DNA of 64,000 nt from Cymodocea nodosa (lineage: Eukaryota; Streptophyta; Magnoliopsida; Alismatales; Cymodoceaceae), in assembly GCA_036874045.1 (NCBI GenBank), contig CM072344.1, positions 9,024,501-9,088,500 of the forward strand. The letters are read 5' to 3'. A program made the translations under genes and the position numbers. This document shows positions 1 through 64,000 of the stretch, in pieces. Within the stretch, counting starts at the first letter, position 1. Each line of letters opens with the position of its first letter. The notes below the pieces were generated by a model. The model worked only from the letters and a program-made list of their open reading frames with translations, was not told the DNA's origin and ran no database searches.

Positions 1-811
1 GTTTTGCAAGTGCAAAAACTCGAAGAGTTAAAGGATAAGTGTTCGAGTTTTTACAGGACTTAAAGGATAAATGTTCGACTAAATCAAAGACTTAAAAGAT
101 ATTCTACAAGACTCCAGGAAGATAAAGTTTCGGTGAATCTACGAAGTGCAGATCGTGGAAATTCAAAATGTTAGTGGAGAAAGTGGAAATTAAAATAGAA
201 AGTAATTTGGATTAAAGAGAAAATTAGTACGTGGATTATGGATTATGGATTGTGGATCAAGTGGATGAACATGCTAAAGGTGAAAGACAACAGAGTTTGA
301 CTACTAATAGAGAGTACGAGCTATATTACAGTAGAGGATCCCAATCTCAAAAACCAAGTCTGAATATTTAATCCAGATCCCTAACTAAAAAGTTAAGTTT
401 GAATATTCATATTCTAAAAAATTCTCCAACATCATAAGAAGTTCGAAATTCCAAGCAATTTCAAAAAAGGAGCTGCAAACGTAAGAAGTCTAGAAATTCG
501 ACAATTGGAGAAGAAGAGATACAAAAGCTAAGCAAAGAGAAAGAAAGAAGCTGTGTGCATAAAGATTAGGTTTTATACAATTCAAAATTAGTTTTGAATA
601 AGAGCTTTGTTTTCCTATTTGAATTGTATATCGAACATTACTGTATCAAAACCGTCAAGAAGGGAATTGAGCTGAAAAGATATTGTAAATTCTGTCTTGA
701 AATAAAAGAATAGAATTTCATTTACGAGTGTTTTGTACTCTTGTTTTATCTACTAGTATTTAATTACTAAAGACACAATTCACCCCCCCTCTTGTGGTAC
801 AGATGATCCTA
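1..811 (+). repeat. 3' part of a Copia-X LTR
   Basis: This LTR runs in from the left edge and ends in ATCCTACA at 811. Just before the end it has the C-rich stretch (CAATTCACCCCCC) that also ends the Copia-A and Copia-B LTRs. Positions 479-811 match the reverse complement of 63666-64000, so two copies of the family face inward at the window edges. No primer-binding site follows; the next base belongs to a Gypsy-G LTR. It is therefore a 3' LTR or a solo LTR inserted there. No coding sequence is visible. Confidence 0.8.
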
Positions 812-1870
812 CACGTGATTACACCATTGAAAACTTAATCACCTACAATCTTGCCTCCTCTTACTATAGAATCGTGAATTAAGAATTGTAAGATGATCTC
901 CTCTTCAGCATATTGGTGTCATCCCGAAACCAAGGCTAGAAGCTTTACAATCTCCTAAGATATGAGTTGGTGCTTGGTGAAAATGACTTCCCTTCCCACG
1001 ACGCGATCACTCCTCACAGTGGTTGTCAGTCACCGTGTTTAGCTTGGAATCGACTCAACATCTAGAAAGTATCCTCACAGACCTCCGATGGTTGGTTATT
1101 TTAGTGGTGGTGTGGAGCTTCAGGGAACTTTTAACGCTTCTTGTAGTTAGCGCAGTTCTCCACACTCCACACACACTTTTTCTTCATCTTTTATATTTCT
1201 TTCAATAATAACTGCTTCTACTTAAATGATCGGTTGGATTTCCTTCATTCATATCAACAATGGTGATTTCTTCTTCATTCCACGAGTGAATTCCTACGTG
1301 ATACGTGCAATCATGGTTTTCCTTCAAATTTCCTGTTTCTACAACTGCTACAATGGCATATTAGAAAATAAATGGTCTATGGAGTTACAACTAACTCAAC
1401 GGACTTACTTCGTTGATTTAACTATAAAACACGTGCAATAAAGAGATAACAAGTTCATATATTTTAGATACTTACAACCCTAATATTTGATGCTCAGGCA
1501 CATTTCGGATAGTTAGCAAATAACTTATCGAAAATTCACTTAAGTCATGCATTAAGGTTACAACATGTGTACTACAAGAAATAATGAAATATTCTTTAAG
1601 CATTTAAAACATAACTGTCCGCTACATGCAATATAACTCTTCGAAATAATAGAAAATTCAGATAATTAAGAATTTCAAAGTTTCTAATTCACTGACAGTT
1701 TAAAAATATACTTAATTAACACTAATTCCTTGAAATTATGCAGATTCTTTCATTAAAGCATGTAATAGTGCAATTATAACATAATGGCTTAATTCTCATA
1801 TGATAAGCTAAATATTATGCAATTAACCATCATTTAACCGTTAATATTATGCACTTTTTCATTCTAAATA
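812..1870 (-). repeat. Gypsy-G LTR fragment (copy G0)
   Basis: Reverse complement of about the first 1.1 kb of the Gypsy-G LTR. It matches the LTRs starting at 16613 and 59627. The LTR start lies at 1870, where the usual TGTTTAG reads TATTTAG, as in the LTR at 55529. The far end is cut at 812 by the Copia-X LTR. Its U3 carries the TTCGG-type palindrome at about 1505-1540 and lacks the AACTCGTTAAG module found in G1. The ORFs in this stretch (for example 1023-1208) are not supported as genes. Confidence 0.85.
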
Positions 1871-1999
1871 GCTACCTTCCTTGTTTTTAAACAGAAATTA
1901 ATATTTGAGCATATGTTTAACTTTGTTGATTTTAGGCTCAAGTTGTTTTTAAAGTTTTAAACTATTTAAAATCAAATAAGTTGAAAAATCTAAGGTAAG

Positions 2000-4257
2000 A
2001 TGGCTACTAGAAATGGTAATTTTTCTTTATATAAAGGTCAAAATCTTAATCATCCTCCTTTATTTGATGGAATACATTTTGAATATTGGAAATATAGGAT
2101 GACAATCTTTCTTTAAAGTATAGATCACAAGTTGTGGTTCATGATTTCTAAATCATATACTCCGTTAACTACTCCTTATAATATTTGGACAATTACTAAA
2201 AAAGAAAATGAAACTCTAAATGCTAAAGACTTAAATATCTTATTTTGTTCATTGAGTTATGAATAATTCAGTAAAGTGTCAGCATATAAATTTGCTGATG
2301 AGGTGTGGCATGCATTAGAAGTTTCATACGAAGGTACTTCTCAAGTTAAAGAAACTAAGATTAATATATTAATTCATAAGTATGAACTCTTTAAGATGCA
2401 TGAAGATGAAAGTATTTCTGAAATGTTTTCCAGATTCCTAGATATCATAAACTCTTTAAAATGCTTAGGAAAGAATTTTGAACAGAAGGATTTGGTGAGA
2501 AAAATTCTCAAATCCCTAAGTTCTAAATGGTCTTAGAAAGTGACATCAATTAAGGAATCACGAGACTTAAATGTTTATACTATAAATGAACTTATGGGAA
2601 ATTTAACTACTTATGAAGTTCAATTAAATGATTCACTAAGTCACAACAAATTAAAAATGAAGAAAGAAATAGCCTTCAAAATTAATTCAGATTCTAAAAT
2701 ATCTACTAATTCTAACAAGGATTTGATTTTGCTGACTAGGAAATTTAAGAAAGCATGGAAAGCTAGGAAACAGCAAAGGAACAGAAATGACAAACCCTCA
2801 ACGTCAAAGTCACTAAATGAAAAGAATTCTTCATCTAAAAAGTATGTATGTTACAACTACAATAAACCTGGACATCTTTCTCCAGATTGTCCTATAAGGA
2901 AAAATGAAAAGTAAAGTAGGACAAATTAGAAGAAGACGGCTCAGAAAACTCAGAAAAAGTTTTACAAGAAAAAGGCTTTGAAGGTCACTTGGGATGACAT
3001 GTCAAAAGAGTTTGAATCTAAGGAACAATCATCATAATCTTCACATTTAGAAGATGAACAAGAGTTAGAAGACATTGCTCATGTGTGCTTCATGGCAAAT
3101 GAGTTTGAGGTAATTTCTGATTTTGAAAGTCATTCAAATTTTAACTTTAATGAATTATTATGTGCTTATCATGCATTATTACAAAAACATAAAGTTTGTA
3201 AACTGAAAAATAAGAATATTAGAAACTCTTTGTCCATTTTGGAAGAAGAAAATTGTTTCTTATCTATTACTTTAGAGATGTTTAAATGTGATAATGAAAA
3301 TCATACTAGAGATTTGCATAAATTTAGATTTAATAAATGTGTCTTGCATGAACAAATACAAAATATAAATGCTGAAAAATTAAAGATAGAATCTGAAAAT
3401 GAAAAATTGAGAAACAATATAAATGATCTTGAGTTAGAGATTGATAGATTAAAAATGAGAGAGCTAGATTTAAATTCCACCATTGAGAAATGAAATTTAA
3501 GTCAAACTAAGTTAGACAAACTAACTAGTACCCTTGCGATGACATATAAATTTGGCTTAGGATTTGATTGTCCTGAATACCTTGAATCTCAAGCTAACAA
3601 AGGATTTATTAGTTGCAGTTCAAATAAATCTAAGACTAAAATTCCTTTTATCATAAAACAAGGTAATAAATATGTAGAAGTAGGTACTTCAAGGGATGAA
3701 TCATGCAGTAATAATATAAATCAATGTGATTTTTCTAAATGTACTTCTAACATGACTATTAATGTTTCTAAAAATCTTGTTTCTTGTTTTAGAAATTCAA
3801 TTACTAATGTTTCTAAAATTTCAAATAATTGTAGTAAATTGAAAATTCAAAAACTTGAGCATGAAATTCAAAACACTTGTATTAGCCAAATTACTAGTTC
3901 TACATGTTCTTTATCTGAAAATTCATGTGCAAAAAAGATTTTTTTTGTACTGAAAATTTAAATACAAGTACAAAATCCTGGTATGAACTTACTAAAATGT
4001 ATGAGCATGACCAAAATAAATTAACATCTAATAAAAATCAATCTAGTCTTAGTTATACTATATCTAAAAATAAATAGAGTGTTTATAAGAGCAATAATTC
4101 TATAAGTGAGTATGAAGCAAATGATAAATTAATAGTACTTACAGCTAATAAGAATGTAAATGAAAATGTTAAGCTATTTTTAAATAAAAAGAAGAAATAT
4201 GCTTTTAATGAACTTGGTCCACAAAGACATTGGGTACCAAGAAACAGTTCTTCTTAA
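2000..4257 (+). pseudogene. Copia-A1 gag
   Basis: Copia gag polyprotein: the particle shell plus nucleic-acid-binding part. The start at 2000 gives MATRNGNFSLY, matching A3. The N-terminal half is a gag-polypeptide/UBN2-type domain (PPLFDG, YWKYRM, VWHALE, EGTSQVKE). The CCHC knuckle at 2849-2890 has lost its second Cys (CYNYNKPGH instead of CYNC). A long Glu/Lys/Asn-rich coiled coil follows (about 3140-3490). Several stops break it, and most correspond to CAA, CAG or TGG in A3. One base is lost near 3940, which shifts the last part. It ends with WVPR and TAA at 4255, then a second in-frame TAG at 4267; both stops are also in A3. Confidence 0.85.
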
Positions 4258-7200
4258 TTTATTTTGTAGGAGTAAACAACATCAAAATGGATTTTAGATA
4301 GTGGAGCATCAAGTCACATGACCAGACAAAAAAGCCTACTGAAAAATTTTACAAATACCAAGAAAGGAAGTGTAATATTTGGAAACAAAAGCAAAGATAA
4401 AATCATAGGTATGGGCAATGTTCAAATAACTCCTACTTGTGTTATTTCGAATGTACTGTATATAAAAAACCTAAGATTTAATTTGCTGAGTATTATAAAA
4501 CTAATTGATAGTGGATACTATGTATTGTTTGAAGATAATGTATGCAAAATTATTGATAAAATTACAGATGAACTTAAGTTTATTGCTATAAGACAAGGTT
4601 ATGTATGTATTTAATCTTTACCTCTAATGCAGTTGATTTAAATTCATGTTTGCTAGTTGAAACTAGTGATGTAGATCTTTGGCATAGAAGGATCGAGCAT
4701 ATAAATATGAAACTGTTGCATAAATTGTATAGAAAAAATTTAGTGAGAGGTTTACCTAAGGTTAAATACTCAAAGGATTTCATGTGTGATGCATGTGAGT
4801 TCGACAAACTTCATAAAAACTCTTTTAATCCAAAACTGATATATCAAGCAAGAGAATCTTAGAACATATACATATGGATCTATTTGGACCAACAAGAATC
4901 ATGAGTCTTGGTGGTAAATGGTATTTATTTGTTTTAGTAGATGACTTCTCTAGATACACTTGGGTATATTTTCTAGCAACTAAGACAGAAGTTTTTGAAA
5001 TGTTTAAAATGTATTGCAATCTTGTTTAAAATGAACATAGTGTCTCTATTCAAAAACCTAGGAGTGATCATGATACTAAATTTGAAAATGATCAAATGGA
5101 TAATTACTGTAAAGATCATGACATTGATCACAGATATTCTTTTCCAAGAGCACCTTCTCAAAATGGTGTTATTGAGAGAAAGAATCAATCATTTTAGGAA
5201 TGACCAAAATTATGTTAAATGAACATAATTTACCTCAAAATCTTTGGGCTAAAGTAGTGAATACAGCTTGTTATATTATTAACAAAAGTCACCTAAGACC
5301 TCTTGTTAATAAAACTCCTTTTGAAATTATGTTTAATAGAGTTCCAAAAATTTCCTATATGAAACCATTTGGCTGTAAGTGTTTTATCCTTAACACTAAG
5401 GATAAAAGGGATAAATTTCAAGCCAAAGCGGATGAAGGAATTTTTGTAGGTTACTCTATTAGAAGTAAAGCCTATAGAGTGTATAATAAGACTTCTAGAA
5501 CTATTGAAGAAACCCTTCATGTAAGCTTCAATAAAAATTCTTTTAGAGAATCTCAATCTAAAGCTGATAATGATGATATGATCAATTTCCCAAAAGAATT
5601 AGAGATTAATAGAGAGATTCAAGATTTATCTAAGAAAATTAAAAATATGAACTTAAATGATCAAACTAATGATCAAAGTGATGTATCTTTAGATGTTGGT
5701 GAGAATATTGTGGAGAATCATAGAAATTGGCGTTATTCTTCATCACATCCCATCACTCAAGTCATTGGTAATATTAATGAGGGAGTTAAAACTAGAGCTT
5801 CAATAAATTTAAATAGTATGTGTATATTTGTTTCTATGGTGGAACCAAAGAATATAGAAGAAGCATTATCTAATGAAAATTGGATAGTGGCAATACAAGA
5901 TGAACTAAATCAATTCATCAAAAATGATGTTTGAGAATTAGTCTCTCCACCAAAACATTAGTCCATAATAGGTACAAAATGGATATTTAGAAACAAAACT
6001 AATGAGACTGGTCAAGTTATAAGGAACAAAGCTAGATTAGTTGCACAAGGGTATACATAGGAAGGACTTGATTATGATGAAACTTTTGCTTTTGTGGCTA
6101 GGTTAGAAAGTATTAGAATATTATTGGCCTATGCTTGCTATATGGATTTTAAACTTTATCAAATGGATGTAAAGAGTGCATTTCTAAATGGTTTAATTAA
6201 TGAAGAAGTTTATGTGAAACTACCACCTAGATTTGAAGATATTAAAAATCCTGACTATGTGTATAAATTGAAGAAAGCCTTATATGGTTTGAAGCAAACA
6301 CTTAGATCGTGGTATGAAAAATTATCTACTTTTCTTGTAGAACAAGGATATATCATGGGAAAAGTAGACCATACTCTATTTATCAAGAAAGATGATAAAG
6401 ATCAGATTTTTGTTCAAATATATGTGGATGATATAATCTTTGGAGCAACTTCTAATAAATTGATGAAAATATTTTTTGAAGAGATGACTAATCAGTTTGA
6501 AATGAGTATGATAGGAGAACTTTCATATTTTCTAGGACTTCAAATTAAGCAAATGGATAAAGGTATATTTTTAAATCAGGAAAAGTATGTAGTTGAAATG
6601 CATAAAAAATTTAATTTTAATGATACAAGGATTTGAGGAACTTCTATAAGTACTTCTTTAAAGTTAGATATTGATGACATAGGAAAATCAATAGATCAAA
6701 GAAAATACAGAAGTATGATTGGTTCTTTACTTTATTTGACAACTAGTAGACTTGATATTATGTTTGTTGTGTGTACTTGTGCTAGATTTCAATCTAATCC
6801 TAAAGAATCACATCAATTGCTATTAAAAGAATATTTAGATATATACAAGGAACTAAAAATTTTGAACTGTATTATTCTAAGGATAGTTCAATAGATCTTA
6901 TAGGATATACTAATGTTGATTACGTAGGATCTAAATCTGATAAAAAGAGTACCAGTGGCACATGTCAATTATTGGGAAATAATTTGATTTCATGGTTTAG
7001 TAAAATGCAAAATTATGTAGCACTTTCTACCACTGAAGCTGAATATGTTGCTGCTGCATTGTGTTGCACTCAGATTCTGTGGATAGGGCAAACTTTAGAA
7101 GATTTTGGATTATCTTATGATACAATTGAGATTTATTGTGATAGTACTTCTGCAATAAATCTTTCCAAAAATCCTGTATTACATTCTAGAGCAAAGCATA

Positions 7201-7370
7201 TAGAGGTTAAACATCATTTTCTAAGAGATAACGTAATTAAAGGTAAAATTAAATTTGGATTTGTGTCTAGTAAAAATCAATTAGCTGATATATTTACAAA
7301 ATCTCTAGATGAAATTACATTCTACAACATAAGATTAAATTTAGGTATTTGTAGGCTATGTGATGTGTAA
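4258..7370 (+). pseudogene. Copia-A1 pol (protease, integrase, RT, RNase H)
   Basis: Copia pol in the usual order. The protease active site is DSGAS at 4297-4311. The GAG-pre-integrase domain (LWHRR, about 4677) leads to an integrase core with HMDLFGP (about 4870), SDHD (about 5065) and the QNGVIERKN glutamate (about 5160). RT begins about 5965 (GTKWIFRNK) and has the catalytic YVDD at 6421-6432. RNase H holds TEAEYVAAALCC and runs to the stop at 7368-7370. Stops and frameshifts (about 4610, 5200 and 6813) break it. It retains the integrase that A3 lacks, so A1 shows what the full family pol looked like. Confidence 0.9.
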
Positions 7371-8965
7371 AATGCTTAGACTCCACAAAAGATAAATATT
7401 GTTGATGACGTTGTTTACCTCATAGATATTATACACTTATCATAAATATATAAGTAATATCTAAACTACTATATAAGATACTATACATTTATTATAACAT
7501 TATTGTAGTATCTTATTGATTTTACTTATTTTTCTAAGTTTAATGGTTTTTCAAAATTTTAAATGGAAATGTCAATGAAAAACAATAAATTTCTCTAAAA
7601 TCTTGAAATTTTGATTAAGTGTTTTCTGTGGATCAATGAAAGTGCATATGATCAAGAATGAGTTTGACTTGATTGATTAAACTTGTAGAATAATTTATAT
7701 ATAAATCATATTAAACTACTACTCAAAAGTATAAGCTTAATGAAATTGATTCATATTTTCAGTAAAATCATAGACGTAAAAATTGTGTGAGATTTGTGTT
7801 TTATTGCATCTATATTAATGAAATACATATATACTTGCTTAAAATAAAAAGTGCTTATAAAGTGAAAATCTTTGAGAGTTTATTGATCAGTTTGATCACG
7901 AGCCTCTTGTACTTGTGTAGATAGGTATGAAGGGATTGTTGTCCTAAAAAAGGATTCTTTAAATCTAGCAACCTAAGGTCCTGATCAGACTTAGGATTGT
8001 TGACTAAAAACTCATTACACTGGTACATTAGAAATCTCTAGTATGATTCAAGCTTTTCAAACTAACTTTTAAAGAAAATTATCAATATTTACTATTTTGA
8101 AAAGATAAAAATTGTTTCATTGATTACAAATATCTTTGAATCGAATATAGTTTCTACCAATATGACTGTTGATTTGTTGAATCTAAATTAGTACTTTTGA
8201 AAATGTTTATTTGAGATACATTCCTTTATTCTTCTTGAGTTAATCATGTTAAGTTTAAAGTTATGTTTTGATTCATATATAGTTGGAGTTGATTCTGGAA
8301 ATCATTCTTGATGAATTCAAGATAACAGAAGTTTCTGAAAAGAAAATTTAAAGTATAGTTATGAGTAACGCATATTTTTATACAAATATATTTTGTATGT
8401 TATTGAATATATTTGAAATATATTTGTAGGGGGGAGGAATTACAATGTCAAAAATAGATTAATATCATTCAAAATATAGATCTTAGTTAATCTAAGTTTA
8501 GTCTTCTTAAGATTTTGATGAAACAATTTAATATACAAACAAACTATTTTAGGTTCATAAAAAGAATATTAGAATAGTTTACAATGTTCACAAGATAATG
8601 GTTATTTAAACTACTTATATTTTGTATGTTGTTTTTGGAAGCTTTCAGTTGAAAACATCCGAAACTTGTTTTGTTTTGTCAAGTATACTAATTAGACATT
8701 ATGTTATGTAAGGTAACATGTAAAATTGCCTCTAGACAATGTTTTACTCGTTAGGTTAGGTAACTCAACGAGTTATGCTTAAATTTTTCAGGTACCTCGA
8801 TTGAATAAACTTTATTCAATATTCATTTAAAACCCAAGCCCGACTAATAAACTCGTTAAGTTATTCTACAGAAACCCTATTTAAACACTTATTACATGGG
8901 AACTTAGGTTATCTCATAAACATCTTTCTGAAAATCTTTCCTGCTTGTTCTTGTTACAACCTACA
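7371..8965 (+). other. Noncoding spacer between Copia-A1 pol and extra ORF, with internal purine tract
   Basis: About 1.6 kb without a coding frame. It is well conserved in A2 (13934-15933) and A3 (41919-43510, minus strand), and about 1.1 kb of it also matches the 3' end of Gypsy G1 (about 54380-55450). The best-conserved stretch is about 7870-8080. A purine run at 8428-8439 (AGGGGGGAGGAA) looks like a second, internal polypurine tract about 530 bases before the extra ORF. Confidence 0.75.
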
Positions 8966-11211
8966 ATGATGTTTTCCAAGTTCTACAAAGGGCGTGGCAA
9001 AGGTAAAGGAAATGCCAAAGGCAAAGAAATAGATGTTGATGACGTTCCTCATACATGGTTTAAAAAGATTTTTCCAGTTGACAAAAGGTTAGCTCAAATA
9101 TATAGTGACTATTTCTTTTTTGAAGAATACTAGATGAAGTTAGACAAGAACTTCACAATATAGCTGGCAGTACACAATATATGGGTATAAGAAATAAATT
9201 TGATAGAGAGTATCGCAAGAAATGTGCGGAGATAGCATTTTTGGAACAATATGCTAAATACTTAGAAAAAGGAGTAGGTTCATCTAATAGAATTTCTCAA
9301 ACACCTATCAATGGAACAAGACTACAATCATTTGAGGAAGAACATGAACCTGCTATACCTACACATTTGTTTTTAAAGAAAAAATAAATGAATATTGTTG
9401 TTGATTAGAGAAAAGTTGACAATCTTCGAAAGGCAATAACTATAGAAAGTGCCTTTGAAGAATTAAAATAGAAAACTTTTATGGAACAGATTCAGAAGAA
9501 AACAACAACAATAGCAAAAGAACAGTTGACTTGTTACAAGAGACGATGAGTTAGAAAAATTGTTTCTAAGGAAACAGATGTTGTTGAAAAAGAAAAATCA
9601 GATGATGATTTAATTCCAAAGGACAATGTATGTCTAGACATTGTACCTTACAATGCATCTGACAAGCTCATTAGTTCAGAACACACTGAAACTGATGATG
9701 ATGATGAGACTTTATTATCTTTTTCTAGAAAACTTGAAAAGAAATCAAAGCAACAAATTAGTTAAAGTTTTTTTATAGTTTCAAGCCCTGATGATAAGAA
9801 AATTGAACAATCAAAGCATCAAGCAGACGATATTGAACAAGTAATTGCAGATGTACTTGAAAATATTGAAGTAGTAACTAGTTCAGAGGCTGGATTGTCT
9901 AGAGTGGTAGCTATTGAAAAAGATAAGACTTCAGAAGAGCTTAATGTTGATCAGCCTATTTCAGAATCTATAGAACTAGAGTTTGAGAATTCACAGCATG
10001 TACAAATGGAAATATCTATTAAAGAAACTGAAGAATTATAGACAAATACACTTGCTATTGAATTTGTGAAAAATTTGAACTCTGAACATTCTATAGAAAT
10101 TGAACTTATGAATGTGGTGGATATTGAAAATGTTCCTCACTCTATTGAAGTTGAAAAATCAAACTTACCTGAGCAGCTTTAAGAAAATATTTTGACAGAG
10201 AAACACAATGACATTCATTTTGAAGAAGAGATTCCTAAAGATGAATTAAATTCTAAATCAAGGCTTTAGGTATCACCTTCTATGTATAGAATTCTACCCA
10301 TTCAAGGAAATTCAATTTATTTTAGATCTAAGGAAGCATTGCAGAAATACAATAATTTGATTACATGTCAAATTCTACATGCTCGACCAATAAAATTTAG
10401 AGGTTTATTGCAAATAAGAGATCTATTTGAGTTTCAAGGCTTAATGCAATTCTTGCTAGTTGAAACAAAATGGAAGTAATATAAAGAGCTTATTGCAGCT
10501 TTTTACAGCAATCTAGACAAGAATGACAACATGTTGACAACTCAAATACATCAATAGGAGTTTACTTTATCTCCTAAATTGATTTTTGAAGTTTTAAGAT
10601 TAAGGAATGAAGATGTTGTTACTAACAGATTTGACATTGTTAGACAGCTGGAATGGGACATTCAGTCTTTATCAAAGATTCCATATATATATTCAGAAAT
10701 GAGATTAATGGAAAATCTGAATGTAGAGGCAAGGTTTATTGCAAATATTCTACATGCCAATTTATTTCAAGGAGTCAAACATAATCTAGAAGTCAACAGA
10801 AGTTGTTTATATGCAACTTATGGCCTCTTGAACAGAATTCAAATTAATTGGTTTGATGTTTTCATTTCTCAATTACAGCACATGAGTTCAAAGTTATTTT
10901 TTGGTGATACTGTATGTAGAATTCTTGCAAACTAGTTAACTTTATCCGACTATCCCTCTGAAACTAAAGGCATGAGAGCTTTCAGTATCAAAGATTTGCA
11001 AAAATACTAGTCAATGCAACCATAGCAACAACAACAATCTAACCTTACAGAACACCAACCACAATAGTAAAACATTTCAGAACAAGTACAACAGCAACCC
11101 AAGCTACCTCTTGACTTAGATGTTATGCTGAGTGTCATCAAAAATGATTTTAAGCATCAAGGGGATAAAATCTGTAATGCTATTAGTGATATCATTAGGA
11201 GGAATAGATAA
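8966..11211 (+). pseudogene. Copia-A1 extra ORF 3' of pol (plant transposon-protein-like domain)
   Basis: About 750 codons, not a standard copia gene. The N-terminus is basic and Gly-rich (KFYKGRGKGKGN), followed by a helical charged stretch (DREYRKKCAEIAFLEQYAKYLEK). A long Glu-rich middle comes next. The C-terminal third has a folded-looking domain (LFEFQGLMQFLL, about 10424, to INWFDVFISQLQHMSSKLFFGD, about 10845-10910). A Gln-rich tail ends with DKICNAISDIIRR. The domain resembles what is annotated in plants as a putative plant transposon protein domain; that link is from memory of the family. Stops and small frameshifts disable it; for example, one base is missing near 9130. The function is unknown. 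Homologues here are in A2, A3 and Gypsy G1 (27851-30096). Confidence 0.75.
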
Positions 11212-11640
11212 ATGTATTGTCATTTGTCTGTTTACTTGTTTCTGAATACAAAATATAATGTTTGTATTTATTGTTTGATTATTTGAACAATACATTTTAC
11301 TATAAATGATTTCATTCTTATTAATGTTTACAGAAAGTTTAGATGTAAATGTGTCTCTCAGATTTTTATTGTGTAATCATCTTTTTGATTAATGACAAAA
11401 AGGGGGAGATGATTATGAGTTTAAATGCATATATTAAAAAGGGGAGATGATTTTGTGGTTGTTGAAATTTTTTTCTAGAAGTTCTACTTCTGAGAGGTGA
11501 ATTTTACACAAACAATAGAAATAAGCTTAAGTGAACTTAAGTCAACAAAATTGTTTGTTGAATTAAAACTTAACCTAACGGAGGTGCTTTGTTGAGTTAA
11601 ACATATTTCATAATTGATTTAATATGGTTTTGTCATCATC
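11212..11640 (+). other. Copia-A1 3' noncoding region with extra purine tracts
   Basis: No gene is visible. It follows the extra ORF and contains two further purine runs (about 11399-11412 and 11439-11449) of the AAAAGGGG(G)AGATGATT type. These precede the true polypurine tract next to the LTR. The same arrangement occurs in A2 (57421-57480). Confidence 0.6.
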
Positions 11641-11654
11641 AAAAAGGGGGAGAT
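11641..11654 (+). other. Polypurine tract of Copia-A1
   Basis: AAAAAGGGGGAGAT lies directly against the 3' LTR start (TGTTGAG at 11655). It is the plus-strand primer site for reverse transcription. The same tract is at 57643 (A2) and, reversed, at 39165 (A3). Confidence 0.9.
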
Positions 11655-13328
11655 TGTTGAGTATTTTGTTTTGATGATGTGTGCTAAACGAATATAATCA
11701 TATTTACTCAATTACTATTGTTTGTGAAAGTAAATTAAGAACATCAATTAATACAGAAAAAGTTTACTGATATAAATACTTATTTGTAATGGATTTGAGA
11801 TTATACTAAGTTAAATAACTAATCATTATGTTATACTAACTTTTCATTTAACTAAACGTTAAGTTAACGTGTGTTTTTATTGTAAAGCATGATATGGTTT
11901 AAAGTTATATTTTCTGTATCATGAACAGTGCACATTAAAGACAACTCGTTAAGTTAGTGTGTTATTTGTAAAAAGGTCACGTGAAAACTCATTGAGTTAT
12001 AGGCTTAAAAGTTAAAATAGGTCACGTGAGAACTCGTTAAGTTAGTGAGTAAAAGAGCAAAAGGAATAGACAAACTCATTAAGTTAGTATTGTACATGTG
12101 GTGAAATTAAAGTTTAAGAATGTTTTATTGTATCACGTGAGTTGCACATGTTTAACTTGTTAATATAACTACACACATTGAGTTGCTATATTGAACACCG
12201 AGGTAATGCGTTAGGTTAGCATTATAAACTTAAAGTTATTATTCTTGCATGTAGTAAATACCTTATTGTAAAAACATTTGTTTATTATTGGTTCATTGAG
12301 TTATTAGTAACACAACAGAGTTAGTTCGTTGAGTTAGCATAACACCATGAAGCTGGTTTGTTGAGTTATCTGTAACACCATGGAGCTAGTTTGTTGAGTT
12401 ATCTGTAACATCATGGGCTTAGTTTGTTGAGGTAGCTACAATACTTGTCACATGATTTGGCATATGATGAACTCGTTGAGTTAGATAAGTTATAAATCTA
12501 CTTGTTTTACTCGTTTAGTTAACATTAACACAACGACTTCTTATTACACTTAATGAAAAATTTTGGACGAGAAAGTTTATTTTGCAGGAAATTTTTTCAA
12601 AGATCCAGGATTGATGATTAAAGAAAATTTGAAAGGAAAAAGTGGGCCAGAACGTGTGTATTTTGATGAAGGAAAAAGAGAAGACGTGAAGAGTGGAAAG
12701 CTGATAGTGATTAAATGTGGAGGATATGCCATGAAGTGAATATACAGTATAAAAGGTATAGAATTCTCGTTGATCAATTATCCTTGCACATGAAATGAAA
12801 TATATTTTCAAGGATCAAAACTCCTTTTTGGGGAAAAGCTCTCAAATGGAAGAAAATTCACTAAAGTAGAAAAAGTCAAATTTATGTCACTGAAGATCTG
12901 AAGTATCAGAAGAAAGCAAATACGGTGAAGTAGAGAAAGTCATTTTTATGTCACTGAAGATTTGAAGAATCAGAAGAAAGCGAATTCGGTGTAGTAGAGA
13001 AAGTCAGATATTTATCATAGAAGAATTGCAGGAGAAGAAGAAGTAGAAGAAGAAGAAAAATCTAAAACAGGGAGAAATGTTTTAAATTTCGCAAATTAGT
13101 TTTCTCTATTTGTAGTTATGAAATTGACTAGATGAAACATGGTATCATTATATAATTGCATCTACAATTTCTGAGGAGAATTGAATTGTATATTGTAATT
13201 GAAACATTGAATAAAATGATTTGTTTAAAACAATGTCTCGACTTGTTTTTAATTTTGAGTTTCAATTATATTTAAATATGTTGAAAAACACAATTCACCC
13301 CCATCTTATGTAGCTATTCAATCCTACA
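11655..13328 (+). repeat. 3' LTR of Copia-A1
   Basis: Starts TGTTGAGTATTTTG and ends GATTG-like/ATCCTACA with the C-rich box before the end, as in the other Copia-A LTRs. U3 (about 11880-12530) is an array of short motifs around AGTTA/TAACT, many preceded by CACGTG-like G-boxes. This copy has the GTTGAG-arm type from about 12290 to 12500 where A2 carries the TTCGG-arm type. Confidence 0.9.
12748..12756 (+). promoter_or_regulatory. TATA box in the Copia-A1 3' LTR
   Basis: TATAAAAGG, conserved at the same LTR position in the solo LTR (26995), A2 (58868) and both A3 LTRs. It probably marks the U3/R boundary. Confidence 0.7.
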
Positions 13329-13933
13329 CTATGTGTGCTTGTGCTAGATTTCAAACTAATCCTAAAGAATCACACTCAAGTACTGTTAAAAGAATATTTA
13401 GATATATACAAGGAACTAAAAATTTTGAACTATATTATTCTAAGGGTAGTTCAATAGATCTTATAGGATATACTAATGCTGATTACGTAGGATCTAAATC
13501 TGATAGAAAGAGTACCTGTGGCACATGTCAATTATTGGGAAATAATTTAGTGTCATGGTTTAGTAAAAAGCAAAACTGTGTAGTGCTTTCAACCACTCAA
13601 GCTGAATATATTGCTATTGCATTGTGTTGCACTCAAATTCTGTAGATAAGGCAAACTTTAGAAGATTTTGGATTATCTTATGATACAACTAAGATTTATT
13701 GTGATAGTAGTTCTACAATAAATCTTTCCAAAAATCCTGTATTATATTCTAGAGCAAAGCATATAGAGGTTAGACATCATTTTCTAAGAAATAACGTAAT
13801 TAAAGGAAAAATTAAATTAGGATTTGTGTCTAGTAAAAATTAATTAGCTGATATATTTACAAAACCTCTAGATGAAAATACATTCTGCAACATAAGATTA
13901 AATTTAGGTATTTATAAGCTATGTGATGTGTAA
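13329..13933 (+). pseudogene. Copia-A2 pol, RNase H end
   Basis: Only the C-terminal RNase H part of pol is in the window. Recognisable blocks are ARFQTNPKESH, YIQGTKNF, GTCQLLGNNLVSWFSKKQN, AEYIAIALCC, AKHIEVRHHFLR and ending LCDV with the stop at 13931-13933. It is broken by TAG near 13643 (TGG in A1) and TAA near 13841 (CAA in A1). The 5' boundary is the A1 insertion, not a gene start. Confidence 0.88.
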
Positions 13934-15933
13934 AATGTGTAAACTCCACAAAAAATAAACATTGTTGATGATGTTATTTACGTCATAGATATTATATACT
14001 TATCATAAATATCTAAGTAATATCTAAACTACTGCATAAGATACTATGTATTTACGATAAAATTATAGTAGTATCTTATTGATTTTACTTATTTTTTAAG
14101 TTTAATGGTGTTTCAAAATTTTAAGTGGAAATGTCAATGAAAAATATTAAATTCCTCTGAAATCCACAAACTTAGTTCATTGAGTTACCGTAACACTACA
14201 GACTTAGTTCATTGACTTAGCTACAGTACTTATCACGTGATTTGGCACATGATGAACTCGTTAAATTAGATACGTTAAGTTATAAATCTACTTGTTTTAC
14301 TCGTTAACATTAACACAATGACTTGTTATTATACTTGATGAAAAATTTGGACGAGAAAGTTTATTTTTGCAGGAAATTTTTCAGAGATCTAGGATTGATG
14401 ATTAAAGAAAATTCGAAAGGAAAACGTAGGTCAGAACATGTGTATTTCGATGAAGAAAAAAGAGAAGATGTGAAGAGTGGAAAGCTGATTATGGTTAAAC
14501 ATGGAGGATATGCATGAAATAAAGATATAATATAAAAGGCATAGAATTCTTGTTGATCAATTATCCTTGCACACCAAACGAATTCAGGGATCAAGTGTTT
14601 TCTTTAGATCAATGAAATATGATCAAGAATGAGTTTGACTTGATTGATTAAACTTGTAGAATAATTTATATGTAAATCATATTAAGTTACTGATCAAAAG
14701 TATGAGCTTATTGAAATTGATTTATATTTTCAATAACATCATAGAAGTAAAAATTGTATGAGATTTGTGCTTTGTTGCATCTGTATTAATGAAATACATA
14801 TATACTGTGCTTAAAATAAAAAGTGCTTATAAAGTGAAAATCTTTGAGAGTTTGTTGATTAGTTTGATCACGAGCCTCTTGTACTTGAACAGATAGGTAT
14901 GTAAGGATTGTTGTCTTGAAAAATGACTCTTTAAATCTAGCAACCTAAGGTCATAATCAAACTTGTGATTGTTGACTGAAAGCTCATTACACAGGTACAT
15001 TAGAAAGCTCTTATATGATTCAAGCTTTTCAAACTAACCTTTAAAGAAAATTATCTATATTTATTGTTTTGAAAAGATAAAAGTTATTTCATTAAATACA
15101 GATATCTTTGAATCGAATATAGTTTATACCAATATGACTACTAATTTGTTGAATCTATACTAGTACTTTTGAAAATGTTTATTTGAGATACATTTCTTTA
15201 TTCTCCTTATGTTAATCATATTAAGTTTAAAGTTATGTTTTGATTCATATACAATTGGAGTTGATTCTGAAAATCATTCTTGATGAATTCAGGGTAATAG
15301 AAAATTTCTAAAAAGAAAAATTTAAACTATAGTTATAATTAATACCTATTTTATACAAGTATATTTTGTATGTTATTGAATATATTTGAAGTATATTTGT
15401 AGGGGGGGGAATTACAATGTCCAAAACAGATTAATATCATTCAGAATATAAACCTTAATTAATCTGAGTTTAGTCCTCTTAAGATCTTGACGAAACAATT
15501 TAACAGATAAACAAATTATTTTAGATTCATAAAAAGAATATCAGAATAGTTTACAATGTTCTCAAGATAATGTTTTATATAAGTTACTTATAGCTTGTAT
15601 GTTGTTTTCGGAAGCTTTCAATTGAAAACATCTGAAACTTACCTTTTAGTTAAAAGTATACTAATTAGACGTTATGTTATGTAAGGTAACGTGTAAAGCT
15701 GCCTCTAAATAACGTTTTAGTTATTAGGTTAGGTAACTCAATGAGTTATGCTTAAAATTTCAGGTACCTCGATTGAATAAACTTTATTCAATATTCATTT
15801 AAAACCCAAACCCGACTAATAGACTTGTTAAGTTATTCTACTAAAACCCTATTTAAACACTTATTACACGAGAACTTAGGTTATCTCGAAATATCTTTCT
15901 GAAAATCTTTCCCGCTTATTCCTATAACCACTT
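13934..15933 (+). other. Noncoding spacer of Copia-A2, with an LTR fragment inside
   Basis: Counterpart of 7371-8965 in A1 and interrupted by a Copia-A LTR fragment at 14165-14595. It includes the conserved stretch at about 14840-15050 and an internal purine tract at 15401-15411 about 520 bases before the extra ORF. No coding frame is supported. The ORFs at 14323-14517 and 14361-14594 are LTR sequence. Confidence 0.75.
14165..14595 (+). repeat. Internal Copia-A LTR fragment in the A2 spacer
   Basis: About 430 bases match the middle of the Copia-A LTR (compare about 26625-27065). They run from the GTTGAG-type motifs past GGACGAGAAAGTTTA to CACACCAAACGAA. They sit in the same orientation within the spacer, replacing a few bases present in A1 (about 7601-7613). 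There are no LTR termini and no target duplication, so this is not an insertion of an element. A short shared ATCAA/ATTAA at the right border suggests template switching or conversion. Confidence 0.75.
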
Positions 15934-16612
15934 ATGATGATATATTTAAAGTTCTACAAAAGACATGGTAGAGGAAAAGGAAGAGGCAAAGGAAATGAAA
16001 AAGGTAAACTTATAGATGAAGATGAAGTTCCACATACATGGTTTAAAGAGATTTTTCAAGTTGACAAAAGGTTAGCTCAAATATATAGCGACTATTTCAA
16101 GAAATAGTTGATGAAGTTCGACTACAACTTAAAAATACAACTGACAGTATACAATACATGGGCATTAGAAGTAAATTTGACTAAGAATATTGTATGAAAT
16201 GTGTTGAAATAGCATTTTTGGAATAATATGCTCAATACTTGGAAAAAGGAGTAGGTTCATCAAATAGAATTCCTCAAACACCTATAAATGGAACTCGACT
16301 TACATCATTTGAGGAAGAACATGAATTTTCAATACCTACACCTTTGTTTTCAAAGAAAAATAGACAAATATTGCTGTTGATTAGAGAAAAGTTGAAGGTC
16401 TTCGAAAGGCAATAGTTATAGAAAGTGCCTTAGAAGAATTGAAACAGATAACTTTTATTGAAAAAATTCAAAAGAAAACAACAATAATAGCAGAAGAGGA
16501 ACTGACTTGCTACAAGAGAAAAAGTGTTAGAAAAATGAAGCAAAAAGAGATTGTTTCTAAGGAAACAAATTTAGTTGAAAAATTAGATGAGGATTTAATT
16601 CTAAAGGGCAAT
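15934..16612 (+). pseudogene. Copia-A2 extra ORF, 5' part
   Basis: N-terminal part of the Copia-A extra ORF. It has the basic Gly-rich start (GRGKGRGKGNEKGK), then VPHTWFKEIFQVDKRLAQIYSDYF and a charged helical stretch with stops. It is cut at 16612 by the Gypsy G1 5' LTR. The matching 3' part begins at 56273. About 630 bases that A1 has between these two points (about 9627-10256) are missing, so the G1 insertion was followed by a deletion at its right border. Confidence 0.8.
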
Positions 16613-18535
16613 TGTTTAGAATGAAAAGTGCATAATATTAAGGGTTAAATGATGGTTAATTACATAATATTTAGCTTATCATATGAGAATTAAGCCATTA
16701 TGTTATAATTGCACTATTATATGCTTTAATGAAGGAATCTACATAATTTCAGGAAATTAATGTGAATTAAGTACATTTCTGAACTGTTGGTGAATTGCAG
16801 ACTGTGAAATTCTTAAGTATTCGAATTTTCTATTATTTTAGAGAGTTATATTTAAAGTACCGGATAGTTATGTTTTAAATGCTAAAAGAATATTCAGGTA
16901 CCAAGTAACAACTCATTGAGTTAGTCAGTTAAAATCGTAAGTTGTATGTCTGAACTCGTTAAGTTAGAATTATGCACGTGTTGAATTTAAATGCTTTAGT
17001 ATATCACATGAGCTGCACATGTTTAACTCGATAAGTTAGCATAACTATACGTGTTGAGTTACTTGAATATACACTAAGGAAATGCGTTGTGTTAGTAGCT
17101 TATAAGTTATTTCTTTATTGCACGTGTTTTATAGTTAAATTAACGAAGTAAGTCCATTGAGTTATCTGTAACTCCACGGACCATTTATTTTCTAATATGC
17201 CATTGTAGCAATTGTAGAAATAGGATATTCGAAAGAAAACCACGATTACATGTATTACGCAGGAATTCACTCGTGGAATGAAGAAGAAATCACCATCGTT
17301 GATATGAATGAAGGAAATCCAACTGATCATCTAAGCAGAAGCAATTACTACAGAAAGAAATATAAAAGAAGAGGAGAAAGACAAAAAAAGTGTGTGTGCA
17401 GAGGTGGAGAACTGCGCTAACTGTAGAAAGCGTTGGAAGTTCCCTGAAGCTCCACACCACCACCAAAATCACCAACCATCGGAGGTCTGTGAGGATACTT
17501 TCTTGATGTCGGGTCAATTCCGAGCCAAACATGGTGACTAACAACCACTGTGACAAGTGATTGCGTCGCGGGAAGGGAAGCCATTTTCACCAAGCACCGA
17601 CTCATATCTTAGGAGATCGTAAAGCTTCTAGACTTGGTTTCGAGTTGATGCCAATATGTTGAAGAGGAGATCATCTTACAATTTTGGATACGCGATTCTA
17701 TAGGGAGAGGAGGCAAGATTGTAAGTGATTAAGTTTTCAGTGGTGTAATCGCTCGCATGTAGTAACAGAAGTTTTTAATGTCGATAGAGATTTTTACATT
17801 TCACCTTTTATTCATCTTCAGGAACATATCTAAACAAAAATACCAAAAACAACAAATTATCTATGTTTATATTTAGTATTAAAGTGTTGTATTGTTTGTT
17901 TTGTATCGTGATTAATGTTATCATTATCAGTATTGTGAATGTTTTATGTTTGTTTGATTCAGAAAATAGAAAATAGTTTTATTGTTTACTGAAATTGATT
18001 CGTTCTAGATATTTAAAGATTTTAATGGTTACTATTTGAAATATTTGAATGTTAGTATTGCTTAATGATAAATCTAATATTAACTAACATTAAAGAGCTT
18101 AATTGATGTTATTTACAATCTATGGAACCACCCAATGGTTGGCCGAATTCCTTTGTAAATAGCAGTATTTAACTGGAAAGATAGACTTGTAGAGTTAACT
18201 TAAGTCCACGAGGTCAACCCGTTGAGTTAGCCATAACTCCACGAACTAAGTCCATTGTGTTAATTGTAACTCAATGGAGTGCTTACTGAATACATATAAA
18301 CTCCAATATAAAAATCGAAATAATACACAATTCTTACTCAATCTCTGTGAGATCAACTTGTACTTGCACACAAATACAATATACACTGTACACTTGTAGT
18401 TAAAATACAAATTGGAATTAATATCTAATTTGTGTGAAAGTTTGTTTGTTTACTTCTAAAAGTAATTATTGATATAAGCATAAAGAAAAATTACACAAGT
18501 TTAAAAATAGAAGTTAACAAAACCCCAATCAAGCA
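16613..18535 (+). repeat. 5' LTR of Gypsy G1
   Basis: Starts TGTTTAGAATGAAAA and ends just before the primer site. The U3 part at 16903-17130 is clearly homologous to Copia-A LTR sequence (compare 26318-26540). A stretch richer in G+C at about 17400-17760 is shared with G0 and G2. Palindromes of the GTTGAG type sit near 18214 and 18248. The 3' part carries the TGTGAGATC...TACTTGCACA block common in plant gypsy LTRs. Confidence 0.88.
17361..17368 (+). promoter_or_regulatory. TATA box in the G1 5' LTR
   Basis: TATAAAAG, conserved in G2 (60306) and in the truncated 3' LTR (56224), followed by a purine-rich stretch. It is the probable promoter of the element. Confidence 0.6.
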
Positions 18536-18539
18536 TTTC

Positions 18540-18559
18540 TAGCACTATTGCTGGGGATT
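18540..18559 (+). other. Primer-binding site remnant of Gypsy G1
   Basis: TAGCACTATTGCTGGGGATT resembles the complement of the plant tRNA-Asp 3' end (TGGCGCCGTTGCCGGGGA), the primer usually cited for Athila elements, with several mutations. G2 has a better copy at 61478. Confidence 0.65.
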
Positions 18560-18637
18560 GAGAAGCTAAGCAACTATGAGTGCTGTTTTGTTTTAATAAT
18601 AGAAGAGTGTTGTGTGTTTTATTCTATAATTAAGAAT

Positions 18638-19009
18638 ATGGCATATGCTTATGCTCAAAGATTTCTGAAACTTATAGTTAGCATATGTGAATTCTACAAT
18701 TTAGAAGGTCACGACATCTCTGATTGTTTGAAATTGAGACGATTGCAGATGGTTAGATCACATGAACAATAAATGAATTATAATCAATATAATGGAGCTG
18801 AGTATGAGAATCCTATAGTTTACCTAACTGATAGTCAATTTAGAATATGTAATATGTTGAGAGACACGGAAGTTTGGGATAAGTATGACAGACTGGTGCG
18901 TAGCTTAGAGCAAAACATGGACAAACTGGAATAATTCATGTGTCAGCAACAAGAAGTCAACCAATTAAACTATAAGGAAGAATATACAGAACCTAAAATA
19001 GATATTATA
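18638..19009 (+). pseudogene. Gypsy G1 leader ORF: nucleocapsid-like CCHC part of gag
   Basis: Starts MAYAYAQRFLK at 18638, less than 80 bases after the primer site. It carries a CCHC knuckle whose second Cys is Tyr here (CEFYNLEGHDISDC); in G2 it is intact (CEFCNLEGHNIFDC). There is no capsid domain before it. A helical stretch follows (QNMDKLE, QQQEVNQLNY). Two in-frame stops (TAA near 18770 and near 18931) break it. The frame continues exactly across the solo LTR insertion into 21198. In Athila/Tat elements such a knuckle normally follows a capsid domain in the same ORF; here that domain is 12 kb downstream (30801-31994). Confidence 0.75.
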
Positions 19010-21192
19010 TGTAACACTTTTATGTGTTGTTAAATTAACAGAAAAAGCGTAAATTTTACATTTATAATCGCAAGCACACGATGCCCATTGTAATAAGCAT
19101 GTGCAAGTACGGGTCGAATCCACAAGGAGTTTGTCTTAAATAATTTTATTAAAATGATTGTTTGATAAAACATCCACTCTATTAAATCCAAAATTAAAAC
19201 TCTAATTATGTGCAATTAAGTTACAATTTACAAAAATACAATAAAGATTTCAAAAGTAGCATAAAACTTGTTAATTCCTAGAGCTAATAGCTAGAAAACT
19301 CAAGAAAATCTTAAGTTCACGTTTCTAGAATCATAGAAATTAATCCGAATTCTAACTCTTCTTCCTTTCAACCTAGACATTGAAAAATCTAGAGAAAATA
19401 TTGGTTGGAAAGTTCATCGAGTTATCTTTAAAATGACAGTGATTTCCAGGACTAATTCACTCTAGGTTGCTGCCAAAGTCGGATTCATGAACAGTGCGCA
19501 AAAAGATTCTGAAAACTTTCCAAAAATGCACTATTGGTGTAAAAATCATAACTCAATCAAATCTCCACGAAACACCATGAAATCAATGCACCTTGAAAGA
19601 TAACTCATTTCTCTAATCAGGAAAATTTACAAGAAAACATTTCAGAATGCACAAAAGTAAGGCAACATGAAGGCGTCGAGCATAATTTCTATCACTCGAC
19701 TAGTAAAATAGAGCAGATGCTACCTTCAAAAGAATAATCGAAAAACCAAAGAAATGCATTCTAAAAAATTCCAAAAACTCTACATACGTATTGTAAACTT
19801 GAAGTACTTACAAAACAACCTATAACATGATATATAACTCTGAGAAATCAAGTCGTACAACATATGACAAAATGAGGCTCATACATGAATTTACAGCAAA
19901 TAGGATATACATGCATTCACAAGGGTTAAGAGTTAGTTTTATGCACAACATTCACACATTCACATGAAGTAACCATATTCCACGAAATATATTGTAAAAC
20001 AACTAATATTCTTAAAAAAAATCATCATTTAAATAACATACTACATGTGCACATAACAAATGAATTAAAAACCAAAATACTCATACACATATGATATGAA
20101 AATTTGATATTTAAGTATGAGGATCTCTCTTCTCCAATATACCTTTGAGTTCTCCACCTTTCTTCAAGCACGAGCTCCCTTTCAACCTTGAATCACGTCA
20201 CACCAACACACCACAGGGTTGTCACCACTTGTTGCATGTCCAAAAGAGGTCTCTAGGGTTGCTTTGAAGTGGTGGTTGCACGTCTTCAATCACTTCCAAG
20301 ATATATGAAGTTGTTGGCTTTCCTCTCAATTTTGATACTTCCTATTACCTCATCTTGAAGATCACACCCCAAGCTCTTCCAATACTACACACGTGCCTCC
20401 AATACCATCGATTTCACCCGTGGAGGTCCTTCCGTATGTCGGCTTGGAGTGGAGAGAAGGAGGTCTTCTAGTATGAGGGGGAAGACGTCTAGCTCACCAA
20501 TCTTGGAAGAGAGCTCGTCCACAACCTTGGCTAGAAGAAGGGAGGACGAAATTTTTCTTTGGAGTTCTTTTCTTGGTCCTTTGCGTGGAGGAGAAAGGAG
20601 ATCAGATGTTTCCTTGGTCGGCCATGCACTTTTCTCTTCCCTTGTCATTCATCTATGGAAAGAATTCAAACTCCTTCCAATTGAGACCTTCTAATTTAGG
20701 CAAGCTTTAATCATTGATTGAATGATTGGTGGATTGATTTGGATTTTGAATTGGACGACCATGAGTTGTTGATTTCCCATGATTTAATCTAAGGGTCCAT
20801 GTCCTCACCTATAACAACTCAAAAGATAACATTAAATGCATATGCACATTACACATAAATTGCTACTCAATTATAAAGCAAAAAATGAAAAGTGCATAAT
20901 ATATTGCTTGCTCAATTGAGGATTATTTGATTTCATATCTTAATGATAATTCTTTTAAGATATGCATGAAATCAATATATAAATTACTTATATCTACACA
21001 TGGCTAATTGACTACATGTTAATTTAATAAAGGATAAATTTATGCATTATTGACTATTTAATCCTTAATTCATGCATATGTCTAAAAATATGATTTGCAT
21101 GTAATTCCACATTAGAACATATATATTTTCACTTTATAATCCTTAACATGCATGAATTAACATATATAAAATGCACAAATTGAGACTTTACA
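19010..21192 (-). repeat. Solo LTR of a second gypsy family (Gypsy-S)
   Basis: A 2,183-base block beginning TGTAACAC and ending CTTTACA, flanked by TTATA at 19005-19009 and 21193-21197. Removing it restores the reading frame of the G1 leader ORF. The strand is inferred from a block near 19100-19130 whose reverse complement reads CTCCTTGTGGATTCGACCCG, typical of the 3' part of plant gypsy LTRs. No internal region is present. The open frames at 20385-20694 lie within the LTR and are not supported as genes. Confidence 0.88.
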
Positions 21193-21197
21193 TTATA

Positions 21198-22633
21198 TAT
21201 GAAACTGAAAAAACCATAATGAAAATTGATGAAAAATTGAATGCAATAAGATTAGATGATTTGGAAAGAAAATTAAAAGCATTGGACGAATTTACAATGA
21301 AATTACAAGTTATGCAACAAGAAAACGCAAATGAAAAATTTAATGCTACAGAAGTGCATAATTTGCAAGATATACAAACAAAAGAAAATACCAATGCAAT
21401 AGAATTTAAGAATGCAATTTAAAACTAAAAATAGTTGAAGATCATAATCACAAAAATGAAATACAAGAACATCATGAAAGTAACGAAAATCTGGAAGATG
21501 TATGTATAACATTAAGATCTAGAACTGATATACCACAGAGAATTCAAAAAGGAAGTAACATGAAGGTGGATAAGAACAAAAATCAAAATGATAATGAAAA
21601 TGTAATATCTGAAAACATAGAAATCACTGAAGAAAAATCTGAATCTGAAAATGAGACTAAAAATGATCAACCAAATGAAATGAAAGAAAAAGAATCTCTT
21701 AAATCACAATCATTAGCACCCTATCCTGAAAGATTACAACAAACATTTCTTGAAAAACAAGAAAAAATTAGAGAAATTTTTGAAAAAGTACAAGTTAACA
21801 TTCCTTTGTTAGACTTATTGTAGAAAATGCCACCTTGAGCTAAATTTCTTAAGGATTGGTGTACTAAGAAAAGAAAGTAAAAAGTTTTAAGGAAAGTCTT
21901 TTTAGCTGAGCAAAGTAGTTCCCTATTTCTGCCACAAATTTCTAAAAAGTTATCTGATCTACGAATTCCTATTATATCATGCACCATAGGAAATACCATT
22001 CTAGAAAGAACCTTAATAGACTTAGGTGCAGGCATAAATGTTATGCCGAGTGATATATTTGCATCCTTAGGATTAGAAGGCTTAATCCCTACTAGGACTG
22101 TTATTCAATTAGCTGATAGAAGTATAAGATACCCTAGAGGAAAAATAAAGGATGTCTTAATTAAAATCAAAAACTTCATATATCCTATTGATATTGTGTT
22201 TTTGGATTCCCAACAAATTAAGCATAAAAATCATGATACATCTTTAATTTTGGGAAGACCATTCTTAGCAACATCAAGGGTTGTTATAAATTGTAAAACT
22301 AGAGTCATGAAGTTAGCATATGGTAATGAGGATACTCAATTAAACATTTTCAAACTAGAAAAGTTTGAGAAGTTAGAAATGTCCTTACATACTATAGATT
22401 TTTTAGAGGATGAAGGAGATATGCTAGACGATGTGATTCAAGAAGAACTAAATAGGCAACTAAATTTTGAAACTTTAGAAGAAAGTGAAAGCATAAATGT
22501 GGAAGGAGATCAAGAAGAGATTAATATAGAAAATGAAAATGTTCAATTAGGAGCTCTAGCTTCTAATGGTCAACATTTAGATTTAAAACCTTTACCTCTT
22601 GAATTAATCTATATATTTCTAGAAGAAAAATGA
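21198..22633 (+). pseudogene. Gypsy G1 coiled-coil linker and aspartic protease
   Basis: Continuation of the leader ORF after the solo LTR. First comes a charged coiled coil (IMKIDEKLNAIRLDDLERKL) and an Asn/Glu/Lys-rich linker. Then the block typical of Athila/Tat pol N-termini follows: PYPERLQQTF, VNIPLLDLL, KFLKDWC. The retropepsin active site is DLGAG at 22019-22033, with LADRSIRYPRGKIKDVL and ILGRPFLAT downstream. A Glu/Asp-rich segment leads to RT. Stops at about 21820 and 21836 and frameshifts near 21420 and 22710 disable it. The protease motif itself looks intact, unlike in G2. Confidence 0.85.
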
Positions 22634-22722
22634 ACATGTCCAATCATTATTACTTCAGATTTAAAAGAGGAGCAAATTTCTAAATTAAAAGATGTGGTAA
22701 AAACTTATAAAGAGGCAAGACT

Positions 22723-25466
22723 ATGACTAATATAAAAGGGTTAAGTGCAATTTTATGTTGTCACCACATATATTTAGAAGAGAATGCTAAACCAGTTAGA
22801 ATTCCTAAGAGGAGATTAAATCCAAACCTTAAAGAAGTAGTTAGGAAAGAAATAGTGAAATGGTTAGATAATGACATAATTTATCCTATTTCTGATAGCT
22901 CATGGGTTAGTCCAATCCATGTAGTTCCCAAGAAATCGAGATTAGGAGTTATTAGGAATGAAAGTTAGGACTTGATACCTACTAGAATTCAATCAGGCTA
23001 GAGAGTGTGTATAGTCTATAGAAAGCTGAATGTTGTGACTAGGAAAGATCATTTTCCCTTACCTTTCATAGATCAAATGCTAGAGAAATTAGCAAGGCAA
23101 GAATATTTTTATTTCCTAGACAGGTATTCAGGATATAACCAAGTGCTAGTAGCATTAGAGGATCAAGAGAAAACAACTTTCACCTGTCCTAATGGAACTT
23201 ATGCTTTTAAGAAAAAGTCATTTGGATTATGTAATGCACCAGCTACCTTTCAAAGGTGTATGTAGGGCATATTCACTAGAATGTCTAAAGATTTTTTAGA
23301 AATATTTATAGATGATTTTACTGTTTATGGAACTTCATATGAAGTGTGTTTAAACAATTTAGACCAAGTATTAAAATGCTGTGTGGAAAAAAGTCTAGTT
23401 CTAAATTGGGAAAAATGTCATTTCATGGTTAAACAAGGAATAGTCTTGGGACATGTTGTTTCAAAGAAAGGGTTGGAAATAGATAAAGCTAAAATAGAAG
23501 TAATTTCTAATCTACCAGAACCTAAATCAGTAAAAGATATTAGATCATTTCTAGGACATGCTAGATTTTATAGAAGATTTATTAAAGATTTCAGCAAAAT
23601 AGCTAGACCTTTAACTAATCTATTAAAAGTTGCCCATTTAACTTTGATAAAAATTGCAAAGAAGCATTTTTCAAGCTTAAAACTATCTTAATCTCAACTC
23701 CTATAATACAAGCACCTGATTGGAGCCATCCATTTGAATTAATGTGTGATGCATCTGATTTTGCTGTAGGAGCAGTGTTGGGACAGAAGATAGAAAAATC
23801 TCCTAGAGTGATTCATTATGCAAGCAAAACTTTAAATGATGCTCAAGTTAATTATACAACTACTTAAAAAGAGCTGTTAGTTATTGTGTTTGCCTTAGAA
23901 AAATTTAGATCATATTTAATTGGAGCTAAAGTGATAGTATACACGGATCATTCAGCTTTAAAACACCTAATAACAGAGAAAGAGACTAAACCTAGATTGA
24001 TCCAATGGATATTATTATTACAAGAATTTGATCTAGAAATTAAAGATAAAAAAGGTTGTGAGAATGTAGTAGCAGATCATTTATCAATATTACAAATAGA
24101 AAAATCAAATATTGAAATTAAAGATAATTTTCCTGATGAACAGTTAATGACCATCAACACAATGCCTTGGTATGCAGACATAGTTAATTACTTAGTTATT
24201 GATTTAACACCTAAGGATTGGAATAGATAGGATAAGAAATTGTTCTTTTCAAGAGTAAAATATTACTATTGGGAAGACCCATACTTATTTAAGAAATGTC
24301 CTAATCTGGTTTTAAGGACGTGTATTCTAGAAACTAAATATTAGAGCATATTATCATTCTACCATGACCAAGCATGTGGAGGGCATTTTGGTTTAGGAAA
24401 AGCTGCTGCCAAAATTCTGCAATGTGGATTTTATTGGCCAACACTATTCAAAAATGCTCATAAATATTGCTTAAGTTATTTAAGATGTCAACAAATAGGA
24501 AGAATATCAAAGAGGAATATGATGCCTCTTAATCCTATTGTTGAGGTTGAAATCTTTGATGTGTGGGGAATAGATTTTATGGGTCCATTTCCTATGTCTA
24601 ATCAATTTAATTATATATTGTTGGGAGTGGATTATGTATCTAAATGGATAGAAGTTATTCCTACAAAAACTAATGACAACAAAGTGGTACATTTTATAAG
24701 AACTAATATAATTGCTAGATTTGGAATACCTAAAGCTATTATCAATGATAGAGGAACTCATTTCTGTAATAGAAGTTTTGAAGCCTTAATGAAGAAATAT
24801 AGAGTAAATCACAAAATTGCAACATCATATCATCTGTAAACAAGTGGACAAGTAGAAAGTGCAAACAAACAAATTAAGTTAATCTTAGAAAAAGTAGTAA
24901 ATCCTACTAAAAAAGATTGGGCTAATAGATTAATAGATGCACTTTGGGCTTATAGAACTGCTTATAAGACAAGCTTAGGTATGTCACCTTTCAGGCTAGT
25001 ATATGGAAAAAGTTGTCATTTACCAACTAAAATTGAACATAAAGCTTATTGGGCAATAAAAACTCTGAACACTAATTTAAATCAAGTTGCTGAAAATAGG
25101 AAAATGCAATTGATTGAATTAAAAGAATTTCATAATGAAGCTTATTCGAAAACTATAAGAGAAAAAGAGAAAATGAAGTTTTGGCATGACAAGAAAATTA
25201 TTCCAAAAACCTTTGAAATAGGATAAGAAGTATACCTTTACATGACTAGACTCCATAACCATCTAGGAAAATTAAGATCTAGATGGGCAGGACCTTACAT
25301 AATTCGAAATATTTATTCCTATGGAGCTATTGAAATTGAAAATCCTAAAAATTAGAATATATTTAAAGTAAATGGATAAAGACTTAGACCTATTTTGAAA
25401 ATACCAAAAAGTTCCTTTGGAATTATAGAAGAAGTAAGAGTAGAGGACTACTCGAGCTTTACTTAG
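22723..25466 (+). pseudogene. Gypsy G1 pol: RT, RNase H, integrase
   Basis: RT blocks: RVCIVYRKLN (about 23005), FLDRYSGYNQ (about 23117), FGLCNAPATFQRCM and the catalytic FIDDF at 23305-23319. A frameshift near 23640 precedes RNase H (MCDASDFAVGAVLGQ, about 23740; [10 protein letters not shown], about 23938). Integrase has its zinc-binding His/Cys region (CGGHFGLGK ... YCLSYLRCQQ, 24370-24495) and core (WGIDFMGPFP, about 24563; NDRGTHFC, about 24745; SGQVESANKQ, about 24843). It ends about 25466 without a chromodomain, as in Athila/Tat. Stops such as TAG for Trp in SGWRVC show decay. Confidence 0.88.
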
Positions 25467-25937
25467 AAATTATCTATAGTAATGTGTTAGTTATATAAAA
25501 AAAAAAAAAAACCTATTTAAACATAGTCACGATTCAACCGAAAGAAATTATCGGTTTTACTGAAACATATATTAAAAGAAAAAAATCATTGCGGTTCAAC
25601 CGATAGGATCCATCGATCTAACAAAAACATAAAAACATAAAAAAATCTAGATATTATATTAAGTAAAAATGTCGATTTTACCGAAGCATAGTATCAGTTC
25701 AACCGGTAGAAGAAAAAAAAAAGAGTATTTAATTTCGGTTCAACCGAGGAATATAACGATTTGACTGAAATGCTAAAATGTTGAAAAATTAAGAGTTGGT
25801 TTGACCAAAAATTCTTCGCTTTAGACCGAAGTAAAAACTATTATTATAAGTATTTTTATTAGTTATAACTTTACAAAAAGTCTGTTAAGTTACACTTAAC
25901 TCAACGAACTTACTCCGTTGAGTCTAGGATAAGTTAA
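25467..25937 (+). other. G1 spacer after integrase, with a third class of short inverted motifs
   Basis: No gene. It starts with a run of A (about 25499-25511). An array of inverted CGGTT motifs follows at about 25520-25850: GGTTCAACCG, TCGGTTTTACTGAA and their complements recur at least six times. Then come GTTGAG-type motifs (25875-25925), in which the solo Copia-A LTR is inserted. Confidence 0.6.
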
Positions 25938-27584
25938 TGTTGAGTATTTTATTTTGATGATGTGTGCTGAATGAAAGTAATCATATTTGCTCAATTACTA
26001 TTGCTTGTGAAAAGAAATTAACAACATCAATTAATACAGAAAAAGCTTACTGATATAAATACATGTCTGTATTGGATCTGAAATTATACTAAGTTAATAA
26101 CTAGTCGTTTCATTGCATTAATTTCTCATTTAACTAAACATTAAGTTAACGTGTGTTTTTATTGAAAAGCATGATATGTTTCAAAGTTATATCTTCTGTA
26201 TCATGAACAATGCACGTTTAGATAACTTGTTAAGTTAGAGTTTTGTTCGTATAGAGGTCACGTGAGAACTCGTTAAGTTAGAGGCTTAAAGGTTAAAATA
26301 GGTCATGTGAGAACTCGTTAAGTTAGTGAGTAAAAGAAGAGACGAACTCGTTAAGTTAGTGTTGTACACGTAGTGAAATTATAAGTTACGAATGTTATAT
26401 TGTATTACGTGAGGTGCACATGTTTAACTCGTTAAGTTAACATAACTAAACGCATTGAGTTGCTATATTAAACACTAAGGCAACGTGTTAGGTTAGCGTT
26501 ATAAAAACTTAAGTTGTTATTTTTGCACATGGTAAAATTCTTATTATAAAAACATTTGTTTATTACTAGTTTGTTGAGTTATCTGTAACACAATGGAGAT
26601 GGTTCGTTGAGTTAGCGTAACACCACAGTGATGGTTCGTTGAGTTAGTGTAACATGACAGACTTTGTTCGTTGAGTTAGCTACAGTACTTGTCACGTGAA
26701 TTGGCACATGAGGAACTCGTTAAGTTAGAAACGTTAAGTTAATATCTACTTGTGTTACTCGTTTAGTTAACATTAAAGTAACGACTTATTATTACACTTA
26801 ATGAAAAATTTTGGACGAGAAAGTTTATTTTGCAGGAAATTTTTCAGAGATCTAGGATTGATGATTAAAGAAAATTCGAAATGTAAACGTGGGTCAAAAC
26901 ATGTGTATTTCGATGAAGGAAAAAGAAAAGACGTGAAGAAGTGGAAAACTGGTAGTGATTAAACATGGAGGATATGCTTGAAATGCAGATACAGTATAAA
27001 AGGCGTAGAGTTCTCGTTGATCAAACTATCCCTGCACACCAAACGAAAAATCTTTTCAAGGATCCAAAACACTTTTCAGGGAAAAGCTCTCAGGTCAAAG
27101 AAAATCTAGTGAAGCAAATAAAGTCAGATTTATGTCACTAAAAATCTAAAGTATCAAATAGAAGAAAATTCAGTGAAGTAGAAAAAGGTAAGATTTATGT
27201 CATTGAAGATCTGAAGTATCAGGAAAAAGCAAATTCGGTGAAGTAGAAAAAGACAAGATATTCGTCATTGCAGAATTGCTGAAGAAGAAAAAGAAGAAGA
27301 AGAAGAAGAAAGATCTCAAATAGGGAGAAATGTTTTAAATTCCGTAAATTAGTTTTCTTTGTTTGTAGTTATGAAATTGTATAGATAAAACATGGTATTG
27401 ATATATAATTGCATCTACAATTTCAGAGGAGAATTGAATTATATATTGTAATTGAAACCTTGAATAAAAATGATTTTATGAAAATAGTGTCTTGACTTGT
27501 TTTTAAGTTTTGAAGTTTCAATTTTAATCAAAAAAGTTGAAAAACACAATTCACCTCTCTCTTGTGTAGCCATACGATCCTATA
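25938..27584 (+). repeat. Solo LTR of Copia-A
   Basis: A 1,647-base LTR starting TGTTGAGTATTTT and ending CCTATA (the usual CCTACA with one change). It is flanked by GTTAA at 25933-25937 and 27585-27589. No internal region is present, so it is a remnant of LTR-LTR recombination. It carries the G-box/AACTCGTTAAGTTAG array at about 26220-26730 and a TATA box. Confidence 0.92.
26995..27003 (+). promoter_or_regulatory. TATA box in the solo Copia-A LTR
   Basis: TATAAAAGG at the position conserved in all Copia-A LTRs of this window. Confidence 0.7.
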
Positions 27585-27850
27585 GTTAACGAACTTACCC
27601 TGTTGAGTTAACTATAACTCAACAGAGTACTATAGTTAAGTCCATAGACTTAGTCTGTGGAGTTAACTATAATTCCATGGCGAGGTAAATGAGAGAGCGA
27701 GAGTTTGCGCGGGAAAATGACCCAATTACTCACTAAAACTTAAGATTTATTTATACTAAAACTTAAGATTTGGGGGCATTATCCATATACTCATTTAGAA
27801 CTTATAACAATAGAGATCAGAGTGATTCTGTTCCGTTCCATCACACCACG
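27585..27850 (+). other. G1 palindrome cluster ahead of the extra ORF
   Basis: A perfect inverted repeat lies at 27600-27625: 11-base arms (CTGTTGAGTTA and its complement) around ACTA. A weaker unit follows near 27655-27680 (GGAGTTA, ACTA, TAATTCC). Then ACTAAAACTTAAGATTT occurs twice (about 27732 and 27755). The extra ORF begins shortly after. Confidence 0.7.
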
Positions 27851-30096
27851 ATGACAAAGATGACACCAGAGTTCTGGGAGGAGATAGACACCACAAGATT
27901 TCTCAGAGAGTTAGAAGAATGGCACATGCGACAAAAGATCAGGAGCACAACTCTAAAGAAAGAACTCCAAAAGGTAGAATCTAACATTTTCTACTGGAGG
28001 AAAGTTTTGGTAGATTTAAGTATTACTATACCCCAAATTGTGGAGACGAGGATTAAGGTAGTAACGGAAGTTGTAGTGAACAGAGAAAGGAGAATCAGGC
28101 CAAATAATGAAGTTGCCCTAGAACTGATTTGATGCAAGTCTAGATTATGGTTTGTGCGCCATATTGGAGGACATGCCTGGTGGGCAATCTAGGAACAACA
28201 GAGGAAAGTAGTTGAAGAACCTATAGTTGAAGAGCTGGCTGCTGAAAAACCAATAATTGAGGAACAGCAGCTAGGACCTTCAAATCCACCAATAGAGCCA
28301 TTACGAAGAGTAACTTTTGCTTACCCAAGAACTGAAGAAGAAGATAAAGTGTTTGCAATCTTGGTCAAAACAGCAAAAGACCAAGGAGATGATGAAGAAA
28401 TGGCTATAGCCAAGGCACATATTTTGTATGATGTCATAAAGAAAAGAAGGGCCGAAAAATATTAAAGGCCTAGTATAAAATAAAAGTAGAACAACATCAG
28501 GAGGCAGCTAGATCAAGGGTTGCCAGAGAAGCTGAAGCTAGTCCTTCAAGACCAGTAATTATAGAAAAGGTTAAATAGGAAGAGCCAGTACCTGTGGCTC
28601 GAGGGCCTGTAGAGCCCATTTTTGTAGATTTATTCTCAGAAGAGGAAGAGGAAGACTAGACACAATTAATTAGAAGAAGGAAAGGAAAAGAGATAGTGTT
28701 TGAACCTCAAGAAGAGATTAAATCTGAGATGATAATATCAAAAGGGCCTATAGAGCCGATTTTTGTAGACCTGCTATCTGAATCTAAGGATGAGCAGGAG
28801 CAGCAGCAGCAAGAGCAAAGAAAAGAAGAAAAGCAGGCTAAAACTAATCTGCAGCCTGTACAAATAAAAGATACTAAAATTAGAGTAGAAGTTGATTTGC
28901 CCTTGACTCCATCCCAATCTGCCATAGAATTAGAAAGAACAATGACAATGCAGATTGGTAGTCAGGAGAAAGAAGAAAGAGAAGAAATTGAACAAGAAGT
29001 TGAACAAGAGCATATGGAATAAAAAGGAAATATCTCGATAGATTCCACTAAAGAGCAAGAGACTCTTCAGCAAATTTTGGAAAGAATTCAAGAAAGAAGA
29101 GTGGAGAGTTCTAACGGCTCACCACCATAGACAAAAGCAAAAGCAAAAAGGCTAGAATCTCTAGATCATTTCCAACAAAGTCAAGTTTAGCACATGGAAG
29201 AGGAAAATCAAGAACAAACCCCTCTAGAGCAACAAATTCAAATTTTTGACCTGACTGAAGCAACAGTTTTGAATGAAGTACACTTTTGGAGTTAGGAAGC
29301 AAATAATAAATATCAAGAGATTAGGGGTTATGATAATCTTTACAGTAGACCAGTAAATTGGGACGGTATGTAGGAAATCAAAGAATTATTTGAGTTCTAG
29401 GGTCTATTGTAATTTATTTCTCAACAAAAATGGCATGCAGTATACGAAAATCTAGTACCCTATTTCTATGCAAATTTAAGAGAAGAAGAAAGACAATTAA
29501 TTTCCAACGTGGAGCAAGCTAATGTACAAACAACACTAGAGCTTCTCCACAACATTTTAGGATTGAAAAATGAAGGGAAAGAAATTTTGGAAAGCACAAC
29601 TACTGTGGAATGGACAGAACAGGAAATCAAGGACAGTTTAGTTATCAATCCTAGTGTGCCATTACTAAACAAACTGAAGCACTTAAATGGGAAAGCATAC
29701 ATGGTAGCTAACATTTTGATTAAAAATGTTTACCAACGACAAGGTCATGATATTGAACTAAGTCAGTTTGTCAAGTGGGCCACATATGCAGTTGTGAATA
29801 GAATTCAAATAAATTAGTCTTTAGTTTTTATCTCCAAGTTAAGAGCAGCAAAGAAGAAAGTATTTTATGGAAATCTGATTCCACTACTAATGGTAGATAA
29901 TAATGATTTAACAAAATGGGCATTCAAAAGGATAAGATCAAGAACCATTTCAGTGAAAGAATATAGAAATTATGTTGCTGTTGAAATGACTGTACCTTCT
30001 GGAGGCATTACAGGAACTGTTGAGAGGATAAATCAATTAAAGCAACAACTAAAAGAGCTCCAAAAGGAAGTAGATAAACTTAGGAGAAAGGACTAA
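27851..30096 (+). pseudogene. Gypsy G1 extra ORF (same domain type as the Copia-A extra ORF)
   Basis: About 750 codons between integrase and gag. The ATG at 27851 (MTKMTPEFWEEI) is chosen because it opens the longest conserved-looking start. The N-terminus is helical (FLRELEEWHMRQKIR). A Glu/Gln-rich middle contains two copies of GPIEPIFVDL-like text (about 28604 and 28746). The C-terminal domain runs from ELFEF (about 29384) through PYFYANLREEER, KHLNGKAYMVANILIKNVYQRQGHD and AVVNRIQIN to a coiled coil (INQLKQQLKELQKEVDKLRR). It matches the Copia-A extra ORF in size, layout and several positions (FEF.GL, YANL/YSNL, INRIQINW-like). Frameshifts and stops disable it. The function is unknown. 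Confidence 0.7.
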
Positions 30097-30800
30097 TTGT
30101 ATTGTTTGTCTACTTATTTGTATTGAAAAATATCTGACTAAATGTAAATGTAACTATTCATATAAATGAATGTTTGAATTTCAGATGTTTTTGAATTTGT
30201 GTTTGAGAATGATTGATATAATTGAGAGTTGTATTAAATATTATATAATTATTTAAAGATGTGCAAGACTGTTTAAAAGATTTACAAATTTTCTGAATGA
30301 CATGGTTAAATGCATGATAATTGGTTAATGCTGAAAATATCTGCATGCTGAAAAGTAAAATGTAAATTCTACACAAGAGGAAATGAACTGTAAGTTAAAT
30401 ATGCATATAATGTTCAGATTTAATGAGTTAGATTAGAAACTGCATTAATGACATGTATTTAACTTTATTTAAGTTGACAAAATGCAGGAGAAAAAAATAT
30501 AGAAGTTAATACGAGGAGTAAGTTTTAGAAATTTGCTAAGTGTTAACTCAACAAAGTAAGTCCGTTGAGTTAACATTAACTCCACGAGGTCAATAATAAA
30601 ATATAAGGTCACTCCATTGAGTTATTTGTAACTCAACGAGGTTAGTCCGTGGAGTTAGCAAATAGTAATCGAAGCTAGTCTATTGAGTTAACTATAACTC
30701 AACGAGGTTCATTCAGCCACGAACGAAACTTCATGGGTTCAGCGGTTACTGAAATTTAAAATTAGAAGTGAAACACGTATCTATAAAAGAGAACGAAGAT
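30097..30800 (+). other. G1 spacer with palindrome cluster ahead of the capsid gag
   Basis: No gene. The A+T-rich stretch to about 30530 has nothing recognisable. At 30545-30715 at least three GTTGAG-type inverted repeats occur, each with a four-base centre: about 30564-30585 (centre ACAT), 30617-30636 (TTTG) and 30683-30702 (ACTA). The gag ATG follows at 30801. Confidence 0.7.
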
Positions 30801-31994
30801 ATGGCTGCTCCACTAGAAAAACCATTAGGAGAAATTCTGTATCTTGAATTAGTTGATGAACCTTCATGTATTCAATTGCCAAACTTTGAGGGAGATAGGT
30901 TTGAATTGAAATCTAATTATATTAGCCAATTGCCACACTTTCATGGATTAGAAAGAGAGGATGCCTACTATTTCCTTAGAGAATTTAATGAAGTTTGTCA
31001 AATGATGAAAATGCCGAACATGAGTATTGATGCTATTAAACTTAGATATATCCCTTTTGCTTTAAAAGACACAGCTAAGAGATGGTTATGTACTCTATCG
31101 CCTAATTCAATTTCTGCATGGACTGAATTTTGCTTTGTTTTTCTGGAAAAATATTATCCAACTTATCAAACAATTAAAAAGAAAAAGGAAATATTAATGT
31201 GTAGCCAAAAATAGGGAGAATCATTCTAGAAATATTTTGAAAGATTTAAAGATTTACTGACTCAATGTCCACATCATGCAATGAGTAAAGCACAATTAAT
31301 AGGTATAATTTATGAAGGTATAGATGTTTCAACGAAATCTTTATTAGAATCTACTTGTCAGAATGGATTTTTAAAACTGTGTAGTGAAGAAGCATAGGCA
31401 TATTTAGAAAACTTTGCAAAAAGAACTGCACAATGGGAAAACTTAGCTGATGCTATTACAGATAAAAGAATATTACCAAGGGGAATGCATGAAATAAATT
31501 CAAGCACTATGCTTGAAGTTAAATTAACTAACTTAACAAAGAAAATAGAAGAGTTATCATTAAATCAAAAACTAGCAGAAAAGAATGCAAATGTTAATGA
31601 CTTAAATATTATTTATGCTAGAAACCAAAAAGATAACTTTGGAAATTCTTATAACCCTAATTGGAGAAATCACCTGAATCTATCTTGGAGAAACAATAAT
31701 TTTCACGGAGGAGAAAATATAAATGACAAAAATATAAGTTATAAAGCATTAATTAAACAAGGATCTAGAATAGAGAAGTTAGAAAAGATAATTCAATAAT
31801 TAAACAATCGTCTAGATCTTGTATTTGGAAATGTTGCCATTCAAAATCAAAATATGAATAGAAATATACCCCCTAGACAGAATGAATCAATAGAAATTAG
31901 ACCTACTAGAGGATTTCCAATGCAAGCAGTACCTAACCTTGTCAACAGAACTGTTAATGAAATTGATACCTCCTATGGGAGGGAAGCTAAATGA
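30801..31994 (+). pseudogene. Gypsy G1 capsid-type gag, located 3' of pol
   Basis: A 397-codon frame with no frameshift and several in-frame stops. It is a typical Athila/Tat gag capsid (Retrotrans_gag) domain: RFELKSNYISQLPHFHGLE (about 30898), IPFALKDTAKRWL, FLEKYYPTYQT, ERFKDLLTQCPHH and LENFAKRTAQWEN (to about 31440). After a helical stretch comes SYNPNWRNHLNLSW (about 31650). In related elements that motif follows a CCHC knuckle in the same protein; no knuckle is here, and one sits alone at the 5' end of the element instead. The ATG at 30801 gives MAAPLEKPLGE. The gene lies between the extra ORF and the F-box gene, an order I know of in no described gypsy lineage. Confidence 0.85.
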
Positions 31995-32151
31995 AGCAGT
32001 ATAACTAAAGTAACTATGTATAATATAGTAAGTAGAAAAGTATAAAAAGAAAAAATGTAAGTTTAATTGTAGTTAGTAATATCGTAGAGTTATTACTTAA
32101 CGAACTTAGTCCATTGAGTTATGACCTAACTCCATGAGGGTAAGTAAGTAG
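31995..32151 (+). other. G1 spacer with palindrome before the F-box gene
   Basis: Short noncoding stretch with one GTTGAG-type inverted repeat (32113-32136, five-base centre). It ends in GGTAAGTAAGTAG, which contains a splice-donor-like GTAAGT at 32140. The last five bases (AGTAG) are the Copia-B target duplication, and the spacer continues at 52494. Confidence 0.6.
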
Positions 32152-33558
32152 TGTTAGAACTCTAGTATTTTGATAATGCAAAAACCTGTGTGAGGAAATA
32201 TATTGTATTTCACAATGAAGATAGTGCAGCTAAAGTTCAGAAGGTAGATAAACAGAATTAGGTAGTTCAGAATTTATTGCTATAAAGCTATAAGAAAATC
32301 GGATAGTTACCAAGCCAAGTATCCGGAAAAAAGTTAATTTTTGGTAGGTTACAGGCTTAAGTATCCGAAGAGTAAAGCAGTAGAAATACCATCGGACAGT
32401 TAGAAGGATAACTATCCGAATTTACAAAGCCTTCAGAGAGTTAAATGATCAGATAGTTAAGGAAGATTGAATTTTTCGGTAAGTTAGAAAAGCTAACTAT
32501 TTGAAACTTAAGACATTCAATTTCCCACGTGTAGAAATCTAGAACAAAAGACTCAAGTGATTTTTCGGTGAGTTAGAATGCTAACTATCCGAAAAACAAG
32601 AATTTTCGGTGACTTACAGGTCTAACCATCCGAAACTTAAGTCAGTCTATTATACATGTGCTAAATTAGATAAAGTAGTCGGAATTTTAACGAAGGATTT
32701 TGGAGGATTACTGTAGCTAACTATTCGATAAGTTAAATAATAGTTCGGTAAGTTACAGTTGCAAGTATCCAATTAAATGACAGCTCATTGTACAACCTGA
32801 AATCCTACATGGCAAAAAGACTTAAGTGGTTTTTCGATGAGTTAAAGATGGTCTTCGGTGAGTTACACATATAACCATCTAAAAATCTAAGGGAATCGGA
32901 AGGTTGCTTATTGAACATCAGACAGAACGGTAACTTACTATTTTTGGGACTGCTACATATCTAGTACAGTAAAAAACATCCGTTGGAAGTAAATATGTTC
33001 GTTATACTTCTTGGTATATATATGAGAAGTAAAGAGAAGAAAAGAGATAGAGAAAACGAATATCATATTGTGTTGAGCTACACAAAAATTCCATATACAC
33101 TCTCAAGGTAGCAACATTCAAGAATACTCTTCAAGAGTCACTACAATAGAAAAGCTCCTTGTGCACAAACTCTAATAGAAAGTTCAAGTTGTTGGTTCGT
33201 GAGTTTCAACCTGAAAACTCATTGTTGGTTGAGAGCTTCAACCTGAAAGCTCAAAGACAAGTTGGTTGTTGAGCTTATACCTAAAAGCTCTAAGTGTTGG
33301 TTCTTGCTTCAACCTAAAAGCAAGTGTTGTAAGTACTTGACTACTTAGTGAAGCCCAAGTGTATCTTGGGGGTGGACTAGCCAAGTTGGTGAACCACCTA
33401 AAAATTGCTGTATGTTCCTTTCTTCTTACTATTGTGCATCGTCTTTAATTTAGTTCTATACTCTATTTAATAGAATCAGTTGATTCTAAATTAAGAGAAG
33501 TAAAAAATTACACACCTTCACCATTCACCCCCCTCTAGTGAGCCTATCGATCCTAACA
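32152..33558 (+). repeat. 5' LTR of Copia-B
   Basis: Starts TGTTAGAACTC, ends ATCCTAACA; 1,407 bases. U3 is mostly an array of about eight palindromic units (32299-32885) of the form TTCGG-N3-AGTTA-like arm, usually a four-base centre, then a TAACT-N3-CCGAA-like arm. The 3' LTR is 42 bases longer because of one extra stretch at about 51361-51402. GTTGGTT...GAGCTT-type short repeats occur near the end (33190-33330). Confidence 0.92.
33015..33022 (+). promoter_or_regulatory. TATA-like box in the Copia-B 5' LTR
   Basis: TATATATA, followed by a purine-rich stretch. The same sequence is in the 3' LTR near 51945. It is the likely promoter just after the U3 palindrome array. Confidence 0.5.
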
Positions 33559-33560
33559 AT

Positions 33561-33573
33561 TGGTATCAGAGCC
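33561..33573 (+). other. Primer-binding site of Copia-B
   Basis: TGGTATCAGAGCC lies two bases after the 5' LTR. It is complementary to the 3' end of plant initiator tRNA-Met, the usual copia primer. Confidence 0.95.
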
Positions 33574-33609
33574 TGGTTAATCCATTATAAGATTTAACAA
33601 TATGGATTT

Positions 33610-35130
33610 ATGGCTCAATTTGCTGAGGGACAAAACATCCACAGACCTCCTCTATTCAATGGTTCCAATTATAACTATTGGAAGAATAGAATGGAGTATT
33701 TCCTTAGGAGTTTTGATGTAAAACTTTGGAATATTTTTGTTCTTGGAACTACACTTCCAACCAGTGATGTTATGAACTTGTCTGAGGAGGATGAGAGAAT
33801 CATCCAGTTGGATGCTAGAGGGTTGAATGCTATATATTGTGCACTAACTGCTGAACAATATAATAAAGTTTCTACATGCAAGTCTACACATGAGGCCTGA
33901 AAAATCCTTTAAGTTACTCATGAAGGTACAAGCCAAGTAAAGGACACCAAAATTAGCATTCTATTGAGAAAGTTAGAATTGTTTAAAATGAATGAAAATG
34001 AAAACATAACTGAAATGTTTTCAAGATTTACTGAAATTATTAATAGTCTGAAAGACCTGGGAAAGGAATTCTCTTCTCGTGAACAGGTACAAAAGATCCT
34101 AAGAAGCTTAACTGTGGAGTGGAAATAGAAATCCACCTCCATTCAAGATTCTAAGGATCTCAACAATTACATAGTTGAAGAACTATTGGGCAATCTTCTG
34201 GCCCACGAAGTTCAAATGAAAGACTGGAAGGAACAGGAGGGAATAATTGAAAAGAAAGCTGAAAAGAAAAAGGAAATTGCATTTACTTCAACTGAAGAAG
34301 CCCTAAGTTCAGATGACGATAGATCATGTTGCTGGCAAGGAACTTCAGGAAGTTCATGAAGAAAAAGAATAAGACCAGCTCCTCCAAAAGAAGTGTCCCT
34401 ACATGTTTTAAATGCAAAAAGCAAGGGCACATAGACTTTCTGTCCATTTCAGACAGAAGAGGATCAGACAAATAAGAAGAAGAAATAGAAGGACAAAAAG
34501 AAGATGGCTCTCAAAGCTATGTGGGATGATAGTAGCTCATCAAGCAGTTCATCTGATTCTGAAGATGAAGTTGCAGCCAACGTGTGTTTTGCAGCACAAG
34601 AGGTATGCTCTTCTTCTTCTAGTTTCGAAAATGAGCATGATGAATTAGATATTAACAGTCTTCTATCTACTGTAGATAATTTATATGTTAAATGTAGAGA
34701 ATTTAAGAAAGAAATTAGAAGGTTAAATAATTGCTTAGAAGATTCTTTTGTTGAATTAGAAACAACTATAGTTGAAAATAGAAATCTGAAATCTAACTTG
34801 GATAAATATAGTTGTGTTAACTATGAATTAAAAGAAGAAAATAAAAACTTATTAACTACAATATCTGATTTGAAAAATATCATATGTAAATTTACTCAAG
34901 GTCAAAAAGGACTAAATAAAATGATAGGATCTCAACGACCTAATGGAAATAAATATGGCCTAAGATATGCTACACCACAGGAAGTACCTTATTGTGGTAG
35001 AGTGATTCGATCTTATAGAGATGGCACCACTGTATTTGCCATTAAAAGAAGATTAGGTCATATGTGGCTGCCAAGAGGCAATAGATTTAATGTTTTAAGG
35101 ACTAACTCTACTAGACCCAAGAAGATTTGA
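33610..35130 (+). pseudogene. Copia-B gag
   Basis: The start at 33610 gives MAQFAEGQNIHRPPLFNG. The gag-polypeptide/UBN2 domain is clear (YWKNRMEYFL, EGTSQVKDTKI, EMFSRFTEIINSLKDLG). The knuckle near 34405 begins CFKCKKQGHI, but a frameshift removes its last Cys. After it come Ser/Asp-rich text (34531-34570), a coiled coil (KCREFKKEIRRL ... ISDLKNIICKF) and LGHMWLPRGN. Stops near 33898, 33910, 34126 and 34330 and the frameshift near 34320-34430 break it. It has the same domain order as Copia-A gag, so the two families are related. Confidence 0.85.
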
Positions 35131-35139
35131 GTACCAAAA

Positions 35140-37410
35140 GCCTTAATTTCAGTATGATTTGCAAGATGACAAGGAGCTCCAAGCACGTACAACTAAATGG
35201 ATTGTGGACAGTAGATACTCAAAGCACATGACAGGTAAGAAAAGTTTTCTTGATTTTGTTAAAAGCTTAAGTTCAAGATTTGTTAAGTTTGGAAATAATG
35301 AAAAGTGTAAAATAACTACAATAGGAAATATTACATCTAAAAATGGTATAATTGAGAATGTCTTGCATGTCAATGGATTAAAACAAAATTTATTAAGTGT
35401 AGGACAATTATGTGATAAAGGTTATACAGTTTCTTTTACTGCTGAAAATTGTCACATTATTGATCCAGCTACAAATGAAATAAAATTTACTAATATTAGA
35501 AATTGCTCAATTTATACATTAAACTTTCCATGTGAAAATTCTGTAAGCAATTCCTATTTGGTAGCATCTAGTGAAGATGATTGATTGTGGCATAAAAGAC
35601 TTGGTCACGTTAGTATGAAAACTCTTAGAAAGTTATCCAAGGGTAATCTTGTCAGGGGACTACCTAAACTTATATTTAAGAAAGATAGGGTGTGCAGTGA
35701 TTGTATGCTAGGGAAGCAGAAGAGAACTTCTCATCACAGCAAAAATGAATTTACCACCAAAAGGCCATTAGAATTACTACATCTGGATTTGTTTGGACCT
35801 TCTCAAGTATCAAGTCTTGGGAGTCAGAAATATACCTTTGTTATTGTTGATGATTTCTCTAGATTAACTTGGGTAATATTTTTGACTCATAAAAATGAAA
35901 CTTGCAATGAGTTCAGAAACTTCTGCATAAGAGTTCAGAATTAGAAGGAACTAATAGTGAAGAAAATCAGAAGTGATCATGAAGGAGAATTTGAAAACAT
36001 TGAATTTGAAAATCTTTGCAATTCATTCGGAATCCTACATGAATTCTCCTGTCCTAGAACTTTAGCTCAAAATGGAGTTGTGGAAAGGAAAAATAGGACA
36101 TTGCAAGAAATGGCTAGAACTATGTTGAATGTCACTAATCTACCAAAATTTCTCTAGGCTGAAGCTGTAGGAACAACTTGTCACATTTCCAACAGAACTC
36201 ACATCAGATCTATGATGAATAAGACACCATTTGAAATTTGGTTTGATAAGACTCCAAATGTTGGCTACTTTAAGACATTTGGATGCAAATGCTTTGTCTT
36301 AAACATTGGAAATGTTACAGACAAGTTTGATGCAAAGTCTAAACCTGCCATACTTATTAGATACTCATCTAGAAGCAAAGCTTACAGAGTATATTTTGTT
36401 AAAGACAGAAGAGTAGAGGAAAGTATAAATGCTCTGTTTGATGAAGATTTAATACAGAATTTCAAAAATTTGAAGATTTACAATGGCAGTGAAAATGAAT
36501 ATTTTGAAAAAGATAACTGCAAGCAGAAACTCAAATCCCAAGCTTCAGATCAGAATAATAACAATAGGTATCAGAATCATAACAATTGGAAGTTTAGATT
36601 TGATCATCCTGTGGAACAAATAATTGGAAATATAACTAAATGGGTACAAACTTGAAGCAAAACACAAGATATTTGCAATTTTTGTGCATTTGTGTTAGAA
36701 ATAGAACCAAAATCAGTAGATGAAACTTGTAAGGATACTTACTGGACAATGGCTATGCAAGAAGAATTAAATCAGTTCCAGAAAAACAATGTCTAGGAAT
36801 TAGTGGAAAAACCTATAAGAAAATCCATCATTGGAACTAAATGGATTTTCAAAAACAAATTAGATGAAGAAGGAAACATACTCAGAAATAAAACTCGACT
36901 AGTTGCACAAGGCTATAATCAGCAAGAAGGTATTGACTATGAAGAAACTTTTACACCTGTAGCCAGAATAGAAGCTATCAGAATGTTGCTTGCTTTTGCA
37001 AGTAGTATGAAGATAAAATTGTTTCAGATGGATGTGAAAATTGCCTTTTTAAATGGAGAAATTTAGGAAGAAGTTTTTGTTAAACAACCTCCTAGATTTG
37101 AAGATGAAGTCAAGCCAGATCATGTCTACAAACTAAGAAAGGCTTTATATGGTCTGAAACAGGCACCTAGGGCTTGGTATGAGAAATTGAAAAAGTTCTT
37201 AACTAAAAACAATTTCTCTATAGGCAAAGTGGACAACACTTTGTTTATCAAAACTTTTGATTTGCACATTTTGATTGTACAGATATATGTTGATGATATA
37301 GTTTTTGGAGCCACTTTAGAAGAACTCTGTCATGGATTTCAAAACTTGATGAAAAATAAATTTGAAATGAGCATGATGGGCGAATTGAAGTTTTTCTTAG
37401 GCTTACAAAT
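35140..37410 (+). pseudogene. Copia-B pol, first part (protease, integrase, RT)
   Basis: The protease motif at 35210-35224 reads DSRYS where DSGCS or DSGAS is expected, so the active site is changed. The GAG-pre-integrase block (LWHKRLGHVSMKTL) starts at 35587. Integrase has HLDLFGPS (about 35780), IRSDHEGEFEN (about 35963) and QNGVVERKNRTLQEMARTML (about 36068). RT starts about 36830 (GTKWIFKNK), with [11 protein letters not shown] and YVDD at 37286-37297. Stops interrupt it at about 35582, 35943, 36156 and 36654. It is cut in LGLQI by A3 and resumes at 49740. Confidence 0.9.
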
Positions 37411-39164
37411 TGTAGGATCGTATGGCTACACAAGAGGGGGGTGAATTGTGTATTTTTAATATTTTCTGAAATATAATTGAAACTTTAAATCTCAAAAATC
37501 ATGTCGAGACAGTGTTTTCATAAAATCATTTTTATTCAAGGTTTCAATTACAATATACAATTCAATTCTCCTTAAAAATTGTAGATGCAATTATATCTTG
37601 ATACCATGTATCATCTAAACAATTTCATAACTACAAACAGAGAAAACTAATTTGCGGAATTTAAAACATTTCTCCCTATTTGAGATCTTTCTTCTTCTTC
37701 TTTCTTCTTCTTCAACAATTCTTCAGTGACGAATATCTTGTCTTTCTCTGCTTCACCGAATTTGCTTTCTTATGATACTTCAACTCTTCAGCAACATAAA
37801 TCTGACCTTTTTTGCTTCACTAAATTTTCTTCCACTTGAGAGATTTTGCCCGAAGAGGGGTTTTTGATTCCTGAAAAAGAATTTTCTTTTGGTGTGCAAG
37901 GATGGTTTGATCCTTGAAAAGATTTTTCTTTTTGTGTGCAAGGATGGTTTGATCAACAAGAACTCTATGCCTTTTATATTGTATCTTCATTTCATGCATA
38001 TCCTCCACGTTTAATCACTACCAGTTTTCCACTTCTCCACGTCTTTTCTTTTTCCTTCATCGAAACACACACGTTCCAACCCACGTTTATATTTCAAATT
38101 TTCCTTTAATCATCAATCTTGGATCTCTAAAAAATTTCCTGCAAAATAAACTTTCTCGTCCAAAAGTTTTTCATCAGTGTAATAAGAAGTCGTTACTTTA
38201 ATGTTAACTAAACAAGTAACACAAGTATATATATATAACTTAACATTTCTAACTTAACGAGTTCACCATGTGCCATTTCACTTGACAAGTACTATAGCTA
38301 ACTCAACGAACTAAGTCTTTGGTGTTATGCTATCTCAATGAATAAGCTTAACCTTTCTTTCGGAAGGTTAAACGATAACTCACCGAAAACAGTTTAAGTT
38401 TCGGATAGTTACGGATGTAAGTCACTGAAAAAATCTTTATATGATAAAACTAGTGAGACACGTGTCAAGACCTGAAAACATGACTTAAGTTACCTTTCGG
38501 ATAGTTACGATTGTAAGTCTCCGAAAAACTTTAACTCACCGATTCAGTAATAAACAAATGTTTTTATAATAAGAATTTTACCACGTGCAAAAATAACAAC
38601 TTAAGTTTATAACGCTAACCTAACGCGTTGCCTTAGTGTTCAATATAGCAACTCAATGTGTTTAGTTATGTTAACTTAACGTGTTAAACATGTGCACCTC
38701 ACGTGATACAATACAACATTCGTAACTTATAATTTCACCACATGAATAACACTAACTTAACGAGTTCGTCTCTTCTTTTATTCACTAACTTAATGAGTTA
38801 TCACGTGACCTATTTTAACCTTTAAGCCTTTAACTTAACGAGTTCTCACGTGACCTCTATACAAACAAAACTCTAACTTAACGAGTTGTCTAAACGTGCA
38901 CTGTTCATGATACAGAAGATATAACTTTAAAACATATCATGCTTTTCAATAAAACCACACGTTAACTTATCGTTTAGCTAAATGACAAATTAATGCAACG
39001 AAACGACTAGTTATTAACTTCAGATTCAATACAGACAAGTATTTATATCAGTAAGCTTTTTCTGTATTAATTGATGATTTTAATTTCTTTTCACAAGCAA
39101 TAGTAATTGAGCAAATATGATTATTTTCATTCAGCACACATCATCAAAACAAAAATACTCAACA
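37411..39164 (-). repeat. 3' LTR of Copia A3
   Basis: 1,754 bases. Read on the minus strand it runs from TGTTGAGTATTTTTG (39164) to CGATCCTACA (37411). U3 contains both motif types: CTAACTTAACGAGTT units (about 38610-38900) and TTCGG-arm units (about 38350-38540). Confidence 0.93.
37970..37978 (-). promoter_or_regulatory. TATA box in the A3 3' LTR
   Basis: Reads TATAAAAGG on the minus strand, at the conserved Copia-A position. Confidence 0.65.
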
Positions 39165-39178
39165 ATCTCCCCCTTTTT
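39165..39178 (-). other. Polypurine tract of A3
   Basis: On the minus strand AAAAAGGGGGAGAT directly precedes the LTR start, identical to A1 and A2. Confidence 0.9.
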
Positions 39179-39659
39179 GATGATGACAAAACCATATTAA
39201 ATCAAATATGAAATATGTTTAACTCAACAAAGCACCTTCGTTGGGTTAACTTTTAATTCAACAAACTTGTTTGTTGACTTAAGTTCACTTAAGCTTATTT
39301 CTATTGTTTGTGTAAATTTTACCTCTCAAAACTAAAACTCTCAGATGTCAATAATTATATAAGTATCAGTTTTCTAATTATCATCTGTCAGATTACAACA
39401 ACCATTCAATAGCATCTCCTTTTATAATATATATATGCAATTAAGATCATAATCATCTTTTTATAATATTTCTCTGCCTTTTTGTCATTAATCAAAAAGA
39501 TAATTACAGAGAATATATATACATATATAAGAGAATTACAACAACAATTTTTGTAAACAAGAATAATAATTGAACACATTTACAGAAAAATGTATTGTTC
39601 AATGAATCAAACAAGTAATACAAACATTACATTTTGTATTCAGAAACAAACAAAAACAA
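39179..39659 (-). other. A3 3' noncoding region
   Basis: Between the extra ORF stop and the polypurine tract. It is A+T-rich with no gene seen. It contains the counterpart of the secondary purine stretches of A1, but more eroded. Confidence 0.55.
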
Positions 39660-41918
39660 TTATCGACCCCTTCTAAGTATATCAATTATAGCATTACATA
39701 TTTTATCTCCTAGATGCCTAATATCATTTCTGATGTTGTTAAGCACTACATCTAAGTCAGGAAGTAGCTGGGTTTGTTGTTCTACTTGAACTGAATAACT
39801 TTGTTGTTGTTGTTGTATATGGTCTGTATCAGGTTGTTGTTGTTGTTGTCATTGAGGTTTATGCATGGCCTGTAATTTTTGCAAATCTTTGACACTAAAT
39901 GCTCTCATGCCTTTAGTTTCAGAGGGCTAGTCGAATAAAGTTAATTGGCTTGCAAGGATTCTACATACAACATCATCATAAAATAACTTTGAACTCATAT
40001 GCTGTAGTTGAGACATAAATACATCAAACCAATTTATTTGAATTCTATTCAGCAAGCCATAAGTTGCATATAAACAACTTCTATTGACTACTAAATTATG
40101 TCCAACTCTTTGAAATAAATTTGCATGCAATATATTTCCAATAAGCCTTGCCTCTGCATTCAGATTTTCTATTAATCTCATTTCAGAATATACATTTGGA
40201 ATTTTTGATAAAGACTGAATGTTCCATTCCAGTTGTCTTATCATGTCAAATCTGTTGGTAACAACAACACCTTTATTCATTAATCCTAAAACTTCAAAAA
40301 TTAACTCAGGAGACAATAGAAACTCCTGTTCATTTATTTGAGTTTTCAAAAAATTTCCATTCTTGACCAGATTGCTATAAAAAGCTGCAATAAGCTCTGT
40401 GTATTGCTTCCATTTCATTCCTACTAGTAAGAATTTAATGAGGCCTTGAAACTCAAACAGATCTCTTATTTCCATCAAATTTCTGAATTTAATTAGACAA
40501 GCATGCAGAATCTAACATGTAATTAGATAATTGTATTTCTGCAATGCTTCTTTAGATCTAAAATGAATTGCATTACCTTGAATTTGTAATATTGTACACA
40601 AAGAAGGTGATACCTGAAGCCGTGATTCAGAGTTTAATTCATCTTCAGGAACCTCTTCTTCAAAATGAATGTCATGTTGTTCCTCTTCCAAAATATTATC
40701 TTAAAGCTGTTTAGGTAAGCTTGATTCTTCAACTTCAACAGTGTTAGGAACATTGTCAATATGCTCAACATTCATCTTTTCAATCTCTATAGAATGTTCA
40801 GAGTTCAATTTTTTCACAAATTCTACAACTAGTGTATCTGTTTGTAATTGTTCAACAGATAATTCCATTGATTCATGCTGTGAATTCTCAGACTCTACTT
40901 CTATAGATTCTGTAGAAGGCTGGTTAACTTTTAGCTCTTCTGGAGTCTTAACATTTTCAATATCTGCTACTCTAGACAATTCAGCCTATGAACTAGTTAA
41001 TGCTTTAACATTGTCAATTATATCTACAATAACTTGTTCAATGTCAGGTGCCTGATGCTCTGATTTATTAATATCTGCATCATCAGGACTTGTACTAATA
41101 GAAAAACTTGAGCTCATATTTGACTTGTATTTCTTCTCAAGCTTTCTAGCAAGGGAAAATAAAGTCTCATTATCTTCATCAGTTTCAGTATGCTCAGAAC
41201 TGATGAGTTTATCAAATGCACAATAAAGTACAATATCTAGACATACATTGTCCTTTGGAAATAAATTTTCATCTGATTTTCCTTTTTCAATAGACTTTGT
41301 TTCCTTAGATATAATTTTTCTAACTTTCCGTCTTCTATAACATTTCTGTTTCTCCTTTTCAAGTATTACTATTTTCTTTTCAAATTGCTCCATAAAAGTT
41401 TTCTGCTTTAATTCTTCTAAGGCACTTTCTATTGCAACGGCCTTTCGAAGACTGTCAACTTTTGTTTTGTCTACAACAATATCTGATTCTACTTGTTTTG
41501 AATATAAAGGAGTAGGGATAGCTGATTCATGCTCTTCCTCAAATGCATGTAGTCTTGTACCATTTATAGGAGTTTGAGGAGTTCTATTTGATGAACCTAC
41601 ACCTTTTTCCAAATATTTTGCATACTGTTCCAAAAATGCAATCTCAGCACATTTCATTCTGTATTCTCTATCAAATTTACTACGAATACCCATGTATGTA
41701 ATATTTGCATCAGTATGTTGAAGTTCTTATCTAACTTCATTTAGTATACCTTTAGGAAAGAAGTAATCTTTGTAAATTTCAGCTAACCTTCTATCCACTC
41801 GAAGTATTTTCTTGAACCAAGTACGTGGAACTTCATCATTCTTTATTTCTTTTCCTTTTGCATCTCTTCTACTTTTGCCTTTTCCTCTGCCACGACCTTT
41901 GTAGAACTTGGAGACCAT
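39660..41918 (-). pseudogene. Copia A3 extra ORF (best-preserved copy)
   Basis: 752 codons in one unbroken frame, interrupted by about six in-frame stops and no frameshift. The ATG at 41918 (MVSKFYKGRGRGKGK) is the first ATG in the frame; upstream codons have none. Order: basic Gly-rich N-terminus; VPRTWFKKI...RLAEIYKDYFF; charged helices (REYRMKCAEIAFLEQYAKYLEKG); Glu/Lys/Arg-rich coil; Glu-rich middle; C-terminal domain at about 40480-39930 (LFEFQGLIKFLL, FYSNLVKNGNF, LIENLNAEARLIGNILHANL, ATYGLLNRIQINWFDVFMSQL); Gln-rich stretch; HLGDKICNAIIDILRRGR. No signal peptide or membrane segment is seen, so it does not look like an envelope protein. Relatives are in A1, A2 and G1. Confidence 0.8.
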
Positions 41919-43510
41919 CGTCGCAGGTTGTAACAGCAACAAGCGGGAAAGATTTTCTTGACAAAGTTTACAAATAACCTAAGTGCCCGTGTAATAAGTG
42001 TTTAAATAGGGATTTTAGGCGTATAACACAATGTGAAGAGAAGCGGGTTTAGAAATTAAATAAATATTGAATAAAGTTTATTCAATCAAAGTACCCGAAA
42101 TATTCAAGTATAACTCGTTGAGTTAACTAACCTAACGAGTAAAACGCTGTCTAGAGGCATTTTTACACGTTACCTTATCTAACATAACGTCTAGTTAGTA
42201 CACTTAAAACAATTTTCAGATGCTTCCAACTGAAACTTTCTGAAAACCACACATATGTTAAACTTAACATTATCTTGAGAACATAGTAAACTATTTGAAC
42301 ATTTTGTCCTTTGTAAGATCTAAAATAGTTTATTTGTTTTTTTAAATTAGTTCATCAAGATTTTAAGAGGGCATTAATTCAGATTAACTAAGATTTGTAT
42401 TCTAAATTATATTAATCTGTTTTCGACATTGTTAATGCTCCCCCTACAAATATACTTCAAATATATTCAATCAACATACAAAATATACTTGTAGTGACAA
42501 TAGATGTTAAGTATAACTATACTTTTAAATTTTCTTTTCAGAAACTTCTGTTATCCTGAGATCATCAAAAATGATTTCCAGAATCGATTCCTACTGTATA
42601 TGAATCAAAACACAACTTTGAACTCAATGTGATTAATTCAAGGAGAATAAAAGAATGTATCTCAAATAAACGTTTTCAAAAGTACTAATGTTGATTCAAT
42701 AAATCAATAGTCATATTGGTAGAAACTATATGCGATTCAAGGATATTTGTAATTAATGAAACAACTTTTTCTTTTCAAAACAGTAATTATTGATAATTTT
42801 CTTTAAAAGTTAGTTTGAAAAGCTTGAATCATACAAGAGCTTTCTAATGTACCCGTGTAATGAGCTTTCAGTCAACAATCCCAGATCTGATCAAGACCTT
42901 AGGTTGCCAGATTTAAAGAATCCTTTTTCAAGACAACAATCCTTACATACCTATCTGCTCAAGTACAAAAGGCTTGTGATCAAACTGATCAATAAACTCT
43001 CAAAGATTTTCACTTTGTAAGCACTTTTCATTTTAAGCACAGTATATATGTATTCCATTAATACAGATGCAAAAAAAAACACAAATCTCATACAATTTTT
43101 ACTTCTATGATTGTATTGAGAATATGAATTAGTTTCAATAAGCTTATACTTTTGATTAACAGTTTAAGATGAGTGACATATAACTTATTCTACAAGTTTA
43201 ATCAATTAAGTCAAATTTATGCATGATCATATGCATTTTCCTTGATTCAAAGAAAACATTTAATCAAAATTTCAGAATGTCAAAAGTATTTAATGTTTTT
43301 CATTTACATTTCCACTTAAAATCGTAAAAACCATTAAAATTGATAAACTACTTAAAATAAATAAGATACTACTATGATTTTACAATAAATACATAGTATC
43401 TTAAGCAGTAGTTTAGATATTACTTTAGATATTTATAATAAGTATATAATATCTATGAAGTGAACAACATCATCAATAATATTTATCTTTTTATGTGGAG
43501 TTTAAGCATT
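41919..43510 (-). other. A3 spacer between pol and extra ORF
   Basis: Noncoding. It matches the A1 and A2 spacers and the 3' module of G1. The internal purine tract (minus strand AGGGGGAGC) is at about 42438-42445, followed on its own strand by the leader of the extra ORF. The best-conserved block is about 42830-43020. Confidence 0.75.
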
Positions 43511-45526
43511 TTACACATCACATAGCCTACAAATACCTAAATTTAATATTATGTTGCAGAATGTATTTTCGTCTAGAGGTTTTGTAAATATATCAGCTAA
43601 TTGATTTTTACTAGACACAAATTCTAATTTAATTCTTCCTTTAATTACATTATCTCTTAGAAAATGATGTCTAACCTCTATATGCTTTGCTCTTGAACGT
43701 AATACAGGATTTTTGGAAAGATTTATTACAGAACTACTATCACAATAAATCTCAGTTGTATCATAAGATAATCCAAAATCTTCCAAAGTTTGCCTTATCC
43801 ACAGAATCTGAGTGCAACACAATGCAGCAGCAACATATTCAGCTTCTGTAGTAGAAAGTGCTACACAATTTTGCTTTTTACTAAACCATGACACCAAATT
43901 ATTTCCCAATAATTGACATGTGTCACTGATACTCTTTCTATCAGATTTAGATCCTGCATAATTAGCAACAGTATATCCTATAAGATCTATTGAACTATCC
44001 TTAGAATAATACAGTCTGAAATTTTTAGTTCCTTGTATATATCTAAATATTCCTTTAACTGCAATTAAGTGTGATTCTTTAGGATTAGATTGAAATCTAG
44101 CACAAACACACACAGCAAACATAATATCAGGTCTACTAGTAGTCAAATAAAGTAAAGAACCAATCATACTTCTGTATTTTCTTTAATCTATAGATTTTCC
44201 TATGTCATCAATATCTAACTTTAAAGTAGTACTCATAGGAGTTCCTCGAATCCTTGTATCATTAAAATTAAATTTCTTAAGCATTTCATCTGCATATTTT
44301 TCCTGATTTAAAAATATACCTTTATCCATTTGCTTAATTTGAAGTCCTAGAAAATATGAAAGTTCTCCTATCATACTCATTTCAAACTGATTAGTCATCT
44401 CTTTAGAGAATATTTCTATCAACTTATCAGAGGTAGCTCCAAAGATTATATCATCCACGTATATTTGAACAACAATCTGATCTTTACCATCTCTCTTAAT
44501 AAATAGAGTATGATCCACTTTTCCCATGATATAGCCTTTTTCTATTAAAAAAGTAGACAATCTTTCATACCAAGATCTAGGTGCTTGCTCCAAACCATAT
44601 AAGGCTTTCTTCAATTTATACATAAAGTCAAGATTTTTAATATCTTCAAATCCAGGTAGTTGTTTTACATAGACTTCTTCATTAATTAAACCATTTAGAA
44701 ATGCACTCTTTACATCCATTTGATATAATTTAAAATCCATATAACAAGCATAGGCCAATAATATTCTAATACTTTCTAACCTAGCCACAGGAGCAAATGT
44801 TTCATCATAATCTAATCCTTCTTCCTGTGTATACCCTTGTGCAACTAATCTAGCTTTATTCCTTATAATTTGACTAGTTTCGTTAGTTTTGTTTCCAAAT
44901 AGATCCATATGTATAAGTTCTAAGACTCTCTTGCTTGAAATATCAGTTTTGGATTTAAAAGAGTTTTTGTGAAGTTTACCTAACTCACATGCATCACACA
45001 TAAAGTTCTTTGAGTATTTAATCTTTGGTAAACCTCTCACTAAATGTTTTCTAGATAGTTTATGTAACAGTTTCATATTTATATGCCCAATCCTTCTATG
45101 CCATAGATATGCATCACTAGTTTCAGCTAGCAAACATGAATTTAAATCAACTACACTAGAAGGTAAAGATAAAATACATATAGAACCTTTTCTTTTAGCA
45201 ATAAACTTAATTTCATCTGTATTTTTATCAATTATTTTGCATACATTATCTTCAAACACTACATAATATCCATTTTCAGTTAGTTTTATGACACTCAGCA
45301 AATTAAATCCTAGGTTTTCTACATATAGTACATTTGAAATAACACAAGTAGGAGTTATTTGAACATTGCCCATACCTATGATTTTATCTTTGCTTTTGTT
45401 TCCAAATGTTACACTTCCTTTCATGGTACTTGTAAAATTTTGTAATAGACTTTTCTGTCCGGTCATGTGACTCGACGCTCCACTGTCCAAGATCCATTTT
45501 GATGTTGTTTCCTCCTACAACACAAA
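43511..45526 (-). pseudogene. A3 pol with in-frame integrase deletion
   Basis: Protease DSGAS (about 45488-45474), GAG-pre-integrase ([20 protein letters not shown]) and the first integrase block HMDLFG. Then the frame passes directly into RT ([21 protein letters not shown]). About 1.1 kb present in A1 (about 4884-5990) is missing, including the second Asp and the Glu of the integrase core. The join lies in a short match (ATTTGGA/ATTTAGA). The frame stays open, so protease, RT (YVDD about 44462-44451) and RNase H form one ORF with a single TAA near 44180, where A1 has CAA. It ends LCDV at 43511. The deletion is the key defect; the rest is the best-preserved pol in the window. Confidence 0.9.
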
Positions 45527-47785
45527 TTAAGAAAAACTTTTTCTTGGTACCCAATGTTGTTGAGGACCAAGTTCATTAATCGCATATTTCTTCTTTTTGT
45601 TTAAAAATAGTTTAACATTATCATTTATATTCTTATTAGTTGTAAGTACTATTGATTTATCATTAGCTTTATACTCACATATAGCATTGTTGCTTTTACA
45701 ATCATTCTTTTTGTTTTCAGATGTAGTATAATCAAGACCAAACAGATTTTTATCAGATGTTAATTTATTTTGGTCATGCTTATACATTTCAGTAAGTTCA
45801 TACCAAGATTTTGTACTTGTATTAACATTTTCCGTACATATAAAATCTTTTTCTGCACAAGAATTTTTAGTTTTATCACATGCAGAATGAGTAATTGGTC
45901 TAATACCAGTGTATTGAATTACATGCTCAGGTTTCTGAATTTTCAGTTTATTACAATTGTCTGAAATTTTAGAAACATTAGAAACTGAATTTCTAGAACA
46001 AGAAACAAGATTTTTAGAAACATTTATAGTCATGTTAGAAGTATAATTTGACAAATCACATTGATTTATATTATTACTACATGATTCGTCCTTTGAAGTA
46101 CCTACTTCTACATATTTATTACCTTGTTTCATAATAAAAGGAATTTTAGTCTTAGATTTACTTGAACTACAACTAATAAATCCTTTATTGGTTTGAGATT
46201 CAGGATATTCAGGATAATCAAATCCTAAGCCAAATTTATAAGACACCGCAGGGGTACTAGTTAGTTTGTCTAACTTAGTTTGACTTAAATTCCATTTCTC
46301 AATGGTGGAATTTAAATCTCTCTCTCTCAGTTTTAATTTATCTATCTCTAATTCAAGTTCATTTATATTGTTTCTCAACATTTCATTTTCAGATTCTATC
46401 TTTAATTTTTCAGCATTTATATTTTGTATTTGTTCATGCGAGATACATTCATTAAATCTAAATTTTTGCAAATCTCTAGCATGATTTTCATTATTACATT
46501 TAAACTTTTCTAATGTAGTAGACAGGAAACAATTTTCTTCTTCCATAATAGATGAAGATTTTCTAATATTCTTATTTTCTAGTTTACATATTTTAAGATT
46601 TTGTAGTAATGCATGATAAGCACATAATAATTCATCAAAGTTGAAATCTGAATGACTTTCAGGATCAGATATTACCTCAGACTCATCTGCCATGAAGCAC
46701 ACATGAGCAACGTCTTCTAACTCTTGTTCTCCTTCTGAATGTGAAGATTTTGATGCTGATTCCTCAAATTCAGACTCTTCAGACGTGTCATCCCAAGTGA
46801 CCTTCAAAGCCTTTTTCTTGTAAAACTTTTTCTGAGTTTTCTAAGCCGTCTTCTTCTGATTTGTCCTACTTTGCTTTTCATTTTTCCTTATAGGGCAATC
46901 TGGAGAAAGATGTCTAGGTTTCTTACAATTGTAACATACATACTTTCTGGATGAAGAATTCTTGTCATTTAGTGATTTTGATGTTGAGGGTTTATCATTC
47001 TTGTTCCTTTGCTATTTCCTAGCTTTTCATGCTTTCTTGAATTTCCTAGTCAGCAAGATCAAATCCTCATCAGAATCGGTAGATATATCAGAACCTGAAT
47101 TAATTTCGAAGGCTATTTCTTTCTTCATTTTTGGTTTGTTATGACTCAGTGATTCATTTAATTGAACTTCATAAGCTGTTAAGTTTCCTATATGTTCATT
47201 CATGGTATAAACATTTAAATCTTGTGATTCCTCAATTGAAGTTACTTTCTGAGACCATTTGGAACTTAGGGATCTGAGAATTTTCCTCACCAAATCCTTC
47301 TGTTCAAAATTCTTTCCTAAACATTTTAAAGAGTTTATGATATCAAGAAATCTGGAAAACATCTCAGAAATATTTTCGTCTTCATGCATCCTAAAGAGTT
47401 CATACTTATCAATCAACATGTTTATTTTAGTCTCTTTAACTTGAGAAGTACCTTCATGTGAAACTTCTAATGCATGCCACACCTCATAAGCAGATTTATA
47501 TGCCGACACTTTATTGAACTGTTCATAACTCAATGCACAAAATAAAATATTTAAGCCCTTAGCATTCAAAGTTTCATTTTCTTTTTCAGTAATTGTCCAA
47601 GTATTATAAGGAGTACTTAACGGAGTATATGGTTTAGAAATCATGAACCACAACTTATGATCTATACTTTGAAGAAAAATAGTCATCCTATATTTCCAAT
47701 ATTCAAAATCTATTCCATCAAATAAAGGAGGATGATTAAGATTTTGGCCTTCATATAAAGAAAAATTATCATTTCCAATAGCCAT
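45527..47785 (-). pseudogene. Copia A3 gag
   Basis: 752 codons in one frame from MAIGNDNFSLYEGQ. Domains: UBN2-type gag domain (PPLFDGIDFEYWKYRM, EGTSQVKETKINMLIDKYE), a CCHC knuckle with all four ligands at about 46940-46899 (CYNCKKPRHLSPDC), an acidic stretch (WDDTSEESEFEE), a long coiled coil (about 46600-46260) and a Ser/Asn/Cys-rich tail ending HWVPRKSFS. Stops occur only at about 47027 and near 46840-46990, around the knuckle. The TAA at 45527 is followed in frame by a TAG four codons later and then by protease, as in A1. Confidence 0.88.
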
Positions 47786-47970
47786 CTTACCTTAGACTTT
47801 TCAACCTATTTGATTTTAAACAGTCTAAAAGCTTTAAAACAACTTGAGCCTTAAATCAAGAAAGTTAAACGTATGCTCAGATATTAATTTCTGTTTAAAA
47901 ACAAGGAAGGTAGAATAAGCAATGATATTAAATAAGTTGGTATAGATTTTATATCAAAGATTATTAACAA
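47786..47970 (-). other. A3 leader between primer site and gag
   Basis: Untranslated leader. Its gag-proximal part (about 47790-47915) matches 1871-1999 of A1, which places the A1 break about 55 bases after its primer site. On the minus strand GTAAGATGG is the context of the gag ATG. Confidence 0.7.
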
Positions 47971-47983
47971 AGCTCTGATACCA
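47971..47983 (-). other. Primer-binding site of A3
   Basis: Minus-strand TGGTATCAGAGCT, two bases inside the 5' LTR. It is complementary to the 3' end of initiator tRNA-Met. Confidence 0.95.
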
Positions 47984-47985
47984 CT

Positions 47986-49739
47986 TGTAGAATCGTATGG
48001 CTACACAAGAGGGGGGTGAATTGTGTATTTTTAATATTTTCTGAAATATAATTGAAACTTTAAATCTCAAAAAACAAGTCGAGACAGTGTTTTCATAAAA
48101 TCATTTTTATTCAAGGTTTCAATTACAATATACAATTCAATTCTCCTCAGAAATTGTAGATGCAATTATATCTCGATACCATGTATCATCTAAACAATTT
48201 CATAACTACAAATAGAGAAAACTAATTTGCGAAATTTAAAACATTTCTCCCTATTTGAGATCTTTCTTCTTGTTCTTTCTTCTTCTTCAGCAATTCTTCA
48301 ATGACGAATATCTTGTCTTTCTCTACTTCACTGAATTTGCTTTCTTATGATACTTCAACTCTTCAACAACATAAATCTGACCTTTTTTGCTTCACTGAAT
48401 TTTCTTCCACTTGAGAGATTTTGCCCAAAGAGGTGTTTTTGATACTTGAAAAAGATTTTTCTTTTGGTGTGTAGGGATGGTTTGATCCTTGAAAAGATTT
48501 TTCTTTTTGTGTGCAAGGATGGTTTGATCAATGAGAACTCTATGCCTTTTATACTATATCTTCATTTCATGCATATCCTCCACATTTAATCACTACTAGT
48601 TTTCCACTTCTCCACGTCTTTTCTTTTTCCTTCATCGAAACACACACGTTCCAACCCACGTTTATATTTCAAATTTTCCTTTAATCATCAATCTTGAATC
48701 TCTGAAAAATTTCCTGCAAAATAAACTTTCTCGTCCAAAAGTTTTTCATCAGTGTAATAAGAAGTCGTTACTTTAATGTTAACTAAACAAGTAACACAAG
48801 TATATATATATAACTTAATGTTTCTAACTTAACGAGTTCACCATATGCCATTTCACGTGACAAGTACTATAGCTAACTCAATGAACTAAGTCCGTGGTGT
48901 TATGCTATCTCAACGAACCAGCTTAACCTTTCTTTCAAAAGGTTAAATGATAACTCACAGAAAACAGTTTAAGTTTCGGATAGTTACGGATGTAAGTCAC
49001 CGAAAAAATCTTTATATGATAAAACTAGTGAGACACGTGTCAAGACCTGAAAACATGACTTAAGTTACCTTTCGGATAGTTACGACTGTAAGTCTCCGAA
49101 AAACTTTAACTCACTGATTCAGTAATAAACAAATGTTTTTATAATAAGAATTTTACCATGTGCAAAAATAACAACTTAAGTTTATAACGCTAACCTAACA
49201 CATTGCCTTAGTGTTCAATATAGCAACTCAACGCGTTTAGTTATGTTAACTTAACGAGTTAAACATGTGCACCTCACGTGATACAATACAACATTCGTAA
49301 CTTATAATTTCACCACGTGTATAACACTAACTTAACGAGTTCGTCTCTTCTTTTACTCACTAACTTAACGAGTTATCACGTGACCTATTTTAACCTTTAA
49401 GCATTTAACTTAACAAGTTCTCACGTGGCCTCTATACAAACAAAACTCTAACTTAACGAGTTGTCTAAACGTGCACTGTTCATGATACAGAAGATATAAC
49501 TTTAAAACATATCATGCTTTTCAATAAAACCACACGTTAACTTAACGTTTAGCTAAATGACAAATTAATGCAACGAAATGACTAATTATTAACTTCAGAT
49601 CCAATACAAACAAGTATTTATATCAGTAAGTTTTTTCTGTATTAATTGATGATTTTAATTTCTTTTCACAAGCAATAGTAATTGAGCAAATATGATTATT
49701 TTCATTCAGCACACATCATCAAAACGAAAATACTCAACA
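47986..49739 (-). repeat. 5' LTR of Copia A3
   Basis: 1,754 bases, collinear with 37411-39164 without length change. It ends TGTAG at 47986 (minus-strand ...CGATTCTACA, one change from the consensus CGATCCTACA). The motif array is at about 48830-49460. Confidence 0.93.
48545..48553 (-). promoter_or_regulatory. TATA box in the A3 5' LTR
   Basis: Reads TATAAAAGG on the minus strand; probable promoter of A3. Confidence 0.7.
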
Positions 49740-50569
49740 CAAATCCATCAAGTGCAAAATGGCATCTTGGTCAACCAAGAGAAATACTGTAAAGAGATGC
49801 TAAAGAAATTTGGTTATGAAAACATCAAATCTGCAAATACTCCAATGAGCTCAAGCACTAAACTTGAAATGAATGATTCAAGTGTTGCAGTAGATTAAAA
49901 GAAATATAGAGGCATGATTGGATCCCTGTTATATCTTTCAGCAAGCAGGCCAGATATTGTGTTCAATGTATGCTTGTGTGCTAGATTTCAAGCATCACCC
50001 AAGGAATCTCATTTGAAATCAGTCAAAAGAATTTTCAAATATCTACAAGGCACCAAAGCTTTCAGATTATTCTACTCAGTTGACAGTAATCTAATATTAA
50101 CAGGCTATAGTGATGCAGATTATGCAAGTAGCAGATCTGACAAAAAAAGTACTAGTGGCACATGCCAACTACTTGGAAATTCATTAATCTCCTGGTTCAG
50201 TAGGAAACAAAACTGTATTGCATTATCTATTACTGAAGTCGAATATATTGCAGCAGGTCTGTGCTGTGCTCAAATTCTTTGGATGCAACAAACCTTAGCA
50301 GACTACAAACTGAAAATTCAGAATACAGTTATATTTTGTGATAACAACAGTGCAATAAGCTTATCAAAGAATACAGTACTTCATTCTAGAGCCAAGCATA
50401 TAGAGATTAGATACCACTTTCTGAGAGATCATGTGGAAAAAGGGAATATCTCACTCAAGTTTGTTCCAATAGAAAATCAACTTGTAGATATTTCACAAAA
50501 CCCTTAAATGAATCAACCTTTAATCATATTAGAAGAAATCTAGGCATATGTTCATTTCATGATCTATAA
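49740..50569 (+). pseudogene. Copia-B pol, second part (end of RT, RNase H)
   Basis: Continues the RT frame after A3 (NGILVNQEKYCKEMLKKFG), through YRGMIGSLLYLSASRPDI, into RNase H (GYSDADYASSRSDKKSTSGTCQLLGNSLISWF; VEYIAAGLCCAQILW; AKHIEIRYHFLRDHV). TAA near 49896 stands where Gln is expected (VDQKKYRG). One base is missing near 50490 (QLVDISQNP for the usual QLADIFTKPL). The protein would end HDL with TAA at 50567-50569. The first bases repeat the CAAAT duplication of A3. Confidence 0.9.
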
Positions 50570-51025
50570 ATGCTTTCATTTATTATTCCTCAAGCTCACC
50601 ATATGGGAGCTTGCTTTCTACTAACATGTACTCGTGTAGGACATATTAGATATTAGTCTTACAGTTGTACATATATCAGTCACCTTTTTTATATAATGAC
50701 AAAAAGTGGGAGAAGAATAAGGAAATTGGAAAAGAATATGGAAATGGAAATTGGAAAAGAATATGGAAATGGAAATTGGAAAAGAATATGGAAAACTTAT
50801 AGTATTTCTAGCATAGATAGAAGGAGAAGTATTAAAAGGGGGAAGAAAATCCCAACACATAGATAGGGGGAGAAGACAACACTCAGTCAAGGGGAGGAAT
50901 TTTTTTTCTCTTCATTATATTCCTTGTAAGTCGTTGCCTTACTTAGTTTCTATGTGACTAAATGTATAGAAACAACCTAGGGAGTGAAATACATGTAAAT
51001 AAATGTAAAGGATTTTGTCATTATC
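50570..51025 (+). other. Copia-B 3' noncoding region
   Basis: No gene. It has several purine tracts (about 50838-50848, 50867-50875, 50890-50898) and a 25-base tandem repeat (listed separately) before the true polypurine tract. Confidence 0.65.
50721..50795 (+). repeat. Tandem repeat, three units of 25 bases
   Basis: Unit starts GGAAATTGGAAAAGAATATG at 50721, 50746 and 50771; the third unit is cut slightly short. It is purine-only apart from T and lies in the Copia-B 3' region. Confidence 0.85.
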
Positions 51026-51039
51026 AAAAAGGGGGAGAT
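51026..51039 (+). other. Polypurine tract of Copia-B
   Basis: AAAAAGGGGGAGAT directly against TGTTAGAACTC of the 3' LTR. It is the same sequence as the Copia-A tract. Confidence 0.9.
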
Positions 51040-52488
51040 TGTTAGAACTCTAGTATTTTGATAATGCAAAAACCTGTGTGAGGAAATATATTGTATTTCA
51101 CAATGAAGATAGTGCAGCTAAAGTTCAGAAGGTAGATAAATAGAATCAGGTAGTTTAGAATTTACTACTATAAAGCTATAAGAAAATCGGATAGTTACCA
51201 AGCCAAGTATCTAGAAGAAAGTTAATTTTCGATAGGTTACAAGGTTAAGTATCCAAAGAGTAAAGTAGTAGAAATACCATCAGACAGTTAGAATGATAAC
51301 TATCCGAATTTACAAAGCCTTCGGAGAGTTAAATGATCAGACAATTAAGGAAGATTGAATGATCAAAGAGTTAAGGAATTAATTATCTGCAAGCTAAGGG
51401 ATTTTTCGGTAAGTTAGAAAAGCTAACTATTCGAAACTTAAGTCATTCAATTACCTACATGCAGAAATCCAGAACAAAAAACTCAAGTGATTTTTCAATG
51501 AGTTAGAATGCTAACTATCCGAAAAATAGGAATTTTCGGTGACTTATAGGTATAACCATCCAAAACTTAAGTCAGTCTATTATGCACATGCTAAATTAGA
51601 TAAAGCAGTCAGAATTTTAATGAAGGATTTCAGAGGGTTACTGTAGCTAACTATCCCATAAGTTAAATAATAGTTCGGTAAGTTACAGCTACAAGTATTC
51701 GATTGAATGACAACTCATTGTACGACCTGAAATCCTACATAGCAGAAAGACATAAGTGGTTTTTCGGTGAGTTAAAGATGGTCTTCAGTGAGTTACACAT
51801 ATAACCATCCGAAAATCTAAGGAAATCGGAAGGTTGCTTACTGAACATCAGATAGAATGGTAACTTACTATTTTTGGGACTGCTACATATCTAGTATAGT
51901 AGAAAACATCCGTTGGAAGTAAATATGTTCGTTATACTTCTTGGTATATATATGAGAAGTAAAGAGAAGAAAAGAGATAGAGAAAACGAATATATCATAC
52001 TGTGAGCTACACAAAAATTCCATATACACTCTCAAGGCAGCAACATTCAAGAATACTCTTCAAGAGTCACTGCAATAGAAAAGATCCCTGTGCACAAACT
52101 CTGATAGAAAGTTCAAGCTGTTGGTTCGTGAGTTTCAACTAGAAAACTCATTGTTGGTTGAGAGCTTTAACCTAAAAGCTCGAAGACAGGTTGGTTGTTG
52201 AGCTTATACCTAAAAGCTCTAAGTGTTGTTTCTTGCTTCAACCTGAAAGCAAGTATTGTAAGTACTTGACTACTTAGTGAAGCCCAAGTGTATCTTGGGG
52301 GTGGACTAGCCAAGTTGGTGAACCACCTAAAAATTGTTGTGTGTTCCTTTCTTCTTATTGTTGTGCATCGTCTTTAATTTAGTTCTACACTCTGTTTAAT
52401 AGAATCAGTTGATTCTAAATTAAGATAAGTAACAAATTACACACCTTCACCATTCACTCCCCCTCTAGTGAGCCTATCGATCCTCACA
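51040..52488 (+). repeat. 3' LTR of Copia-B
   Basis: 1,449 bases. It matches 32152-33558 with scattered transitions and one extra stretch of about 42 bases (about 51361-51402) inside the palindrome array (51187-51815). It ends ATCCTCACA, followed by the AGTAG duplication. Confidence 0.92.
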
Positions 52489-52493
52489 AGTAG

Positions 52494-52549
52494 CTATGTT
52501 AATTTTGTCTCTGTTAAATTTTTGTTTATGTTATACAGAATCACAATAG
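52494..52549 (+). promoter_or_regulatory. Leader of the F-box gene with possible splice acceptor
   Basis: A T-rich run ends in TTATACAG at 52538, eleven bases before the ATG; this resembles a plant 3' splice site. With Copia-B removed, a donor-like GTAAGT (32140) lies only about 57 bases upstream, shorter than most plant introns. A donor further upstream is the likelier partner if the site is real. Confidence 0.3.
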
Positions 52550-53641
52550 ATGGAATTGATGAAATTACCACTAGATGCACTAAGGGAAGTACTGAGTAAC
52601 CTATCAGCTAAAGATCTGTGTAGATTGTGTTGTGTATCAAAAGAAATTAAAGACTATGTTAGAGAAAAATATTTTCATGGACTACAAGCTGTAAAAATGA
52701 CTAAGATTAGATATGGATTTTTATGAAAGTCATTTAATCGTAGTTCAATCAACTATGAATATCTGAATATGGAAGAAACTACTAGAATTCCACCCAATAC
52801 ATTAGAAGGAATAGATCATATTATGGGGATAGATGAAGGATTAATTATTTACAAAACCAAACCAAGGTATGCAATTCTGTTACCTGACATTTTGATTAGA
52901 AATCCTATCACTAGATAAGAATGGAATATAGGAAGGCCTAATAGATTTGAAGTACCAACTGAAAATTGTGGGTTAGCTTTAACATTTTCTTATAAAATTT
53001 TGACCATTCATGAAAAATTGTATTACTAGAGACCAATTGGAAATTGGGATGAAGATTTATGTTTAAGTGTGTATAATTTTCTGAATAGATCTTGGACTAA
53101 AAATACTATGATATATCTAGGACTGAAAGCATTAATTAACAACATACATGTCATACTTGATGGATATATATATCTAGTCACAGATATATCAGTTGCATTT
53201 AGATCTGATTTATACATAGTAAGTATAGATAGTTATGATGATGACTTTATAGAAATATTACCTATACTGAGTGATATAGCTAAACCACCATCTGCAGAAT
53301 ATGATAAAATTCAATTAGAAATGTGGTATAATGAATATGATGATCCTACTTTATGTCTGATAAGATGGTGGGATGAATGGAGGAAATTTCAAATATGGAT
53401 TATCAAATACCTAAATGAATGGATGTGGGAAGAGGAATATATTGAAATAGATGTAGAAATAGAAATAGCTACATTATCTTGAAACAAAAAAGGATCCATG
53501 TCTGCATTTCATTTCATTAATGGAAATACACTTATATTTAGTATTGATAACATACTGCAAGTTTACAAGTTAAAAAGGAAAACGGACTGCATTAAAACAG
53601 AATTAATAGTAAGAAGAATTATGCCTAAAAAGTTTGCTTGA
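52550..53641 (+). pseudogene. Captured F-box protein gene inside Gypsy G1
   Basis: 363 codons, no intron and no frameshift, with four in-frame stops (codons 59, 123, 160, 311). The N-terminus is an F-box: LPLDALREVLSNLSAKDLCR followed by LCCVSKEIKDYV, residues about 6-40. In host proteins this binds SKP1 in SCF ubiquitin ligases. The rest fits an F-box-associated propeller-like domain: GIDEGLIIYK, LIRNPITR, VILDGYIYLVTD, LYIVSIDSYDDDFIEI, FINGNTLIFSIDN. The length suits such proteins. It lies between the element's gag and its 3' noncoding module, preceded by the element's own palindrome. I infer transduplication of a host gene into G1, later decayed. A chance ORF is unlikely given the length and layout; the exact F-box subfamily is not recognised. 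Confidence 0.75.
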
Positions 53642-55518
53642 ACTAACACATTTATTCCATTTGTTACTACTTTTCAATCATGTTCTTAAATTGTGATTCT
53701 ATGCTTTTAATGGTGGGTGTATTCTGCATTTATTTTTAGAAAAAAAAAAAGAAGAAAGAAAAATTTTAGTTTTAGTTTTATCTTATAAAAAGAAAAGAAA
53801 AGAAAAACAAAATATCAATCCAGTTTGTTGGTATTTATACTGGGAAACCAACTGGCTTGCTTGTGAGCCACCAAAGGCATAGGAGCTTGGGTTCCACACA
53901 AGACACTGATTTAATAAGTTATGTTTTGTTATTTTGTTATATATTTTGCTTTTATTTATGAATGGAAAGTTTTTCAGAATCAAAAATCGGAAGATATGGA
54001 AGGAGATACAAAAGAAAAAGGTATGTAATTGATTACTTATCCTGAATTTACATTTAAACTCAGTTCATGGAGTTATTCATTAACTCAACAAACTAAGTTT
54101 GTTGAGTTTGGTGCTAAGTCAATGAAACAATATTTCTGCCTGCTAGCATTTACTGTATTTACTGTAAAATCTTTTACATTGAGGATAATGCAAAATGTAG
54201 GTATGGGGGGAGGTAATTTGATTAAAATCTAAGTAATTTTGTTAATTAGAGGAATTAGAATGGTGCTACAAAGTTTTGTGGAAATTAAAAATCTTTTTTT
54301 ATGAATTTGTTGTAACTATCCGATAATTGAGACTGTAAAATTTTTAAGAACTATAACTGCTTTAATGTTATATTTAGAATCTTATATAAGATACTACAAA
54401 TATTACTATTAATACAAATCTAGATACAGTATCTTATGTTTTTGCTGAATTTTATGAGTTTAACAGTTTCACAATTTTAAAAAGAAAACATAATGCTTAA
54501 TTGAAACTCAGTAAATTATCTGAAATCCTAAAAGAGTTGAAATGTTGATTTTTGGATTAAATGAAATGCATATGATCAAAGATACATTTAATTTGATTGA
54601 CTAAACTTGTAGAATGATTTATGTGTAAATCTTATTAAACTATAGAAAAGTATGAGCTTATTGATATGGATTCATATTTTCAGTAAATAATAAAAGCAGG
54701 ACTATACGAGATTTGTGTTTTATTGCATCTGTATTAATGAAATAAGTATATATACTATGTTGAAAAGAAAAAAAAGAGGAAAAAAAGTGAAAAACTTTGA
54801 GAGTTTATTGACTTGTTTGATCATGAGCCTTTTGTACTTGAGCAGATAGGTATGTAAAGATTGTTGACCTAAAAAAGGACTCTTTAAATCTGGCAACCTA
54901 AGATCTTGATCAGATATGGGATTATTGACTAAAAGCTCGATACATGGGTACACTAGAAAGCTCTTGTATGATTCAAGCTTTTCAAATTAACTTTTAAAGT
55001 ACAAATATGCATATACTGTTCTGAAAAGATAAAAGTGTTTTGTGAAATACAGAAATCTTTTGAATTAAGTATACTTTATGTTATCTAAGATTATTGAAGT
55101 ATGAATGTAGAATAGACTTTTGAAGTTGTTTATTAGAGATACACTTCATTATTCTACTTGTTTTAATCATATTGAATTGGATTGTGTTTTGATTCGTATG
55201 TAGTTGAAATTTATTCTGAAAATCATATTGGAAAATTCAAGATAACAGATGTTTGAAAAGAAGAAAAAAATGATAATATAATTACCACCTATGTGGTGCT
55301 AATATATTTTGTATGTAATTTACATATGTTTTAAATATATTTGCAGGTTGAAGAGGAAAAAATAATGTTAAAATAGATTACTAAAAAATACAGAATATCT
55401 ATATAGTAATCTAATTTATGTATTCTAAAGAAGAACAAAATGAAGAATTAATTCTAGCAACTTTAGAAAGACCAACTAGTTTGATCTTAGTTTGCTAAGG
55501 GACTAGCAAAATTTAAGT
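53642..55518 (+). other. G1 3' noncoding region, including the module shared with Copia-A
   Basis: No gene is supported. A+T-rich to about 54040, with a GTTGAG-type palindrome at about 54055-54110. A purine run at 54201-54212 (ATGGGGGGAGG) resembles an internal polypurine tract. From about 54380 to 55450 the sequence matches the Copia-A pol/extra-ORF spacer (7440-8530), best at about 54790-55000. Stops occur in all frames. Confidence 0.7.
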
Positions 55519-55528
55519 ATGGGGGAAG
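55519..55528 (+). other. Polypurine tract of Gypsy G1
   Basis: ATGGGGGAAG next to the start of the 3' LTR. Confidence 0.8.
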
Positions 55529-56272
55529 TATTTAGAATGAAAAAGTGCATAATATTTAGCTTATCGTATGAGAATTAAGCCATTATGTTATAATTGCACT
55601 GTTATATGCTTTAATGAAGGAATCTGCATAATTTCAGGGAATTAATGTGAATTAAGTACATTTCTAAACTGTCAATGAATTGCAAGCTATGAAATTTTTA
55701 AGTATCCAAATTTTCTGTTATTTCGGATAGTTATGTTTTAAATGCTAAAAGAATATTCAGGTACCAAGTAACAACTCGTTGAATTAGTGAGTAAAAATCG
55801 TAAGTTGTATATCTGAACTTGTTAAGTTAGAATTATGCACGTGTTGAATTTAAATGCTTTAGTATATCACATGAGCTACACATGTTTAACTCGTTAAGTT
55901 AGCATAACTATACACGTTGAGTTACTTGAATATACACTAAGGTAACGCGTTGTGTTAATGGCTTATAAGTTATTTCTTTATTACACGTGTTTTATAGTTA
56001 AATCAACGAAGTAAGTCCATTGAGTTATTTGTAACTTCATAGACCATTTATTTTCTAATATGCCACTATAGCAGTTGCAGAAACAAGGCATTCGAAGGAA
56101 AACCACGATTACATATATCACGCAGGATTTCACTTGTGGAATGAAGAAGAAATTACCATCATTGATATGAATGAAGAAAATCCAACTAATCATCTAAGTA
56201 GAAGTAGTTACTACAGAAAGAAATATAAAAGAAGAGGAGAAAGACGAAGAAAGTGTGTGTACAGAGGTGAAA
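55529..56272 (+). repeat. 3' LTR of Gypsy G1, truncated
   Basis: Matches the first 740-790 bases of the 5' LTR (16613-17400) and includes the U3 module shared with Copia-A (about 55770-55990). It begins TATTTAG instead of TGTTTAG. It stops at about 56272 in CAGAGGTG and passes into A2 extra-ORF sequence. The missing 1.1 kb of LTR and about 630 bases of A2 were probably lost in one deletion. Confidence 0.85.
56224..56231 (+). promoter_or_regulatory. TATA box in the truncated G1 3' LTR
   Basis: TATAAAAG at the conserved Gypsy-G position, about 40 bases before the truncation. Confidence 0.5.
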
Positions 56273-57226
56273 GAATCAAGGCTTCAGGTATCACCTTTTG
56301 AGTATAGAACAATAAACATTCAAGGTAATTCAATATATTTTAGATATTAGGAAGCATTGTAGAAATACAACAATTTGATTTCATGTCAAATTTTGCATAC
56401 TCGACCAATAAAATTTAGAAGTTTACTGGAAATAAAGGATTTATTTGAGTTTCAAGGCTTAATGCAATTCTTATAAGTTAGAATAAAATGGAAGCAATAT
56501 AAATAGCTTAGTGTAGCTTTTTACAACAATCTGATACAGAATGAAAATCTTTTAACAACTCAAATAACTCAACAAGAGTTTACTTTATCTCCTGAATTAA
56601 TTTTGGAAGTTTTAGGATTAAGGACTGAAGGTGTTGTTGTTACAAACAGATTTGACATTATTAGACAACTAGAATGGGACATTCAGTCTTTATCACAGAT
56701 TCCAAGTGTATATACTGAAATGAGATTAATGGAAAATCTGAATGCAAAAGCTAATTTTGTTGTAAATATTCTACATGTAAATTTATTTCAAAGAGTCAAA
56801 CATAATCTGGAAGTAAGCAAAAGTTACTTATATGCAACTTATGGCATACTGAATAGAATACAAATAAATTGGTTTGATGTTTTCATATATCAACTACAGT
56901 ATATGAGTTCAAAGTTATTTTTTGGTGATGTTGTATGTCAAATTATTGCAAGCCAACTAGATTTATCTAACTGGCCCTCTAAAACTAAAGGCATGAGAGC
57001 ATTCAGTATTAAAGATTTGCAAAAAACCAGCACACACAACAATAGCAACAACAACAACTTGACCTTCCATATCAACAACAATAGCAAAACTATTCAAATC
57101 AAGTACAACAGCAACTAGAGGTACCTTCTGACTTAGATGCAGTCTTGAATGAAATTAGAAATGATATTAGGTATCTAGGAGAAAATTTGTAATGCCATAG
57201 GCGATATTATTAGGAAGAATAGATAA
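56273..57226 (+). pseudogene. Copia-A2 extra ORF, 3' part
   Basis: C-terminal domain of the extra ORF. It begins at text matching A1 about 10256 (SRLQVSPF) and includes LFEFQGLMQFL, GLRTEGVVVTNRFDIIRQLEWDIQSL, LMENLNAKANFVVNILHVNLFQ and YATYGILNRIQINWFDVFIYQLQYM. It then has an Asn/Gln-rich tail with frameshifts and the stop at 57224-57226. The domain stretch 56603-57000 is unbroken. Stops lie near 56350, 56362, 56476 and 56503. Confidence 0.82.
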
Positions 57227-57642
57227 ATGTACTGTCATTTGTTTGTTTACATGATTTCTGAATACAAAATGTAATGTTTGTATTTATTGTTTGACTATTT
57301 GAACAATACATTTTACTGTAAATGTGTTTTCATTATTATTAAAGTTTATAGAATGTTTAGCTATACATACTTGTCTCTCAGATTTTTATTCTATATAATC
57401 ATCTTTTTGATTAATGACAAAAAGGGGGAGATGATTATAAGTTTAAATGTATATGTTAAAAAGGGGAAGATGATTATGTAATCGTTGAAATTTTTCTAAA
57501 AGTTTTACTTCTAAGAGATGTTTTTACACAAGCAATAGAAATAGGCTTAAGTGAACTTAAGTCAACAAACTTGTTTGTTGAATTATGCTTCGTTTAGTTA
57601 AACATATTTCATAATTGATTTAATATGATTTTTGTCATCATC
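57227..57642 (+). other. A2 3' noncoding region
   Basis: Counterpart of 11212-11640. It holds a secondary purine run at about 57418-57431 and another at about 57459-57471. No gene is seen. Confidence 0.6.
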
Positions 57643-57656
57643 AAAAAGGGGGAGAT
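57643..57656 (+). other. Polypurine tract of A2
   Basis: AAAAAGGGGGAGAT next to the LTR start at 57657. Confidence 0.9.
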
Positions 57657-59372
57657 TGTTGAGTATTTTGTTTTGATAATGTGTGTTAAACGAATGTAAT
57701 CATATTTACTCAATTACTATTGTTTGTGAAAGTAAATTAAGAACATCAATTAATACAGAAAAAGTTTACTGATATAAATACTTGTCTGTAATGGATTTGA
57801 AATTATGTTATGTTAAATAACAAGTCATTAAGTTATACTAACTTTTCATTTAACTAAACGTTAAGTTAACGTGTGTTTTTATTATAAAGCATGATATGTT
57901 TTAAAGTTACAATTTCTATATCATGTACAATGCACATTAAGACAACTCGTTTAGTTAATGCATTATTTGTATAAAGGTCACGTGAAAACTCGTTGAGTTA
58001 TAGGCTTAAAGGTTAAAATAGGTCACGTGAGAACTCGTTAAGTTAACGAGAAAAAGGTTAAAAAGAAGAGAAGAACTCATTAAGTTAGTATTATACACGT
58101 GGTGAAATTAAAGGTTACGAATGTTATATTGTATCACGTGAGTTGCACATGTTTAACTCCTTAAGTTAACAAAATTGTACGTGTTGAGTTGCTATATTGA
58201 ACACTAAGGCAACGTATTAGGTTAGCATTATAAACTTAAAGTTATTATTACTACACATGGTAAATACCTTATTGTAAAAACATTTATTTATTACTAGATC
58301 GGTGAGTTAGAGTTTTTCGGAGACTTACAACCGTAACTATCCAAAACTCAAACTGTTTTTGGTGAGTTAGCATCTAACCTTCCGAAAGATAACTTAAGTC
58401 ACATTTTCAGGTCACGACACGTGTCTCACTAGTTTTATGATAAAAGATATTTCAGATACTTAGAAAACTTAACTATGCAATACTTAAACACTTTTCGGTG
58501 AGTTAGCATTTAACCTTTCGAAAGATAGGTTAAGCTAGTTCATTGAGTTAGCTATATTACTTATCACATGATTTGGCACATGATGAACTTGTTAAGTTAG
58601 ATACGTTAAGTTATAAATCTACTTGTTTTACTCATTTAGTTAACATTAACACAATGACTTGTTATTACACTTGAAGGAAAATTTTTAGACGATAAAGTTT
58701 ATTTTGTAGGAAATTTTTCAGAGATCTAGGATTAATGATTAAAGAAAATTCGAAAGGAAAACATGGGTCAGAATGTGTATATTTCAATGAAGGAAAAAAA
58801 GAAGACGTGAAGAGTGGAAAATTGATTGTGGTTAAACATGGAGGATATGCATGAAATGAAGATATAATATAAAAGGTATAGAAGTCTCGTTGATCGATCA
58901 TCCTTGCACACCAAACAAAATATATTTTTAGGGATCAAAACACCTCTCCAAGGAAAAGTTTTCAGATAGAAGAAAACTCAGTGAAGTAGAGAAAGTCAAA
59001 TATATGTCACTAAAGATTTGAAGAATCAAAAGAAAACAAATTTAGTGAAGTAGAGAAAGTCAGATATTTGTCACTAAAGAATTGCAGAAGAAGAAAAAAA
59101 AAATCTCAAACAGAGAGAAATGTTTTAAATTCTACAAATTAGTTTTCTCTATTTGTAGTTATGAAATTGATTAAATGAAATATGGTATCAATATATAATT
59201 GCATCTACAATTTCTGAGGAGAATTGAATTGTATATTATAATTGAAACCTTGAATAAAATGATTTGATTAAAATAGTGTCTCAACTTGTTTTTAATTTTG
59301 AAGTTACAATTATAATTGAAAATGTTGAAAAACACAATTCACCCCCCTCTTGTGTAGTCATTCGATCCTACA
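57657..59372 (+). repeat. 3' LTR of Copia-A2
   Basis: 1,716 bases, TGTTGAG to GATCCTACA. U3 has CTCGTTAAGTTA units with G-boxes at about 57950-58220, then a TTCGG-arm section at about 58300-58545 that A1 and the solo LTR lack. Confidence 0.92.
58868..58876 (+). promoter_or_regulatory. TATA box in the A2 3' LTR
   Basis: TATAAAAGG at the conserved Copia-A position. Confidence 0.7.
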
Positions 59373-59626
59373 TATGAAATGTTTGTTTTAATCTTTTAAG
59401 ATAGAGCGCTAATGATTATGATTTAAAATATTCTTTTTCTTTTGTTTCATTCTTTTGATCATTTTTAGTTTCATTTTCAGATTTAGATTTTTCTTCATTG
59501 ATTTCTACTTTTTCAGACATTTCTTTTTCTTTTTCTTTTTGAATTTCGTTCTTACTTAGCTCCACTTTGTTTTCTTTTTAAATTCTTGGTGGCACATAAG
59601 TTCTAGATCTTAATGTTATACATACA
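59373..59626 (-). pseudogene. Gypsy-G internal fragment (G3), linker before protease
   Basis: Reverse complement of the Gypsy-G linker, matching about 21498-21755: the VCITLRS block, the Glu/Lys/Asn-rich part and SLAPYPERLQQTF with changes. It is bounded by the A2 LTR on the left and G2 on the right, so both elements inserted in or beside an older minus-strand Gypsy-G copy. Confidence 0.75.
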
Positions 59627-61470
59627 TGTTTAGAATGAAAAAGTGCATAATATTAACAATTAAATGATGGTTAATTGCATAATATTTATCTTATCATATG
59701 AGAATTAAGTCATTATGTTATAATTGCACTATTATATGCTTTAATGAAAGAATCTACATAATTTTAGGAAATTAATGTTAATTAAGTATATTTCTGAACT
59801 GTTAGTGAATTACAGGCTTTGAAATTCCTAAGTATCTGAATTTTCTGTTATTTCGGAGAGTTATATTGCATGTATCGGATAGTTATGTTTTTAATGATAG
59901 AAGAATATTTTATTATTTCCTAGAGTACATGTGTTGTAACATTAATGCATGACTTAAGTGAATGTTCGGTAAGTTATCTATTAACTATCCAAAATGCATC
60001 TAAGCATTGGATAGTTAGGTTTGTAAGTATTCGAAATATCTGAACTAGTTATTTCTTTATTATTGCACGTGTTTTATAGTTAAATCAATGAAGTAAGTCT
60101 GTTGTGTTATCTATAACTCCACTGACCATTTATTTTCTAATATGCCATTGTAGCAATTACAGAAATAGGAAATTCGAAGGAAAACCACGATTACACATAT
60201 CACGTAGGAATTCACTCATAAAATGAAGAAGAAATCACCATCATTGATATGAATGAAGAAAATCCAATTGATCATCTAAGCAGAAGCAATTACTACTGAA
60301 AGAAATATAAAAGAAGAGGAGAAAGACGAAGAAGGTGTGTGTGTAGAGGTGGAGAACTACGCTAACTACAGGAAGCGTCGGAAGTTCCCTGAAGCTCTAC
60401 ACTACCACCAAAATCACCAACCATCGAAGGTATGTGATGATACTTTCTTGATGTCGAGTTGATTTCGAACCAAACATGGTGACTAACAACCATTGTGAGG
60501 AGTGATCGCGTCGCAAGAAGGGAAGACATTTTCACCAAGCACTGACTCATATCTCAGGAGATCGTAAAGCTTCTAGCCTCGGTTTCGGCTTGATGCTAGT
60601 ATGCTGAAGAGGAGATCATCTTACAATTTTGGACTTACGATTCTATAGGGAAAGGAGACATGATTGTAAGTGATTAAGTTTTCAATGGTGTAATCGCATC
60701 ACATGTAGTGATGGAAGTTTTTACTGTCAATAGAGATTTTTACCTTTCACCTTTCATTCATCTTCAAGAACATATCAAAACAAAAATACCAAAAACAACA
60801 ACTTATCTGTGTCTACATTTAGTATTAAAGTGTTGTATTGTTTGTTTTGTATCGTGATTAATGTTATCATTGTCAGTATTATGAATGTTTTATGTTTGTT
60901 TGATTCCGGAAATAGATAATAGTTTTACAGTTTACTGAAATTGATTCGTTCCAAATACTTAAAGATTTTAATGGTTACTATTTGAAATATCTAAATGTTA
61001 GTATTACCTAATGATAAATCTAATCTTAACTAACATTAAAGAGCTTAATTGATGTTATTTACAATTTGTGGAACCGCCCAATGGTTGGCTGAATTCCTTT
61101 GTAAATAGCAGTATTTAACTGGAAAGGTAGGTCCATTGAGTTAATCATAACTCCACAAACTAGGTATGTTGTGTTAACTATAACTCAACAGAGTGCTTAA
61201 TTGAATACATATAAACTCCAATATAAAAATCGAAATAGTACGCAATTCTTACTCAATCTCTGTGGGATCGACCTATACTTGCACACAAATATAATATACA
61301 CTATGCACTTGCAGTTAAAAATACAAATTAGATATTATATCTAATTTGTGTGAAAGGTTGTTTGTTTACTTCTAAAAGTAATTATTTATATAAGCATAAA
61401 AACAAATTAAACAAGTTTTCTAATACTACTGTATAAACAAGTTTATGATTTAACTTTTCACAACAATACA
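59627..61470 (+). repeat. 5' LTR of Gypsy G2
   Basis: 1,844 bases from TGTTTAGAATG to about CAATACA. At about 59940-60035 it carries TTCGG-arm palindromes in place of the AACTCGTTAAG module seen in G1. Two GTTGAG-type inverted repeats lie at about 61133-61195, both with a four-base centre. The end coordinate is approximate, set by the primer site. Confidence 0.85.
60306..60313 (+). promoter_or_regulatory. TATA box in the G2 LTR
   Basis: TATAAAAG, same context as in G1. Confidence 0.6.
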
Positions 61471-61477
61471 AATTTTT

Positions 61478-61497
61478 TGGCAGCGTTGTCGAGGATT
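61478..61497 (+). other. Primer-binding site of Gypsy G2
   Basis: TGGCAGCGTTGTCGAGGATT is close to the complement of the plant tRNA-Asp 3' end (TGGCGCCGTTGCCGGGGA). The same tRNA is cited for Athila elements. Confidence 0.75.
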
Positions 61498-61576
61498 AAG
61501 AAACTAAGCAACTGTGAGTGTTATTTTGTTTTAGTAGTAGAGGGAGTGTTGTGTGTTTTATTTTATAATTGAGAAT

Positions 61577-62690
61577 ATGGCATATGCTTATGCTCAAAGA
61601 TTTTTGAAACCTGTAGTTAGTATATGTGAATTCTGTAATTTGGAAGGTCACAACATCTTTGATTGTCTAGAACAGAGACGATTGCAGATGGTTAGATCAC
61701 ATGAACAAAAAATTAATTATATTCAATATAATAGAGTTGAGTATGAGAATCCTATAGTTTACTAAACTAATGGTCAATTTAGAATGTGTAATATGTTGAG
61801 AGACAAGGAAGTTTGAGATAGGTATGACAGACTAAAGCATAGCTTAGACCAAAACATGGACAAACTGGAACAATACATGTGTCAGCAATAAGAAGTCAAC
61901 CAATTAAACTATAGGAAAGAACATACAAAACCTAAAATTGATATTATATATGAAACTGAAAAAATCATAATGAAAATTGATCAAAAATTGAATGCAATGT
62001 AATTAGATAATTTGGAAAGAAAACTAAAAGCATTGGACAAATTTACAATGAAATTACAAGTTATGCAATAGGAAAACACAGATGAAAACTTTAATGTTAC
62101 AAATTTACATAATTTGCAAGACATACAGACAAAAGAAAATACCAATGCAATGGAATTTAGAGAATGTAAGTTAAAACTAAAAGCAATTAAAGATCAAAAT
62201 TATAAAAATGAAATACAAGAACATCATGAAAGTAATGAAAATCTAGAAGATGTATGTATAACATTAAGATTTGGAACTGATATATCACCAAGAATTCAAA
62301 AAGAAAGTAATATGAAGGTGGGGGATAAGAACAAAATTCAAAATGATAATGAAAATGTAACATCTGAAAATTTAGAAATCAATGAAGAAAAAACTAAATC
62401 TAAAAATGAGACTAAAAATGATCAAACAAATGAAATGAAAGACAAAGAATCTTGTAAATCACAATCATTAGCACCCTATCCTGAAAGATTACAACAAACA
62501 TTTCCTGAAAAATAGGAAAAAATTAGACAAATTTTTGAAAAAGTATAAGTTAACATTCCTTTGTTAGAATTATTGCAGAAAATGCCACCTTGTGCTAAAT
62601 TTCTTAAAGATTGGTGTATTAAGAAAGGGAGTGAAAAGTATTAAGGAAAGTCTTTTTAGCTGAGCAAAGTAGTTCCCTATTTCTACCACA
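61577..62690 (+). pseudogene. Gypsy G2 leader ORF: CCHC knuckle and coiled-coil linker
   Basis: MAYAYAQRFLKPVVSICEFC starts at 61577. The knuckle CEFCNLEGHNIFDC has all four ligands with CX2CX4HX4C spacing. A helical stretch (DRYDRLKHSLDQNMDKLEQYM), coiled coil and Asn/Glu/Lys linker follow, then SLAPYPERLQQTFPEK, VNIPLLELLQKMPP and KFLKDWC. In-frame stops occur near 61763, 61815, 61889, 62000, 62069 and 62513. There is no capsid domain between the primer site and the knuckle. The matching G1 ORF is split by a solo LTR. Confidence 0.82.
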
Positions 62691-63665
62691 AATTCTTAAA
62701 AAGTTATCTGATCTTGGAATCCCTATTATATCATGCACTATAGGAAATACCATTTTGGAAAGAACCTTAATAAACCTAGGTGTAGGTGTAAATGTTTTGT
62801 CGAGTGATATATTTGCATCCTTAGGATTAGAAGGCTTAATCCCTTCTAAGATTGTTATTCAATTAGCTAATAGAAGTATAAGATACCCTAGAGGAAAAAT
62901 AGAGGATGTCTTAATTAAAATTAAAAACATCATATATCCTATTGATATTGTGATTTTGGATTCCTAACAAATTAAACATCAAAATCATGATACATCTTTA
63001 ATTTTGGGAAAACCATTCTTAGCAACATCAGGGGCTATTATAAATTGTAAAATTGGAGTGACGAAGTTAGCATATGGTAATGAAGATACTCAATTAAACA
63101 TTTTCAAACCAAAAAAGTTTGAAGAGTTAGAAATGTCCTTACATACTATAGACTTTTTAGAGGATGAAGGAGATATGCTAGATGATGTGATTCAAGAAGA
63201 ATTAAATAGGCAACTAAATTATGAAACTTTAAAAGTAAGTGAAAGCATAAATGTAGAAGGAGATCAAGAAGAGATTTATATAGAAGATGAAAATGTTCAA
63301 TTAGAAGCTCTAGCTTCTGATGGTCAACATTTAGATTTAAAACCTTTACCTCCTAAATTAACCTATATATTTCTAGAAGAAAAACAAACATGTCCAATTA
63401 TTATTGCTTCAGATTTAAAAGAGGATCAAATTTCTAAATTAAAAGTAGTAAAAACTTATAAAGAGGCAATAAGATGGACTATGACTGATATAAAAGGGTT
63501 AAGTGCAACTTTATGCTGTCACCACATATATTTAGAAGAGAATGCTAAGTCAATTAGAATTCCTGAGAGGAGATTAAATCTAAACCTTAAACAAGTAGTC
63601 AAGAAGGAAATAGTGAAATGGTTAGATAATAACATAATTTATTCAATTTCTAATAGCTCATGTGT
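62691..63665 (+). pseudogene. Gypsy G2 protease and start of RT
   Basis: The protease site reads NLGVG (near 62773) where G1 has DLGAG, so the catalytic Asp is Asn. Flanking blocks are intact: ASLGLEGLIPSKIVIQLANR, YPRGKIEDVL, ILGKPFLATS. After a Glu/Asp-rich segment, the RT N-terminus (LCCHHIYLEENA, RIPERRLNLN, EIVKWLDNNIIYSIS) stops at 63665, where a Copia-X LTR begins. Confidence 0.85.
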
Positions 63666-64000
63666 TGTAGGATCGTCTATATCACAAGAGGGGGGGTGAA
63701 TTGTGTCTTTAGTAATTAAATACTAGCGGATAAAACAAGAGCACAAAACACTCGTAAATGAAATTCTATTCTTTTATTTCAAGATAGAATTTACAATATC
63801 TTTTCAGCTCAATTCACTTCTTGACAGTTTTGATACAGTAATGTTCGATATACAATTCAAATAGGAAAACAAAGCTCTTATTCAAAACTAATTTTGAATT
63901 GTATATAACCTGATCTTTATGCACACATCTTCTTTCTTTCTCTTTGCTTAGCTTCTGTATTTCTTCTTCTCCAGTTGTCGAATTTCCAAACTTCTTACGT
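63666..64000 (-). repeat. Copia-X LTR end, minus strand
   Basis: Begins TGTAGGATCGTC and is the reverse complement of 479-811. On its own strand this is the LTR 3' end with the C-rich terminal box. It is inserted in G2 RT codons and continues beyond the window. Confidence 0.85.

What the first reader, a model, noticed from the sequence alone, without database searches (positions are those of the whole stretch)
16613..55528. Gypsy family with its gag split: CCHC part 5' of protease, capsid part 3' of integrase
In G1 the ORF after the primer site has a CCHC knuckle but no capsid domain and runs into protease-RT-RNase H-integrase. A clear capsid-type gag (30801-31994) lies after integrase, without a knuckle, though it keeps the SYNPNWRNH motif that normally follows one. 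G2 independently shows the capsid-less 5' ORF. I know of no gypsy lineage described with this order. A circular permutation or recombination between two elements could have made it; in some Tat/Ogre elements an extra ORF precedes gag, which fits a rotated order.
Basis: partly seen in the sequence, partly recalled or inferred. Interest (0 to 1): 0.88.

Follow-up and report, generated by a model that had tools for sequence, protein, structure and literature searches.

The report
Plant retrotransposon with split gag
A very abundant plant jumping gene keeps its shell-protein gene behind, instead of in front of, its copying enzymes, in two separate pieces and together with an F-box gene; this breaks the usual gene order of its class.

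Summary
G1 is one Ty3/gypsy, Athila-like element: its own two LTRs match best (91.1%), and the two Copia insertions between integrase and F-box have perfect 5-bp target duplications. The host genome could be searched. In 10 of 10 copies sampled by the capsid ORF, capsid is followed by an F-box ORF; in 9 of 10 integrase lies upstream. In 10 of 10 places sampled by the knuckle, the primer-site block precedes it, with no capsid in the 800 bp read. Four of five copies with both ends located have perfect target duplications. In 18 of 18 same-strand pairs from capped lists (17 places, G1 included), gag lies downstream of protease or integrase. A sister group keeps capsid plus knuckle in one gag, also behind integrase (3 of 3 read). 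So gag as a whole stands 3' of integrase in a lineage; G1's family lost the knuckle from it. Tat/Ogre affiliation and clean rotation are not supported. Capsid changes are mostly silent (dN/dS 0.25), so it is probably used. Expression of the 3' ORFs and the F-box's role are inferred.

The parts
16613..18532 (+). G1 5' LTR (TGTTTAGAATG...; 3' end approximate)
   Evidence: same start as 59629 and 55529; alignment; LTR ends in other copies
18540..18557 (+). degenerate tRNA-Asp-type primer binding site, 13/18
   Evidence: 18/18 in c5, c7, c8
18638..18960 (+). start of 5' ORF (MAYAYAQRFLK...) with knuckle motif at 18686-18727 (second Cys lost in G1)
19019..21191 (.). 2.2-kb insertion absent from G2
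21192..21880 (+). linker to protease, with an ITLRS-like motif
   Evidence: conserved in copies
21881..22633 (+). protease
   Evidence: PF13650 E=3.5e-4 (below curated cut-off); 314 proteins at E<=0.001, best a Cephalotus gag-asp_proteas protein
22711..23691 (+). reverse transcriptase
   Evidence: PF00078 E=7.9e-8 on 23266-23688; the rest by eye and by conservation
23868..24230 (+). RNase H (its start lies in the preceding frame, 23619-23867, by eye)
   Evidence: PF17917 E=4.2e-16 on 23868-24227
24345..25226 (+). integrase
   Evidence: PF00665 E=8.1e-12, PF17921 E=5.2e-8 on 24345-24839; continuation to 25226 by eye
25938..27584 (+). solo Copia LTR inserted in G1, TSD GTTAA 25933-25937/27585-27589
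27767..30096 (+). ORF X (broken in G1), weak PF20167 (Transposase_32) similarity
   Evidence: E=8e-4; copy c9 E=3.8e-6; both below the Pfam cut-off
30097..30752 (+). spacer with six copies of the GTTGAGTTA/TAACTCAAC motif family
30801..31994 (+). 3' gag: capsid plus SYNPNWRNH motif and linker, no knuckle; 4 in-frame stops in G1
32152..52488 (+). Copia2 inserted in G1, TSD AGTAG 32147-32151/52489-52493
   Evidence: LTRs 32152-33558 and 51040-52488, 90.5%
37404..49739 (-). E1 Copia inserted in Copia2, LTRs 96% identical
   Evidence: candidate TSDs
52550..53482 (+). F-box ORF (broken in G1; the frame may run on to about 53640)
   Evidence: PF00646 E=1e-11; FBA_1 E=0.012, below cut-off, in copy c9
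54367..55431 (+). non-coding tail shared (75%) with the Copia elements of the window
55519..55528 (+). polypurine tract ATGGGGGAAG
55529..56269 (+). G1 3' LTR, its 3' part lost by deletion
59629..63666 (+). G2: second copy, LTR, primer site (14/18), knuckle ORF (ATG 61577), protease; cut by a Copia at 63666

Best explanation
G1 belongs to a large family of Athila-like Ty3/gypsy retrotransposons with the order 5' LTR - primer site - [knuckle-linker-PR-RT-RH-IN] - X - [capsid gag] - [F-box] - tail - PPT - 3' LTR. Shown: order, unit character, abundance, and mostly silent change in the coding modules measured. It descends from a lineage in which the whole gag (capsid, knuckle, linker) sits as its own gene behind integrase. 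In G1's family that gag lacks its knuckle (most simply lost later), so the only knuckle left is at the start of the pol ORF. Inferred: genomic RNA is translated into the knuckle-pol polyprotein; capsid, X and F-box come from spliced or internally started 3' RNAs, as proposed for env-like ORFs. This would let capsid be made in excess without frameshift or readthrough, with the knuckle on Pol helping to bring RNA and Pol to the capsid shell. The F-box protein probably plugs into the host SCF ubiquitin ligase to remove a host factor, plausibly one of silencing.
For: G1 is one element: LTR pair 91.1% against 79.7-83.3% to G2/G3, with a shared ~200-bp block; nested insertions with perfect TSDs. Family trait: 150 scored of 5594 capsid candidates; capsid then F-box 10 of 10; integrase upstream 9 of 10; X4 upstream 9 of 10; knuckle ORF right behind LTR sequence in the 6 copies whose own 5' end lay in the stretch; primer-site block before the knuckle in 10 of 10, LTR detected in 8, primer site by pattern in 8, capsid in 0; 5' order 6 of 6 integrase-sampled, capsid behind in 3 of 6; X1 behind integrase in 7 of 8 further integrase loci, the eighth being G1 with its solo LTR. 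Unit: perfect TSDs in 4 of 5, lengths 14.7-16.9 kb. Lists matched by place: 18 of 18 pairs with gag downstream, 0 upstream. Lineage: 25 of 118 gag places match past the knuckle; the 3 read have gag behind integrase, one with F-box; 5 more have it 4.3-6.0 kb behind protease. Use: dN/dS capsid 0.25, X 0.25, F-box 0.43, IN 0.34, RT 0.49. Open frames up to 1319 aa over integrase.
Against: All ten copies I measured carry stops. Those copies were picked by capsid score, which lowers capsid dN; pairs share ancestry and no significance test was made. Knuckle dN/dS is 0.76 on about 70 codons (weak), and 3 of 8 copies have lost a Cys. One of 80 places (C6:7856990) has capsid and protease 88 bp apart: an ordinary order or a deletion like the one in i4. 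Most of the 118 gag places were not read. A 45-bp LTR-like stretch lies between X and capsid in 5 of 10 copies. Capsid was not found 5 kb behind integrase in 3 of 6 integrase-sampled copies; only 1.5 kb was read there, and one of the three shows the element's tail at that place. No RNA data: expression of the 3' ORFs and the F-box role are untested.
Confidence: 0.82

Rival explanations
1. Nested insertion: a second gypsy element's 5' part lies behind G1's integrase, and the order is an accident.
For: The window is densely nested; an extra ORF followed by gag would look like the start of a Tat/Ogre-type element; a 45-bp LTR-like stretch lies before capsid in 5 of 10 copies.
Against: Same order in independent copies with their own TSDs; no longer LTR piece between integrase and gag; nested Copias bounded by perfect TSDs; sister elements have gag there too.
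Confidence: 0.02
2. Clean circular permutation of an ordinary Athila (for example through a one-LTR circle), cut between capsid and knuckle.
For: knuckle-PR-RT-RH-IN-X-capsid is exactly an ordinary order rotated by one step, if X is the env-like ORF.
Against: Sister elements carry capsid plus knuckle 3' of integrase, and the one whose 5' end was read carries two knuckles there; G1's 3' gag keeps the post-knuckle motif and linker. Relocation or duplication of whole gag with later losses fits better.
Confidence: 0.15
3. The family is non-autonomous: its particles use capsid made by another family, and the 3' gag is a captured gene serving as helper or decoy.
For: Gag-lacking plant families exist (BARE-2, cited in PMC11963269; seven Retand clusters there without GAG and two without GAG and AP; passages seen); G1's gag lacks the knuckle.
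Against: Capsid and X have the lowest dN/dS of the modules measured (with its selection bias). No ordinary gag-pol source was seen: open frames at the 118 places reach 505 aa at most, 1 of 80 places joins capsid and protease, 0 of 100; all three are weak tests, since most places were not read and P0004's gag part is only 25% identical.
Confidence: 0.15
4. The 5' knuckle is a newly gained zinc-binding module of pol, unrelated to gag's own nucleocapsid; 'split gag' is then relocation of gag plus a separate gain.
For: The sister 5' ORF read has two knuckles of its own beside a gag with knuckle; an extra knuckle in pol is reported in bdelloid Juno elements (PMC5408684, passages).
Against: Knuckle followed by a linker and the ITLRS motif resembles an ordinary Athila gag end (recalled comparison); too short for a tree.
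Confidence: 0.35

Closest known systems
Athila / Calypso / Diaspora (Ty3/gypsy, OTA clade)
   Same: tRNA-Asp primer site, PR-RT-RH-IN order, extra ORF 3' of pol in most members (PMC1142308 passages); capsid and protease similar to plant proteins that I recognise as Athila-type from memory
   Different: There gag and pol are one ORF with gag first; here gag is a separate gene behind integrase, split in G1's family, followed by an F-box ORF
Tat/Ogre/Retand
   Same: Long elements with extra ORFs
   Different: No second RNase H seen; tRNA-Asp, not tRNA-Arg, primer site; X lies between integrase and gag
Orchid Ty3/gypsy elements with a 2-ODD RNA demethylase ORF (PMC9289625)
   Same: A host-like regulatory gene fixed in an LTR retrotransposon family
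   Different: Different gene, Ogre/Tat relatives; no gag relocation in the passages seen
Bdelloid rotifer Juno and Vesta elements (PMC5408684)
   Same: Extra knuckle in pol (Juno); a gag without knuckle (Vesta1b); modular ORF3s
   Different: The passages seen report no gag behind integrase
Polerovirus P0 (PMC6593998, abstract start in the listing)
   Same: Mobile or viral F-box-type protein
   Different: P0 has an F-box-like motif and acts on AGO1; the target of the element's F-box is unknown

Membership tests
Ty3/gypsy LTR retrotransposon | Two LTRs, primer site, PPT, 5-bp target duplication | tested here: met
Ty3/gypsy LTR retrotransposon | PR-RT-RH-IN order | tested here: met
Ty3/gypsy LTR retrotransposon | GAG first: GAG-PROT-RT-RH-INT (PMC6317226, passage) | tested here: not met
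Athila | tRNA-Asp primer site | tested here: met
   18/18 in c5, c7, c8 and in L066; the 18 bases are recalled, their use in this group is from PMC1142308
Athila | No archaeal-type second RNase H (the mark of Tat, PMC6317226) | tested here: met
   114 bp between the RNase H and integrase pieces; no + strand frame of 50 aa or more between integrase and the solo LTR; no such Pfam hit in the pieces scanned
Athila | Reverse transcriptase groups with Athila in a tree | not tested
   no reference set was at hand; protease and capsid hits only
Athila | Single gag-pol ORF | tested here: not met
   gag is a separate gene 3' of integrase
Athila | Env-like ORF behind integrase | tested here: inconclusive
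   X has only weak PF20167 similarity, below the cut-off; its fold model failed (pLDDT 39.8)
Tat/Ogre | Second (archaeal-type) RNase H | tested here: not met
   as for Athila above
Tat/Ogre | tRNA-Arg primer site (Ogre; PMC9289625 passage) | tested here: not met

The most novel reading that the evidence does not exclude
A whole lineage of plant Ty3/gypsy elements has abandoned gag-first order: pol with its own RNA-binding knuckle is the first gene, capsid is an independent gene behind integrase made from its own RNA, and an F-box adaptor is a fixed third gene that redirects host protein degradation against silencing.
Probability: 0.35. Interest if true: 0.92.

Novelty: new variant of a known kind. 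Interest (0 to 1): 0.82.

Why it matters
Gag-before-pol is used as the order of LTR retrotransposons, and the large plant survey removed elements with unexpected order in every case as likely mispredictions (PMC6317226, passage), so such lineages could have been filtered out. A family with thousands of candidate places that carries capsid as a separate 3' gene gives a direct test of how Gag:Pol ratio and Pol packaging can work without a Gag-Pol fusion. The F-box ORF, changing mostly silently, is a candidate element-encoded counter-defence gene.

Tried and rejected
Second element hidden behind integrase: rejected (TSDs, copies). Tat/Ogre with a rotated order: rejected (primer site, no second RNase H seen, position of X). 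Capsid search in viral contigs: 5 pattern hits, none confirmed. Metagenome relatives P0001-P0003 (60-71% identity to the gag) could not be given context, since no metagenome scan was allowed. Structure of X: one job from a single sequence, model failed. Search for ordinary gag-pol Athila in the genome: P0136 (118 scored), P0132 (80 scored), P0004 (100 scored); one doubtful place, C6:7856990, not read. In one search matches covering under 35% of a query piece were not shown; one search looked again without that filter between integrase and capsid and found the 45-bp LTR-like stretch in 5 of 10 copies. Age order of the nest: by the BLAST figures G1 89.2%, Copia2 90.5%, E1 96.1% fit the nesting, but the gap-free figure for G1 (91.1%) does not separate it from Copia2. 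Splice sites and promoters of the 3' ORFs were not tested. A sister-group list by its own gag or integrase did not complete.
Full report
WHAT IS THERE. The window is a 30% GC nest of LTR retrotransposons of plant type (nearest proteins). G1 starts at 16613 with an LTR (TGTTTAGAATG...) and ends with a PPT (55519-55528) and a 3' LTR from 55529 that is cut at about 56269; the Copia element that hosts G1 resumes at 56274. G1's two LTR pieces are 675/741 identical (91.1%), while each is 79.7-83.3% identical to the LTRs of G2 and G3, and they share a block of about 200 bp that G2 and G3 lack. So they are a pair. By the BLAST figures the nest is in the expected age order (G1 89.2%, Copia2 90.5%, E1 96.1%), but the gap-free figure for G1 (91.1%) does not separate it from Copia2.

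Three insertions stretch G1. A solo Copia LTR (25938-27584) has the duplication GTTAA on both sides. Copia2 (32152-52488) has AGTAG on both sides and itself holds E1. A 2.2-kb insertion (19019-21191) is absent from G2. Setting these aside, integrase, ORF X, capsid gag, F-box ORF and PPT are neighbours within one element.

Domains in G1: knuckle-like motif about 130 bp behind the primer site (18686-18727; second Cys lost), linker with an ITLRS-like motif, protease, RT, RNase H, integrase, X with weak PF20167 similarity (E=8e-4 in G1, 3.8e-6 in copy c9, below Pfam's cut-off), capsid gag (PF03732 E=1.2e-7 on one piece, 2.2e-19 over the frame with X at its stops), F-box (PF00646 E=1e-11). Pfam does not call the knuckle.

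IT IS A FAMILY TRAIT. The host genome (374.6 Mb, 28 contigs, unnamed) could be searched. The capsid piece gave 150 scored matches of 5594 candidates, the integrase piece 150 of 6221, the knuckle piece 150 of 4465. I took ten capsid places, about every tenth row in the upper part, and read 10 kb on each side. Capsid is followed by F-box in 10 of 10. Integrase lies upstream in 9 of 10 (c4 has lost its 5' side). X4 lies upstream in 9 of 10 (c7 has no X). In the six copies whose own 5' end fell inside the stretch (c1, c3, c5, c6, c7, c8) the knuckle ORF follows LTR sequence. In five copies I located both ends: c5, c6, c7 and c8 have perfect 5-bp duplications, c3 four of five bases, lengths 14,660-16,866 bp. 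The primer site is a perfect 18/18 tRNA-Asp type in c5, c7 and c8.

One search hid matches covering under 35% of a query piece. Looked at again without that filter, the stretch between integrase and capsid holds no capsid and no LTR piece except a 45-bp LTR-like one about 0.6 kb before capsid in 5 of 10 copies. It covers the GTTGAGTTA repeat motif common to the Gypsy and Copia LTRs here, so I read it as that motif; a relic of an ancient fusion is not excluded.

Samples not chosen by capsid agree. Of six integrase-sampled copies, six have primer-site block, knuckle and linker in that order at the 5' end, and capsid was found 5 kb behind integrase in three (i1, i5, i6 showed other sequence, nothing recognised, or the element's tail there; only 1.5 kb was read). 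In i4 a deletion joins capsid to the middle of protease. Of eight further integrase loci, seven show X next; the eighth is G1 with its solo LTR. Of ten knuckle-sampled places, all ten have the primer-site block in front, eight have LTR sequence detected before it, eight have the primer site by pattern, none has capsid in the 800 bp upstream. Matching the place lists of separate searches, all 18 same-strand pairs within 12 kb (17 distinct places, one of them G1) have gag downstream of protease or integrase, none upstream. These lists are capped at the best-scoring places.

A SISTER GROUP SHOWS THE PATH. A search with an ordinary Athila-type gag, P0136, whose knuckle lies at its residues 298-311, gave 118 scored places. 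In 25 the match runs past the knuckle (to residue 314 or beyond); in the other 93 it stops before it, as expected for G1's family. Three of the 25 were read: all three have integrase about 0.2-0.5 kb before a gag with capsid, knuckle and a WRNHPNFSW-type motif (one open frame of 463 aa, two broken). One (L064) has an F-box ORF behind gag; in the other two none was detected in the 1.6-2.2 kb read behind gag. Five others have gag 4.3-6.0 kb behind protease. The 5' end was read in one (L066): an 18/18 primer site, then an ORF with two CX2CX4HX4C motifs starting 134 bp behind it, then a TLRSG motif. So whole gag stands behind integrase in a lineage, and G1's family most simply lost the knuckle from it. 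In an alignment with L065's gag, P0136 and P0128 the missing stretch is the knuckle segment.

IS IT USED? Pairwise dN/dS over the ten capsid-sampled copies (ratio of means, Nei-Gojobori, stops skipped): capsid 0.25 (45 pairs), capsid tail 0.37 (45), X 0.25 (36), F-box 0.43 (45), integrase 0.34 (36), RT 0.49 (28), RNase H 0.56 (27), protease 0.66 (28), linker 0.37 (21), knuckle 0.76 (15 pairs, about 70 codons). All are below 1 even with neutral decay after insertion. The copies were chosen by capsid score, which favours low capsid dN, and no significance test was made. Each of the ten copies carries stops somewhere; open frames over integrase reach 1319 aa elsewhere.

HOW IT PROBABLY WORKS (inferred). 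Full-length RNA gives knuckle-PR-RT-RH-IN; spliced or internally started RNAs give X, capsid and F-box, like the splicing reported for barley Bagy2 (PMC7264820, text parts 1 and 2 of 3 read). Capsid would then be made in excess without a Gag-Pol shift, and the knuckle on Pol would tie Pol and RNA to the shell. The F-box protein most likely acts as an SCF adaptor. Poleroviral P0, with an F-box-like motif, can target AGO1 (abstract start seen in the listing), so a counter-silencing role is plausible but untested.

KNOWN OR NEW. In Athila relatives gag-pol is one ORF, gag first, with a tRNA-Asp primer site (PMC1142308, passages). The large plant survey states that elements with domains in unexpected order were in every case removed as likely mispredictions (PMC6317226, passage). 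My searches for a gag behind integrase, a permuted gag, or an F-box in an LTR retrotransposon showed no such report in the titles, abstract starts and passages I saw; they cover open-licence papers only. Related precedents: an RNA demethylase ORF in orchid elements (PMC9289625, passages), knuckle-less gag and an extra knuckle in pol in rotifers (PMC5408684, passages), and gag-less Retand clusters (PMC11963269, passages). I file it as Athila-like, not as a full Athila member: the single gag-pol ORF was tested and not met, and no RT tree was made.

LIMITS. Only the best candidates of each genome search are scored, so frequencies are not genome-wide. One of 80 places (C6:7856990) has capsid and protease 88 bp apart and could be an ordinary element or a deletion; searches for ordinary elements are weak because most places were not read. 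No transcripts were available. X is unresolved (fold model pLDDT 39.8).

Noticed in passing
54367-55431 versus 7454-8512, 14617-15449, 42443-43370: G1's non-coding tail shares about 1 kb at ~75% identity with the region behind RNase H of the window's Copia elements: sequence exchange between Gypsy and Copia families.
   Followed up: partly
whole window; dense in 16957-18234, 25883-27660, 30544-30700, 38236-38880: The motif family GTTGAGTTA/TAACTCAAC and close variants, chosen after seeing it, occurs 70 times against a mean of 2 (maximum 5) in 20 shuffles, mostly in LTRs of Gypsy G1 and Copia and in the spacers of G1 between integrase, X and capsid; a shared control element or recombination site is possible.
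   Followed up: partly
44889-44908 (E1) versus 4895-5979 (C1): The youngest Copia (E1, LTRs 96%) lacks about 1.1 kb that C1 has, which includes the SH3 part next to integrase; Pfam on its ORFs finds gag_pre-integrase and RT but no integrase core: a non-autonomous derivative.
   Followed up: no
19019-21191: 2.2-kb insertion in G1 with a short AT-rich repeat at its edges, type not determined.
   Followed up: no
L021/L022 (copy c7): A copy with perfect target duplication has no X ORF; the gap lies between two spacers that share the repeat motif.
   Followed up: no
G000:C6:7856990-7858213: Capsid and protease matches 88 bp apart, the only such place of 80 scored; not read.
   Followed up: no
16612/56274: G1's insertion site in its host Copia has lost about 630 bp of Copia and the 3' part of G1's 3' LTR.
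   Followed up: partly
about 0.6 kb before capsid in c4, c5, c6, c9, c10: A 45-bp stretch 87-89% identical to part of G1's LTR, covering the shared repeat motif; motif or fusion relic.
   Followed up: partly
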